In this document: piece by piece, positions 1-64,000 of the stretch
Layout: every line of letters starts with the position of its first letter
Numbering within the stretch: the first letter of the stretch is position 1
NCBI GenBank assembly: GCA_034440615.1
Contig: JAOTOM010002893.1
Coordinates: 1 to 64,000 of the forward strand
From: Ashinkailepas kermadecensis
Lineage: Eukaryota > Arthropoda > Thecostraca > Neolepadidae
Length of the DNA: 64,000 nt
Reading direction: 5' to 3'
Translations under genes and position numbers: made by a program
Notes under the pieces: generated by a model
Told to the model about the DNA's origin: nothing
What the model saw: the letters and a program-made list of their open reading frames with translations, nothing else
Databases searched by the model: none

Positions 1-482
1 CACATTGGTAGTCAATAAATGTGATGCCAGTGCAATATTGCATCCGTGTTGTTGCATGCTGTCGAAATTGTGCTCAGGTTATGAGGTACCATGCATTGCT
101 GTCACGACCGTTGAGGTGATGTCTACATGGATTGTTTTGATACACATGAACACCTCTGGCACACTGTAGTTTGCAATAGTATAGGCTAGTGATGCGCCGA
201 AGGATCCACTGATTTCGTACAACCGAATAGCACGACTTCCAGTATTTGTGATTTTCTCCCGGAACTCGGAAGGCAAACGAACCGGTGCATTTTCAATGTT
301 CAATCACATCACTCAGAGCCTACAACATACATACCACACCAATGGGAAATGCGCCCGGCTACGACCTGAAGGGGGGGGGGGGGGCATCGTGCTTTTTGGC
401 CCGATTCCTTCCATGCAACGCCCATTGGTGTGTTGTTAAGTGTCGACAATGTTGGGTGAAGTGTGCCACATCCCTCCCTTGT
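1..482. other. no gene recognised
   Basis: Only short chance frames. A run of about 13 G at 370-383 is the only low-complexity feature. Confidence 0.5.
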
Positions 483-716
483 AAACGTTTGTAGGAGTCC
501 GTAGCGCCCCTTAGACGTTTGCAGGAGCCCGCAGACGTCCATAGGGACCCTTAGACATTTGTAGAAGTCCGTAGATGTCCGTAGGGACCCTTATACGTTT
601 GTATGAGCCCATACACGTTCTTAGTGCCCGTTAGACATTTGTAGGGTCCCGTAGACGTCCATAAGGGCCCTAAGGCGTTTGTAGGAGCCCGTAGACGTCT
701 GTAGGGGCCCTTGGAC
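483..716. repeat. 40-bp minisatellite, about 6 copies
   Basis: Diverged tandem copies of a unit containing GTAGGAGCCCGTAGACGTCC then GTAGGGACCCTTAGACGTTT. The phase mark ACGTTT/ACATTT recurs at 40-base steps (520, 560, 600, 640, 680). It lies well downstream of the REV3L stop. Confidence 0.85.
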
Positions 717-2040
717 GCCCTTCGCAACCAGACGGTGATATCTACAATGGTTTTAATTACACTTACGCGGCGTATTGTTGATGCACAACACCTGTCGGCG
801 CCGTCATGGTCTGAGCGCATACACCCGAGTTACGCTGTATTTTATTGCGATTGTAATGCCAACTATAACGGAGGTAGCTTCGTACTGATGCAGTTAAGAT
901 TGAGGTGCAAGCTTACAGTTTCTATGCGCTTCAGGGAATCGAACCGACTGAACCGGACCATGCTGAATGCTTGCAAACAAAATGAAGTGTAATCCAAACG
1001 ACATACGACGCTCCCAGCTGGTTTTCAAGGATTGGGCCTCTGGATTATTTTGTCGGTGTCCTTTAACTTTCGGGCAGTGGTGGAATCGGTTGTTTTACGA
1101 CGAGCGATTACATCTAACACTAAATCACATAGCGTGGCGACTAATACCGTAGCACGGCATTCTAGAGGATGCGGTGTACCGCATCATCTAGAAAAATATC
1201 ATCGCATCGATGCGGCGCAGTACATTTTAAGTAATTTCTCAACGGCACAAATGGAGCTGTGCGTCTTGATCAAGGTTGTTAGCTAAAACTTGCTACATAC
1301 GGTGGTAATGGTAAACTGAGTGATTTAGGGGTGACCTGCAACGTCAAAGCGGAACCTGTGCGTTTGACCGCTCAGCCAATCAGCATTAACACTTTAATAC
1401 ATATTCGAGTGCCCGTGAAAATCGGAAGGAAAATACTGGTCGCTGTTGATTATGCTGTATATATTTTGCATTGTTTTTTTTGGCTGTATATATTTTACAT
1501 TGTGTTTTTTTCCCCAGAAGTCCCGATATTAAGTTGAAGATAATCACTAAGTTTTCGAACTCACTGTCATGTTATTGACATGCCAAATGATGAGATCGCA
1601 CTCATCACAGAATAAGGCATAGCGTTCTCGGCTCGCTGTTGCTCCCACTGAGATATCCGGGACAGCATCCTCAGCCTTAAGCCATCTGTAATTTAATTCG
1701 ATCCACAAGTCTAACAATAGTCGGACTTACAACCAAGGAGACTGCGCGAGTTAATCATTTAACACGCTGGACGAGTACTTGCTGGCACTAAAGAAAATGT
1801 TGAAACGCAACTCAAAGCTTACGAAGTACTATGCAGGCTGAAGTTTCTCCTTTATTGTTCCAAATCCATGCGCTTCCCCGTTTTCCATGTTTCCAAGATG
1901 GCACACTCCAATGTAATTTAGTGGGCTTGATCTATGTATATACGACACGCGCACGGTGGTCTGACTTGAACATGTGGATCACTTTAAATGCACACTGATA
2001 GGCGCTTTAATTCGTTCATAAGCAACACACCTTTGCATAC
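717..2040. other. intergenic, only a hairpin seen
   Basis: No open frame with coding character or known family was recognised. At 1161-1192 a 14-base near-perfect inverted repeat (TCTAGAGGATGCGG, loop TGTA) is the only structured element. Confidence 0.4.
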
Positions 2041-2047
2041 GCAGACG

Positions 2048-2053
2048 TTTATT
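2048..2053 (-). promoter_or_regulatory. candidate polyadenylation signal for REV3L
   Basis: AATAAA on the minus strand, about 415 bases after the REV3L stop codon. A second AATAAA lies at 1851-1856. The interval between the stop and these sites has no other feature and would be the 3' untranslated region. Confidence 0.35.
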
Positions 2054-2465
2054 GCAAAACAATTACTTGTTTTTGATGAACAATTGCAATCACTAATGAT
2101 ACACACCTAGTGAGCGATGTATGTGGGACGATGCAAACCGCAGCTGCTGCCTGGTGTCGGAAACCGCACGACTGACAAAACTGACTGCGTCCACACTGCC
2201 TGAGCCGTCCTCGCTACCGTCCGAGCCGCAGTGGACACCGAGCCGTGGCGCACACCGTCCGGCGGAGTGGGGTGCTATATCCGTGCACATGTAGCAGACC
2301 GTACCCGTACACCGGACAGCCGAGATGCCACCAGGCCAGCCGATGGTCCGTCTGGAGGAATCCATGCACATATAACAGACTGTATCAGTCCTATCAACAG
2401 ACAGCAGAGACGCCATCACGCCAGCCGATGATGGCGGTCGTGGCGTCGTACCACGGCGGGCGGCG

Positions 2466-2615
2466 CTAGCTTTCCAGCGACTCCAGCAGCCGGCGGAGGT
2501 GTTGCGCCGCCTCCATCTGGCGGAGCGCCGTGACGCGCCGCCACGTCAGGGGACAGTCGAGCGACACGCAGAGCACCGGAGCTGCCGGCGACTGGCCGCA
2601 GCAGCCGGCACACAG
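2466..2615 (-). CDS. REV3L: REV3L exon 19 (CysB cluster and stop)
   Basis: Encodes LCAGCCGQSPAAPVLCVSLD then CPLTWRRVTALRQMEAAQHL and a short tail; the stop TAG is at 2466-2468. The cysteines have C-x2-C-x10-C-x4-C spacing, the CysB cluster that holds a [4Fe-4S] centre and binds the accessory B-subunit in polymerases of this family. The acceptor CCGACAG is phase 0, and the same CCGACAG|CTGTGTGCC string recurs throughout the upstream 68-bp array. Confidence 0.95.
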   Translation of the reverse strand: MCAGCCGQSPAAPVLCVSLDCPLTWRRVTALRQMEAAQHLRRLLESLES

Positions 2616-5600
2616 CTGTCGGTACACAGGACGCGACTGAGGCACACACGGGACACCACACCGGACACCGCCGGGGCACACAGCTGTCGGTACACAGGAC
2701 GCGACTGAGGCACACACGGGACACCACACCGGACACCGCCGGGGCACACAGCTGTCGGTACACAGGACGCGACTGAGGAACACACGGGACACCACATCGG
2801 ACACCGCCGGGGCACACACCTGTCGGTACACAGGACGCGACTGGGGCACACACGGGACACCACACCGGACACCGCCGGGGAACACAGCTGTCGGTACACA
2901 GGACGCGACTGAGGAACACACGGGACACCACACCGGACACCGCCGGGGCACACACGGAACACCACACCGGACACCGCCGGGGAACACAGCTGTCGGTACA
3001 CAGGACGCGACTGAGGCACACACGGGACACCACACCGGACACCGCCGGGGCACACACCTGTCGGTACACAGGACGCGACTGAGGCACACACGGGATACCA
3101 CACCGGACACCGCCGGGGCACACAGCTGTCGGTACACAGGACGCGACTGAGGAACACACGGGACACCGCCGGGGCAACACACCTGTCGATACACAGGACG
3201 CGACTGAGGAACACACGGGACACCACACCGGACACCGCCGGGGAACACACGGGACATCACACCGGACACCGCCGGGGCCACACCTGTCGGTACACAGGAC
3301 GCGACTGGGGCACACACGGGACACCACACCGGACACCGCCGGGGCACACAGCTGTCGGTACACAGGACGCGACTGAGGCACACACGGGACACCACACCGG
3401 ACACCGCCGGGGAACACAGCTGTCGGTACACAGGACGCGACTGAGGAACACACGGGACACCACATCGGACACCGCCGGGGCTACACCTGTCGGTACACAG
3501 GACGCGACTGGGGCACACACGGGACACCACACCGGACACCGCCGGGGAACACAGCTGTCGGTACACAGGACGCGACTGAGGCACACACGGGACACCACAC
3601 CGGACACCGCCGGGGCACACACGGGACACCACACCGGACACCGCCGGGAACACAGCTGTCGGTACACAGGACGCGACTGAGGCACACACGGGACACCACA
3701 CCGGACACCGCCGGGGCACACAGCTGTCGGTACACAGGACGCGACTGAGGCACACACGGGACACCACACCGGACACCGCCGGGGCACACAGCTGTCGGTA
3801 CACAGGACGCGACTGAGGCACACACGGGATACCACACCGGACACCGCCGGGGCACACACGGGACACCACACCGGACAGGACACTACACCGGACACCGCCG
3901 GGGCCAGCTGTCGGTACACAGGACGCGACTGAGGCCACACGGGACACCACACCGGACACCGCCGGGGCACACACGGGACACCACACCGGACACCGCCGGG
4001 GCCACAGCTGTCGGTACACAAGACGCGACTGAGGCACACACGGGACACCACACCGGACACCGCCGGGGCACAGCTGTCGGTACACAGGACGCGACTGAGG
4101 CACACACGGGACACCACACCGGACACCGCCGGGGCCACAGCTGTCGGTACACAGGACGCGACTGAGGCACACACGGGATACCACACCGGACACCGCCGGG
4201 GCCACACGGGACACACCGGACAGGACACCACACCGGACACCGCCGGGGCACAGCTGTCGGTACACAGTACGCGACTGAGGCACACACGGGACACCACACC
4301 GGACACCGCCGGGGAACACAGCTGTCGGTACACAGGACGCGACTGAGGAACACACGGGACACCGCCGGGGCCACACCTGTCGATACACAGGACGCGACTG
4401 AGGAACACGGGACACCACACCGGACACCGCCGGGGAACACACGGGACATCACACCGGACACCGCCGGGGCACACACCTGTCGGTACACAGGACGCGACTG
4501 GGGCACACACGGGACACCACACCGGACACCGCCGGGGCTAGCTGTCGGTACGCAGGACACGACTGAGGCACACACGGGACACCACACCGGACACCGCCGG
4601 GGCACACAGCTGTCGGTCACAGGACGCGACTGAGGACACACGGGACACCACATCGGACACCGCCGGGGCCACACCTGTCGGTACACAGGACGCGACTGGG
4701 GCACACACGACACCGCCGACGGGACACCACACCGGACACCGCCGGGGCGGCTGTCGGTACACAGGACGCGACTGAGGCCACACGGGACACCACACCGGAC
4801 ACCGCCGGGGCACACAGCTGTCGGTACACAGGACGCGACTGAGGCACACACGGGACACCACACCGGACACCGCCGGGGCACATACCTGTCGGTACACAGG
4901 ACGCGACTGATAAATACACGGGACACCACACCGGACACCGCCGGGGACCACAGCTGTCGGTACACAGGACGCGACTGAGGCACACACGGGACACCACACC
5001 GGACAACGCCGGGGCACACAGCTGTCGGTACACAGACACTGAGGAACCAGCTGTCGGTACACAGGACGCGACTGAGGCACACACGGGACACCACACCGGA
5101 CACCGCCGGGGCACAGCTGTCGGTACACAGGACGCGACTGAGGAACACACGGGACACCACACCGGACACCGCCGGGGCACACACGGAAACCACACCGGAC
5201 ACCCGGGGGAAACTGACACGGGCTGTCGGTACACAGGACGCGACTGAGGCCACACGGGACACCACACCGGACACCGCCGGGGCCACCCGAAAGGGACTGA
5301 GGCACACACGGGACACCACACCGGACACCGCCGGGGCTGTGAGCACACGGGACATCACACCGGACACCGCCGGGGCACACACCTGTCGGTACACAGGACG
5401 CGACTGAGGCACACACGGGACACCACACCGGACACCGCCGGGGAACACAGCTGTCGGTACACAGGACGCGACTGAGGCACACACGGGACACCACACCGGA
5501 TACCGCCGGGGCACACACGGGACACCACACCGGACACCGCGCCACACAGAGGACCATCACATGGCCAGCTGAGAAACACCATTGCACTAAACCACACGGA

Positions 5601-8600
5601 CACCTGAGGGGCATCACTACACAGCTAGCTCAGCAACACCACCACGTACATCCACAACACGCCGACCTGATCTCCAGCACGGGGCAGCTGCCCTGTTCAG
5701 CGCCACTGTCTGTCCCGCTGCCGGGACCCAGCTGGCTCAGCACCCGCCCCTACTCAGCTGACGCGTTTGAGAGGCTTTAGGCCGCATCGACTGCACTGGT
5801 CATGCAGCTCAGCTGGCGCGTCTGAGGGGCTTTAGGCCGCATCGACTGCACTGGTCATGCAGCTCAGCTGGCGCGTCTGAGGGGCTTTAGGCCGCATCGA
5901 CTGCACTGGTCATGCAGCTCAGCTGGCGCGTCCGCCGGCCGCGTGCTCACCTGGTGGACGGCGGCGGCCGCCCGCTGCCGGCTGCGCAGCGTGTCGGTCA
6001 GCAGCAGCCGGGTGCGCAGCGGGCGCCCGGCGCACCGGTCGCAGACGGCGCGCGCGGCGGCGGCACCACACGCGGCGCAGCTGCGGCCGGAGAAGTAGCG
6101 TGCGATGGTGCTGGGGGCGGCCAGGTGGGCCGGCGGCAGCCGCAGCGTGCGCGGCACGGCCGCGTGCCAGCCGGCCACGTCGGCGCCGAGCAGGCCGAGG
6201 CAGCGCTGCAGCGGCGGCGTCACGGCGCGGCTGACGTAGTACTCGGCGTTCAGCCGCAGGCCCGGCTCGGCCAGCAGCTCGGCCGGCGTGCGCACCAGCT
6301 GGATCAGCGGCAGGCCTGGCGCGCCGTACACCACCACGTGCGGCACGCGCTCGCCGACGCGCGGCTCGGCGCGTCGGTCCGCCTGCACCAGCCGGCTGGC
6401 GAGGTGGATACGAGGTCAACACGCCAGTCAGACGACACATCGACGCCGGCGTAAACCGACCGGCCGACTGCACTGCCGGTTCCGACATCTCACACTGGGC
6501 GCACGGCTTTGCGAACATGCCGACAGGGAACGGAGAGAACACACAGCTTACTGGACGCACATCGGGGGAGGATATGCATGACCAACCGGGACATGCACGA
6601 CGTTGACATACGTTGGCAACTTAAAAGGCAAGCCTTGTCATGACATATTGGCTGGGAAAGAGTCGGAAGCGCTTAAAGAATGAAATGTGATCGGAAGGGA
6701 ATCATGAACAGGATAAGGTTTCGAGGGCATCAGAACCGGACGAGGGTAGGGAGGGCACACTGACCGGGAGAGGGTTTGGAAGATATACTGATAGGGAGAG
6801 TGTGGAGAGGATATAATGACTGGATGAGGGTCCCGATGGTGTGCTCACTGGGAGATAGCCGGGGAGATAACATGAGGGCTGATTGCGAGACAACAAAGTA
6901 GCATATAGCTGGATAGTTAATGGGACATATTTGTCTAGGTGGGTGGGTATGCAATAGTGGTGGAGTGGAAGGTCTGCAAGTCATAAATAGCTGCCGGAAG
7001 AAAACCTACCAGGACATAACTAGACAGAGATACAAACTCACATGCCTCATTGGAACATAGCTAGACAGAGATACAAACTAAACATCGGTGAGGGGATGCC
7101 AGGCAGAACACGACGGAACGAGAGAAGCATGGCTCGTCAGTCTGCAGTCGCACTCCATCCAAACGTGCACTGTTCTTGTCTTTTTCACACGCAATCTTTC
7201 GTCGGATTCTGAACGTCTGATTAGCGCTAGTGATTTTACTTGATTTTCAGGCAGCACACTATGGGAAATGCGGCACGAGTTGAATGCAATATCAGCGTAA
7301 ACGTAAACCAAACACCAATTACGTCCCTGTGAGCCCCGCCAGTCTGAAATTAGTGAGGGGAGTCAACACCTATTTTGTGACGTTAAGCGTCTCCTGTCAG
7401 TAAGGCTAGAATCGACGCTACATCTACCACTCTGAGCCTCAGCAAGGAGGGAGTCCACACCTAACATGCGACCCTGCACGTCGGGTGTTAGTAGGACCAC
7501 AGTCGTCACCAACTCGATAACCCCAACTCAAACATCTGGTATCGGTAGGCCATAGTCCACACTCCACACCTACTCTGCAGCCCCGGACATCTGGCGTCAG
7601 TAGGACCACGGTCGGGACCTACTCTGCAGTCCCGGACATCTGGCGTCAGTAGGACCACGGTCGGGACCTACTCTGCAGCCCCGGACATCTGGCGTCAGTA
7701 GGACCACGGTCGGGACCTACTCTGCAGTCCCGGACATCTGGCGTCAGTAGGACCACGGTCGGGACCTACTCTGCAGTCCCGGACATCTGGCGTCAGTAGG
7801 ACCACGGTCGGGACCTACTCTGCAGCCCTGACATCTGGCGTCAGTAGGACCACGGTCGGGACCTACTCTGCAGCCCCGGACATCTGGCGTCAGTAGGACC
7901 ACGGTCGGGACCTACTCTGCAGTCCCGGACATCTGGCGTCAGTAGGACCACGGTCGGGACCTACTCTGCAGTCCCGGACATCTGGCGTCAGTAGGACCAC
8001 GGTCGGGACCTACTCTGCAGTCCCGGACATCTGGCGTCAGTAGGACCACGGTCGGGACCTACTCTGCGATCCTGAGCGCCGGCACACAGGCGGCCGGCCG
8101 GTAGTTGGCGCGGCCGCGGTACTCGCGCGCGAACGTCAGGTCGGCCAAGCTGACGCTGCCCTTGTGAATCTTCTCGAACTGACGCGTCACGTACGCCCGC
8201 ACCACGTCCAGGTCGTAGGAGTCGAAGAGGAGGCGCAGCGACTTCTCCAGGATCTGAAGCATGACGGACACAGGTTTCTCGGCCGCAGACACGTCCACAT
8301 GACGGACACAGGTTACTCAGCCGCAGGCATATCCACATGACAGACACAGGTTACTCAGCCGCAGGCATATCCACATGACGGACACAGGTTACTCAGCCGC
8401 AGGCATATCCACATGACGGACACAGGTTACTCAGCCGCAGGCATATCCACATGACGGACACAGGTTACTCAGCCGCAGACACGTCCACATGACGGACACA
8501 GGTTACTCAGCCGCAGGCATATCCACATGACGGACACAGGTTACTCAGCCGCAGGCATATCCACATGACGGACACAGGTTACTCAGCCGCAGACAAATCC

Positions 8601-11600
8601 ACATAAAAAAAACAGGTTTTTCACCCCCAAGTTATAAGCATATCCACATGACGGACACAGGTTACTCAGCCGCAGACATATCCACATGACGGACACAGGT
8701 TACTCAGCCGCAGACATATCCACATGACGGACACAGGTTACTCAGCCGCAGGCATATCCACATGACGGACACAGGTTACTCAGCCGCAGGCATATCCACA
8801 TGACGGACACAGGTTACTCAGCCGCAGACATATCCACAAAAAAAAAAAAAGTTACTCCCCCCAAAAAAAAACCAAAAAAAAAAAAAACAGGTTACTCAGC
8901 CGCAGACATATCCACATGACGGACACAGGTTACTCAGCCGCAGGCATATCCACATGACGGACACAGGTTACTCAGCCGCAGGCATATCCACATGACGGAC
9001 ACAGGTTACTCAGCCGCAGACATATCCACATGACAGACACAGGTTACTCAGCCGCAGACATATCCACATAAAGAAAACAAGTTATTCCCCCCCCAAAAAA
9101 AAAAAAAAAAATCCACATGACGGACACAGGTTACTCAGCCGCAGACATATCCACATGACGGACACAGGTTACTCAGCCGCAGACATATCCACATGACAGA
9201 CAATAAAAAAAAAAACAGGTTACTCAGCCGCAGCATATCCACATGACGGACACAGGTTACTCAGCCGCAGGCATATCCACATGACAGACACAGGTTACTC
9301 AGCCGCAGGCATATCCACATGACGGACACAGGTTACTCAGCCGCAGGCATGACAGTCCACATGACGGACACAGGTTACTCAGCCGCAGACAATTACTCAG
9401 GCTATCCACATGACGGACACAGGTTACTCAGCCGCATGCCGCATATCCACATGACGGACACAGGTTACTCAGCCGCAGACATATCCACATGACGGACACA
9501 GGTTACTCAGCCGAGCACTTCCACAGCAGCCGCAGACATATCCACATGACGGACATAGGTTACTCAGCCGCAGACACGTGCACATGACGGACATAGGTTA
9601 CTCGGCCGCAGACACGTGCACACATGGCCTGGATCTGCAGCCCAGCCCATCTACACAGGAGCTAAGAAATGATAAGCCGAGGCAGGAGCTGGCAGTCGAT
9701 ACCACCGCACTAATCCTGGCCGTCAGGTCACAATCGCCTAAGCTCTTCACGCGTATACGGAATACGATCGGAGTGCGATCGGCGTGCTAACGAAGCGTCA
9801 GCGGAGCGGGGGCCGAGCATTCGGAATTCCCGCTCCGATTGGCCGGACCCACGGACGATTTGTTTGCCTTAGGTAGGGCGGCTGGCGCGCAGCATGAAAC
9901 GAGGCATTTGACGGGTCGGAAGTCATACCATGTTGTCAGCTGTTTCGCGTCACGTCATCCCACATCTGCCCCGAGACGCTAGCACATAATTCAAGGCCAC
10001 GATCAAGCTGCAGCGGAGGACCAGCCTGCCACCAGCATTTGTCGATCTGTGCGTGTGTATGCGTGCGCATATATTATTCAGTTAAAAACTGCAAGGAACA
10101 CATTTGCACTCCCATTCAGAGATCTGGCACCCTACCAATCAAGCTTGAGTGCAGGAGTGTGGGAGGAGAGTTCAGGTCGTTACCTTGGCAACGGCGGGAC
10201 AGCCGTCTCGCCGCACCGTCTCGATGCCCTTGGCGTCGTACACCGGCTTCTGTTGTTCAGGCGTCTGGTACATGTAGCCCACGTACCGCTTCTTAGTCTG
10301 AAACACCGCCCACGTGGTATTCCTAAGCCAGGTAGAAATACACAGCCGTATTCCTCCGATCGAAACAGGCGCTGCATAGCTGGAACTCAACACACTAGCC
10401 AGTCATATTTGATCACGCGCAGAAGAACAAGTAAAATTACACCAGATGCAGCATATATTGCTAACTGAGGCAAGCCTAACTTCTTGCACCGGTCAACTAT
10501 AAACAACATCGCTAGTCAATAGCGCATATTGCGGTGGACCACCATGCTCAGTATGCCGCGAGGATCATCATTACCACCTCCACAATACGACCACCGCTTG
10601 GTGGTACCCGTCGCTCGGCGGACGACGGGCGCCAGTGGCCGCGGTGACGGTACCTGCAGGATGCACGGCTGGTAGACCTTCTCGAAATTGAGCTTGACCG
10701 GGTGCGGGTTGGCGGCCGTGACCTCAGCGGCCATCTGGCGCCCGATCCGGAACGCGTCGTCCCTGCTGCGCCCCTTGAGCAGCACAAACAGCGAGTCGGT
10801 GTCGCCGTACACCACACGGGCGGCCCACTCTGGCCGAGACTCGATGGTGCGCGCCGCCCGCTCCAGCGTCTCACGGCCCTTGCTCACCACGCTGTCGCCC
10901 ACCTGCCGGCACACACAGACACGTCAAGTCGGCTGTACACGGGCGAACAGTCAGCCATACCGACAGACGAATCAGATCGGTTCCAAAAAACAAACGAATA
11001 AAGGAGGCCAAACTTACATTGCTAAAATAGGTCCACAAAAACACAAGTTAACATCATGTGTACCTCGCGTATGCTCAAACGTCTGGCAATGCGTGAGAAC
11101 AATGCGACAATTGAATTACAGTAAACAATGGGTTACTATTCTTCATGCAAAATGAAGGATAAATTCCACTTCATGAGCATTGTTGCAACATATAAAATTG
11201 TCATCGGCCAACCACAAAAATGCAGGCATAGCAACGAGTATGTCGCACATCCACTCAAACGTGGGCAGCAAGGGAACTCCAATGTAACGATGGTCTGCCA
11301 CACACAAAACCTTGACTGTTCCGAGCACGACATCGACTGTTGTTCGCGCACAACTGTTTCGCGCGCGACGCCGACTGCTTGACGCGCGATACCGATTGCT
11401 CCTCACACGAGCCGATTGTTTCGCATCCGACGCCGTCTGCTCAACACACGACACCGATCATTCCGCACACGATGCCCTTTGTTCCGCGCGCACGACACTG
11501 ACTGTTCCGAATCACTGTTCTCATTCATTTTGAGTTAGGTGTCCGATGTAAGAAAAAACTCCAGGGATGAGGGAAAATGTGCAAGGAGATACGTAGATAT

Positions 11601-14600
11601 ACATTTTGTGGTACATGAAATGTTGAATCCCAACTAGAGCTGTTGGATTGTGTTGAACTATTTTCATGTGTGAATATAAAAAAAACAGGCAAGCATTCGT
11701 GGGGTGCAATATCTACAGCTGAGAAAAACTGCGTGCATCCTGCATGGTCCTATCCTCTGACATGTACACAATTGACGAGTAAGGATGTAGAACAGATATC
11801 GGAAGCGATGTAAGACGAGCTGTGTTAGGTGTCAATTTGCACCCAACTGCAGGAATTTGAGAACTGTGTTCCGCACACTAAGTCAACTGGTGGCGGCAGT
11901 CAACCCGACTGTCGGAATACCACCGCTGAATACCTGCATCTGGACACACGCTGCGTCCGCTTCCCATCTTTTCCTTATACTGCCACGTGGAGCGACGTCT
12001 GACGTCAGTGACGTCTGAACCATATCCATTCGTGGCGCATGAATCCTATCCATTAGTGTCGTCTGAACCCTATCCATGAGTGGCGTTTGAATCATACCCA
12101 TTAGTGTCGTTAGGCCTTCACGAACCCGGGACATATCTGTAACTGAGCGACGTACGTCCACCGGGGAGACTGACCTCGATACACGGCATCCTGCCGGAGA
12201 AGTTGGCCGACGTGTAGCCGTAGGTGACGTTGGCGATTAGCTTCAGACCCAGCTGCTTGAAGTCCAGCAAGCGATGCACGGCCGTGTTGTCCTTGTTGGC
12301 CTGCATCGCCTTCTTCACCTGCGGTCGGCGTCGCCGGGTCAGCAGTGACGCCGGGAGCGCCACGCTGGCAACGTCGCTACAGTCTGGTAACGTCGCTACA
12401 GTCTGGTAACGTCGCTACAGTCTGGTAACGTCGCTACAGCTACAGCCGCATCCGACACGGCCATCGCAACGCTATTGGCGCTACTGACGGAAGAGGGGCA
12501 GTGATGCCATCCAGTCGGATACACTTGCTATGATGCTGATGTTATCATTACCAATACCGGTACTTAAACCATGAAGCCATGAGGAATGCATTGTGTATAA
12601 TACCATGAACTCACCAGAAATATTGTGTTCAGCAAGTTTCTAAAATGATGTACCTTTAGTCCCTATAATCACAAGTATCTCACAATGACACTGAAATTAA
12701 ACGCATCCACATCGCGAAAATGCTGTTGAAAACATTGCCACCATTCCCTGGATACTGCGGTAACCATTGTACGGATGTTGGAAGTTTCCGTATAAGTCTA
12801 AGCTATATATTTATACCATAACCCTGATGCCGAAAGTCTCACCACAGCCCTGAAGCAAAATGACCATAATCCGGATTATGTTAAATTCGCCGCATACATC
12901 GATCTTTACAAGCATTCGTACAACTCATTTACCAGCCAATACTAAAAAATACAACCAACCACTTCACTAATCGCGAGTGGGCGAATTAGAGTTGCACAAA
13001 ATCGCCAGTTAGCAGTGTACTGGTCGTTGTAGCTTGCAAATGACAGATGCAGGTGGCAAAACACGGCATGCGTGACGGTCTAATTACATTTAAAACATCA
13101 ACATAGTCTTCGGACTCAGATTCGTCCGATAGTCATAATGTTGGAATATTCAACATAATGTGCACATTCACTATGATCTTAATGTCCAGACTTTCACCAT
13201 GATCCTGATGTGTTCCTACCATGACCGTGATGTGTCCCCACCATGACCTTTTGTCGAACGTGTTCTCACAACGGCCTTGACTTTGGGTGGGTACCCGCCA
13301 CGGTCCTGATGTCGGACGTGCTCTCACCATAGCCCTGACGCTAGGGTGTTCCCACCACGGCCCTGATGTCGGACGTGCTCTCACCACTGCGCTGACGCTG
13401 GGCGTGCTCTCACCATGATCCTCGTGTTGAGGATGTCGGACAGCATGTCGGGCAGCACGCCGCGGCGCACGTCGGCCGTCACGAAGGCGGCGCCGCAGGG
13501 CGATACGTGCACCTGCCGTCTGTCCAGCAGGCGGCGCAGCCGGCCGGCCGGCACGTGCAACGCCGTACAGCCGAACGGCACCGCGCCGCCGCCGCCCAGC
13601 AGCTCGGCGCGGCCCAGACACGTGCTGAAGCAGTAGTTGTAGGCGATGATCATGGACGGGTAGAGGCTCTGGAAGTCGAGCACCACCAGCGGGTCGGTGT
13701 AGAGCGCCGACTGCGGCTCCAGAATCAGCGGGAGATACTCGGGCGCGCGCGCCGCCGCCCGCTGCTGCACGGACGGCGACACGGCCACCAGGTTGCGCGG
13801 CTTGGCCAGCCGCAGCATCATCGACTCGACGCGGAACTGTGTGCCGCGCGCGATCACGTCGAAGAACTGGATGCCGAAGAGGCGCGCCAGCTCGCCGGTG
13901 CGGCCGATCAGGTCGAGTCGGGCGAGGATCTGCAGCGTGCCGCGGCTGCGGCGGCCGTAGTGCTCGACCACGCGCCAGGCGTGCGGCGCGCGCCGCCACC
14001 ACTCGGTCAGCTGGCCGAACGAGTAGGCGGGCAGCCGCTGATGCAGCACGTGGTAGGCGACGCTCTCGAAGGTGTAGCTGTAGAGCGCCACCTCGGGCCG
14101 CAGCAGGCGCCACACATTCAGCACGATGCGGCCGGCCACGCGGATCTCGGACGTGTGGTCCGAGGCGTACAGGTCGGCGGTGGCGGCGGTGGCGGCGGCA
14201 GCGGCGGCGGGACGCGGTGGATCATCACAGCCGGGCAGGCGCGACAAAGCCGCCGATATTGGCCGACCCAGCCGCTCCGACCGCTCAAACAGGTAGCCCC
14301 AGGACAGTTGCTGGATCTGGCGGCAGGTGTGCGCACCGGTCACCAGGACAGGTGCTGGATCTGGCGGCAGGTGTGCGCACCGGTCACCAGGACAGGTGCT
14401 GGATCTGGCGGCAGGTGTGCGCACCGATCACCAGGACAGGTGCTGGATCTGGCGGCAGGTGTGCCCACCGGTCACCAGGACAGGTGCTGGATCTGGCGGC
14501 AGGTGTGCCCACCGGTCACCAGGACAGGTGCTGGATCTGGCGGCAGGTGTGCGCACCGGTCACCAGGACAGGTGCTGGATCTGGCGGCAGGTGTGCCCAC

Positions 14601-17600
14601 CGGTCACCAGGACAGGTGCTGGATCTGGCGGCAGGTGTGCGCACCGGTCACCAGGACAGGTGCTGGATCTGGCGGCAGGTGTGCGCACCGGTCACCAGGA
14701 CAGGTGCTGGATCTGGCGGCAGGTGTGCGCACCGGTCACCAGGACAGGTGCTGGATCTGGCGGCAGGTGTGCCACCGGTCACCAGGACAGGTGCTGGATC
14801 TGGCGGCAGGTGTGCGCACCGGTCACCAGGACAGGTGCTGGATCTGGCGGCAGGTGTGCGCACCGGTCACCAGGACAGGTGCTGGATCTGGCGGCAGGTG
14901 TGCCCACCGGTCACCAGGACAGGACAGACGATAGGCAGCTATCCCTACCACTGCAAGTGCCTACCACAAAAGGACACAAACAGAGGCCGAGCACGTGCAC
15001 GCATGTACAAGAAACAAATTCCAGGATGAGACAGATCCATCTGGTTACAAAACGGTTGGAAAAGCCACGACAAATATAAGGTAGTGCAGCAGTTCTACCG
15101 GCTCGCTACTCAACACATCTCAGAGCGATGCGGGAGCAGGGAAGAAAAAATAGCTGGAATTGGTCATTTATTGACAAACTGCTTATGCTAATTAATGGCT
15201 TCGGCTGTAGAGTACATCTACTATACTGGTAATATTGCGCCCATGACGGTCTGCTGATTGATTTTCTGGGAATTGGCCCGACATGCTTAGTGAATTGGTG
15301 GTGGTGGTGGATTGATGTTTTAGGGCGCGCCGACTAATTTGGTCATTTTGCGCCCATAACGCGAACTGCCATCATCTTATAGTTGAATGAGTTTTAATAA
15401 CGAGTCTTAGCTCATATCTTAGTGTGCACGATGAGTGATACAAATTATTTACATCCGAACAGGATATCCGGGCCACCTACGTCTCAGGGGGACGTCTGCT
15501 TACCTGGTTACTGACCTTCCAGCCGCGCAGGATGTCCGGGTCACCTCCAGCCCAGGGGGACATCTGGTGACCTGGTTACTGACCTTCCAGCCGCGCAGGA
15601 TGTCCGGGTCACCTCCAGCCCAGGGGGACATCTGGTGACCTGGCTACTGACCTCCCAGCCGAGCAGGATGTCCGGGTCACTTCCAGCTCAGAGGGGCGTC
15701 TGACTACTGACCTTCCAGCCGCGCAGGATGTCCGGGTCACCTCCAGCCCAGGGGGACATCTGGTGACCTGACTACTGACCTCCCAGCCGAGCAGGATGTC
15801 CGGGTCACTTCCAGCTCAGAGGGGCGTCTGACTACTGACCTCCCAGCCGAGCAGGATGTCCGGGTCACTTCCAGCTCAGAGGGGCGTCTGACTACTGACC
15901 TCCCAGCCGAGCAGGATGTCCGGGTCACTTCCAGCTCAGAGGGGCGTCTGACTACTGACCTCCCAGCCGAGCAGGATGTCCGGGTCACTTCCAGCTCAGA
16001 GGGGCGTCTGACTACTGACCTCCCAGCCGAGCAGGATGTCCGGGTCACTTCCAGTTCAGAGGGGCGTCTGACTACTGACCTCCCAGCCGAGCAGGATGTA
16101 CGGGTCACCTCCAGCCCAGGGGGACACCTGGTGACCTGGCTACTGACCTCCCAGCCGAGCAGGATGTCCGGGTCGGTGCCGATGACCAGGTCGACGACAG
16201 CCTGCATCAGGGACGGCTCGTCGGCCACGTACCGGACCGTCGTGTCAGGCAGGCCGGCCGAGCCCAGCAGGTGGCGCCGTCCGCCGGCACACTCAGCCCG
16301 CACTGACGGCTCGTCCACCACAATACAGCCTGCCGGCCAGGGGCGCGCCGCTCACCACAGCGGCAGCGACTCTCACTGTAGCGGCTATACCGCCACTTAC
16401 AGCAGCGACACTGCTCACCACAGCGGCAACGACTCTCACTATAGCGGATATACCGCTCACCACAGCAGCAACGACTCTCACTGCAGCGGCTATAATACTG
16501 CTCACCACACGGCATCGACTCTCACTGTAGCGGCTATGTCGCTCACCACAGCAGCGACTCCGCTCACCACAGCAGCGACTCCGCTCACTACAGCGGCGAC
16601 TCTGCTCACCATGGCGGTGGCGCCGCTCATCACAGCAGCATATAACACATCTCTGCTCACAACATCGAACAGATCGACGACACCGACCACCACTGCACTG
16701 ACAGGGCACAACCCGAAACCATCACCTGCTGCCTCTGCACTTTAAGCAAAAAGGTCCGCAAGTACAGCATGGACTACCTGACAGCTGTGGCGGCCGTTTC
16801 CAGTTGTCTGGCACATCATCGATGATATGATAGAATACAGCCACCACCGGGTCCTGGTCGGGGTCAGGGCGCAGATCGTCCCGAGTCAGCGCGTGCAGCT
16901 CCATACTGAGGCAGGTCAAGTACTGGTACTGAAAACACAGACGCCGTCACTGAAGACTGAGTGCGTGAGTCGACTCGTCCAATGGCCTCGCCTGATCTTA
17001 GGAGTGAACGATGTTGGGGCGGCGAACTTAACGCAAAGCATAGCCATGATCTTTCACGGGTGAAAGATACCGCAATAACTTGTAAGTATTGAATTTATTG
17101 GTAATATATCCAACAAGCAATCCTCACTAAACTGCTGTGGGGTGAAGTGCTTCGTTACCATACACCACAGTATCTGAATTTAATTAATCCAATCCATCCA
17201 CGTGTTTAGAACAAATAACAAACTTTTGGTGTTTTGTTACCCATACATTCTAGACAGACTTCGCAGTGAAAATCACAACCAGGGAAAACCACGGCATTGT
17301 CCCTTCTCCGACGAAAAAAGACGGCAATAATTCTGGGAGGAAGTGAAGACAATCAAGATGTTGCCGTGAAATTATACCAGGCGCGGTTCACGTGGCACGG
17401 TTCACGTGGCACGGTTCACGTGGCACGCATACAAACGCACACGGCTAGATCCCCACGCCCGACATGCATTATATTATCAGCCAATGGACCGAGCATCCCA
17501 CCACCGGCAGCGGTGCGGGCGGCCCACTCACCTCGTGTGAACACTGAGCGTCCTGCAGGTCACCGGCATCCAGTCGGAAACCGTACGTGTCATCGGTGCT

Positions 17601-20600
17601 GTTGGCCCGCTGCAGACCGAACGACGGACTGGCCGCCGCCGACGGCTCCAGCAGCGGCGTCAGACCACCGCCGCTCGCCGGCCGAGCGACTGTCCCGTCA
17701 GCCGGACTGGCCGGCGGCGGCGAGACGGCCGCCGCCGCGTCCACCACGTCGGCGGACGTCAGCTGCGGTCCGTGTCGGTCGGCCGGCTCGGCGGCGGCCC
17801 GCGCCGGAGAAGTCTCCGGGATGGGGTTCAGCAGTGGCCGGCAGGCACCTGCCGACACCGGCGCCGGCGGTGGCGGCTGAGAGGCGGTCTCGGCGCGGCC
17901 GAGGCGGCGCCGCTTGACCGGCCGCCGGCGGACCGGGGTCAGCACGGACGTGATGCGGCCGTAGGAGGCGGCGCGCCGCAGCACAGGCGTCAGGCCTGCC
18001 GAGTCCAGCCGCAGCCGACCGGGCGCCGCGTCCGACAGCGGCGTGCTGGCGCTCGGCGGCCCGGCCGGCGTCGCCTCCGACACCGGCCGCTCCTCGGGCT
18101 CCTCCTCCTGGCTGTCATCGTCGCTGGTGCCGCCACTCTCGGCCGAGGACGGCGGCGAGCGGCGGCGGCGGCGGCGCGCGCGCCCATCCAGCCAGGTCTG
18201 TATGGCGTGCCAGCTGGGCGGCAGGCGGACGGGCGTCAGCGTGCGGCGGCCGCGGCCGGCCAGCAGCGCGCACGTGCCGCGCTCGTCCAGCGCTGCCACC
18301 AGAGCGGCCACGTCGGCGGCGCCCGCACCGGCCGCCGCCACGGCGCGCCAGTGACGCACGCCCGTCTCGCCGCACGCGCCGATGGAGGGCGCTGGCTCGG
18401 CGCCGCCGCAGCCGGCGACCTCGCGAGTGGGTGCTGTCGGCAGGCCGGCGGCGGCCAGCGAGGCCCACACGTCGGCGGACGACGGCGGCGCCGGCATCTC
18501 CAGCCACACCGGACCGCCGTCGGCACCGAACGGAGGCGGCGTGTCAGACCGACCGTCACTTGACTGTGACAGGTCTGATGCGACACGCGACAGCGACGGC
18601 CTCGAGGTCGCACCTTCCGTCTCAGCCGGTTTCTGAGCGTGGTCTCCCGCTATAGGCAGTCCTGACGTGTGTTTGCACGTCTGGAGACGCTTAACTATAG
18701 TTTCGTTTGCAGGAGAATCTGATATTTGATCCCCAGCCTCAGACAGTTGATTTTGTCTTCCATTTCCATCTTCGATGTCCTCCGAGTTCGCACGATCTCC
18801 GGATGGCGTTAAACCTCCTCGATACTCGCTTCTCAACAGCTTCGTTTCACTCGTTGTTTCAGACAGCTCCATCTTATCTTGAGCACTAAGCGTTAGATCA
18901 TTCGTCTCAAGTAACTTTTCCTGTACATTTGGGGCGGATGAACAAGCCATTGTTGGGGATCGGGAAAACTTCTCAACACCGGCGGACGAGGTGTCGTTGA
19001 CAAAAATACTCATTGGGTCGCCAAATAGCTCTCGCCGACTGTCGCTTTCGGCGAGCACTGTAATATCACAGCCAGCTGTGCTGTGCGTCGCTTCATCTCG
19101 ACAGGCGGGCGACGATCCAGCCGGACGGACCGTGCCGTCGCCAGCGTCCGCACCATCTCCAGCATCGCACTGCGCTGGTCTCTCGGAGGATGCCCGACCG
19201 TCCAGCGGGCATACCTCCACCAAGGGCGCCAGGGAGAGGCTGTCACCACCGTTGTCACACCCAGACATCACCACGGGCGACAGGGAGAGGCGGTCACCAC
19301 CGTTGTCACACCCAGACATCACCACGGGCGACAGGGAGAGGCGGTCACCACCGTTGTCACACCCAGACATCACCTCTGTGTGGCCGCAGGCCAGATCCAC
19401 CAGCACCGTGCAGGCCACCTGCGACGTGTCGGGACTGAGAGGCGGCCCGGTCAGCGGTGCAGCCGGTTCTCCGCCGGCGAGCGACAGGACCCGCGGCGGC
19501 TCGAGGGCGAGACCGGCGGTCGGAGAGTGGTCAGACTCCGACTCGGCGTGCGGTCGCGGCGCGGGGGTGTGCTCAGCACACTGCTCAGCTGACTCCAGCG
19601 CGTTCCCGACATCCTGCTCCGACTCAGGACAGTCAGCTGGCGGCTGAATGGCATCAGGGCTGCCACCTATTGGCAAACTAGACTGGCCGTCAGGGCAGCC
19701 AGATGGCGACTGGCCACACCTGGCACCGTCCTTGGATGGTCCCAGATTCGGATCCAAATCACAAGACGGCAATTCTGGCGAGCTTTGAGGCCGTAGAGGT
19801 GAGTTTGGGGTGCGGTGTGATGGAGACGCTGCAGAGGGCGACGGTGAGTTCACCACACAGCTCTCGCGTAGAGGCAAATCGGCCGACTGGTCCGCGTCGG
19901 TGACCTCGTCAGGGGTGAGCTGATCCGTCTCTGGACTGACGACTATGTCCGCCACTTCTTCTACAGGCAGCCGACCGGGCTCGGGGCTGCCCATGTCCGG
20001 GGCGTCCCCTTCCAGGTCAGATCCTGGTCTCTCCACTGTGTCTTCCTCTCGTGCACACCGTTCAATGTGGTCATCGATCGCCACTTTCGGCTGTTCGCCT
20101 CGCGTCTCCTTGTCACATGCCATTGCGGGCACAGCATCTATGACGTTCTCCACCTTCTCAGAGCCCTGTCTACGGCTGTCCTTGATGACCAGTATGTCGT
20201 CCGACCCGGAGCTCTCCCCAATTTCTGTGTCTGCGGGCCGCTCCCGAGGTTCTGCTCCGTCTTCCAATCTGCCTTCCTGCAAAGCACGCCCGTCCCTGCC
20301 GGAGTTGACCACCCCGTCTCCCGACACGCGCGACTGTCGGCGGGGCTTCAGACTACCAGTCGCCCCGGACATCTCCTCTGACGCCGCGCGCCACGGCCCA
20401 GAGCCGGGCTCCTGACTGTCAGTCATCCCGGGCATCTCCCCTGACGGCGCGCGCCCTGGCCTGGTGCCGGGCTCCGGACCGCCGGCCACCACGGACATCT
20501 CCTCTGACGGCGCGCACCACGGCCCGGGGCCGGGCTCCGGACCGCCGGCCACCACGGACATCTCCTCTGACGGCGCGCGCCCTGGCCTGGTGCCGGGCTC

Positions 20601-23600
20601 CGGACCGCCGGCCACCACGGACATCTCCTCTGACGGCGCGCGCCCTGGCCTGGTGCCGGGCTCCGGACCGCCGGCCACCACGGACATCTCCTCTGACGGC
20701 GCGCACCACGGCCCAGAGCCGGGCTCCTGACTGTCAGTCATCCCGGGCATCTCCTCTGACGGCGCGCGCCACGGCCCAGAGCCGGGCTCCGGACCGCCGG
20801 CCACCACAGACATCTCCTCTGACGGCGCGCGCCACGGCCCAGAGCCGGGCTCCGGACCGCCGGCCACCACGGACATCTCCTCTGACGGCGCGCACCACGG
20901 CCCAGAGCCGGGCTCCTGACTGTCAGTCATCCCGGGCATCTCCTCTGACGGCGCGCGCCACGGCCCAGAGCCGGGCTCCGGACCGCCGGCCACCACGGAC
21001 ATCTCCTCTGACGGCGCGCGCCCTGGCCTGGTGCCGGGCTCCGGACCGCCGGCCACCACGGACATCTCCTCTGACGGCGCGCGCCACGGCCCGGGGCCGG
21101 GATCAGAGTCGGGCGGGGCGCCTGGCCGGGCGTCCGCAAGGCCGGGGCAGTCGACCACCACCAGCGTGCGGTCGGGCGTGCTCCGGTCCGGCTCGGGGCT
21201 GCTCAGATCCACCACGTCGACGTCGTCGCGCTGCGAGCTGTCGAACAGCACGAACAGGTCGTCGTCGCTGTCTGCGGCCGGCACCGCCAGCGAAGTCACC
21301 GTATCGATCCGCGGCTGGAACGGACTCGACGGCCGGTGCTCGGCAGTCGACCACCCCCTGCCCGTCACAGGTTCCCTGGACCTGCCTACCACCACCATCC
21401 GACCTCTTCTGCTGACCGGCGAACCACGACGCACATCCGTGGAGGGTGCCGGTCCTCCGCCAATGGCGACGCGGGAGGGCCTTTGTCCTTCGCCAACGGT
21501 GACGCGGGAGGGCCCTTGTCCTCCGCCAACCGTGCGGTAGGGCCCCCGGCCTCTGACACAGGATCCTCGTCCCTCAACAACGCTGGGCTCATTAGACGAC
21601 AGGGTCCTGGGACTCGACATTTGCATTGTCGCTTTCACCGGCGAAAGGCCTCGTCCCCTTCTTGCGACGGAGCGGCCTCTCTTCGGAGACGGTGCGGCTG
21701 ACTCTAGACCTCGATTCTCGTCGGGCGCCGACCCGGCGCTCACGAGCCGCGATCGCAACGGTCTCCGTATTCGGAAATCGCGAAGTTTTGCGGTCCGCCT
21801 TTCAGAATTTTCGAATCGCCATGGCTGCGACAATGGAGACTCCTGCAGAGACAGTGGCGCGCGCACCGAGATCGCGGCAAACGAGGGAGGGGACGGCGGC
21901 GGAACGACCTCTCCTAGTCGCACGGTCCGGTCCGGCGAGCATATCACGACTTCGTCTGACGAGTGCGCCTCGACTTCGTCCAGCGCGTCCGCCACGGGGC
22001 GGCCTGACGAGGCGTCCTCGACCTCATCCGGCGGGTCGGCCCCGACTTCGTCAGGCGGGTCAGCCAAGGGGCGGCCTGACGAGGCGCCCCCGACCTCATC
22101 CGGCGGGTTGGCCCCGACTTCGCCGGGCGAGGTGGCAGCGAGGTGGCCAGACGGAACGACCTCGACCTCGTCCGGCGAGTCTACAATAACCTCGTCCGGC
22201 GAGTCGACTTCGTCCGAGCCGGGGGTCCAGGCAGACTCTACGGACGACCGCCTGGCCGACCCGGGGAAGTCTGGCAGCCGCTGGCCGCACGGCGGAGAGC
22301 TGTCGCTGCTGTTGCCGTCGCTGAAGCCGATGTCGGCCGCGACGGTTCCTGCCGATTACGACTCAGTCAGAGTCAGAGTCAGAGTCGCACAGCACAGTAT
22401 CAGTCAAAACCAACCAATATTAAGACAGAAATACATGCATACATGAATACATACAAACTTACACCAATTACCATGGGCTTCAAACATCTGCTGAACTGTC
22501 CATTAAATTTAACCGACATCATCCCAATGCAGCGCTACGTCCCCAGGGACAAAATCAGCTGAGCCCAGCAACAGCTCTGACAAACAATTCTCCAGATCTT
22601 TCCGATCTAAAATCTAAAATATTTCCACATCTAAAATCAGGTGAACTAATACACAGCCCATTGAGGTCGTCAGGATTGTATCCGCACACACTTTGGCACA
22701 CTATGTGTGGGATTTACTCAGCCCACAGGAGCATATCTCCTTCCTCTGATTCTTCAGCATTGTGTGCTCAACAGAATCTGATGTCCATTCCTGTGATGTG
22801 TGAATACACGTTATGTGAAAGAAAGATGGTCTGTATTATCGAGGTCAAGGTCACACACTCGTCGAGCCTGAGACTGGAGAGGGACCCGACGGTTGGAGGT
22901 GGCACTGCGGTTGGACCGAATTGCAGCGTCAAATATGGCTGACTGGGGATCCGCCTATTCACTCAGTGAGACTGCAGCTTCTGAGCACTGTTTGCATGCA
23001 TCGTTCCGGACGTACATGAGCCGGTTCACCATAAATGTCTTTGAGGCAAACATCCCATTACCATAAATTACTTCCTTTGCTTGAACCAGTTAAATATAGT
23101 TTAGTTATTAGTTAGTTATTAGGGTTTTTGGGCGCATCAACTGCGTTGGTTATACAGCGCCAGTTAAATATAGCTTGCCATTTGCCCGGAGAACAGTTGA
23201 GAGAATGAGAATGACAATGAGAGTGAGAGTGAAGCAGAGGCAGGCAGGCAGACAGACAAACAGACAGAGCCGCGAGGCCTCGAAACGGTTACCCGCGGTC
23301 GCGAAATAGCCACTGTACCAACATGCCACCCGTCTGCCCAGCTCTCACCTGAGGCGGGCGCAGGTCGCGGTGCGGCCGTCACCGCCGGCGAGCGCGGCCG
23401 CGGCGGCGACGGCGGTCCGGCCGACTCGCCGCTGCAGGAGAGCAGCGACAGCCGCGCCAGACTGTCCTCGGGCGAGCCGGAGCGCAGCGGCAGCGGCAGC
23501 AGCAGTCGGCCCAGACCGACCGAGCGGCGCGGCGACTGCAGCGGCCGCCGCACGCCGACATGTAGAGTCATCACGTCGGAGTCGGAGTCGGCACTGGTGC

Positions 23601-26600
23601 TGCTGTACCGCCGACTGTCCGCACGACGACCGCCGCTGCGACTGCCTCGGCGGGCAGAGCCGCCGGCTGGGCTGCGGGCTGTGCTGCGGGCCGGGCTGCG
23701 GGCGGGGACAGGGGCGGTGCTGCGGGAGGAGGCGCGGCCGAGACCGCGGCCGCACGTGCGGGCGCGGCTGCGCGCGGAGCCGTCGCGAGGACGAGCACCG
23801 GACTGCGTTCGAGGGACCGGCGGCGGCCTGCCGGCGGCGTCGCCTGGCCCGCGACGGCCTCGAGCCCGACGTGCGGTCGGCGCCCGGTCGCCGAGCGCCG
23901 CCGCCGCATACGCGTGATCGGCCAGGTCGCCGTCCGAGTTGCCGGCGGGGCGGGGGCGGGAGCGGCCGGCGCGGGCCGGCCGGTAGCCGGGCCAGTAGCC
24001 GGGCCAGTCGGCCGTCCACGTCGGCCAGGCCGGGGCGCGCTTCTCGGCGGCCGGCGGCCGGCGCGCGGGCGCCGTGTCGGCCGCCTCGCCGCTGGTGCTG
24101 TCCGCCGCCATGTACGAGACGGGACTGGGCGAGCGGCCGCCGCCCGACCAGGCCACATCGCAGGGCGGCGTGCTGCCGGCGGCCGCGACTCTCTGCTGGC
24201 GCCGTGACACGACCGACCGGTCGCCCTGGCCGCACGGCCGAGACGGCCGGACGAACGGTGCGGTCGGCGGCCGCGCAGCTGCCTGACACGGCATGCGCCG
24301 GTAGCCGGTGTGCGGCTGGGTCCACGGCGCGGCCGACATCCTGGCGGCGGCCGGGAACACAGACATTGGCACTGGATATCTGGGCGATGACGGACCTGAA
24401 ACGTCGGATGGTACGGGCAGATAGGCGGGAGCGATAGGAACTGGATAGCGATCAGGACGATAGTGCGGGCGTCTGGCAGGTCGCGATGACGTGTTTGTGG
24501 ACGGTCGCCACGTTCCATATGGTGGCGGTGGCGGTCGTAATTCCGGATAACTGGCTGGTCGTCCTGTTGGATAGCTGGGAAGCAGTAGCACCTGAGAGTT
24601 CGCTGGTAGTTCCATTCGACAACCGACAGGCTGTGGCAACTGATAGTCGTGCGCCCATGGCAACTGATAGCCGGATGACTGGGGCACCTGATGACCTTGC
24701 GGCCTCGGAACTTGAGAACCGGGCGGCCGTGACACTTGATAACCGGGCGGCCGTGGCAGTTGATGGTCGGGCGGCCTTGGCACTTGATAGACGGACGGCC
24801 TTGGCACTTGATAGACGGGAGGTCGTGATGGTCGACAGCCGAACGCGGTGGACAACGCGGCGCTCACGAACGTGCGCGCTGCGCTGGCGGCAGTGCAGGC
24901 GGTGGGGCCCGGGTCCGGACCGGAAGTGATCAACCGGCCGTAAGCCTGCTGCAGCGCCGCTTTCACTTCGCGCACCTCCAGCGGCAAGATGGTGGCCGTG
25001 GGCGGGCCACGCACGCGGCGAATCACGAAGCTGGGCAGTGCGCCTGGTCCAGCCACCTGCGGGGTCACCTCCAGATCGCCGACCAAGATGGTGCTGGGCG
25101 GCGGCGTCCCCTGACCGGCACCATCGGCGGTCGGCGCTCTTGGCCCTTCCGACGGACGGTGTTTGGAAATATTCGTCCCGCAAGTCGGTACAGCGGCACA
25201 CGGCGGCTCCAAGGTGGCTCGGGGCAGTGGTTCCAGGGCGGTGTTCCAGGTCGACGGCGGTTCCAGGGCTGCTTGGAAGGCGTCCGACGCAGGAGGCGGC
25301 GGAGTGCCGACATGTGAGGGCGGCTCGAAGGTCGGCTCGGAGGGGTCGACGGTCAGCTGGACTTGGACCGGCAGCAGCGGCCGGACGTCCTCCGACGGCG
25401 GAGAGGGCGACCGGGACGGCGGCGGGCCCGGCTCCCGGCCCATCCACTGGCACGTGTCGGCCACCAGCTGCGGCTCCACCGGCCACTCGGCCACGGCTTC
25501 CGTACCGACCGGCTCCATCGGCCACTCGGCCACGGCTTCCGCACCGACCGGCTCCACCTGCCACTCGGCCACGGCTTCCGCACCGACCGGCTCTATCGGC
25601 CACTCGGCCACGGCTTCCGCACCGACCGACCCACAGCCACTGAACATCCTGGAGATAGTCTTCCGTGGCGTAGTCGTCTGCCGCCTTCGATGCGCGCCTC
25701 CCATTATGTCCGATCGGCGCTGGAGGTAGCTGTCCAGAATCTGCTGCACGGCGGTGACCTTCTCCGAGGGGCGGCCCGAGCCGTTGTCGGCCGCCCGCGG
25801 GCTGGGGTCAGCTGGCGCGGCCGCCGGTGTCACCGGGTCGGCGTCGCCGTCGCCCGGCGGCCGCACGAAGTTGTGGCCGTCCCACACCAGCCTGGTGTTG
25901 GGCACCGGCAGCAGCCGACGGCCGTCGCTGGTGGTCATCGGCTCCGGCGACGCCTGGCCCGCCTGCGATCCGCTCAGTCCGGCCGACGACCAGTGGCGGG
26001 CAGTCGTCTTGGTGCGCACCTTGTCCCGCACGGACCGCGCACCTCCCTTCTGCGGCGATATGATGATGTTCAGATGCGTCTTCCTCGGCGAGAGGCTGGA
26101 CTTCCTCGGCGAGAGGCCGGACTTCCTCGGCGAGAGGCCAGACTTCCTGTGGAAGAGGCACGACTTCAGCGGGGAGCTGCCGGCCCTGCCAGCCGCTGCT
26201 GCCGACCGGCCGGCAGCTGTCCACGCGGTGCGCCACCTGGACATGCTCGCCATATTCGACCGTCTCCTCAGACTCAGCTTGTTGACACTCCTGCGCAGCT
26301 TCACACGGTCGACCAGGTCGACTTCACGCCGACGGGTCCATTTCGCGATCGTACGGCCATCGAGCCGGTGCAGCATTACCACAGGGTTGTAATCCGCGTG
26401 CCGACTCTCAGGCGAAGAGTTCGTTCCGACGGAGTCGGGCGACTGCTCAGCAAGATGGAACTCTTCCCGGGCAGGCGATCCATCGTCGCCCACGTAGAGA
26501 ATGCGCCAGTGGTCAGCGGCGCGCCGGTCATCAGCGGAGATCACCACCGTCGCACTGACGGAACGCCACACGTCCTGCTCACTGAGGCCGTCAGTCAGTG

Positions 26601-29600
26601 GTAGCCAGGCCACGCCCAGGTCCACCACCTGAGGCGGCTCGGACACCACCTCGTCCCAGCGCAGCTCCTGGCCGGTGGCCGGCGGCCGGACCTTCTTCCT
26701 GGTGAGCAGCAGAGGCAGGCGGTGGCGTTGCTTCTTCGGCGGCGAACCGAGCCGGCCGGCCGACGGCAGACCCGTGCCAGCCAGCTCACCCCAGCCGCTG
26801 TAGCGGTCGGCGGCGATCACCGTGTCCAGTGCGTAATGAGGCGGCGAGCAGCTGTCGTCAGTGTCCAGACACGTCGGCTGGACGTCGCTGGGACACGGCA
26901 ACTTGTCCACGATGACCACCACCTCACGTAACGGCACACGCGTGCACGGCGTGGCGCCCGACTGGCTCTCTTCTCCGGCAGCGGCGGAAGTGACGCTCAG
27001 GTCACTGCAGTCGGAGCCGTCGAGTGAGCTCACTTCGCACATGTGGTCGGCTTGTCTTCCGTCATCTAGCGTCGGACGGTCTACGGCGGCACGTCCATCG
27101 GTGGCGTCCTCCATCTCCACATCACTGTGCGCATCACCCAGCTCCGCCGGCTCGACACCCGCGCTCAACTCGGCCGAGTCCGTCTGCTTAACGCATTCGC
27201 TATATCCAGCCGAACTCACCGGCTCAGAACTATCGGCGGTGGCTATAGCCACAGGATAACTGTGCCCGGACACCACCGGGGCTGACGGCTGGGCGCTGTT
27301 GGCGGCAGCGGTCGCCAGGCGTGACGTGCCATCACACACTGGCACAGAACAGCCGCCACCACTGTCGGCTGCGTCAAGCTCTTGCGGGCCATCGGCCTGG
27401 CCTTCTGCGGGTGGCCGTGCCGGAGTCCAGATGCCACCGTCTGCATCGGCGTCCGCTGAACTCGCCGTATCGCCGACTGTACCTGGACCGGCCGGATCTG
27501 GCTCACTGTCACCCCGATCGGAGTCTGCCCGACCGCCGCCATGTCCGGAGTCCACCAGGTTTGTCCCACTGCGGTCACCTGCAGAACCGGCCAGATCCAC
27601 GCCCCTGGTGGCAATATCTTCGGTAGTGCAGCATACTGCAGGCGGGTCTTCCATCACCCTCTCCGGTCCGGGCGGATCCATCGCCGCCAGGTTTGGTCCT
27701 ATTTGGTACGCGGTGGTCTGACCCGGCCCGGACTGGTCCGCCGTAGTGCGGTCTGGTCCGGACGGATCTGCTATAGTCAGATTTGGTTCGGACTGATCAC
27801 CGGTGATCCGGTCCGATCCGCACTGGTCCGCCGTCGCCCGGTCCGGCCCACACTGGTCCGCCGTCGTCCGGTCCAGACCAGCCAGGTCCGTCGTCGTCCG
27901 GCCCGGCCCACACTGGTCCGCCGTCGCCCGGTCCGGACCAGCTCGGCCCGCCGTCGTCCGGTCCGGATCAGCTCGGCCCGCCGTCGTCAGGTCCGGCCCA
28001 CACTGGTCCACCGTCGTCCGGTCCGGACAAGCCAGGTCCGTTGTCGTCAGGTCCGGCCCACACTGGTCCGCCGTCGTCCGGTCCGGACCACACTGGTCCG
28101 CCGTCGTCCGGTCCGGACCAGCCAGGTCCGTCGTCGTCAGGTCCGGCCCACACTGGTCCGCCGTCGTCCGGTCCGGCCCACACTGGTCCGCCGTCGTCCG
28201 GTCCGGACCAGCCTGGGCCGTCACGGGCTGCGCGCGTGGCAGCACGTGGCCGCCCAGGCGGGTCGCCAGCACCGGTCTGAAGGCGGCGGCGGGCGTGGCA
28301 CCGACGCGGCGTCGGCCGGCCGTTCCCAGCCAACGCGGCTTCACTGTCGACAGCGGCGGCGGCGGCTCGTCTCCGGGGCCGTCCAGCTGCAGACCAGACG
28401 GTCACGTGTCACACAGCCGGCGCGCCGACCGGCGGGTCTGCCGAGCCGGCACAGTCGGCTGTAATACCAGCCGGCCGCCGGACTGCAAGTCAGCCCATCA
28501 GAGCAGTTCATTGTTCTGCAAGCCGCTTCGTGCAGCACATTGTGCCCGGCAGATACAGAACTCAACTTGACCGGCCCGGAATAACCCGGCCTGACCTCAA
28601 GGTTCAAGAGTTAACGTTCGGTGCCACTCGCGCATACAATAAGATAGCGTACATTGAGCAGCGCATGGTGAGTCGCACGGTCCGCTGGTTGACAACATCT
28701 TCTCATCACGTACCAGGACGCTGAGAGACGACGTTAATTTGCAATTGAATCAGGCAGGGGGCCGGATGTGTACTTGATGAACTAGCTAGAGAATAATGAC
28801 ATACTGATCTTACCTGCGGAATGTCATGTGATGAATTTTGGCAAACCGGGGACGCCTCCCGGTTAGCCGGGGAAGGTTCCCGGCTGGTCGGTGACGGCTC
28901 TCTGCTGGTCGGGACGACTTCCCTTTCGAACAGGGAAGTAGTGAGCCGGAACTCGGTGCTGCTGCCACTGGGTGACGATCTGACGGCGGTACACGTGCTC
29001 TCACCAGTCGACACAGGCTTCAGCCTCTAAACAGTAGGTAGCCTGACACAGTGGAGCATACATACTGCATCACATTACACACTACAGACAACCAAACGAA
29101 ACGCTGATCATACCACTCCAGTCGGATCAAGTTGTGAGCGGCGTGCATTTTGGGGAGCTATTCCCGCCAACTGATAGAAAATACTGTTCCAAATTAAACA
29201 ATATTACAACAAGCTCCGGTCGCCTGGATCAAGTTCTACCTTTGCACCAGTAATTTCCATAATTTCCAAATATGCCTGGTTTTACAAATAGTAGTCACGT
29301 TTGGCGACATGCGAATCAGCTCGCAAGATCGCGCGGCAACACGATGCTCTACTTCCAGCCTTACTCGCTGTTAATTGATAGCGTCAGAGTCAGGAGTTTC
29401 TAAGACGCCGAGCCGTAACTATTGAGGGGCCTTGAAGTCCCACTTCCCAGCCACTGGCAGCGCGAACAACGCAACCTCACCGGTCTCGTGCTGGGATGTC
29501 GTGTTGCGACCAGACCACCTGGGACATCTCCAACTCTTCGGCAGCATCCTGCTCCTGATCCTCCTGACTGCGGCGCTGACCTTCTGACTCCTCCACAGGA

Positions 29601-32600
29601 GACATCAGGCAGAGCAGAGCGTCTGCTAACGAGTCGTCCTGGGTGTCCACTGAAACACGGCCACATACATCGGACACAGCGGAGCGTCCATGCACCGGAC
29701 ACAGCAGAGCGTCCATGCACCGGACACAGCAGAACGTCCACACATCGGACACAGCAGAACGTCCACACATCGAACACAGCAGAGCGTCCACACATCGGAC
29801 ACAGCAGAACGTCCACACACCGGACACAGCAGAGCGTCCACACATCGGACACAGCAGAGCGTCCACACATTGAACACAGCAGAGCGTCCATGCACCGGAC
29901 ACAGCAGAACGTCCACACACCGGACACAGCAGAGCGTCCACACATTGGACACAGCAGAGCGTCCACACATCGGACACAGCAGAGCGTCCACACATCGGAC
30001 ACGTAGAGCGTCCACACATCGGACACAGTAGAGCGTCCACACATCGGACACAGCAGAGCGTCCACACATTGGACACAGCAGAGCGTCCACACATCGGACA
30101 CAGCAGAGCGTCCATACATCGGACACAGCAGAGCGTCCACACATCGGACACAGCAGAGCGTCCACACATCGGACACAGCAGAGCGTCCACACATTGGACA
30201 CAGCAGAGCGTCCACACATCGGACACAGCAGAGCGTCCACACATCGGACACAGCAGAGCGTCCACACATTGGACACAGCAGAGCGTCCACACATCGGACA
30301 CAGCAGAGCGTCCATACATCGGACACAGCAGAGCGTCCACACATCGGACACAGCAGAGCCTCCACACATTGGACACAGCAGAGCGTCCACACATCGGACA
30401 CAGCAGAGCCTCCACACATTGGACACAGCAGAGCGTCCACACATCGGACACAGCAGAGCGTCCACACATTGGACACAGCAGAGCGTCCACACATTGGACA
30501 CAGCAGAGCGTCCACACATCGGACACAGCAGAGCCTCCACACATTGGACACAGCAGAGCGTCCACACATCGGACACAGCAGAACGTCCACACATCGGACA
30601 CAGCAGAACGTCCACACATCGAACACAGCAGAGCGTCCACACATCGGACACATCAGAGCGTGCACACATCGGACACAGCAGAGCGTCCACACATCGAACA
30701 CAGCAGAGCGTCCACACATCGGACACAGCAGAGCGTCCACACATCGGACACAGCAGAGCGTCCACACATCGAACACAGCAGAGCGTCCACACATCGGACA
30801 CAGCAGAGCGTCCACACATCGGACACAGCAGAGCGTCCACACATTGGACACAGCAGAGCGTCCACACATCGGACACAGCAGAGCCTCCACACATTGGACA
30901 CAGCAGAGCGTCCATGCACCGGACACAGCAGAACGTCCACACACCGGACACAGCAGAGCGTCCACACATCGGACACAGCAGAGCGTCCACACATTGGACA
31001 CAGCAGAGCGTCCACACATCGGACACAGCAGAGCGTCCATACATCGGACACAGCAGAGCGTCCACACATTGGACACAGCAGAGCGTCCACACATCGGACA
31101 CAGCAGAGCCTCCACACATTGGACACAGCAGAGCGTCCACACATCGGACACAGCAGAGCGTCCACACATCGGACACAGCAGAGCGTCCATGCACCGGACA
31201 CAGCAGAGCGTCCATGCACCGGACACAGCAGAGCGGCCGCTAACGAGCCATCCCGAGAATGCAATGGAATAAGGCATCTGCTTCAGACAGAGGCACGATT
31301 CTGAAGATTTTTTTGTTTGTTGTGGATTATATGCAGAATTCGAGTAGTATTTCATGCACTTTACATGGAAATGGCGGATCTTAGGGAACATGACCGCGAT
31401 TAACTCTGTGCTGTCCCCATGCGTCCCCTCTAAAACTAATTTTTGCACTCCTTCAGCAGTTTTGGAAGCCTTTCGACACTTTCATCGCCAATTTCTGTCC
31501 CTATGTGGCTGCAGAATAAAAGACATCTTTTCGTAGCTTGTAAGCAGTTTATTTGTTTTTGATACGCTTGTTTTACCATGACAAAATGATGTACCCAAAT
31601 ACCTACACAGCTGCAGAAAAGAATGCAGCAATTTACAGTCTTCATTGTATCTTCACACTCTCCAAAATAAATCGAAATTGAACTCCCATATTTGGAAGGA
31701 TACATCTCTGGTGAGGAAGGCAAGCTAATAGAAGCGAGACAAGCCACTTTTCGGAATCAGTCGATATCCACGCTGGAAATTGAGGACAGGACAGGGCACG
31801 ACTGGCCGGCTGCCGTGGAGTCCCGGTGGCAGGAAGGCGTGGATTCGCTCGCATGAAGCCTGGGCGACTGGCCGACCCTCTCGCATGGAGCCCGGCCATA
31901 GTGCCACGACGGGCGCGCCCACTCACATGGCAGGGACGAGTCGGCGCGCTGGGACAGCTGCAGCACCAGCTGTTCGTTAACGTCGTCCTGTTGCAGCGGC
32001 GGCGGCGACGGCGGCGTCAACGTCGGCGTCGACGTCGGCTCGGGCAGACAGAGTGCGCTGGCCGGTCGACAGAGCGTCTCGTCGGCGCACTCGGCCGCCA
32101 GAGACGCGTCCAGCTGAGAGGCTGACCCGGCAGGGGACGACTCCACCTGGCGCGGTAACAGCCGTCATCTGGGCGGCCAATAGCACGGCCAACCGCTCAC
32201 CGGTGTAGAAGAAAACAAACGCTTATCTCGGTCTATCGGGAACCGAGTTTCCGCCCTGAATTATGTTCGTGCTGCAATCCGTGCAAGCTAGCACCTGTTT
32301 ACAGACTGCATGCTATTAAGTAGCCATGACCGTTTCATTTGCAGATTGGATTCAGTTTACGGTAAATATGCACTGCAATCTGCATTCTGTTCTATTAGAT
32401 TTGGTACAGACTTTCAAGCACCAGAAGTCGAATCCGAAAATCCAGACCCGCCTCTCACTGGGTCTGACCTGTGACCCGAGTTTCACCTGCGACTGAACTG
32501 TGACCTGTGATTGACATGCGACCTGTGTCTGACCTTTGGTCAGGGTCTGACCGTCGCACTGTGGGCCAAATAGCCTTCATAACCGCTTTTGATTTAACAT

Positions 32601-35600
32601 ATCAACTTTCAACTTTGTTATTTCTGAGCACGGATGCATATGCAAAAATGAACGGTGCTTTAAATGGTTGCATTCATTTTGACCGTAGACATCTTATTGG
32701 TGCAATATGCTGTCAAAGTTAACCAACGCCGCTATGTTTAAAACCAGTTTCTGAGCTGAGGTGTAAACTAGCTGCGTTCATGAAGCTGTAAGTCCTGATT
32801 TAGCGATAGATCATAAAAGTAAGCATAGCATGGGACTGCTGGGCTCATCTGCTTTTCAAAATAATCGCAAATAAAAATGAACGGAAAATTATAGGACCTG
32901 GCTTGCACAATTATGTCCCGGAGGGTGATACAATAATTCATAAAACTTCCCGAGATAAGTGTGGAGTTATGCAGCGAGTTCCGCCGAGTTCTGCGAATAT
33001 TGTTCTACACAGCGACCCCATGCCTTCAGACCTTTGGATCCACGAGCCTTCAGATTGTGGATCCAAAGTTGCGCATACTAGCGCCAAATCCATAATTTCC
33101 AGTTTTAGTGTGGATGTGATGAAGCTACGCGGCACCTCAGTCAGCTGACGACCCTGTGTGGCGGCCGTCCGCCTTCGCTCCGGTGCCTGCGGTGGGCGTC
33201 AAATTAGCGGAGAGCGAGGCCCTGACCAATATGACACGGATAGGTCGGGTGACGAAGTCTTGTCACCCGACCTGTGCATGCGGAGTATACAGGTCACTGA
33301 CACACACCAGTGGGCTTCGTCAGATTGAAGCCTCGGGTAAAAAGGGCATTGCCGGCACGGCGCTACACAATTGTCGACCATGTTGATCTGACCAATATCG
33401 TGGTTGGCTCAAGCGTGATCAAAAACTCTGGGAGGCAGCAAATCTCGGAACCATGTTGAGATGGGAACTCTTCGAGCATATTTAACAGCATGCGGGTGTT
33501 ATCCAGACGATAGTTGATAGGTTAATTTCGTTTTCGACTCTAAAAAAGGATCACAGCTATCTGGTGATAAACTGAAACAGTGCAAGAGGTGCCTGTATAA
33601 CTTGCAGGCACGAACTTTGCTGGAACCAGGCTGGACAGCACAGAGAACAATATGTCCGCAAGCACGAAGGTTGGCTGAATGGTACGCTGATGGACATATT
33701 CATAACAGTGTCAACGAGTGGGGCGTTAACTTCAGCGGGGCGGGAACGTCCTGACTGTGAGTTCTCCGAACTGAAGTCAGCAGACGCGAAGACAAAGGCG
33801 ATGGTTAGTTCAACCAAACATTCGGCCGACACACTTGTCCACGCTATCAAAAGAAGGTAGAGTACAGGAACCGGCAGCATCCAGTAGAGCGGAGAATGCG
33901 TACTGGCAAGCGCAGATCGGAACACCGGATCAGCACACCATCTGTCTGTCTGAACTGGAAATCAATGTGACTTTGAGCTTCGTCACACCATGGTGGACGG
34001 AAAGTGGTCAACACTCTCACGAAAATGGCGTCTCATCGGCGCTGTGCATTCTGTGGTGCGACTCCCGCCGCCATCATGAACAATCTACAACATGTGTGCC
34101 AGCTGTCAGTTCGGACTGAGCACCCTCCACGCCTGGATAAGGACGTCAGAATGCATAGTGAAAATTGCATGCAGGGAAGAGCTGGAAAAGCGACAGATGC
34201 GAAATGTAGTAGATAAAGAGACATATAACGACAGAAAAACTGAAGTGAAAAGAATGTCCGGGAGCGAATGCATCTGCACGTTGACCAGCCTCGCAGCGGT
34301 GGTCAAGGATCGTCGAATGACAGTAACTCTGCCAAACTTGCGTTCCGGACTGAGGAGGCGGTTGTAGTGGTGATCGGTGCAGACAGACAGCTGATCAATC
34401 GGATGCAGTCATCCTGCAGACGATGCTGTCCGGATACGCCATCGACGTCCTGACATTCCAGGCGTACTGTGATGTGACAGTTGACCTGTACGTGTGACCT
34501 GTGACTGACCTGTGACCAAGTCCTGGCATGTGGCCTGTGATCAGGTTCGGACCCGTGGCCTGTGACTGACCTGCGACCAGGCTCTGACCGGTGACATGTC
34601 GTTGACCTGTGACTGACCTGTGACTGAGTGGACAGTCGGGCGGCCAGCGCCGCCAGCGCCGCCAGCTCGGTGGGCTGCCGGACCGCCGGACGACTGTCGT
34701 GCGGCTCGGGCGTCGGCTGCGATGGACGTCCGTCGGCGGCCTGCCGACGGCGGGCGCGCTCCTCCCGCCAGATGGCCGCCAGACCAGGGTTACCGGTCAC
34801 GCCCGACTCTGTGTAACACAGCAGCCAACCATAACACGCTCCTCCCGCCAGATGGCCGCCAGACCAGGGTTACCGGCCACGCCAGACTCTGTGTAACACA
34901 GCAGTCAACCATAACACGCTCCTCCCGCCAGATGGCCGCCAGACCAGGGTCACCGGTCACGCCCGACTCTGTGTAACACAGCAGTCAACCATAACACGCT
35001 CCTCCCGCCAGATGGCCGCCAGACCAGGGTCACCGGTCACGCCCGACTCTGTGTAACACAGCAGTCAACCATAACACGCTCCTCCCGCCAGATGGCCGCC
35101 AGACCAGGGTTACCGGCCACGCCAGACTCTGTGTAACACAGCAGTCAACCATAACACGCTCCTCCCGCCAGATGGCCGCCAGACCAGGGTTACCGGCCAC
35201 GCCAGACTCTGTGTAACACAGCAGTCAACCATAACACGCTCCTCCCGCCAGATGGCCGCCAGACCAGGGTCACCGGTCACGCCAGACTCTGTGTAACACA
35301 GCAGTCAACCATAACACGCTCCTCCCGCCAGATGGCCGCCAGACCAGGGTTACCGGCCACGCCAGACTCTGTGTAACACAGCAGTCAACCATAACACGCT
35401 CCTCCCGCCAGATGGCCGCCAGACCAGGGTTACCGGCCACGCCAGACTCTGCGGCACAGCAGCCAACCATAACCAGAGAGCGGGGCCACAACCACTCCTT
35501 TTGGTTTGCATTCACCATCGGAAAACATCGGCTATAGAAAGACTACCGAATAACGGTGCTGAGAGATGGGACCAACTCCACCGTCTCCCGCCTCCGATGG

Positions 35601-38600
35601 TAAGCCTAGCAAAACACGCTGGGTATGCATAAGGTTAACAGGGCCGCACCGACTCGAATACTTACGGAGCTAGATTAGTCATGTACCAGCAGCTATAGCA
35701 CTGGCCATGTGTCCCCGCAGGTAGCACCTGTGGCGTGCTCACAGGAGCTTATTGGCCAATCATCCGCAGGGGATAGCATCAATCATATATCTCCGAGTTA
35801 TCTCAGTAGTCGCTAAGCTATCCCCATGGGTAATTCAATGATCATCACATGTTGGTGGTCAGCTGCGTTCAGTTCAGAATGTGGCACATGGCTGTCGTCG
35901 GCTTGGTCCGGCTCAGGATGTTGGGCATGGATGTGGCCAGTTGGGTCCGGTCCAGGATGCAGGGTATGGCCGTAGCTAGTTGGGTTCGGTTCAGGACCTG
36001 AGGCATAGTTGTGGCTAGTTGGGTATGCTAGTAATGCATAACTATGGTTAGTTGGGTCCGGTTCAGGACGTGGGCCGTAACTATGATCAGTTAGGTCTGG
36101 TTCAAGATGTGAAGCATAACTGGGGTTAGTTGAGTCCAGTTCAGGACGTGAGTTGTGTTCGGGGATGTGGAGCATAACTGAAGTTAGTTAGGCCCAGTTC
36201 AGGATGTGAGGTGTTGGGTTTGGTTCAACATGTGGGGCGTAGCTGTTATTAGTTGGGTCCGGTTCAGGATGTGGGGTGTAACTGTGGTCAGTCGTGTCCA
36301 GCCTATGACGTGTGACGTACCGGTTGCCAGCTGGGTCCGGTTCAGGATGTGCGACGCGTGAACGTCCACTTCCAGTTCACAGCTGCTGACTGGAGCCGGG
36401 TCGGGCTGTCCAGATCCCTCTGCACCTGTGCAGTCCCCCACACACAGACAGTGAGTATACCAGACAGAAGATCCCTCTGCACCTGTGTAGCCCCACACAC
36501 AGACAGTGAGTATACCAGACAGAACTCGCTGCCCCTGGGCGAAGCAACAAAACGGTCAATCAAATTGGATCATTTGCCCCTGCGCAGTCATTTAAACACA
36601 TTGTACAGCGATAACAAATACAACTTTACCACGCCCAAGGGTACCATACACCCACAATTACAAAGGTGACATACAATACAGAGCGAGATAGCACACACAC
36701 ACATACTACACGCCACTGTAGAGTTCGTCACTGTACACCGCACAACGTTTTGAAACGTATTTTTTGCCCGAAAAGGTTTTATTATTTCCGATCGGTTTCC
36801 GGTGCATTTTCCGGCACTGATTCCGAATATGGCCCTACAAAATACAAAATCGCATCCCAAAAATTGACAGATTTTTTGTCACGGCCCGCTCGAAAACTTC
36901 GCGTTTGGTCACGTCTATATGGTACGGGCTACGGGACTTACGAACCAGTTGTCGCAGAGCGAGACAAACCGAGGACGATCACTTCCAGGCGAAATGAACT
37001 TGCCTACAGAAACAATCTTCCCTACATATTATCCACAAAAGAATCCACGCAGGCAAGAATAGATTGGGCAGAAAGGAAATAAACCCTTGCAAGAATAAAT
37101 TTGGCACAAAGCAACGCTAGTGTCGGACAGATACACCACATGAGTAGTATCGGTTCAAACGCATCAAACAAAAGCGTTCCGCGGAAAACAGGTTAAAATC
37201 ACAGTAACAAGCAAACATCTTAGTGCTGCGTTTTTAATGTTTTATGTTATTTACTGTTCCACTTGAAATTAATACAGATTTCATCTGAACTTTTACATGG
37301 TGTGCTACATAGCATTTAAACATGCATTTTGGCAAATCATGCCCACCTACGAGTATTTACCTAACTGCATGACACTATGCTGCATCAACACATTTTGGAT
37401 ACTGGTGTGTTATACATCAATGTAAATGCATTTTTTTAACAGTAGAAATGTATTCGGTAGCCCGGTTCTGAGGCATGTGACGCTTTAGAGACCTTCTTGC
37501 AAATAATTTCTTCTTAGCGCTCGCTTCCACCGCAAAACGGTGGCATTAGCGCCGTGGATGCCGCGGAGACGGCCGCCACATCACTAGCGACATCTACCGC
37601 GGATAATTGGCACCGATGGATGAGGTAGGGTCTCGGTCGGTATTTTGGGCTGATCTATTGCGCTACTAAGAGTTAATCGATGGCGATGCATCGACAATGG
37701 AGTACTTTGTATATAAAGCGTCAGTTGTGCCTCTATTCGTGCACCATTTCCTTGTGAGCTAGCGAGATTAGCAAGACGTTGACAGACACGACATTTTCAA
37801 ACGGTCAAATTTTGCGAATTCGTATTTTACATGGCTATATTCGGAATCAGCACCGGTAAATGCACCAGGAAACGATTGGAAATGAAACGTTTTGGAAAAG
37901 AAAATTGCAAACGTGCCCCCTTGGCACACCCCAGCATACACCAGACCAGCGTCGGAACCATCCAACTCCACGGCTGACTGAACTGGCAGAGGCGACGTCA
38001 GCTTACCGGTCAGTGCAGTGTACACCAGCCCTGTACCAGAACCATCCGACCCCGCGGCTGACTGCGCTGGCAGAGGAGACGTCAGCTTACCGGTCCGTGC
38101 AGTGTACACCAGCCCTGTACCAGAACCATCCGACCCTGCGGCTGACTGCGCTGGCAGAGGAGACGTCAGCTTACCGGTCCGTGCAGTGTACACCAGCCCT
38201 GTACCAGAACCATCCGACCCTGCGGCTGACTGCGCTGGCAGAGGAGACGTCAGCTTACCGGTCCGTGCAGTGCACACCAGCCCTGTACCAGAACCATCCG
38301 ACCCCGCGGCTGACTGCGCTGGCAGAGGAGACGTCAGCTTACCGGTCCGTGCAGTGCACACCAGCCCTGTACCAGAACCATCCGACCCTGCGGCTGACTG
38401 CGCTGGCAGAGGAGACGTCAGCTTATCGGTCCGTGCAGTGCACACCAGCCCTATACCGACCCCACGGCTGACTACGCTGGCAGAGGAGACGTCAGCTTAC
38501 CGCTGTGCCGCCGCACCTGGTGACTGGACACGTGCAGCAGGTTCATGCCTTGCAGGTTGAAGTCGATGAAGAACTGTAGCAGGTAGGGGATGTGCACCTC

Positions 38601-41280
38601 GTGCGGCTGGAACGACCGGTGCAGAACAGCGCCGCTCTGAGCAGAGCGCGAATAACAGGTCAGAACAGCAGTGTCGCTCTGAGGGGAGCCCAGACAACAG
38701 GCCACGACAGCACACCGCGGAGGACGCGAACAACAAGCCAAAACGGCACAGAGTGGTCATCGAACCTCACCACAGCACACAAGCGTTGGAACAGTCCCGA
38801 TAGCTATGACAAAGCTGCCTTGTAGTTTTTTTCTGATTGTATAACGCCGATGCCTTATATGCCTTACAACTTGGAAATGTATCCACATGTGTCAATGCTC
38901 ACTGCAGGGGCAATACCATAATAAAAAAACTTACTTCACAGTCAGCATACACTATACACTCCAACTATCGTTGGAAGATTTCCGAATAACGCTCTTTTTT
39001 CACGCATAGCTCTCCGAACACTGTGGTCCTGATGATTAATAAAACAAAGTACGTAGGGATGCACGAGAACGACTTAGCAATGCGATATTACGGTTCCTAT
39101 GCAAAAGCTGAACATCATTTAATTTTCTGCTCGTCCAACATGAATTACGTAAGCGGGATATAGTATGCAACAATATCCAAATCAAGGATGAGATTAATAT
39201 CCAGTTGTTCGCAGGCATATGGCTCGAACTACTTCCTGTATGAAGACTAGACGATTTCTACGAACTAGGATTGCAAAAATGGTGATTTTCTGGATATTCC
39301 AGAACTATAATCATTAGACAACTACATATGCCATGTTCATACCAATGCATTCACTTCTATAGTATGAACGTGTTCATCTGTGCTAGCAATCAGTGTGTTT
39401 CAAAATAGCTAGCCCGATTAGTGAGTTAACTACGGGTGACGGCGAAACCAGAGAGCTTACCATTTTGTATTTGAAAGAAAAGCATAATCCAACCCGGCTC
39501 TGCCCGAGCACTAAGCTATCCATGACTCTTTGTTCCAGCACTTCAAGTCCAAGTGTCATCAGCAATAATTTGAGCTTCTCATTGACGCTATAACTGCCAG
39601 GCGGGGGCCCCCTCATTATCCGGGATAGTCACCTAACTGTTAGCGCAATCGGGCACAAATTTGGCATATCTTCTGGCAATTGAATAGCGGATCCTTTTAT
39701 GTTCAATTTGTCAAGGGTGCTAAGGTTACCGAGCTAGACTAGGGCAATGCCAGATCACCGACTTCGAAATGTCATTTTTGGGTACTTTTCGCAGCGCTGT
39801 TAAAATAGGTCTTGAAAGAATCTAAAAACATTCAATATCCATCCCATATCCATATCCATCGAAAAGTTTGAGTGACCGTAGGTGAAGGCCAAGAAAAGAG
39901 TTTTATTTTCATGCTCAGAATTTCCAGTCTGGATTCACTGCATCACCACGCCAATCTGCGTCACATATTGCATGAATAGAATGCAAACTATAGCGTGCGT
40001 AACCGAGTGGTGACATGACAACTGGGCTACACAGGCCCCCGTCCGAGGGCGGGCATTGTCCAAGTCGCTAGTTTGGATCCACTCGTGAACGGGACTATTC
40101 TCAATACCCATGCACCACTGGGGAGATTCGGACATGCACTGCTTTGGTGGTGACATGCCTAATAAGCAATCCACCGGCATGTCCGGCCGGGTGAGGTGCA
40201 CAAATAAAGTAACTAGAATTACACTATGTATTGCCATTACTGGAGTGCACATGTCTAGTGTTGCAACATGAATATAAAACAATCTCGCCTGCATACCTGA
40301 AGCAACTCAGCAGCTTTTGCAATCATCCTTGGGTTGTAAAGGAACACCTTGAAAAAGAGGTGGTTTTTCTTATGGTATCCATAGAACGGTCTGAAACAAC
40401 AGCATGGTAGAATCAGACATGCTGGTGGCAGGTGTTCGGTTCAGGTTGCCAATGGCCCTTGGTCAGTTAGCAATGCTTTGCGACCGAAAATTGAACCAAA
40501 GGACTTGGCACCGGGTGCTAAGCAAAACTCAGCACAGCTGATCCCAGACCCCACACATACACCATGAACCAAGCCCGATTATAGAAGTAACTGACGGCGG
40601 GGCCAGGGCCTCGTCATTGCTGTATCGAGAAGGCTGGAGTGACACCCAGCATCAACCAGTACACAAGCATAGAACTAGCCAAAGCACATGGTCTTCGAAT
40701 AACCCCACATCACACATGATTAGATGGGCAAGAACAAGAGAACATGAGCAGGCAGAGAAACAATTAGTGGTAATTTAGCAATACGAAGAGGCATGGATGA
40801 GCACAAGTGAAACATGCATGACTTTCAGTTTGGTATGCAGAACAAGTTTTATATACAAAAATTGTGAAAGCACACAATATCGAGGGTTCAGCACCAGCAT
40901 CTGCCTGTGGCGCCCTGGAGTCAGACAAGCTAGGCAGTCTGAGCGACCCGAGCAACTTACACTCCCCGGACGAGCACCACCTTGTGGACGTTGAGCGTGG
41001 TCTGGCGGCCGGCGGCCAGGCCGAGCGCGCGGTCCAGGCCGGCGGCCAGCTGGTGCGCCGTGCCGGCCGCCGCGCCGCAGCCGTCCCACGGCACGTAGAA
41101 ATAGGGCAGCACGCCGTGCACGTGCACGCACGCCTTGGTGCCGTCGACGGTGGCGCCGAACACGCGGATGACGGGCGCGCGCGTCACGCTGCGGCCGCGG
41201 AACTCGGAGTAGGTGGCGTCCCATCCTGCCAGCGGCGGCACCATGCTGTGGTCGGCCGTCACCAGCCGGACGGACAGCAT
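2466..41280 (-). CDS. REV3L: DNA polymerase zeta catalytic subunit, whole gene (19 coding exons)
   Basis: This gene encodes the catalytic subunit of translesion polymerase zeta, a nuclear B-family enzyme that extends from mismatched or damaged primer ends with REV7 and accessory subunits. Seen: the N-terminal block beginning MLSVRLVTADHS, polymerase motifs DFQSLYPS and YGDTDS, the KKRYVGYMY block, and a C-terminal pair of cysteine clusters with REV3 spacing. Exons in transcript order are 41280-40961, 40390-40297, 38636-38501, 36425-36321, 34808-34618, 32146-31927, 29649-29481, 29024-28814, 28386-23349, 22348-17532, 16928-16778, 16329-16148, 14316-13414, 12318-12175, 10902-10654, 10297-10184, 8253-8068, 6382 (or 6395)-5951 and 2615-2466. 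Phases match at each junction except after exon 17. The model has about 4,603 residues, longer than human because of the middle region. Exons 6-8 are the least certain. Splicing was not tested against RNA. Confidence 0.95.
2616..5545 (-). repeat. 68-bp array in intron 18, about 43 copies
   Basis: On the minus strand the unit runs CTGTGTGCCCCGGCGGTGTC ... CGTCCTGTGTACCGACAG, and it abuts exon 19. Each full unit ends with the CCGACAG used as the exon 19 acceptor and starts with CTGTGTGCC, the first nine bases of exon 19. Copies are very similar; many are internally shortened. Unit length is not a multiple of three, so the long open frames through it switch between registers and are not genes. 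Confidence 0.95.
5546..5754. other. unique part of intron 18
   Basis: Short non-repetitive spacer between the 68-bp array and the 55-bp repeats. Nothing recognised. Confidence 0.4.
5755..5935. repeat. 55-bp repeat, about 3 copies, beside exon 18 donor
   Basis: Unit contains CAGCTGGCGCGTCTGAGGGG then CTTTAGGCCGCATCGACTGC. The last copy runs into the end of exon 18 (GCTGGCGCGTCCGCC). The unit includes the dispersed motif also found at 15325, 23130, 42310 and 57130. Confidence 0.85.
5951..6395 (-). CDS. REV3L: REV3L exon 18 (thumb end, CysA zinc cluster)
   Basis: Encodes RAEPRVGERVPHVVVYGAPG, LPLIQLVRTPAELLAEPGLR and LNAEYYVSRAVTPPLQRCLG, followed by SCAACGAAAARAVCDRCAG. The last is the CysA cluster with C-x2-C-x8-C-x2-C spacing as in human. 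The exon ends RQRAAAAVHQ at donor GTGAGC (5945-5950), phase 0. Two acceptors are possible: ccgcag-like gtgcag before 6382 (phase 0) or ctcgccag before 6395 (needs one base from exon 17). The interval given uses the longer form. Confidence 0.95.
6700..6880. repeat. degenerate repeat in intron 17
   Basis: Imperfect ~35-40 bp units around GGGAGAGGGTTTGGAAGATA / GGGAGAGTGTGGAGAGGATA. A separate pair of ~36-bp direct repeats (ACATAGCTAGACAGAGATAC) lies at 7015-7080. Confidence 0.5.
7340..8058 (-). repeat. 49-bp array at the exon 17 donor, about 15 copies
   Basis: Unit (plus strand) GGGACCTACTCTGCAGTCCC then GGACATCTGGCGTCAGTAGG. Copies from about 7600 to 8058 are almost identical; those from 7340 to 7600 are strongly diverged, so homogeneity falls with distance from the exon. 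The unit carries a degenerate copy of the exon 17 end (exon: GCTCAGGATCGCAGAGTAGG; unit: TCCGGGACTGCAGAGTAGG). Confidence 0.93.
8068..8253 (-). CDS. REV3L: REV3L exon 17, donor site apparently missing
   Basis: Encodes ILEKSLRLLFDSYDLDVVRA, then FAREYRGRANYRPAACVPAL ending LRI, matching the REV3 thumb. The acceptor is gtcatgcttcag, phase 0. The 3' end is a problem: after ATC (8068-8070) the frame reads GCA GAG TAG, and the first GT (8057-8058) follows that stop. A GC donor at |GCAGAG joined to the acceptor before 6382 would preserve the frame (LRI then ADRRAEP). The adjacent 49-bp array begins exactly here. Either the gene is damaged, the assembly is wrong, or a non-canonical donor is used. 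Confidence 0.9.
8262..9640 (-). repeat. 38-bp array at the exon 17 acceptor, about 33 copies
   Basis: Unit (plus strand) TATCCACATGACGGACACAG then GTTACTCAGCCGCAGGCA. It starts about 10 bases upstream of exon 17, sharing GTGTCCGTCATG with the acceptor region. Patches of A-runs and odd insertions interrupt it at 8600-8630, 8838-8890, 9068-9110 and 9200-9215. Confidence 0.93.
9641..10183. other. rest of intron 16
   Basis: No repeat or gene recognised beyond the array. Composition is mixed. Confidence 0.4.
10184..10297 (-). CDS. REV3L: REV3L exon 16 (KKRYVGYMY block)
   Basis: Encodes TKKRYVGYMYQTPEQQKPVY then DAKGIETVRRDGCPAVAK, the conserved thumb-proximal region that contacts primer DNA. The acceptor is gcggtgtttcag and the donor GTAACG, both phase 0. 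Confidence 0.97.
10654..10902 (-). CDS. REV3L: REV3L exon 15 (motif C, YGDTDS)
   Basis: Encodes VGDSVVSKGRETLERAARTI, then ARVVYGDTDSLFVLLKGRSR and PHPVKLNFEKVYQPCILQ. YGDTDS (around 10792-10809) supplies the catalytic aspartates of motif C. The acceptor is gtgccggcag and the donor GTACCG; both phase 0. Confidence 0.97.
10903..11317. other. intron 14, part near exon 15
   Basis: AT-rich intronic sequence with only short chance frames. Nothing recognised. Confidence 0.4.
11318..11515. repeat. degenerate ~27-bp repeat in intron 14
   Basis: Recurring blocks of the form CGACGCCGACTGCT / CGATACCGATTGCT / CGACACCGATCATT, each preceded by TTCGCGC- or CACAC-type sequence. About seven diverged copies. 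Confidence 0.6.
11516..12004. other. intron 14, middle
   Basis: Nothing recognised in this AT-rich stretch. Confidence 0.35.
12005..12115. repeat. 24-bp repeat near exon 14 donor, 4-5 copies
   Basis: Unit AGTGTCGTCTGAACCCTATC CATT, with copies stepping by 24 bases (12055, 12079, 12103). It lies about 60 bases inside intron 14. Confidence 0.75.
12175..12318 (-). CDS. REV3L: REV3L exon 14 (motif B)
   Basis: Encodes VKKAMQANKDNTAVHRLLDF then KQLGLKLIANVTYGYTSANF and SGRMPCIE. This is motif B, the fingers helix carrying the conserved lysine and tyrosine that bind the incoming nucleotide. The acceptor is cgaccgcag and the donor GTCAGT; both phase 0. A near-exact family match. Confidence 0.97.
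12364..12440. repeat. 19-bp repeat near exon 14 acceptor, 4 copies
   Basis: Perfect or near-perfect ACGTCGCTACAGTCTGGTA units beginning about 45 bases upstream of exon 14 in transcript direction. Confidence 0.9.
12441..13184. other. intron 13, unique part
   Basis: AT-rich, no gene or repeat recognised. Confidence 0.4.
13185..13413 (-). repeat. degenerate repeats of the exon 13 donor
   Basis: On the minus strand GTGGTGAGAGCACGTCCGAC and ATGGTGAGAGCACGTCCGAC recur downstream of the true ATCATG|GTGAGAGCACGCCC junction. At least three donor-like copies are clear, then decayed ones (ATGGTGGGGACACATCACGG). Confidence 0.8.
13414..14316 (-). CDS. REV3L: REV3L exon 13 (exonuclease-like domain end, palm, motif A)
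   Basis: A 903-bp exon encoding about 301 residues. It runs from IQQLSWGYLFERSERLGRPI through GRIVLNVWRLLRPEVAL, YHVLHQRLP, GIQFFDVIARGTQFRVESMM and PSVQQRAAARAPEYLPLILE to VVLDFQSLYPSMIIAYNY, which is polymerase motif A with its catalytic aspartate (near 13651-13690). It ends GVLPDMLSDILNTRIM. Acceptor cctgccgccag and donor GTGAGA (13408-13413) are both phase 0. A poly-alanine stretch (about 14165-14215) is an insertion relative to human. Family identity is unambiguous. Confidence 0.97.
14317..14928 (-). repeat. 44-bp array at the exon 13 acceptor, about 14 copies
   Basis: Minus-strand unit: ATCCAGCACCTGTCCTGG, then TGACCGGTGCGCACACCTGC CGCCAG. Each unit therefore carries the exon 13 acceptor (GCCGCCAG) plus a near-copy of the first 18 coding bases (exon: ATCCAGCAACTGTCCTGG). 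The array stops abruptly at 14928. The long plus-strand frames through it are artefacts. Confidence 0.95.
14929..15449. other. middle of intron 12
   Basis: Unique sequence apart from the dispersed motif TTTTAGGGCGCGCCGACTAA ... TTGCGCCC at about 15320-15357. Confidence 0.45.
15450..16147 (-). repeat. 60-bp array at the exon 12 donor, about 11 copies
   Basis: Minus-strand unit contains GACCCGGACATCCTGCTCGG CTGGGAG|GTCAGTAG, i.e. the last 27 coding bases of exon 12 plus its donor, followed by ~25 bases of spacer. Proximal copies are nearly identical; the most distal ones (15450-15660) differ more. With the acceptor array at the other end, most of intron 12 is derived from its own two splice junctions. 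Confidence 0.95.
16148..16329 (-). CDS. REV3L: REV3L exon 12
   Basis: Encodes CIVVDEPSVRAECAGG and YVADEPSLMQAVVDLVIGTD ending PDILLGWE, matching the REV3 exonuclease-fold block that ends YDPDILLGYEIQ. In REV3 this fold lacks proofreading activity. The acceptor is ggccggcag and the donor GTCAGT at 16142-16147, phase 0. The last 27 coding bases and the donor are repeated about eleven times downstream. Confidence 0.95.
16335..16640. repeat. degenerate array at the exon 12 acceptor side
   Basis: Recurring CGCTCACCACAGCAGCGACT and GACTCTCACTGTAGCGGCTA blocks, including three exact 21-bp copies at 16548-16612. It begins a few bases upstream of exon 12. I could not align the unit to exon sequence. 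Confidence 0.75.
16778..16928 (-). CDS. REV3L: REV3L exon 11
   Basis: Encodes YQYLTCLSMELHALTRDDLR then PDPDQDPVVAVFYHIIDDVP, matching the start of the REV3 exonuclease-like domain (ISVELHARTRRDLEPDPEFD). The acceptor is ctgtgttttcag, phase 0. The donor is GTAGTC at 16772-16777, a weaker site supported by phase agreement with exon 12. Confidence 0.93.
17384..17426. repeat. 14-bp repeat, 3 copies, in intron 10
   Basis: GGTTCACGTGGCAC repeated three times, each with the palindrome CACGTG. The rest of intron 10 (16929-17531) shows nothing else. Confidence 0.85.
17532..22348 (-). CDS. REV3L: REV3L exon 10, second giant exon with REV7-binding segment
   Basis: A 4,817-bp open exon encoding about 1,605 residues. 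The acceptor is gtaatcggcag with two bases completing the codon from exon 9; the donor is GTGAGT at 17526-17531, phase 0. The C-terminal end (STDDTYGFRLDAGDLQDAQC) matches the animal REV3 segment NNTYGFKVSIQNLQEAKA just before the exonuclease-like domain. LTPVRLPPSWHAIQTWLD at about 18183-18248 aligns with the human REV7-binding peptide. The rest is disordered, with in-frame repeats: SPDEV-type (22020-22230), a 21-residue PEPGSGPWRAPSEEMSVVAG unit (about 12 copies, 20360-21110) and a 17-residue unit containing VMSGCDNGGDRLSL (three copies, 19210-19375). Confidence 0.9.
19210..19375 (-). repeat. 51-bp coding repeat in exon 10
   Basis: Three near-identical copies encoding VMSGCDNGGDRLSLSPV. Unit length is a multiple of three, so the reading frame is kept. 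Confidence 0.9.
20360..21110 (-). repeat. 63-bp coding repeat in exon 10, about 12 copies
   Basis: Encodes a 21-residue unit with the core PEPGSGPWRAPSEEMSVVAG; variants carry SEEMPGMTDSQ. The copy types alternate in blocks, which suggests segment-wise duplication. Confidence 0.92.
22349..23348. other. intron 9
   Basis: Ends are simple repeats: (TCTGAC)n-like pyrimidine tract before the exon 10 acceptor (22368-22395) and purine-rich GAGAGTGAGAGTG / GGCAGGCAGACAGACA tract after the exon 9 donor (23205-23275). A dispersed GGGCGC...GCGCC motif lies at 23118-23160. The middle shows nothing recognised. Confidence 0.55.
23349..28386 (-). CDS. REV3L: REV3L exon 9, giant exon of the middle region
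   Basis: A single open exon of 5,038 bp encoding about 1,680 residues, analogous to the single very large REV3L exon of vertebrates but with little recognisable sequence. The acceptor is ctggtctgcag (28387-28389), phase 0; the donor is GTGAGA at 23343-23348, phase 1. The protein is rich in Pro, Ala, Arg, Asp and Ser. It holds in-frame repeats: GPDRTTADQC decapeptides (27790-28215), SGLSPRK heptads (26085-26160), VGAEAVAEWPVEP 13-mers (25460-25632) and RPPVYQVP octads (24636-24835). No catalytic motif is expected here. The open frame runs on past the donor to 23164, so that tail is probably intronic. Confidence 0.85.
24636..24835 (-). repeat. 24-bp coding repeat in exon 9
   Basis: Eight diverged octapeptides of the type RPPVYQVP (RPSVYQVP, RPPDHQLP, RPPGYQVS, RPPGSQVP and so on). 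Frame is kept. Confidence 0.8.
25460..25632 (-). repeat. 39-bp coding repeat in exon 9, 4 copies
   Basis: Encodes VGAEAVAEWPVEP with small changes (WQVEP, WPMEP, VGTEA). Frame is kept. Confidence 0.88.
26085..26160 (-). repeat. 21-bp coding repeat in exon 9
   Basis: Tandem SGLSPRK heptapeptides, four to five copies, basic and Ser/Pro rich, resembling a run of SPxK phosphorylation-type motifs. Confidence 0.85.
27790..28215 (-). repeat. 30-bp coding repeat in exon 9, about 14 copies
   Basis: Encodes GPDRTTADQC decapeptides with variants GPDLTTTDLA, DPDRTTAGRA and CPDRTTVDQC, near the start of exon 9. Frame is kept. Confidence 0.9.
28387..28813. other. intron 8
   Basis: No repeat or gene recognised. 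Confidence 0.4.
28814..29024 (-). CDS. REV3L: REV3L exon 8 (probable)
   Basis: Encodes a Ser/Thr/Pro/Glu-rich linker (LKPVSTGESTCTAVRSS; EVVPTSREPSPTSREPSPAN). Its short SREPSP repeats fit the disordered region after the REV3 N-terminal domain. The donor is GTAAGA at 28808-28813, phase 0. The acceptor is tttagAG followed by GGCTG; phase requires the second AG, giving exon start 29024. No family match is visible, so the call rests on splice sites, phase and open frame. Confidence 0.6.
29025..29480. other. intron 7
   Basis: No tandem array is seen here, unlike most introns of the gene. Nothing recognised. Confidence 0.4.
29481..29649 (-). CDS. REV3L: REV3L exon 7 (probable)
   Basis: Encodes DTQDDSLADALLCLMSPVEE, then an acidic Gln/Glu-rich stretch and LEMSQVVWSQHDIPARD. 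This resembles the REV3 region containing DSSPDEALVHLLAGLES and the following MSQRWD block. The acceptor is gtgtttcag, with two bases completing the leucine codon begun in exon 6. The donor is GTGAGG, phase 2. The 25-bp array filling intron 6 appears to derive from this exon's GACGCTCTGCT sequence. Confidence 0.75.
29668..31245 (-). repeat. 25-bp array in intron 6, about 62 copies
   Basis: Minus-strand unit GCTGTGTCCGATGTGTGGAC GCTCT, with few variants. It ends about 20 bases from exon 7. The distal end (31225-31262) reads GGATGGCTCGTTAGCGGCCG CTCTGCT, a near-copy of exon 7 GACGACTCGTTAGCAGACGC TCTGCT. The array therefore looks as if it grew from a duplicate of exon 7 coding sequence. The long frames through it on both strands are artefacts. 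Confidence 0.95.
31246..31926. other. intron 6, part near exon 6
   Basis: Unique sequence after the array. Nothing recognised. Confidence 0.4.
31927..32146 (-). CDS. REV3L: REV3L exon 6 (probable)
   Basis: Encodes about 73 residues starting VESSPAGSASQLDASLAAEC and ending DVNEQLVLQLSQRADSSLP. The end resembles the REV3 stretch around MELSLVMSQRWDS. The donor is GTGAGT at 31921-31926. The acceptor is either ccgcgccag (32146) or cctctcag (32113), both phase 0. Its exon status rests on phase agreement with exons 5 and 7, GC-rich coding composition and the weak protein match. Confidence 0.7.
32147..34479. other. intron 5, mostly unique
   Basis: At 32455-32545 there are diverged GACCTGTGACTGA-type repeats similar to those at the other end of the intron. 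Otherwise only short chance frames, and no gene recognised. Confidence 0.45.
34480..34617 (-). repeat. repeated donor-like units at the exon 5 donor
   Basis: On the minus strand CACAGGTCAGTCACAGGTCA follows the exon 5 junction (CACAG|GTCAGT) and recurs with spacing of ~25-50 bases, giving at least four copies of CACAG|GTCAGT/GTCA. Confidence 0.8.
34618..34808 (-). CDS. REV3L: REV3L exon 5
   Basis: Encodes GVTGNPGLAAIWREERARRR and an alanine/leucine-rich tail ending LAARLSTQSQ, matching the REV3 GNPGLQAIW segment. The acceptor is gtgttacacag, with two bases completing the codon begun in exon 4. The donor is GTCAGT at 34612-34617, phase 0. The first ~45 coding bases with the acceptor are repeated eight more times upstream at an 80-bp period. 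The donor is embedded in short CACAGGTCAGT repeats. Confidence 0.9.
34809..35462 (-). repeat. 80-bp array at the exon 5 acceptor, 8 extra copies
   Basis: Copies step exactly 80 bases (34801, 34881, ... 35441, plus strand). Each contains the acceptor GTGTTACACAG followed by AGTCTGGCGTGGCCGGTAAC and the codons for NPGLAAIWREER, so eight partial exon 5 copies with functional-looking acceptors precede the real exon. 80 is not a multiple of three. Confidence 0.96.
35463..35812. other. middle of intron 4
   Basis: Short unique stretch between the acceptor-side and donor-side arrays. Nothing recognised. Confidence 0.4.
35813..36320 (-). repeat. diverged ~42-bp array from the exon 4 end, about 12 copies
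   Basis: Minus-strand units contain CACATCCTGAACCGGACCCA, matching exon 4 coding sequence for HILNRTQ, then AACTAA(C/T)-type spacer. The copy nearest the exon is almost exact; divergence rises towards 35813. Confidence 0.88.
36321..36425 (-). CDS. REV3L: REV3L exon 4
   Basis: Encodes a short linker and then SSCELEVDVHASHILNRTQL, matching the REV3 motif CELEVD..A.DILNR. The donor is GTACGT at 36315-36320, phase 1. Two acceptors in the same phase are possible (cacag at 36426 or gtgcag six bases further in); the first is chosen. Downstream, an array of diverged copies of this exon end fills half of intron 4. Confidence 0.85.
36426..36535 (-). repeat. 57-bp direct repeat at the exon 4 acceptor, 2 copies
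   Basis: The unit contains GTATACTCACTGTCTGTGTG TGGGG...CACAGGTGCAGAGGGATCT. Both copies have the acceptor and the first coding bases of exon 4. Confidence 0.88.
36737..37930. mobile_element. inverted-repeat-flanked element in intron 3
   Basis: About 150 bases at 36737-36890 are repeated in inverted orientation at 37780-37930 with ~70-75% identity. Both carry GGTGCATTT(T/A)CCGG, then CTGATTCCGAATATGGC-like sequence. The ~1.2-kb interior has no clear gene, a TATATAAAG box at about 37710 and a small hairpin CCACCGCAAAACGGTGG at 37528. Likely a non-autonomous transposon; no target duplication was identified. Confidence 0.6.
37931..38500 (-). repeat. 84-bp array at the exon 3 donor, about 6 copies
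   Basis: Each minus-strand unit contains ACCG|GTAAGCTGACGTCTCCTC, a copy of the exon 3 donor (CAGCG|GTAAGCTGACGTCTCC). Copies step 84 bases. Because 84 is divisible by three, an open frame of 28-residue repeats results, but it lies inside the intron. The most distal copy is diverged. Confidence 0.95.
38501..38636 (-). CDS. REV3L: REV3L exon 3
   Basis: Encodes SGAVLHRSFQPHEVHIPYLL followed by QFFIDFNLQGMNL, a highly conserved REV3 block. The acceptor is gctctgctcag and the donor GTAAGC at 38495-38500; the exon ends in phase 1. Both flanks carry tandem copies of the junctions: an 84-bp array with repeated donors downstream, and about three degenerate copies of the acceptor plus exon start upstream (38637-38760). 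Confidence 0.94.
38637..38760 (-). repeat. degenerate copies of the exon 3 acceptor and start
   Basis: Upstream of exon 3 the minus strand reads CCTCAGAGCGACACTGCTGT TCTG, a near-copy of the real junction CTCAG|AGCGGCGCTGTTCTG, with one or two further decayed copies at ~43-base spacing. Confidence 0.75.
38761..40296. other. intron 2
   Basis: Unique AT-rich sequence. Nothing recognised. Confidence 0.4.
40297..40390 (-). CDS. REV3L: REV3L exon 2
   Basis: A 94-bp exon encoding PFYGYHKKNHLFFKVFLYNP then RMIAKAAELLQ, matching the REV3 segment that follows exon 1 in animals. The acceptor is ttgtttcag and the donor GTATGC. It completes the split codon from exon 1 and ends in phase 0. It is too short and too flanked by introns to stand out as an open frame, and was found by searching for the expected protein. 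Confidence 0.93.
40391..40960. other. intron 1
   Basis: Unique sequence, nothing recognised. Confidence 0.4.
40961..41280 (-). CDS. REV3L: REV3L exon 1 (first coding exon)
   Basis: Encodes residues 1-106. It opens MLSVRLVTADHS and includes VIRVFGAT and LPYFYVPWDG, the conserved start of REV3 proteins. The ATG at 41278-41280 matches the family start. The open frame continues 11 codons upstream without another ATG. A possible acceptor (gttgacag) lies about 24 bases upstream, so a non-coding 5' exon is possible. The donor is GTAAGT (40955-40960) and the exon ends with two bases of a split valine codon. Confidence 0.93.
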
Positions 41281-41560
41281 GCCGGCGCTGCTGCTGCCGC
41301 CTCCTGTCAACAAAACCTCAGGTCAGCGCGTCACAGTGTCTGCCACCGTCCGGCGCAGCTGCTGCCGCCTCCTGCCGACAGCACGTCTGGTCAGCTGCGT
41401 CAAATTGGGGCTGGCACCGGCTGACAGCATGGCGACAGGCTGCTGCAGCCACCTCCTGTCAACAGCACACAGCAGACTGCTGGTGAGCTGCACAACAGAC
41501 CGTTGGTGAGCTGCATAACAGACTGTTGGTGAGCTGCACAGAAGTGGCTGCCACTGCAGT
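41281..41560 (-). repeat. diverged duplicate of the start-codon exon region
   Basis: Minus-strand TTGACAGGAGGTGGCTGCAG CAGCCTGTCGCCATGCTGTC (about 41420-41465) resembles the true TTGACAGGAGGCGGCAGCAG CAGCGCCGGCATGCTGTC just before exon 1. Next to it, a ~22-bp unit (GGTGAGCTGCACAACAGAC) repeats three times at 41480-41545. This is the 5' flank of REV3L; no promoter element was recognised. Confidence 0.65.
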
Positions 41561-41639
41561 GACGTGATGCGATGGCTGTGACTGTCTTGACATAAGGGAT
41601 GCACAAGGTACTGATACAGAATATCCACAACTAAGATGT

Positions 41640-42164
41640 TCTGCACAATAAGGGGTGAGGTTCACCAAAAGGTGCTTTTATATTGCATGCCACTTGTCAG
41701 CATTTGTGGGGTAGCCATACATTGTGGGATCGCAGGGTGCCTCAGGGTGTCATTACATCATTTGCACTTCATGAAGCCTGTTCATTGTCAACAACCAAGG
41801 TTAATACACAGCTTGTGATGACGTTTTCTAGGCTGTGTGAATTTTGTGGAGAGTGATGTCAGTCATGAAAAAAATGGATGAATATATGTGCCAATGAGTT
41901 TGGTATGGGGCACTTACATGATTGCTCTGTTTATATTAATTTCAGCCATCCAAGCCTGCTCCCACATTGGTCTCCATGCTTGCACTGTCAGTGTCAATGT
42001 CAATATTTGAAAGATATGCAGGTTGAGATGGAGTGTGGGTTCATTTGACATTCCTAGCTTAGCTGATATTCTTATCAAGGGCTTATGGAAACAAATGACA
42101 TAGTTTCAAAAGAAATATAATATTTTACATAGTTTGGTCTTATGTTTATTAATTACTTATCATG
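41640..42164. other. intergenic, upstream of REV3L
   Basis: AT-rich. Nothing recognised. Confidence 0.4.
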
Positions 42165-42545
42165 CTCTTTATTTGACAGTATTTGATCTCTTAATCACTA
42201 TTGAAAAAAAAAACATTATGGAATATGTAGGCTGTTTTATCAATGGAAGGCTTTGCAAAATCCATTGTTATATCCATGTAAATCCATCCAGTCCATACAA
42301 AATTAATTTTGGGGGGCTTTAGGGTGCATCGACTGCATTGGTCATCTAGCTACAAGATTCATTGTTGTAAAATCCATCCCATGCAATCACATAATCTTGT
42401 CTGATTAACAGTATTTGTGGTTACTAGCAAAGACCTTTGTGAAATGCTTTTTGGCAGTTTTATACCTGCATCACACTGTTTGCAAATTGCGTGAGTACAA
42501 ACACAATAGTGAAATTGGGCTCTGATTGTCTCATCAAGGGTATAT
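42165..42545. repeat. dispersed repeat R, copy 1
   Basis: Shares GACAGTATTTGATCTCTTAA, CATTATGGAATATGTAGG, ATCTTGTCTGATTAACA and GACCTTTGTGAAATG with a second copy at 44965-45022 plus 45617-45830. This copy holds an extra ~110 bases (42255-42365) with the dispersed GGGGCTTTAGGGTGCATCGA motif. Confidence 0.75.
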
Positions 42546-42639
42546 GGAATTGAATGACATTGTTTTGAAATAAATATAATATTTTGCATTGCTTTGTCTC
42601 ATATGTTTTATTATTAATTATGTTCTTTACTTGACAAGC

Positions 42640-44965
42640 AAAAAGTTCTTTAGTTTTTACAAGCTGAGTAAAGTTTCTAGCACAATTGGTCCACTGGAAG
42701 TAAATGGGACTATATTGAGTGAGGATGGTGAGATGGTTGAGGAGCTGAGCAACCAGTTTAAACCAGTGTTTACATTGGAAGATATGACTAATCTGCCAAC
42801 CGCACATCACAGTTCAGTGACAGGTGATAGGATAAACATTGATTTCATTGATAGTGATGTTTTAAATCATATTAGGAAAATAAAACCAAACAAGGCAGCA
42901 GGACCTGATGAAATTTATGCTAGGGTTTTGTGGGAAGCTGAAAAGGAACCAGCAATTCCACTTACCATAATATTTTGTAAGCCAGTTTCACAAAATGAAA
43001 TTCGAACAGATTGGAAAGGGGCAAATGTGGTTCCTATTTTCAAGAAAGAAGAAAGAGGGAAAACTGAAAAAACATAGGACAGTAAGCCTCACATCCCTAG
43101 TCTGCAAGGTACTACTATAAATTATCAAGGATAGAATCTTTAGTTTTCTGGAAGGAAACATATCAGGGCCAAAATAATGGTTTTTCGTTGGGTGTGAGAT
43201 GTCGAAACGAGCACAGTATGATGTCAAAATTTCCCATGAAATTGGTGTCATTTACAATGCTTTTGATGTCTTTCAGACCTAAATTTCAGCCAGTGGTGTA
43301 GGTACGCATGACTATCTTTATCATTTGTTTTGAGATTCATAATTTAAGAAGAGCTATATTCAGGATAGGGAGAATAATAACCATGCCATAAACTGCTATT
43401 TTATGCCATATCACATTATAGGTAATCCCTTTACCTGAAATTGCATTGCAAAATGTTCGCATATCAACATTCCTTGTCAAGAGCATGCACATGCTACTTA
43501 TAAATGAGATACTGTTAGAAAGGAGACACAAAGACTTCATCAGCATGCATCAAGGAGCAGGATGTCAATACTTCTTGGAGAAGGATGTCAATTGAGTGTC
43601 CAGAAAGTGGTATATTCCATCCTATTTCACAAATAATTTATCACTGAAACAGATTGATTCAAAATACTCAACATGGGTTTAGAAAAGGGAGATAGTGTCT
43701 CACAAATCTCTTGGACTTTTTTAATTTTGCTACAGAACAATTTGATCAGGAAAATCAGGTTGATGTAGCATATTTTGACTTTAGTAAGGCCTTTGACAAG
43801 GTACCCCATACATGGTTAGTGATGCAGCTTCAGGTCCATGGTATTGCAGGTAGCATCCTAAAATGGATAGATTTGTGGCTTTCAGATAGACAGCAGAGAG
43901 TGATGCTAAATGGTACAAAGTCATCATGGCAAAATGTTCTTAGTGGAGTCCCCCAGGGGTCAGTACTGGGGCCACTATTGTTCATTATATTTGTAAATAA
44001 TGTTGAAAGTGGCCTAAGCAGTAAGTTTTTGAAGTTTGCAGATGATTTGAAGGTCTTTAGGGCAATAACAGGACACAATGAGGAGGTCTCGCTGCAGAAA
44101 ACTTAGACAAACTTGTGAAATGGTCTGAAAAATGGCAAATATTTTTTTTTTTGTAAGTGCAAAATCATGCATGTAGGTAGGCAGCATATGAAGGCTCCAT
44201 ACTTGATGGATGGCCAAGTACTATCTGTGACTCAGCAGGAGAAGGACTTAGGTGTTATTTTGAACACAAAATTGGGGGCATCAGAACAGACCAAAGAAGC
44301 CAGTAAGATGGCACTAAGAATGCTTGGGGCAATACATAGGAATGTATCATACAGAAGTGATGTCATCAGGAAGCTTTACTGTGCATATGTCAGACCACAT
44401 TTGGAATACTGTGTCCAAGCTTGGTCCCCTAGTTATGAAAAAGATTGTCGGCTTTTAGAGAGAGTACAAAAGAGGGCAACAAAAATGGTTAATGGTATAA
44501 GCAACCTGGCGACTGGCATATGAGGAGATTGAAGAAATTGAATATGTTTTCACTTAGATATAGAAGGCTGAGAGGAGATCTTATTGAGGGCTTTAAATTT
44601 GTTCATGGTCAGGAACAGTGATATCTCAGGGAAATGTTTGAATTTAACAGAAATGATGCAATTAGAGGTCATCAATTAAAAATTAAAGTTAATCACAGTA
44701 GGACAAGTTCAAGAGTCTTTCTTCACCAACAGGGTAGTAAAACACTGGAACCAGCTGCCAGAAACCATTGTCAGTAGCAGAACACTGAACATCTTTAAAA
44801 ACAGCATAGACAATCATTATAAGAATGGAGGGCTTGCTTTTCGATATTCCAGGGAGGGCTGATTGATGGTTTGGTGGGCAACTGGTTCAGTGCCCAGAGT
44901 GCAACCAAGAAGTGCCCTTGTGGCTCATAGTTGCACTGATCTTTTATGTCTTTATGTCTTCATGA
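42640..44965 (+). mobile_element. CR1-like LINE, decayed, interrupted
   Basis: Encodes the reverse-transcriptase half of a non-LTR retrotransposon: KPNKAAGPDEIYARVLWEAE, QHGFRKG, AYFDFSKAFDKVPH, SGVPQGSVLGPLLFIIFVN, the catalytic FADDLK, and the C-terminal YVRPHLEYCVQAWSPSY and LERVQKRATKM typical of CR1/Jockey-type elements. The frame is broken by stops (for example TAG in the FRKGR region) and shifts, and a 489-bp element is inserted at 43164-43652. The 5' half is missing. Dead copy. Confidence 0.9.
43164..43652 (+). mobile_element. 489-bp non-autonomous element in the LINE
   Basis: Starts CAGGGCCAAAATAATGG and ends ATTTATCACTGAAACAG. It is homologous along its length to 58510-59001 in inverted orientation (492 bp). 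It splits the LINE between LEGNI and QNTQHGF. Contains no gene. Flanks here do not show a clear 8-bp duplication. Confidence 0.85.
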
Positions 44966-45030
44966 CAGTATTTTATCACTTAATCACCATTGGAAAATCA
45001 TCATTTTATTATGGAATATGTAGGATATTT

Positions 45031-45616
45031 GGTAATCTTTACCTTTTGGCCGACACATACTGCCAGGGTTAATGATTTGTAAAGAGGTGTACAGTGGGGA
45101 GCAGTGACATCACAGGAGTCAGGGAAGTGACATCACAGGTTAGGTTAGGTTAGGTTAGCCTAACCTAACCTGTGAGGTAATCTTTAACTTTTGGCCGACA
45201 CACTGACAAGGTGTGATTTGTAAAGAGGTGCACAGTGGGGAACAGTGACGTCACAGGAGTCAGGGAAGTGACGTCACGACGTCACAAGTGCTTCAGAGGA
45301 TTCTGGTTTTCTGGTTAGGTTAGATTATATTATGCTATGATACATTTTGTATATTATGCTACATTATCTTAGTCTAGGTTAGGTGGTAATCTTTACCAAC
45401 ACCCGACTCCTGTGACGTCACTTCCCAGACTCCTGTGACGTCACTGTTCCCCACTGTACACCTCTTTACAAATCACTAACCTTTGCAGTATGTGTCGGCC
45501 AAAAGGTAAAGATTACCACCTGTGACGTCACTTCCTGACTCCTGTGATGTCACTGTTCCCCACTGTACACCCCTTACAAACCTTGGCAGTATGTTGGCCA
45601 AAAGGTAAAGATTACT
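45031..45616. mobile_element. fold-back element with 8-bp target duplication
   Basis: Built from four ~105-bp modules, two forward (45031-45135, 45175-45280) and two reversed (45395-45510, 45520-45616). Each contains GGTAATCTTTACCTTTTGGC, CACTGTACACCTCTTTACAA and paired TGACGTCA palindromes. Flanked by GGATATTT on both sides (45023-45030 and 45617-45624), inside repeat R. No coding capacity. Confidence 0.9.
45139..45172. repeat. head-to-head TTAGG telomere-type motif
   Basis: GGTTAGGTTAGGTTAGGTTA G followed immediately by CCTAACCTAACC, a short inverted run of the arthropod telomere pentamer, located inside the fold-back element. Confidence 0.85.
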
Positions 45617-46084
45617 GGATATTTTATCAATGAAAGGCATTGTAATATCACATCATCTGTAACCAAATCACAGAATCTTGTCTGAATTACACTAGTTGTA
45701 GTCACCAACAAGGATCTTTGTGAAATGTTACTTAACAGTTTGTGACTTGCACCATAATGTTTGTTTCCAAACTGTGTGAGCACAAAAACAAGTGAAATTG
45801 GCCTCTATAGGTTCTGCAGCTTTAATTAACATTAATTTCAACAAATGGTTTCAATAGCTTCTGTGGCTATTCTCAAACCTTCTTACGTATCATCTGCCCT
45901 GGCATAACTATTGACATCTTCACATGCACTGGAATTCACCTGACTGAAAACTGATAAGAAGTACTTGCTTAGGGAGTATATATATAGGAATCCATTTTTT
46001 ATTCTTTTCCTCTTCTCATTTGGAAGCTGAATTGTAATTTGACAATGAACTGTTCTTTGTAATAGCAAGGATGTTTATGCATCA

Positions 46085-46268
46085 CAATCTGTAATGGTGA
46101 GCATGAACATGATAATTGCACACAAACCACCGTTAAAAACAAGGCATGGGGAATTCATAAACACACATCAAGAAGCCCAATGTCCGCACTTCTTTGGGAG
46201 GGATGTCTCTTCAGTGTTCAGTAGGTGGAATATTCCACCATATTTCAATAATAATTTATCACTGTTTA
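46085..46268 (+). mobile_element. diverged partial copy of the 490-bp element
   Basis: The end AATATTCCACCATATTTCAA TAATAATTTATCACTG corresponds to the 3' part of the element at 43164-43652. The upstream part aligns only patchily. Confidence 0.55.
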
Positions 46269-47590
46269 TACGTTTTCCTCACCACTATTACAATTCGACG
46301 CTTCCTCCAATCCCCAGCATTTCCAATCTTTAAACACATCAACGGCGGGGAATGAAAGGGCCCCTGTGGCTCTTACTAAGCCTTAATACTTTATGAATGA
46401 AGCTTTCTGCGCGTATCGCAGGATAGATCCCGTGAAACGCGCAGGCTCAAGCGCGCGAATATCACGATGAATGTCTTACTTGCGCCATATAAGCCAATGT
46501 TAAACGAAAATTGTTCCAAACATCATAATGCCAAACCATTCGAATGTCCATAATTATTACTGGGTTGCAACAGCCTTTGGTGTTACAGAATGCCCAAGCC
46601 GCAGAATGTGAAATGTGACGGAATGTGACGGAAGTCCTCCAAGTTTTAAGTTCATTGCGTCTCATATTAATTCAGGACCTGCCCCTGCACTTGAACACTG
46701 ATGCTTGGACATTTTGTCGCAAGTCAGTGTTCTTGGCTGTTTAATATTGTGGCGTACTTGCACACCAGGACAGAATGCTGAAGGATCATAATGTCCAAAA
46801 GCCAGCATGTTAAACAAAATGTATATTTCCCACATTAGCCAGTAAAAGATTTTAGGCTTCTCGTCCGGACAAGATATACGGCTTGCTGCATTATGGCGCC
46901 ATCTGCTTCTGGCACATTTGCCGCATTTCGGGAGGTGAGGGACGTGAAGCAGGGTGAACCTGGGTACTAATACCACGGATAATAGTAAACGGATAGGAAA
47001 CTCCCCGGAATCGGCGACCAAGGACGGGCTATTGCCACCTAGCGGTTGGAGGCCGAAGCTAATCCTGGGTAGGATATTGTTTGATTCCAGCAGCACATTC
47101 CCGCGTTGGAGAGTAAAGCGTGGTTTAGTTTCGGCCAATTTCCGCTTTTTGAAGAAGCCAGGGAACCGTGATTCTGCTGCATGGAACTTTGTGGCGGTAA
47201 GGAATTAATTAAAAACATCTCTGCCTTCATTTCTTTGTTTCAGGGAACATTTAAACGCGTGGGGTGGTGTACTACGTTTATGGCGCGTTGTGTGTTTTTG
47301 GGAGCAACTTATCTGTTTTGGATCAAGTGAAGCATGTAATTCTCCATTGCATTGCCCAGTTATTTACTCTAAATCACGAGAAAATATGAATCAGTGGTAT
47401 TTAGTCTGTTTGAGCTTTTGCTTGGCTTGAAGCATTGGTCAAAGGGGGCACCGTAAATGTACCAATTTTCACCTGCATATGCAGCTCTAAAACTAAGAGT
47501 TTTGGCTGGAGGATGTCCGATTTGAGGCTGAGGAGCAGTCCGAAGGAGAAATTGTCTGACAGAAATATTGCAATCTTTACCTAAGGTACA
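46269..47590. other. no gene recognised
   Basis: Around 46960-47000 (minus strand) the string CCGTTTACTATTATCCGTG matches one at 49586-49625, marking another dispersed repeat. Otherwise nothing recognised. Confidence 0.4.
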
Positions 47591-47599
47591 TGGCTGAAT

Positions 47600-47830
47600 A
47601 TTTTGGAAGATTGTAAGTGAAAGGATCAGTGCATCACCAGGCCTGGTGCCAAGGTCAAAGACTTGGTGCCAGTGGTGACACAGGCCACCAGTGAGCACCA
47701 GTATAGGGCAGTTGTAGTGCAGGTAGGAGTAAATAACATAGGTGCGAGTGGGGAGCTAGGAGTGAGGAGCTGCTGCAGGACTACAGGGCCCTTCTGTCCA
47801 CCCTGAAGCATAGCAATTGTCTGGTTCGGT
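47600..47830 (+). pseudogene. fragment of a CR1-like LINE 5' open frame
   Basis: Plus-strand translation reads RPGAKVKDLVPVVTQATSEH then VVVQVGVNNIG and, in another frame, LLQDYRALLSTLKHSN. This pattern (IPGAK..., GTNDI-like, DYR.LL..LK) is that of the esterase-like (SGNH) domain found in ORF1 of CR1-type LINEs. Short and frame-shifted. Confidence 0.55.
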
Positions 47831-48063
47831 TCTCATCGGGTTGCCGTCGCTACATATTTCAGAAGAATATAATATGATAGAACTTTCGAGTTTTTTATGG
47901 AGATGGGTCAATAGCTTGTTTTTTAATTGAAGTCATTCCCAATAATATCGCATTATGGGTGCCCAAAATTGAACCAGTACTCGCATGGCGTCGTTATTCC
48001 GATGGGTCGCGGCACCTAATCTAGCTGCCTCACCCACTAGCAGCCCGCCGCCGACGACCATAA

Positions 48064-48953
48064 CCCTCGCACGGCCGATGCTCCGCGTAAACTTCGTCCG
48101 GTCGGGGGAGGGGAGGGGGGGATTGCTACCTACCCCGGCCGGGGAGGTGGGTAGGTTACCTACCCCTCCCCATATACATAACGGCAACAGATAGATTGGG
48201 TGATTCTAAGAAGGAATTGGTTCAGTCCTTTTTTGATCCGAGTTCAACGTAGAGGTCATATCAGGTCAAACAAAAACAAATTGATAGCGCAGGCGGCACA
48301 AAGACTTGAAGAACTATAGTGCACAATTATTATTATACTGCACGGCCAAAACTGATTTGTAGATCAATTTAGTCCTTGACCTATAATGACCTGAGGTGAC
48401 GGTTCAAAATTTGATAAACCAGAGGCAAAAGAAGCCAGTTTACCATATTATCACACATGTTATCGGCACTGCATAGGTCACTGGCCTAGGATGACCTGCA
48501 CCTGACATTCGCCACACTAAATATGTATCCAACGCATGGTACTGACAATTTTATAGCTTTTGCGATAAATTTGTCATGTGATTTCAAAGGTCAAAGTCAA
48601 TTTTCAGGTGAAGTCGGTCGGAGACCTATGATGACCTTGTTAGGGTCATTATGGTAAGGTATGCTTCAATGTGTGAAATGGTTATTGAGAACGATATGCA
48701 ATCTGTTGATCGATCGTGTATCTATATTGTCACAATATGTGAGATTTTCCGCAGTTTGGTCCGACATGCTGCCACTAAAAGTGTTGTAGGTCATTGACCT
48801 GACATGATCTTGACCTGATAATTTTGGAGGATGTGTCAAATTGATGTAGCTTTAGGTACTGCAAATGTCAGAGCTCTAGTGCAAACCGTTTTTGGGTGTG
48901 GTACGAAACGTCATGGGGGTAGGTATTTACCCACCCACCTGGGCGTGCGAGGG
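48064..48953. mobile_element. piggyBac-like non-autonomous element
   Basis: Terminal inverted repeats CCCTCGCACGGCC / CCCTCGCACGCCC (12 of 13) abut TTAA on the right (48954-48957) and ATAA on the left (48060-48063), the pattern of piggyBac-type insertion with one decayed target copy. No transposase. The interior has ~105-bp degenerate repeats rich in AGGTCA/TGACCT half sites. Confidence 0.75.
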
Positions 48954-48957
48954 TTAA

Positions 48958-49740
48958 CATAGGAGACATGGCAGCTGCAATGGGGTCATGCAGGGGTCCC
49001 TGACAGTTCATCAGAGGGCTCCAATGGCTGTTCCGGGGCCCCTCGGCCCAATCAATGTTCATCATGTGCTCCTATGCCTGCTCAGGGTCCCCTCGTTTGT
49101 CAAAGAATATACCTCAGGGGAAATGTGACTGCCAGGGCCAATCAGCCAATCGGTCTTTGGCCAATCAGCAGCCTTTTTTGTGGGGGGGGAGGCATCAGAA
49201 TGGAATTGGCCTGCCCCAGACGAGTCCCAGGCATATACGGTTGGAATGGGAGGAGGGCAGATGCTCTCCCTCGTTTTTCATCCGGCTCTCGTGACACTCC
49301 GCTTCCCTCAGTTAGTCGGCACAGGTTAGTTGGTGACGAGCTTCATGGTTCTATACGGCGGCCGAAGGGATGGCGGCTACTGGAGTATGCGTCCCCGGCT
49401 GGCGCCGAAGGCACAGTTTTTTCAATCGACGCGTGGTAGACGGCTGATTCAGCTATATTTCCCCATCCCGTCAAGCTTTTTCGATGGGGTGTCCTTCGCA
49501 CCACCTATCCAGGATTACTTCTGCGATCGTCCGATAGATGTCGCTAGTTTCGGTCGGTGGTCGCAAACATCAAAGTGCCGCCCAAGAGTTTCCGATCCGT
49601 TTACTATTATCCGTGCTAATACTAAAGGTACAACGGAATCTAGTAGGTTTTCTAGTTCCAGATATTTCTAGTAGAATCTACCAGGATTGTGGTATATACG
49701 GTGACGTCACGTTAACATTTCAAATACGTATTAAAACCTA
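48958..49740. other. no gene recognised
   Basis: G-rich tracts and short chance frames. Shares a ~40-base repeat with 46960-47000. Confidence 0.35.
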
Positions 49741-49744
49741 GATA

Positions 49745-49840
49745 GATTCATCTGTGGCGCAGCGAAGACATCAGAGTACCTGCGCGCAGGCGTGCGCTAT
49801 ATTGCAGGTCGCGCTGGACCACACTACTCAGTGGTGCAAG
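49745..49840 (+). pseudogene. LINE reverse transcriptase, left fragment
   Basis: Translates as QACAILQVALDHTTQWCK, which joins directly, once the insertion is ignored, to QWGFFISAPKSATVAFKRG at 54521 onward. This is the segment just after the catalytic motif in Jockey/I-type LINEs. Confidence 0.75.
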
Positions 49841-50029
49841 CAAGGGCGTCGCCACCGGGGGGGGCAGGGGCAGTCGCCCCCCCTGTCGTGAGACTGGGGG
49901 GGCGCCGCCCCCCTGACATTTGAGGAGGCCCCTATCCGGAAATGCACCGGAAAAAAGTGAGCAAGGAGGCCGACGAGACATGAGAGGAGGCCTCCAAAAC
50001 GTGAGAGGAGGCCCCTAATTCGAAGAAGG

Positions 50030-51070
50030 AGTCACCTAGGAGAAGATAGCAGGCCCCAGAAATCAAGAGAGTGCCAACAATTGGCACGGAGGCCCCCAGG
50101 AATGCAAAGGAGGCCCCCAGGATTGAAAAGGAGGCCCCCGTGATTACAAAGGAGACCCCAAGGATTGTAAAGGAGACCCACAGGATTGCAAAGGAGGCCT
50201 CCAGGATTACAAAGGAGGCCCCCAGGATTGCAAAGGAGGCCCCCAGGATTGCGAAGGAGGCCCCCAGGATTGGAAAAGAGTCCTCCAGGATTGCAAAGGA
50301 GGCCTCCAGGGTTACAAAGGAGGCCCCCAGGATTGCAAAGGAGGCCCCCAGGATTGCAAAGGTCTCCAGGATCGCAAAGGAGGCACTCAGGATTGCAAAG
50401 GAGGCCCCATGAGTGCAAAGGAGGCCCCATGATTACAAAGTAGACCCCAGGATTGCGAAGGATGCCTCCAGGCTAGCGAAGGATGCCTCCAGGCTAGCGA
50501 AGGAGGCCCCCAGGATTGCAAAGGTGGCCCCATGATTGCAAAGGATGCCCCCAGGATTGCGATGGAGGCCCCCAGGATTGCAAAGGAGGACCCCAGGATT
50601 GCAAAGGAGGCCCCCGGGATTGCAAAGGAGGACCCCAGGATTACAAAGGAGGCCCCAGGATTGCAAAGGCCCACAGGATTACAAAGGAGGCCCCCAGGAT
50701 TGCAAAGGAGGCCCCCAGGATTGCAAAGGAGGCCCCCAGGATTGCAAAGGACTCCAGGATTGCAAAGGAGGCCCCCATGATTGCAAAGGAGGCCCCAGGA
50801 TTCCAAAGGAGACCCTCAGGATTGCGAAGGATGCCTCCAGGCTAGCGAAGGAGGCCCCCAGGATTGCAAAGGAGGCCTCCAGGATTGTAAAGGAGGCCCC
50901 CAGGATTGCAAATGAGGCCCTCAGGATTGCAAAGGAGGCCCCAGGATTGCAAAGGAGGCCCACATGATTGTCAAGGAGGCCTCCGGGATTGCAAAGGAGG
51001 CCCACAGGATTATCAAGGAGGCCCCCTGGATTGCAAAGGAGGCCTACAGGATTGTCAAGGAGGCTATCAC
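50030..51070. repeat. 21-bp satellite, about 48 copies
   Basis: Unit AAGGAGGCCCCCAGGATTGC A. 21 bases equals seven codons, so it stays open in several frames (plus KEAPRIA, QRRPPGL; minus NPGGLLC). Related AGGAGGCCCC words occur near both ends of the host element, so the array belongs to it. Confidence 0.9.
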
Positions 51071-51114
51071 ATCAAATATATCACAGCAAGACCTTTAAAA
51101 AAATAGAACTCGAT

Positions 51115-52440
51115 GTCCAAAAGTTCACACCGAGACTCGATCGAATGGACCCCAGCACCGGAAAATTAAGAACAGTTCCGGCAAAATTAACCCGGAGGGC
51201 CTTTATACTCCGAAAGGTGCCATCGGCTGAACAAAAAACTCCTTCGGTGGCCGCAGTGGCATATCAAAGGAGCAAATGCCCCCTCCCTCCTAAGAGGGAT
51301 ATGCTCCCAAGAATCGAGCCGAGGCCCCCAAAAGTCGCGCTGGGGCCACAAAAACTCGCGTCGGTCTACCAGAATTCGCGTAGGGGCTCCAAGTAAATGC
51401 GGCGGGCCCCAGAAAACTCGCTCCGAGGCCCGAAAATCTGCAACAGGAACCGCCAAGATCGCGTTGGGGCCACAGCTAAGTGCAACGCGCCCCGCAAACT
51501 CGAACAGGTCCCACAAAATATCGCGCTCGGACCCATAATTCCCATCGGTAGTACCACAAATTTGGTCTGGGCATCAAAAATTCACGTCGGGGCTGCCAAC
51601 AATTGGCGTCTAGGGCTCCACATAAGCACCGTGTGACCCCCAAAGTCGCATCGGTATCCGAAAAAGAAATCCGGAGCCCTCCAAGATAAGGAGGGATTAA
51701 AAAAAAGTCCGGGTCAGGAAAATGGTTCTGGAGCACCGAAAATATCATCAGATGCCTTGAAAAATCGCGTACGGCATCGAAAAACATACCGGAGCTCGAA
51801 GAAAATCGAGGTGAGATGGAAAAACATGGCGCCAGGGACTCGAAAAATCAGGCCAAGATTCGGAATTTGAAGAAAATTCAGAAGAGGTCCACAAAAATCG
51901 CGTTGACCCCCCAGATAACTGGCGTTGGGTCCCCGGAACCACGCGCCTGGGCGCGATAAGTTGCGCTAAGACCCAGAAATATCGCATCAAAGACCTAAAT
52001 CGTACTGGGCCCCACAAATGTGCGTCAGAAGCCCCAAATAAACACAGCGGGACCCTAAGAGCACAAAGGGGACCGACAATGTAACTGGCCCTCCAAGGCG
52101 CATTCTCGCAAAAAGCGACAGGGCCCTAAAACATGCGTTGCAGCCATAAATAAATATAGCGGTAACTCTAAAAAAAAACACACAAAAACACCGGAAGCTC
52201 TCAAGGCACACAGAGGCCATGCGACCGCACAAGGGCCTGAAAAGAGGCTGGGGTCGCAATAAGCAACATGGTCCCAGAACGAACAAAAATACCGGGCACT
52301 AAATAAATACATTGAGATCATTGAAAGCGCCCCGACAACTAAGACAAATCATCGGTACAAAGAAGCAACAAAACCCTAAAACGAACAGGGGTTTCGAAAA
52401 TGCATTGGGCCTCGAACAATGCATACGAAACGGGTCCAAA
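51115..52440. repeat. degenerate ~30-bp repeats
   Basis: Recurrent GGGGCCCCAAAA(A/G)TCGCG(T/C)-type blocks every ~28-31 bases with heavy divergence. Looks like an older continuation of the purine-rich satellite. No gene. Confidence 0.55.
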
Positions 52441-52474
52441 GAAGTACACTCAGGCAGGGCCTCGGTTCGGTAGC

Positions 52475-53124
52475 CAACCTGGTAGCCTGTTTAATCAAAG
52501 ATATGAGGTGCATCAAAGCTCAGCGGGTATCCGCATTTCTTCATCATAAAATATGAGAAGTAGGGAACTAATGATCGAATTTAATTAATCTAATTTTCGC
52601 AGCGAACGCCCATACGAAGCATTTCATCACGTCAGATAAGGCGCAAGTCTATCATGTGGCAGCAATTAGCAAAGCGTAGGAGGCCCAGCAGAATCCGTAG
52701 CATCGCACGAAGTGTGGCGAATGCGCCGAATGCGCAAGATGGGTGTGCACATGCACTAACGTTGGCGTCGTGGCGACCGGGCACTATGAACTGGAATGTC
52801 TGAAATTGGTAAATTTTACATTTAAAGTGATCTGTGTAGGTATAATTTCAGCAGTGCAAGGTGACATCAAGGGATACCAAAAGAATACATTCGAACAGGA
52901 TGGGGGAGCCAGGGTTGAAATCCGACGAATCAGAAACGATAGTGGTAGATTAGGCCCCTCGACAGGATAATTTAGTTGGTCACTAATTATTTTATCTAAA
53001 AAGGTCCCCTTTGACAAAATAGTGGTCGAAATTGGAAGACTTTTTATTGAGTAGGTGGATCCCTCCAGATACGTTTGCCCCCCCCCCCCCCCCTCCCCTT
53101 GACGCAAATATAGGTACGTCACTG
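52475..53124 (-). mobile_element. element AB, unoccupied copy
   Basis: On the minus strand it starts CAGTGACGTACCTATATTTG (53124) and runs ~380 bases (part A) to a GTGCACAC site near 52750, then ~270 bases (part B) ending near ATGAGGTGCATCAAAGC. Part A matches 59085-59473, part B matches 63723-64000. It therefore shows the site into which the 59474-63722 transposon inserted in the other copy. CAGTGGCGTACC ends resemble hAT-type termini. Confidence 0.82.
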
Positions 53125-53125
53125 G

Positions 53126-53611
53126 CACTGGCGGATCCAGGGGGGGCATTCCGGCCATGGCCCCCCAAACGCTTCAAAGGGGGGGGCATAGTGTCTTTTG
53201 CCCCCCACCCCCACCCCCCCCATAAAAGTAAACTAAATTAAAATGCAGTAACCTTTGCTGAGGTTAAAAAATAGCTTTCCGGGTGAAATAATCTCCAATT
53301 TTAAAGGTATTTTGTAATGATTGTTTGGAAGTCCAATATAGTAGCATAGTAGATTCTGACGCATCGAGGGTTCTATGCTGTTGAAGTTCTGCTTACAGCA
53401 AGAGATGACGAAATCAGCAGTTTCATTATTCCTTCGTCAGATAGGTTCATGAAGTTTGTTTAGCCAGTAACGGGCAAGCGGACCCGGTGAGCCAGATTTC
53501 GAAAGCGGAATTTGAACAGGATGTTTTGTGCGAGTGACCAGTTGAGCCCAGTGAGCAGCATGTTTCGTATGTTGGTGTTGGGGTTGCTAAGATGAAGAGA
53601 CAGGCTACATT
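53126..53611. mobile_element. hAT-type MITE, copy 1
   Basis: Begins CACTGGCGGATCCAGGGGGG. Shares ATGCAGTAACCTTTGC(T/C)GA, ATCTCCAATTTTAAAGGTAT and CATCGAGGGTTCTATGCTG with the next element. Non-coding. Confidence 0.6.
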
Positions 53612-54253
53612 CACTAGCGGATCCAGGGAGGGGCCATTCCGGCCATGGCTCCCCCGAAGCGCTTAAAAGGGTTTTTTTGGCCCCCCGAAACCAACAGAAG
53701 TAGACTGAATGAAAATGCAGTAACCTTTGCCGAGGTTAAAAAATATCGTCTGGATGAAAGTATCTCCAATTTTAAAGGTATTTTTATAATTGTTTGGAAG
53801 CCAATATGGTTGCATAGTACATTCTGACACGCATCGAGGGTTCTATGCTGCTCAAGTTCTGCTTACAGCAAGAGTTGACAAAATCGGATCTGCCAGTGTG
53901 TACACGTGCACGAACGTTGACGTGGTACAAGACGTTGAACGTGAACATGAACGTTTTGGCAAACAAGAACACAAATCCCGTAACTTAGAAGCGGTGGAGG
54001 TAGGCTGGGGCCCCTACACAGGAAATTATGTTGTCATTAATTATTATTGTTAAAAATTGGTCCATTTGACAAATAGTGGTAGAAATCCGATGCTTTTAAC
54101 CAAAAATAGTGGGAGAATGGGCACCCTCCAAATCCCTTCGACCCCTCCTTTGATGCAATTCCTAAGTACGCCACTAGGGGGAGGGGAGGGGGGTGGCTGA
54201 CGCCGAAAACCGAAAGTTGGCCCCCCCAAACCGGTGGGCTAGATCCGCCAGTG
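53612..54253. mobile_element. hAT-type MITE, copy 2
   Basis: Begins CACTAGCGGATCCAGG and ends CTAGATCCGCCAGTG, inverted termini. Same interior as copy 1 up to about 53890, then a piece resembling part A of element AB (53895-54180). No clear target duplication. Non-coding. Confidence 0.6.
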
Positions 54254-54520
54254 CGTTTGCTTATTTATACCCTGGTATGGCTCAGTTCTCAGCGGAAAAA
54301 AAATATTCTTGCTATTGCGCTTTGCGTAAATGATGCACCATGCCAAGAACAAACAAGACATCAATATGAAGCCATGTTCCCCATTCTGGAACCATACTAA
54401 GAGCCTAAAAGAGCAATAGGAGGCCCTAACACAGTGGAGGCCCCCTTTCGGGAGCAGGAAGGCCCCCTATCAATATTGCCCCCCCTGGAAGAATTTCGTG
54501 GCGACGCCACTGGGTGCAAG

Positions 54521-55611
54521 CAGTGGGGCTTCTTCATATCAGCTCCGAAGTCCGCTACGGTAGCCTTTAAACGAGGTCCGTCACCTTTGAATGTCGCGCT
54601 AAGAATTGCGGGCGACGATATACCGCAGGTATCCTCACACAAATTTCTCGGAATTACTCTGCACAGTCGTCTCACCTTCCGCAGGCATGTAGAAAACATC
54701 AGAAATCGTTGTCTGTCACGATTGAATGTTTTAAAATGCCTTCCAGGTCGATCCTGGGGTGCCAATCGAAAAACACTTACAACGCTTTATATCGGGCTGA
54801 TTAGATCGGTACTGGAATACAACTCTGTCATTTTTTTTCGATGACAGCACCTTCTCTAGGGAAACGCCTTGAGGCAATCCAATCATCGTGCCTTCGTGTT
54901 ATATCAGGAACGTTCAGAACCTCTCCGGTATCCGCGCTGCGGGTGGATCTGAATCTTCCGTTCTTATCGGACCGTCGAATGTTTTCCATAATCCGATACA
55001 GGTATCAGGTCCAGAGCACACGAACCCATCCAGCATCTTCAGCGTTCAGACCGTGTCGGGCTCCAGACCACAGAAGGCACCTAAGACCAATCAACACCGT
55101 GGCAAGGCTCGCTGAAGTGGCTGCTGCAACGCTGGGAATGCCACCGCTGTCCATTGCAACAAAACCTCGTCTGTTTCCGTTCTGGCTTTACAACACATTA
55201 CCCATCGAATATCTCTTCCACTTCAACAAGTCACAGACCACGGAATTTGAGGTGCGAGCGTCTTTCAATGAGTACAAAGGTGTACATAGTGATTATGAGT
55301 TTTTCTACACCGACGGCTCTGGTCACGGCGAAAAGGCTGGTGCAGCCGCTGTGAGTCGGAACTTCCGCTTCGGCACGAGACCCTCTAATTTCACCACCGT
55401 TTTCACCTCTGAACTATATGCAATGAAAATCGCTTTGTCGCATATCAAAGAAGTCGGCATTGCTCAGGCAGTTATCTGTACGGACTCCCGAGCTTCCTTA
55501 CAGGCATTACACAGACATCACAACATCGGACACCCTTATGTGTTGGAGCTGATCGAAATGTGGCATTCTCTTCCTCCTTCGCAGAATGTTATTTTCTTAT
55601 GGATCCCTGGA
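54521..55611 (+). pseudogene. LINE reverse transcriptase C-terminus and RNase H
   Basis: Encodes QWGFFISAPKSATVAFKRG, HKFLGITLHSRLTFRRHVE, LIRSVLEYNSVIF and, after a frame break near 54838, RVISGTFRTSPVSALRVDLN followed by an RNase H domain: YTDGSGHGEKAGAAAV, FTSELYAMKIALSHI, VICTDSRASLQAL and IFLWIPG. This order is typical of Jockey/I-group LINEs that carry RNase H. It is truncated at 55611 by another G-rich insertion starting CAGGGGTGTCGATTTTTG. Confidence 0.88.
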
Positions 55612-57990
55612 CAGGGGTGTCGATTTTTGAAAAACATTGGGGGGGGGGGCGAACTGTCAACGTACTAGACCCCCCCCCCATTCAAAAACTTATCGGATTT
55701 CGCCCACTATATTTTCAGACCTCGATAATTATGATTTTTTTATTTGACGATGTGTATGTTGATGTTTGTTCAGCATCCTCGCCAACGGGCAAAGTTGTCC
55801 AGTAACAGGTGAAGCCACCTAAGCAAAAGAGCAGTACACAGTACATGTCAACATAAAACTTTTAGTCATAGCATGCGACTACAGAGTCATACAGTGGACT
55901 CGGATCCATCGTCATCATCAACGTCACCGTCATCGTCAACGTTACCGTCACCCTCCCCTCACTCTACACACCAACAAACACACACCGGCGGAAGTAAAAT
56001 ATTTATGCGCCCATATGTAGGCTAAACCACACCGGCCTTGATGGAGCATCGGAGCACAGCAGGCTTGAACTGTGATGACGATGGGTGAAGGTATTTCTTT
56101 GGTGCCTAACATTAGGGAGGGGCGAAGCCAAAGTTTTGGTGGGGAGAATTCAGAGTTGGGGAGGGGCACAGCCTCCACAAAAGCATATAAATCGAAAACA
56201 ATGTCCTCTGATCAAACATGTGCATTGATGTAGTCATCGTGATCGCAGAGTCTAGTCAGTCACCACACACGACACCAAGCAAACTAAAATGCGCAACGGA
56301 TCATAGACATCAATCATCGAAATCGTCCTTCTACATTTTAATTATAACAGTCTAAAACTCCACCCGTGCCCAATGGCGCAGCCAAGAGCAAGAGTAGGAC
56401 ACACTGGGTATATGTCTCTCCGGTCACGGCCAACGAGTCCGAAAAGGTCAGTCCAGGAGATTCCCAGAAGTGCCATCCGACGGTTTTAAAATGAATATGT
56501 CGGCTCGAACGGTTTCTTTGCTAGAGTCGGAAGTATAAAGTACAAAATTCAGAAAGTGGGAATAATGGCAGAAATCAAAGCAGTTTTTAAATCGGCGGAA
56601 TTGGAATGGTCTCCGCACCAGGTGTGTCGCAATGAGGAATTTTCACTGCAACCCTGTTAGTACTTGTAATCCTTTCCCTCCAAAAGGTTAAGTGCGAAGT
56701 TTTCTATACCTTTGGTGGTGCTTGGACCCCACCATATTTGTCTTCCTGACCTCATTCACCAATTTGATTTCTAATTCCCTTGAAATTGACTTGGGACCGA
56801 TCAAGGAGGATAATATTCCACAATCTCCAAAATGCCGAGATTCGCAGTAGTTGCAGCATTGCAACAAAACAATCCAGATCATACTGTTCTTTCATCAAAT
56901 CAAATAACTCTGCTTTCCCAAAAATTTAATCAAGGCCCAGGTTACTAAACGGAGGTCAGGTCAAATTCTCTCTTCTTATCGCAGTAAGGGGAAAACTTTT
57001 CGTGCAGAACGTGATGAAAGAATGATATAAACATTCGGCTTTCAAATATGTGACAAGGTCAATGGTGTTACGTCAGGTCAAGTATTATGCATATTCTACA
57101 CTGCCGTCTTGTGTGTGAAGTTGGGGTTTCTGTGCGCGTCAGCTGCCTTGGCGACATTGCGCCCGCAATGTCGTCTGACGCCGAATGCTACTGCTCCTTG
57201 TGAATTGAAATGTTAATGAGGTTTTAGAGCCACCGAAGTAGTACACCATAACATTGTGTGAACAATGATCCGAGATGACCGGACTTCGTGTGACCGGACC
57301 TTATCATATTAAGCAAACATATAGCATATACAGGGCATATATCAAGATATGCAAAATGTCGGGCAGAAGGAACACATGGCAGACGTGAGGAGTCTTCATG
57401 TAGACACGAATAAGGCCACGAGGATGCCGCACCCAAATGCATTCGGGCCGCGCTGCTGTCAGTACCTGTAATCATTACCCTAGTGGAAGGTCAGTCACGC
57501 TGCTGACATAATTTGCTTTTCTGATGGCATCAATATTCAGCGTTCGAAATGCACTAGAGCAGCTGTGTCTCAAGCAGATTCAATAGCTGTGACGAATTGG
57601 TAAATATTAATACATGGGTGACATTGGTACCTACTAATGGTAAGGTGAGCGATAGAATACGGAGAAAATGACAACTAATGCACAAAAAAACTGCTCGGAA
57701 AGATGATGCAAAGCCGTGACTAATCCCACACCGTTCACTGTGACTCATCAGGGCCGTGGAGTACGCACCGTCTACTAGGGCTGGATTTATAATTTTGCAA
57801 TCCTGGGTGAGGAAAGGACAATTTCTGAGTGATGGAATACGGAGAGGATATTTTCCTTCAAACCTTGGCAACAGAATCTCACCTTGAAATTTCAGGTGAA
57901 TCTTGAGCACTTTACCACAGGGCAATTCATTGTCGAACAACACCATCAGACATCCAAATTGAAAACGCATGGAGGATAATTTTGCGAAGA
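55612..57990. other. transposon debris, no gene recognised
   Basis: Starts with a hAT-type end (CAGGGGTGTC, then a G run) whose partner end was not found. A G-rich stretch AGGGAGGGGCGAAGCC lies near 56115. The dispersed motif GTGCGCGTCAGCTGCCTTGG ... TGCGCCC is at 57130-57163. No coding feature recognised. Confidence 0.4.
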
Positions 57991-58039
57991 GGATAATGCT
58001 ATGGATGGCAAAAATCCAGGAAAGACCCGTTTTTCGACC

Positions 58040-58509
58040 CTGACGTCTACTGTGGCGGGCCAGGGTCGCAGAGCAAACCGTCCACTGTGGTGGACCGGGG
58101 CTGTGGAGCACACCTTCTACTATGGCGGACCAGAGCCGCGAAGCACACCGTCCACTCTGGCGGACCGTTGCCGCGAAGCACATGGTCCACCGTAACGGAC
58201 CGGAGCCTCGGAGCACACCGTCCACTGTGGCGGATCAGGGCCGCGGAGTACATCATCAACTGTGACAGACCAGGGTCGCAGAGTACACCGTCCACTGTGG
58301 TGGACCGGTGCCGTAGGGCACACCTACTATGACGGACTAGGGCCGCGAAGCATAGCGTCCACTGCGGCGGATCAGGGCCACGGAGTACATCATCCACTGT
58401 GGTGGATCAGGGTCGCGGAGCAAATCGTCCACTGTGGCGGATCAGGGCCGTGGAGTACACCGTCGATTGTGCCAGATCGGGGCCACGGAGCACATCGCCC
58501 ACTGTGGCG
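58040..58509. repeat. 35-bp satellite, about 13 copies
   Basis: Unit GTCCACTGTGGCGGACCAGG GCCGCGGAGCACACC with moderate divergence. It continues for ~50 bases at 59002-59055 after an inserted element. Confidence 0.9.
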
Positions 58510-59001
58510 CAGTCGGTAGTGACAAATTATTCGTGAAATAGGGTGGAATATACCACTTTCTGAACACTCCATCGACATCCTTATCCAAGAGTAATCGACA
58601 TCCTGATCTTTGATTGGTACTTATTAATTCCTCGTGTTTCCCTTCTAACAGTATCTCGTTCCTAAATAACATGTTCATGCTCTCGATAAGGAATGGTGAT
58701 ACACGAACATTTTGCAATGCAATTTCAGGTTAAGGGATTACCTATAATGCGGTATGGCATACAATACCTGTTTATGGCATAGGTATTATTCTCTCGATCC
58801 AGAATATAGGTCTTCCTAAATTATGAATCTGAAAACAAATCATAAAGGTACAGTCATAAGTACCTAAACCATTGCTTCAAATTTCAGTCTGAAAGACATC
58901 AAAAGCGTTTTAAATGACACTAATTCCATGTCAAACTTCGACATCCTACTGCGCTCGTTTCGACATCTCACGACTAACGAAAAACCAATAGTTTAACCCT
59001 G
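58510..59001 (-). mobile_element. 492-bp non-autonomous element in the 35-bp satellite
   Basis: Inverted copy of 43164-43652. Flanked by the 8-bp duplication CTGTGGCG (58502-58509 and 59002-59009), which is itself part of the satellite unit. Ends CAGTCGG and, inverted, CAGGGTT, so the inverted termini are very short. The 8-bp duplication suggests hAT-type mobilisation. Confidence 0.88.
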
Positions 59002-59084
59002 CTGTGGCGGACCGGGGCCGCGGAGTACACCGTCCCTTGCGGCGGATCATAGCCATCAACAGTTGAAATTATGTTATGCCATGA

Positions 59085-59473
59085 CAGTGGCGTACCTAGG
59101 ATTTGTGAGAGGGGCAAACTGATTTGAAAGGTGCTCAACTACCCCCATTTAGAAACGTCCCCGGATTTCAATCAATATATTTTTTTTCAAAGGTGATTCT
59201 ATATATTTTTGTTGTAGAATAATTAGTGGCCAAATTAACTGTCCTGTGGAGGGGACCAAATATACCATCATTATTTCTAAATTACCGTATTTCAACCCTA
59301 ACTCCCCCCATCCTGCTCGAAGGTTTTTTTTTGGTATCCCATAAAAAGTCACCTCGCACTGCTGAAATTACACCTGAAAAAAAATCATTCAAAAATGTTA
59401 AATTTGGCAATATCAGGCATTTCAAGTAATAACGCTCGGTCGCCAAAACGCCAAAGTTCGTGCACGTGTACAC
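59085..59473 (+). mobile_element. element AB, part A (left of inserted transposon)
   Basis: Begins CAGTGGCGTACCTAGG and matches 53124-52745 (minus). It ends with GTGTACAC, the duplicated target of the transposon that follows. Part B resumes at 63723. Confidence 0.82.
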
Positions 59474-62400
59474 TAGGTTGTGTCGAAACGCGCATTTTTC
59501 TTTCGTTTTGCCTATGGTTAGCAAAATTATAGTGCCCACGGGTCTATGAACCCCGAATATACTTGAAATTTCTTGAAAAAATGATACACAAAGTGTGCTC
59601 CGCCCTTGGAAGGTTTGGCCGTGTGCCCACAAGAGCCACCTAGCGGGGATAATATCGGCTCAGAAACTAAAGCCGACAGGAAGTCATATAGTCATATTTT
59701 TGGAATCAGCGTACAAAATGATGCCTAATGATGACTACTGCTACTCGATTTAGTCATTATTTAGGGTCCTGCAGCGGTATTCGCGTACCGTGTCCGCGCT
59801 GCCGTCACGAAATTCCACCAGCCCGCAGGTCTGGCTAGACCGTGTGGGCCCGTCCCCGAGACCGGGAGAGGTTGGGGGAGAGGACACTCGCGACATGACC
59901 TGATACACCGAGCAGGGTCGGATCCAGGAATTTTCCAAGGGGGGGGCGAGCCCTGATGTTGGGGGCGGCACGCCCGAGGGCGCGGCCAAATATAGGTGTG
60001 CCAGGGGTGGCACTATAATCACCCTCAAAACGCACTGTAACTAATGTGTTTATTTGTTCGTTGGTATGCAGGGTTTCATTGCCTTCTAAATTAGTATTTC
60101 TTATGATACCATTACTAAATTAATATACACTTTTATATTATACGCTGTTATTTAGCTCATTGGTATATTATACACTCCTAACTCTAAGACAGAAAAGAAG
60201 CAATGCCATGCACCCTAATACGGCTCCATCATGGCATTATTATTGAGAGTATGAATGAACGATTAGTTGTGCAATGTGACAGTAGATGGACATATGTGTA
60301 ATAGGTATGAGTGGCCTGGTGTTGTTTCGCTCTTGGTTTCGCCTGTCAGTCGATTAATTATAATTTTTAAACAATTTCTTTCTAAGATGCACTTTCAATT
60401 CCAAACTCATAAATTAATCAGTGCTTATGTGTCGATGACCCCCTTGTCTCCCCCTCCTTGTATCCGACCCCGACAGCGAGCACTTCACTGCATTGATATT
60501 CTGGTGTCGTTATCGCCGCAAGCGTCCAGCTGTAACTGTCCCCCGACCCTCCCCTCCGCCGGCAGATCTGAATGGCCCGTTGTTCGTGTTCAGACATGCC
60601 CTGTCGCCTGGGTATCTGGATTAATTACAGAGCGTCGGTTTCCGACCGGCGTCGCGACCGACGCTAGTCAGCGGTCACTCAGATCAGTATCGACGGATCA
60701 GTGATAATTAGCGTGTCGAGAGGTGCTAGTGCGTTTGGCTATGGAGCGGAAATCTGCGAGTCACCAGTCCACCACACGGCAAGCGAAAGGGTTGGGATGC
60801 CCAGCTGAACTAAAAAAGAACATGTTTCCGACGCGCAAGGACGTATTAGGGTATGTCGAAAAAGTGTATAGTAAAATACAGTTCGATAAGAAAGTGAGGA
60901 CCACCGATAAGCTGCCCGCAATCAACAAGGTCGCAAATGCTGTGCGGGATTTGTGGATCCGAGAAGGGATCCCGGCGTTGGGTCTCCGGCGCATCCATGC
61001 CATGGTAACAGAGTGCCGGGACAAGTTTATGTCGTACAAGAAAGCGATCTCAAAAAGATCAAAGAAAGGGACTCCCAAGAACGATGCCAAGATAGCATCT
61101 CTGGAAGATAAGGCTAGGTGGTTTGAAGGTTTGTTTGATATCGCCCAATGCAAGTGCGCTGATATGCTGAACTGCGCGTGCCCCAGAGACTAGAAGGTGC
61201 CGCCTATGGAGATTGGGTTTTTGAACGACCAACGTGGACCACGGAAGATGTACTTGGGCACAGTCGACGTTCAGGAGACGAAACGAAGACGACACCGAGA
61301 ACGTGTACGGACTCAGAGAAGGGCCCAAACCGGGGACAACAGCGACCAGAGCCAGCCGCCACCGAAATCAACCACTACTCGGACAACGGCCGGCGGTCCT
61401 GTCTGAGGAGACGGTGCTACCCGTCTGGAGTCGCCGGAGCCGACAACTCATGGAGTCCTGGAGTCGTCCTCAGATTCCGAAGATTCTACCCCGAAGCCTG
61501 GCTGCTCATCAGCGCCGGACTCCGTTTCCATGGCATCAGCCAGCTCTTCCGAGTTCGAGAGCGAGGTCGCTCTGCCGTCATCGCAAAACAGAGACGACTT
61601 GACCAACACAGCGTTGGCGGCAGACAGATATGGCATATCCAACCGCGCCTGCGCAGCGCTTATTAACGCATTCCAGGTCGATATTGGTCGTGTCGACAAG
61701 GACAATGTGGCAACAGTGGTGGATAGCAAAAAAGATGTGGAGAGAAAGTAACCGTGTTCGGAGTGAGACAGCTGTGGACTGTAAGGATGACCTGATAATC
61801 AGTGACGTCACGGGGCTATATTTTGACGGAAGAAAGGATCACACGTACGTTAGTTCGCTGTCGAAGGAGCGTGAGGAACATGTGGTAGTTGTGTCTGAGC
61901 CGAACAGTAAGTACGTGACTCATTTTACGCCGGTGTCGGGAAAGTCAGAGCATTTGTGCTTGGAGCTGAGTGCAGTGGCGTGTGAGATCGATGCGGATGT
62001 GTGCGTGTTAGGATGTGATGGAACTAGCGTCAACACTGGCCGAAAGGGTGGTGTTTGCCGCCTATTTTAACTCAGTCGGAAACGGCCAGTGCATTGGTTT
62101 GTGTGCCAATTGCACGCAAACGAATTAAACCTCAGAGAGGTGTTCTCAAAATTAGATGGCGCGACCACTGGACCCAGGTCATTTACTGGTTCCATTGGCA
62201 AGGCGGCAGGCGGGTCTGTAGAACTGCTTCCAGTTGTAAAATTTCAGACAATTCAGGGTAATGTTCCAAAAATTCCGTCACATGTCCAAAAAGACCTCAG
62301 CTCAGACCAAAAGCACTTGTATGACCTCGCCTTTGGGGTGCAGACTGGCTCCATCTCCGCACGGATCGCCTCTGGAAAAATCGGAACTTTGAATCACTCC

Positions 62401-63722
62401 AGGTGGCTCACCTTAGCAGCGAGGGTCTTACGGTTGTATGTATCAACCGAAGATCTCACGGTTCACCTAAAACAGTTGGTTGAGTTTCTGATGCTTCATT
62501 ACACCCCCATGTGGTTCTGTATCAAACAAAACTGGCACTGCAAAAATGGCCCATCCAATCTAGTCGAAAGTGTAAAACTGCTCCAGGCTTTACGACCAGA
62601 ATTGGCCGAGTTGGTGAAGTCTGTGATACAGCGCAATGGGTACTGGTCTCACCCAGAGGCGATCCTTGTGGCGATGCTGGCCGACGAGGACCACGACAAA
62701 CGCCAGCTAGCTGTGGACCGCATTCAGGAGTGTCGCAATGTGCGGAACAGCTCCTCAGAAACTGGGGAGGCGACAGTCCGCGCCTTTCGTATTCCCACGA
62801 TCAACATGGAGGCCGCATGTTATACGGATTTGATTGATTGGGCCTCCGTGATGCAAACTGAGCCGCCGATGACCATGCATCTGTCGGACCATGATATCGG
62901 CCTCATCGCTGATAATCCCCTGGAAGTACCGCAGTACCCAGTCCACACACAATCGGTCAAAAGAATGGTAAAATTAGTCACAGAGGCCTCGACAATGGTA
63001 GTCGGCGCGGAGGCTCGCCATGGCTACATTATGAATACCCTGAAGCACCGCGAAGCCCTGCCACTGTGGCGCAGTAAGAAGGACTTTAAATGTAAGTAGG
63101 TAGCACACCGTCCAGTGGGAAGTAGATGCAAGTGAGTGTGCACATTGCTCTCGTGACCAAATGTGTGCATTCGTTGCGTGGATGGGCATTTGTCAGCAGG
63201 TATTTCAGCGCTCGAATTATATAATTTTCGATATTTTTGTAGATGACCGTACATGTTCCCTTTTGAGACTATATATTTAAAGAACATACGAATATCAATG
63301 CGGTGAACTGTTCGTTTACCAGGTCATGTCGCGGGTGTCCTCCCCTCTCGAGGGTGAGTCCACGGTCCCACCGGACCGTGCGGGCCAGTGGAGACTCGCG
63401 ACGGCAGTGCTGACACGCCACGCGAAGTCGGCTGCACTATCATAAATAAAGACAATATTGTGTAGCAGTGATCACCATTAGTCGTAATTTTTTACGCCGA
63501 TTCCAAAAATATGGCTATGTAACTTTATATTGGCCTTAGTTTCAAAGTTGACATTTTACCCGCTAGGTGGCACAGGTGAGCACGCTGCCAACTTTTATGA
63601 GGCCTGGGGAACACTTTGTTTATTATTTTTCCTCGAAATTTCAAGCATATTTGGGGTTTTTAGACATATGGGCACAATAATTTTGCTAACCGCAAGTAAT
63701 TGTTTTTGCACGACACACCCTA
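59474..63722 (+). mobile_element. 4,249-bp DNA transposon with long inverted repeats
   Basis: Termini TAGGTTGTGTCG and, inverted, TAGGGTGTGTCG start inverted repeats of ~429 bp (59474-59902) and ~403 bp (63320-63722), which align throughout with small gaps (for example GGTTAGCAAAATTATAGTGC / GGTTAGCAAAATTATTGTGC). The 8-bp target duplication GTGTACAC lies at 59466-59473 and 63723-63730. The interior holds one decayed transposase-like gene. A small MITE fragment is nested at 59915-60010. 8-bp duplications are known for hAT, P and Zisupton types; I cannot assign this one. Confidence 0.92.
60741..63099 (+). pseudogene. transposase-like gene, decayed
   Basis: The N-terminal part (60741-61193) has a basic region and a cysteine cluster FDIAQCKCADMLNCACP. 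In the same frame follow FLNDQRGPRKMYLGTVD and a Ser/Thr-rich linker. The C-terminal part reads GLYFDGRKDHTYV, SEPNSKYVTHFTPVSGKSEH, VLGCDGTSVNTGRKGG, WFVCQLHANELNLREVF, LNHSRWLTLAARVLRLYV and SHPEAILVAMLAD. I recall this pattern from unnamed multi-copy invertebrate protein families; the DGT aspartate and the HSRW block look like parts of an RNase-H-fold transposase, which is inference. Breaks: in-frame stops TAG 61191-61193, TGA 61404-61406 and TAA 62068-62070, and a frame change near 61750. Non-functional in this copy. Confidence 0.75.
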
Positions 63723-64000
63723 GTGTACACCCGCCTTGCGCAGTCGGCGCATTCGCCACTCTACGTGCGCTTCTCCGGTTTCTGCTAGGTCTCCCACGTT
63801 TTGATAATTACCGTCACATGATAGTCTTGTGCCACATTTGACATGTGGAATGCCTGGTATGGCGGCTCGCTGGAAAAAAATCGATAAATTCAATTCGCTG
63901 TATTAGTTCTCTTCTTCGCACATTTTCTCGTCATTAGGAAATCCGGAGACACAATGAGCTTTGATGCACCTCATCTCTTTGGTTAAATAAGCTCCCAGAT
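63723..64000 (+). mobile_element. element AB, part B (right of inserted transposon)
   Basis: Matches the minus strand of 52745-52475 along its length (CGGCGCATTCGCCAC, CACATGATAG, GAGCTTTGATGCACCTCAT). It runs off the window end. Confidence 0.82.

Follow-up and report, generated by a model that had tools for sequence, protein, structure and literature searches.

Two open questions, by what route introns lengthen and how a cell picks the right splice site from near-identical copies, are touched by the locus described here, in which tandem arrays abut many exons of a single gene, REV3L. Why do so many of them meet an exon-intron border? A preliminary description of the sequence had proposed that local duplication repeatedly starts at exon ends and thereby lengthens introns with copies of their own splice sites. 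In this work we examined that proposal computationally in the window, i.e. the whole stretch of 64,000 nucleotides of genomic DNA.

Methods

The REV3L model was rebuilt from tblastn matches to seven REV3L proteins and by phase matching; its shakiest boundaries are those where exons 4, 8 and 10 start and where exon 9 ends. Arrays were identified using Tandem Repeats Finder. The set of 20 intronic arrays used for counting comprises those on the minus strand with a period of at least 10, merged within 30 bp, and leaves out the 42-bp array at the exon 3 acceptor. A further array, likewise outside this set, lies upstream of exon 1.

For the junction test, a stretch of 57 bases (45 exonic and 12 intronic) was searched in its own intron, and a junction passed when it scored above all 33-34 non-adjacent junction stretches in the same intron.

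Results and discussion

REV3L lies on the minus strand as an open frame of 19 exons (4,594 codons plus stop), with a single, terminal stop and GT-AG borders in 18 of 18 introns. Exons 9 and 10 measure 5,038 nt and 4,817 nt, and the Pfam domains REV3_N, POL3_N, DNA_pol_B_exo1, DNA_pol_B and zf-C4pol are present. The nearest protein match is from a leafhopper (54% identity), and an open reading frame near REV3L has a barnacle protein as its best named match (47%). The REV3L tree left the sequence unplaced, on a long branch and with unusual composition. The animal probably lies outside the cephalochordates.

The features are listed below. Unless stated otherwise in brackets, arrays were identified by the repeat finder, alignment and the junction test; junction scores are given against the control maximum.

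2466..41280, minus strand: REV3L coding region (tblastn of seven REV3L proteins, assembled frame, Pfam domains)
38633..38712, minus strand: degenerate array of 1.9 units of 42 bp spanning the acceptor of exon 3, whose first base is 38636 (Tandem Repeats Finder, junction score 33 against 23)
37955..38502, minus strand: array of 6.6 units of 84 bp running from the donor of exon 3, whose last base is 38501 (20 intronic and just 2 exonic bases identical without gaps; score 29.5 against 25)
36412..36524, minus strand: array of 2 units of 55 bp spanning the acceptor of exon 4 and taking in 14 of its bases
35872..36321, minus strand: past the donor of exon 4, degenerate 39-bp arrays together with copies of the exon's end that take in 31 exonic bases; the best copy has lost its GT
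34757..35473, minus strand: array of 9 units of 80 bp spanning the acceptor of exon 5 and taking in about 52 of its bases (repeat finder, sequence, alignment, junction test)
34509..34627, minus strand: short arrays with units of 11 to 25 bp, spanning the donor of exon 5 and taking in 7 of its bases
29667..31253, minus strand: 25-bp array, 63 copies, stopping 17 bp before exon 7; the unit lacks the splice site, and a copy of the exon 7 start (25/30 bases) lies at the far end of the array (31253)
27807..28222, minus strand: in-frame coding array in exon 9 (30/90 bp), comparison set (repeat finder)
20339..21101, minus strand: in-frame coding array in exon 10 (63/189 bp), comparison set (repeat finder)
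16348..16639, minus strand: 21/63-bp array that stops 18 bp short of the exon 12 acceptor, exon copy not found (repeat finder, junction test)
15509..16174, minus strand: array of 10.6 units of 60 bp spanning the donor of exon 12 and taking in 27 of its bases; the best copy matches at 47/47 bases
14299..14923, minus strand: array of 14.2 units of 44 bp spanning the acceptor of exon 13 and taking in 18 of its bases
13195..13422, minus strand: 29/57-bp array across the exon 13 donor (repeat finder, sequence; junction score 28.5 against 27.5, weak)
8260..9622, minus strand: 38-bp array that stops 6 bp short of the exon 17 acceptor, exon copy not significant (repeat finder, junction test)
7568..8067, minus strand: array of 10.2 units of 49 bp spanning the donor of exon 17, where 5 exonic bases are identical and more when gaps are allowed
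5753..5932, minus strand: 55-bp array, 3.3 copies, beginning 18 bp past the exon 18 donor, copy across the junction not significant (repeat finder, junction test)
2607..5540, minus strand: 68-bp array occupying most of intron 18, across the exon 19 acceptor; 32 copies found, the best with 9 exonic bases identical

By the 57-base test 12 of the 36 junctions have a copy in their own intron, and 1 of 114 control stretches from exon interiors passed. The copied junctions are six acceptors (exons 3, 4, 5, 7, 13 and 19) and six donors (exons 3, 4, 5, 12, 13 and 17), the same 12 exon sides that the preliminary description had given as flanked by arrays; the nine unit lengths that it reported (25, 42, 44, 49, 57, 60, 68, 80 and 84 bp) all appear in the Tandem Repeats Finder output of the locus. 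It had also stated that the unit mostly includes the splice site and a piece of the exon, and indeed the border is spanned at up to 11 of the 12 junctions, the exception being the exon 7 acceptor; the border bases are degenerate at the exon 4 donor. Its placing of arrays in most introns fits arrays of any kind, present in 12 of 18 introns (13 counting the 42-bp array), but not junction copies, present in 9 of 18. The weakest passing junctions were both sides of exon 3 and the exon 13 donor. When the test was repeated with 40-mers from the exon only and with stiffer gap costs, all controls were beaten at 9 of 36 junctions, including the exon 8 acceptor and, marginally, the exon 18 donor; this variant failed at both sides of exon 3 and at the donors of exons 5, 13 and 17.

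The arrays are separate events, as had been proposed, and a single spreading satellite was rejected: the units differ in length, and at each of the 12 junctions the intron is matched better by its own junction than by any non-adjacent one. Copying went from exon to intron, since the copied ends sit in conserved REV3L protein (conserved down to yeast or across nine animals). Arrays have lengthened the introns and account for 10,388 of their 25,030 bases.

At the exon 13 acceptor, one base common to all 13 copies is absent from the exon, as if the copies descended from one founder. The copies at the exon 3 donor are 98% alike among themselves and 75% like the gene, and the other four arrays compared showed no fixed difference between copies and gene. 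Continual re-copying from the exon was not supported, identity to the real junction showing no consistent trend with distance (rho -0.67 to +0.71, six arrays). Hairpin-prone units were rejected as a cause, as |z| stayed under 1.2 for 10 of the 11 units folded; the exception, the 25-bp unit in dimer form, had a z of -4.1.

Array density is similar in the two giant coding exons (10 arrays over 9.9 kb) and in the introns (20 over 25 kb), and the conserved exons are nearly free of arrays. The period is a multiple of three in 11/11 exonic arrays and in 6/20 intronic ones (one-sided Fisher p 1.5e-4), and the uniform exonic periods point to a general duplication process under selection.

Our preferred explanation, to which we give a probability of roughly 0.6, is that the arrays are mirage-type minisatellites whose first unit straddled an exon-intron border, selection filtering the products of gene-wide tandem duplication. 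Short tandem duplications arise all along REV3L, probably by slippage or unequal exchange. Selection would let nearly none survive in the conserved exons and only multiples of three in the giant unconserved ones, leaving the introns free. A duplication with one end in the exon and the other in the intron would be tolerated, because the copy beside the exon would still supply the complete exon and a functional splice site, the remainder becoming intron. Copies in the intron would go on to multiply among one another, with selection preserving the gene copy, and in this way the introns would grow and fill with spare splice sites. We infer that REV3L is nevertheless spliced correctly in the animal and that the arrays are neutral.

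The position of the arrays bears on whether borders are themselves favoured. Eleven of the 20 intronic arrays have an edge no more than 20 bp from a junction, where random placement in the same intron gives a mean of 1.04 (maximum 6 in 5,000 trials). Four of these 11 stop short of the junction (the acceptors of exons 7, 12 and 17 and the donor of exon 18), which simple straddling does not predict and which counts against our explanation. Junction-spanning arrays number 7/20 by strict overlap and 10/20 with alignments, the latter count adding the donors of exons 3, 4 and 12 post hoc; 3.0-3.9 are expected. With array-free introns as the null, P is 0.013 for the strict seven and 5e-5 for the ten, and with GC-matched seeds it is 0.06 and 7e-4.

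These excesses, together with the 12 copied junctions, favour a junction-directed process, in which some feature of exon-intron borders, for instance chromatin, transcription or sequence, would promote duplication starts in this animal. We regard it as conceivable but doubtful, the strict count being marginal with GC-matched seeds, array density being about equal in the giant exons, away from junctions, and unit folding offering no cause. A cruder test of copy depth also opposes it (near copies for 7/36 junction 30-mers, against a mean of 10.5 at shifted positions), a test that we judge poor because arrays make up such a large share of each intron. That duplication repeatedly starts at exon ends is thus not established, arrays occurring inside exons too and the excess depending on the count and the null; the separate events, the exon-to-intron copying and the intron growth of that proposal stand. 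We likewise think it unlikely that exon-intron borders are true hot spots of tandem duplication genome-wide, with introns growing mainly by copies of their own splice sites; such a lineage outside the cephalochordates would offer a natural experiment on spliceosome choice among dozens of near-identical sites.

With short ancestral introns (100-200 bp), geometry would make most duplications of unit size span a junction, without any bias. At about 150 bp, 8.9 spanning arrays are expected and the excess is gone (P(>=10) 0.38), but at 300 bp P(>=10) is 0.013, and the six introns without a listed array measure 356-1,660 bp; as a full account this is improbable. Short ancestral introns can, however, also form part of the straddling explanation that we prefer. 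There we attribute the remaining two- to threefold junction excess to introns having been shorter at the time the arrays arose, or to the composition of exon flanks. This excess over random seeding is left partly unexplained, and this counts against our explanation, as does the fact that the array-free introns are not short.

False tandem copies introduced in assembling repeats are very improbable: the sequence comes from a single assembly, and one array has homopolymer runs in place of copies, like a damaged consensus, but the copies differ from the exon and from each other, they occur in 12 separate places with different units, and the frame of the gene is open across its 19 exons.

The splice dinucleotide is kept in 73/75 ungapped copies at six junctions, a proportion biased upward, as copies were picked by similarity; the three others of the nine junctions examined had no ungapped copy. 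Among 22 identical spare sites, the nearest ones at seven junctions (up to four each; an eighth had none), use of 20 would bring a stop within the exon read, and two bring none. That such sites regulate splicing, or yield poison transcripts that set the REV3L level, would agree with the kept dinucleotides and the stops but is highly unlikely, as retention is also expected from a recent spread of copies, GT is lost in the exon 4 donor copies and two sites lack a stop.

Comparable arrays, named mirages, are described in passages on amphioxus (PMC3087553, PMC3902484) as minisatellite-like tandem duplications of exon-intron boundaries in the Adh3, TnC, globin (BflGb6, BflGb9) and PGBD5 genes. Regular splicing is there undisturbed and copy number varies between haplotypes; in these passages mirages are so far described in cephalochordates. 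The REV3L units resemble them, as far as those passages go, in spanning both donors and acceptors and in their length (11-84 bp, within the 10-160 bp given in PMC3087553). Many, though not all, copies likewise keep AG or GT. Amphioxus mirages also evolve in concert within a cluster, the boundary copies excepted; of the REV3L arrays compared, the one at the exon 13 acceptor fits this, those at the exon 3 donor are closer to one another than to the gene, and the other four lack a fixed difference. REV3L differs in having 12 of the 36 junctions of one gene copied, beside in-frame coding arrays, and in a host that is probably not a cephalochordate. The preliminary description knew of no account of so many junction-anchored arrays in one gene; the kind already has a name, but in open-licence PubMed Central we found no report of 12 such junctions in one gene.

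Two further systems, as partly described in their sources, are related. In intron gain by tandem duplication in Drosophila (PMC2891723) and potato, the duplication carries splice signals and, in potato, crosses the intron-exon boundary. The REV3L duplications also carry splice signals, but here existing introns grow by many copies and no new intron was seen, whereas there one duplication makes a new intron. The GC-rich avian genes with tandem-repeat introns (leptin, TNF-alpha, MRPL52, PCP2 and PET100; PMC6792250) are like REV3L, itself GC-rich with introns rich in tandem arrays; their motifs are G-rich and quadruplex-capable, whereas the REV3L arrays copy exon ends and their units are, with one exception, unremarkable in folding.

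Conclusions

We rate the REV3L arrays as a dense new example of the mirage kind, probably outside the cephalochordates. With 12 copied junctions, one gene provides many replicates of one kind of event, in which both the direction of copying and the correct splice site are known. Should the rest of the genome show the same pattern, mirages would reach beyond amphioxus to another lineage, and minisatellite turnover would be linked to the growth of introns.

The REV3L gene and its surroundings

The window is animal DNA and carries REV3L, which encodes the catalytic subunit of DNA polymerase zeta, on the minus strand. The gene model was built from tblastn searches with seven REV3L proteins, and exon ends were set by phase matching; confidence is lowest for where exons 4, 8 and 10 start and where exon 9 ends.

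ATG 41280 to stop 2466, minus strand: REV3L coding region (tblastn and phase matching)

The 19 joined exons give a single open frame of 4,594 codons (predicted protein, 4,594 aa), and GT-AG ends are present at all 18 introns. Pfam matches comprise REV3_N, POL3_N, the exonuclease and polymerase domains and the C-terminal zinc finger, and the top solved structure is that of yeast Rev3. Among the 120 matches listed of 3,367, the best-scoring protein is that of a leafhopper (54% identity), and in a REV3L tree the window's protein lies on a long branch, without placement. An identity this low suggests that the DNA does not come from a sequenced amphioxus. Two exons are giant, exon 9 (5,038 nt) and exon 10 (4,817 nt), and their region (17532-28386) bears 10 in-frame coding arrays.

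A 23-bp array (3.2 copies) lies at 41468-41541, approximately 190 bp 5' of the start codon. Outside the gene, the window contains a 21-bp array of 47 copies (50088-51064) and a 35-bp array of 13 copies (58044-58509). An RVT_1 (reverse transcriptase) fragment and an RNase H match just below the cut-off, at 43696-44106 and 54805-55668, indicate retroelement remains. A 342-aa ORF without Pfam match is found at 62071-63099, its best named relative being an uncharacterised barnacle protein (47%).

Copies of exon-intron junctions in the adjoining introns

Arrays make up 10,388 of the 25,030 bases of REV3L intron sequence, with copy numbers taken from one assembly, and all nine unit lengths named in the preliminary description are present in the Tandem Repeats Finder output. 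For each of the 36 junctions, 57 bases (45 exonic, 12 intronic) were searched against the rest of the adjoining intron, and as control each score was set against those reached there by every non-adjacent junction. Twelve junctions outscored all controls, namely both sides of exons 3, 4, 5 and 13, the acceptors of exons 7 and 19 and the donors of exons 12 and 17, with the exon 3 acceptor, the exon 3 donor and the exon 13 donor the weakest. These are the very sides at which arrays had been reported from inspection of the sequence. Only one of 114 exon-interior stretches passed. A stiffer, exon-only test of 40 bases was passed by 9/36 junctions: both sides of exon 4, the acceptors of exons 5, 7, 13 and 19, the donor of exon 12 and, with a margin of one or two points, the exon 8 acceptor and the exon 18 donor. 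Near copies of junction 30-mers were found at 7/36 junctions, against a mean of 10.5 at shifted positions, a result that runs against the junction claim.

Array edges lie close to junctions, within 20 bp for 11 of the 20 intronic arrays (random-placement mean 1.04) and within 50 bp for 14 (mean 2.56). Four of the 11 within 20 bp end before the junction: by 17 bp at the exon 7 acceptor, 18 bp at the exon 12 acceptor, 6 bp at the exon 17 acceptor and 18 bp at the exon 18 donor. For the last three, absent from the preliminary list, the 57-base test gave no significant junction-crossing copy of the exon. In most of the listed arrays the unit had been described as including the splice site and a piece of exon; at the exon 7 acceptor the 25-bp unit lacks the splice site. 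The start of exon 7 is copied at 31253 (25/30 bases), where the array 29667-31235 has its far end, 1.6 kb upstream; it is as if the first duplication had been larger than the later unit. In the 38-bp array at 8260-9622, homopolymer runs (T 8-17, G 8) replace some copies at 8612-9215 and account for seven of the few runs of at least 7 in the gene; this array looks like a damaged long-read consensus.

Direction of copying

As judged from protein conservation, copying ran from exon to intron, since the copied exon ends fall in conserved REV3L protein. The residues DPDILLGWE and IQQLSWGYL, on either side of the exon 12/13 border, align with yeast Rev3. Among aligned relatives, GAV at exon 3 and NPG at exon 5 are kept in 6/6, and ILN, at the exon 4 end, in 4/6. 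The exon 13 end shows the pattern IL.TR.M in 9/9, the two cysteines at exon 19 likewise persist in 9/9, and VPAL at the exon 17 end is retained in 8/9. At the exon 13 acceptor, an A of the exon is replaced by C in every one of the 13 copies in the intron, as fits a single founding duplication with later spread from one intron copy to another.

Relation to known systems

The preliminary description knew of no earlier account of so many junction-anchored arrays in one gene. The structure as such already has a name in amphioxus, where tandem repeats across exon-intron borders are described as mirages in Adh3, TnC, the globins BflGb6 and BflGb9, and PGBD5 (PMC3087553; PMC3902484). In amphioxus, mirages are found at donor and acceptor borders alike, with unit lengths of 10-160 bp and many AG/GT signals retained; splicing apparently goes undisturbed, and copy number differs between haplotypes (PMC3087553). 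All four structural features that we tested are shared by the REV3L arrays. With regard to concerted evolution the arrays differ among themselves: the base shared by the exon 13 acceptor copies agrees with it, the exon 3 donor copies resemble each other at 98% and the gene at 75%, and four other arrays have no fixed difference. Related accounts concern intron gain via tandem duplication (PMC4974935; PMC2891723) and avian GC-rich introns composed of tandem repeats (PMC6792250); passages on amphioxus huntingtin mention tandem repeats and not mirages (PMC2206037).

Origin of the arrays

Hairpins were ruled out as the cause of the arrays, because 10 of 11 units showed unremarkable folding.

The proposal that duplication repeatedly starts at exon ends was not established. 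By strict coordinates 7/20 arrays overlap a junction, and three more do so by alignment (donors of exons 3, 4 and 12), giving 10/20. Random first duplications in introns of present array-free length would yield 3.0, giving P 0.013 for the strict count and 5e-5 for the wider one, and GC-matched seeds 3.9 (P 0.06 and 7e-4). With ancestral introns set at 300 bp the values are P 0.23 and 0.013, and at 150 bp 8.9 spanning arrays are expected, so that no junction excess is left to explain. In this gene the introns free of arrays measure 356-1,660 bp. A two- to threefold excess at junctions is likely but not secure, and concerns one gene.

The arrays appear to reflect a general duplication process filtered by selection, since the same process is seen in coding sequence. 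The period is divisible by three in 11/11 exonic arrays versus 6/20 intronic ones (one-sided Fisher p 1.5e-4), and arrays are about as dense in the introns (20 in 25 kb) as in the giant exons (10 in 9.9 kb); the remaining 17 exons hold one mainly exonic array, which lies in exon 6 and has a 12-bp period. A duplication that reaches from exon into intron would be tolerated, because the exon-proximal copy still supplies the whole exon together with a functional splice site.

At six of nine junctions examined, the splice dinucleotide is retained in 73 of 75 ungapped copies, these having been picked by similarity. Of 22 identical spare sites examined, 20 lead to a stop, after 6 codons at the exon 13 acceptor, 1 at the exon 17 donor and 30-59 at the exon 5 acceptor. 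Two bring none: the only spare site at the exon 4 acceptor, which would add 57 nt in frame, and one among the four at the exon 19 acceptor. Since splicing at most spare sites would be expected to do damage, the cell is predicted to have to choose the exon-proximal site.
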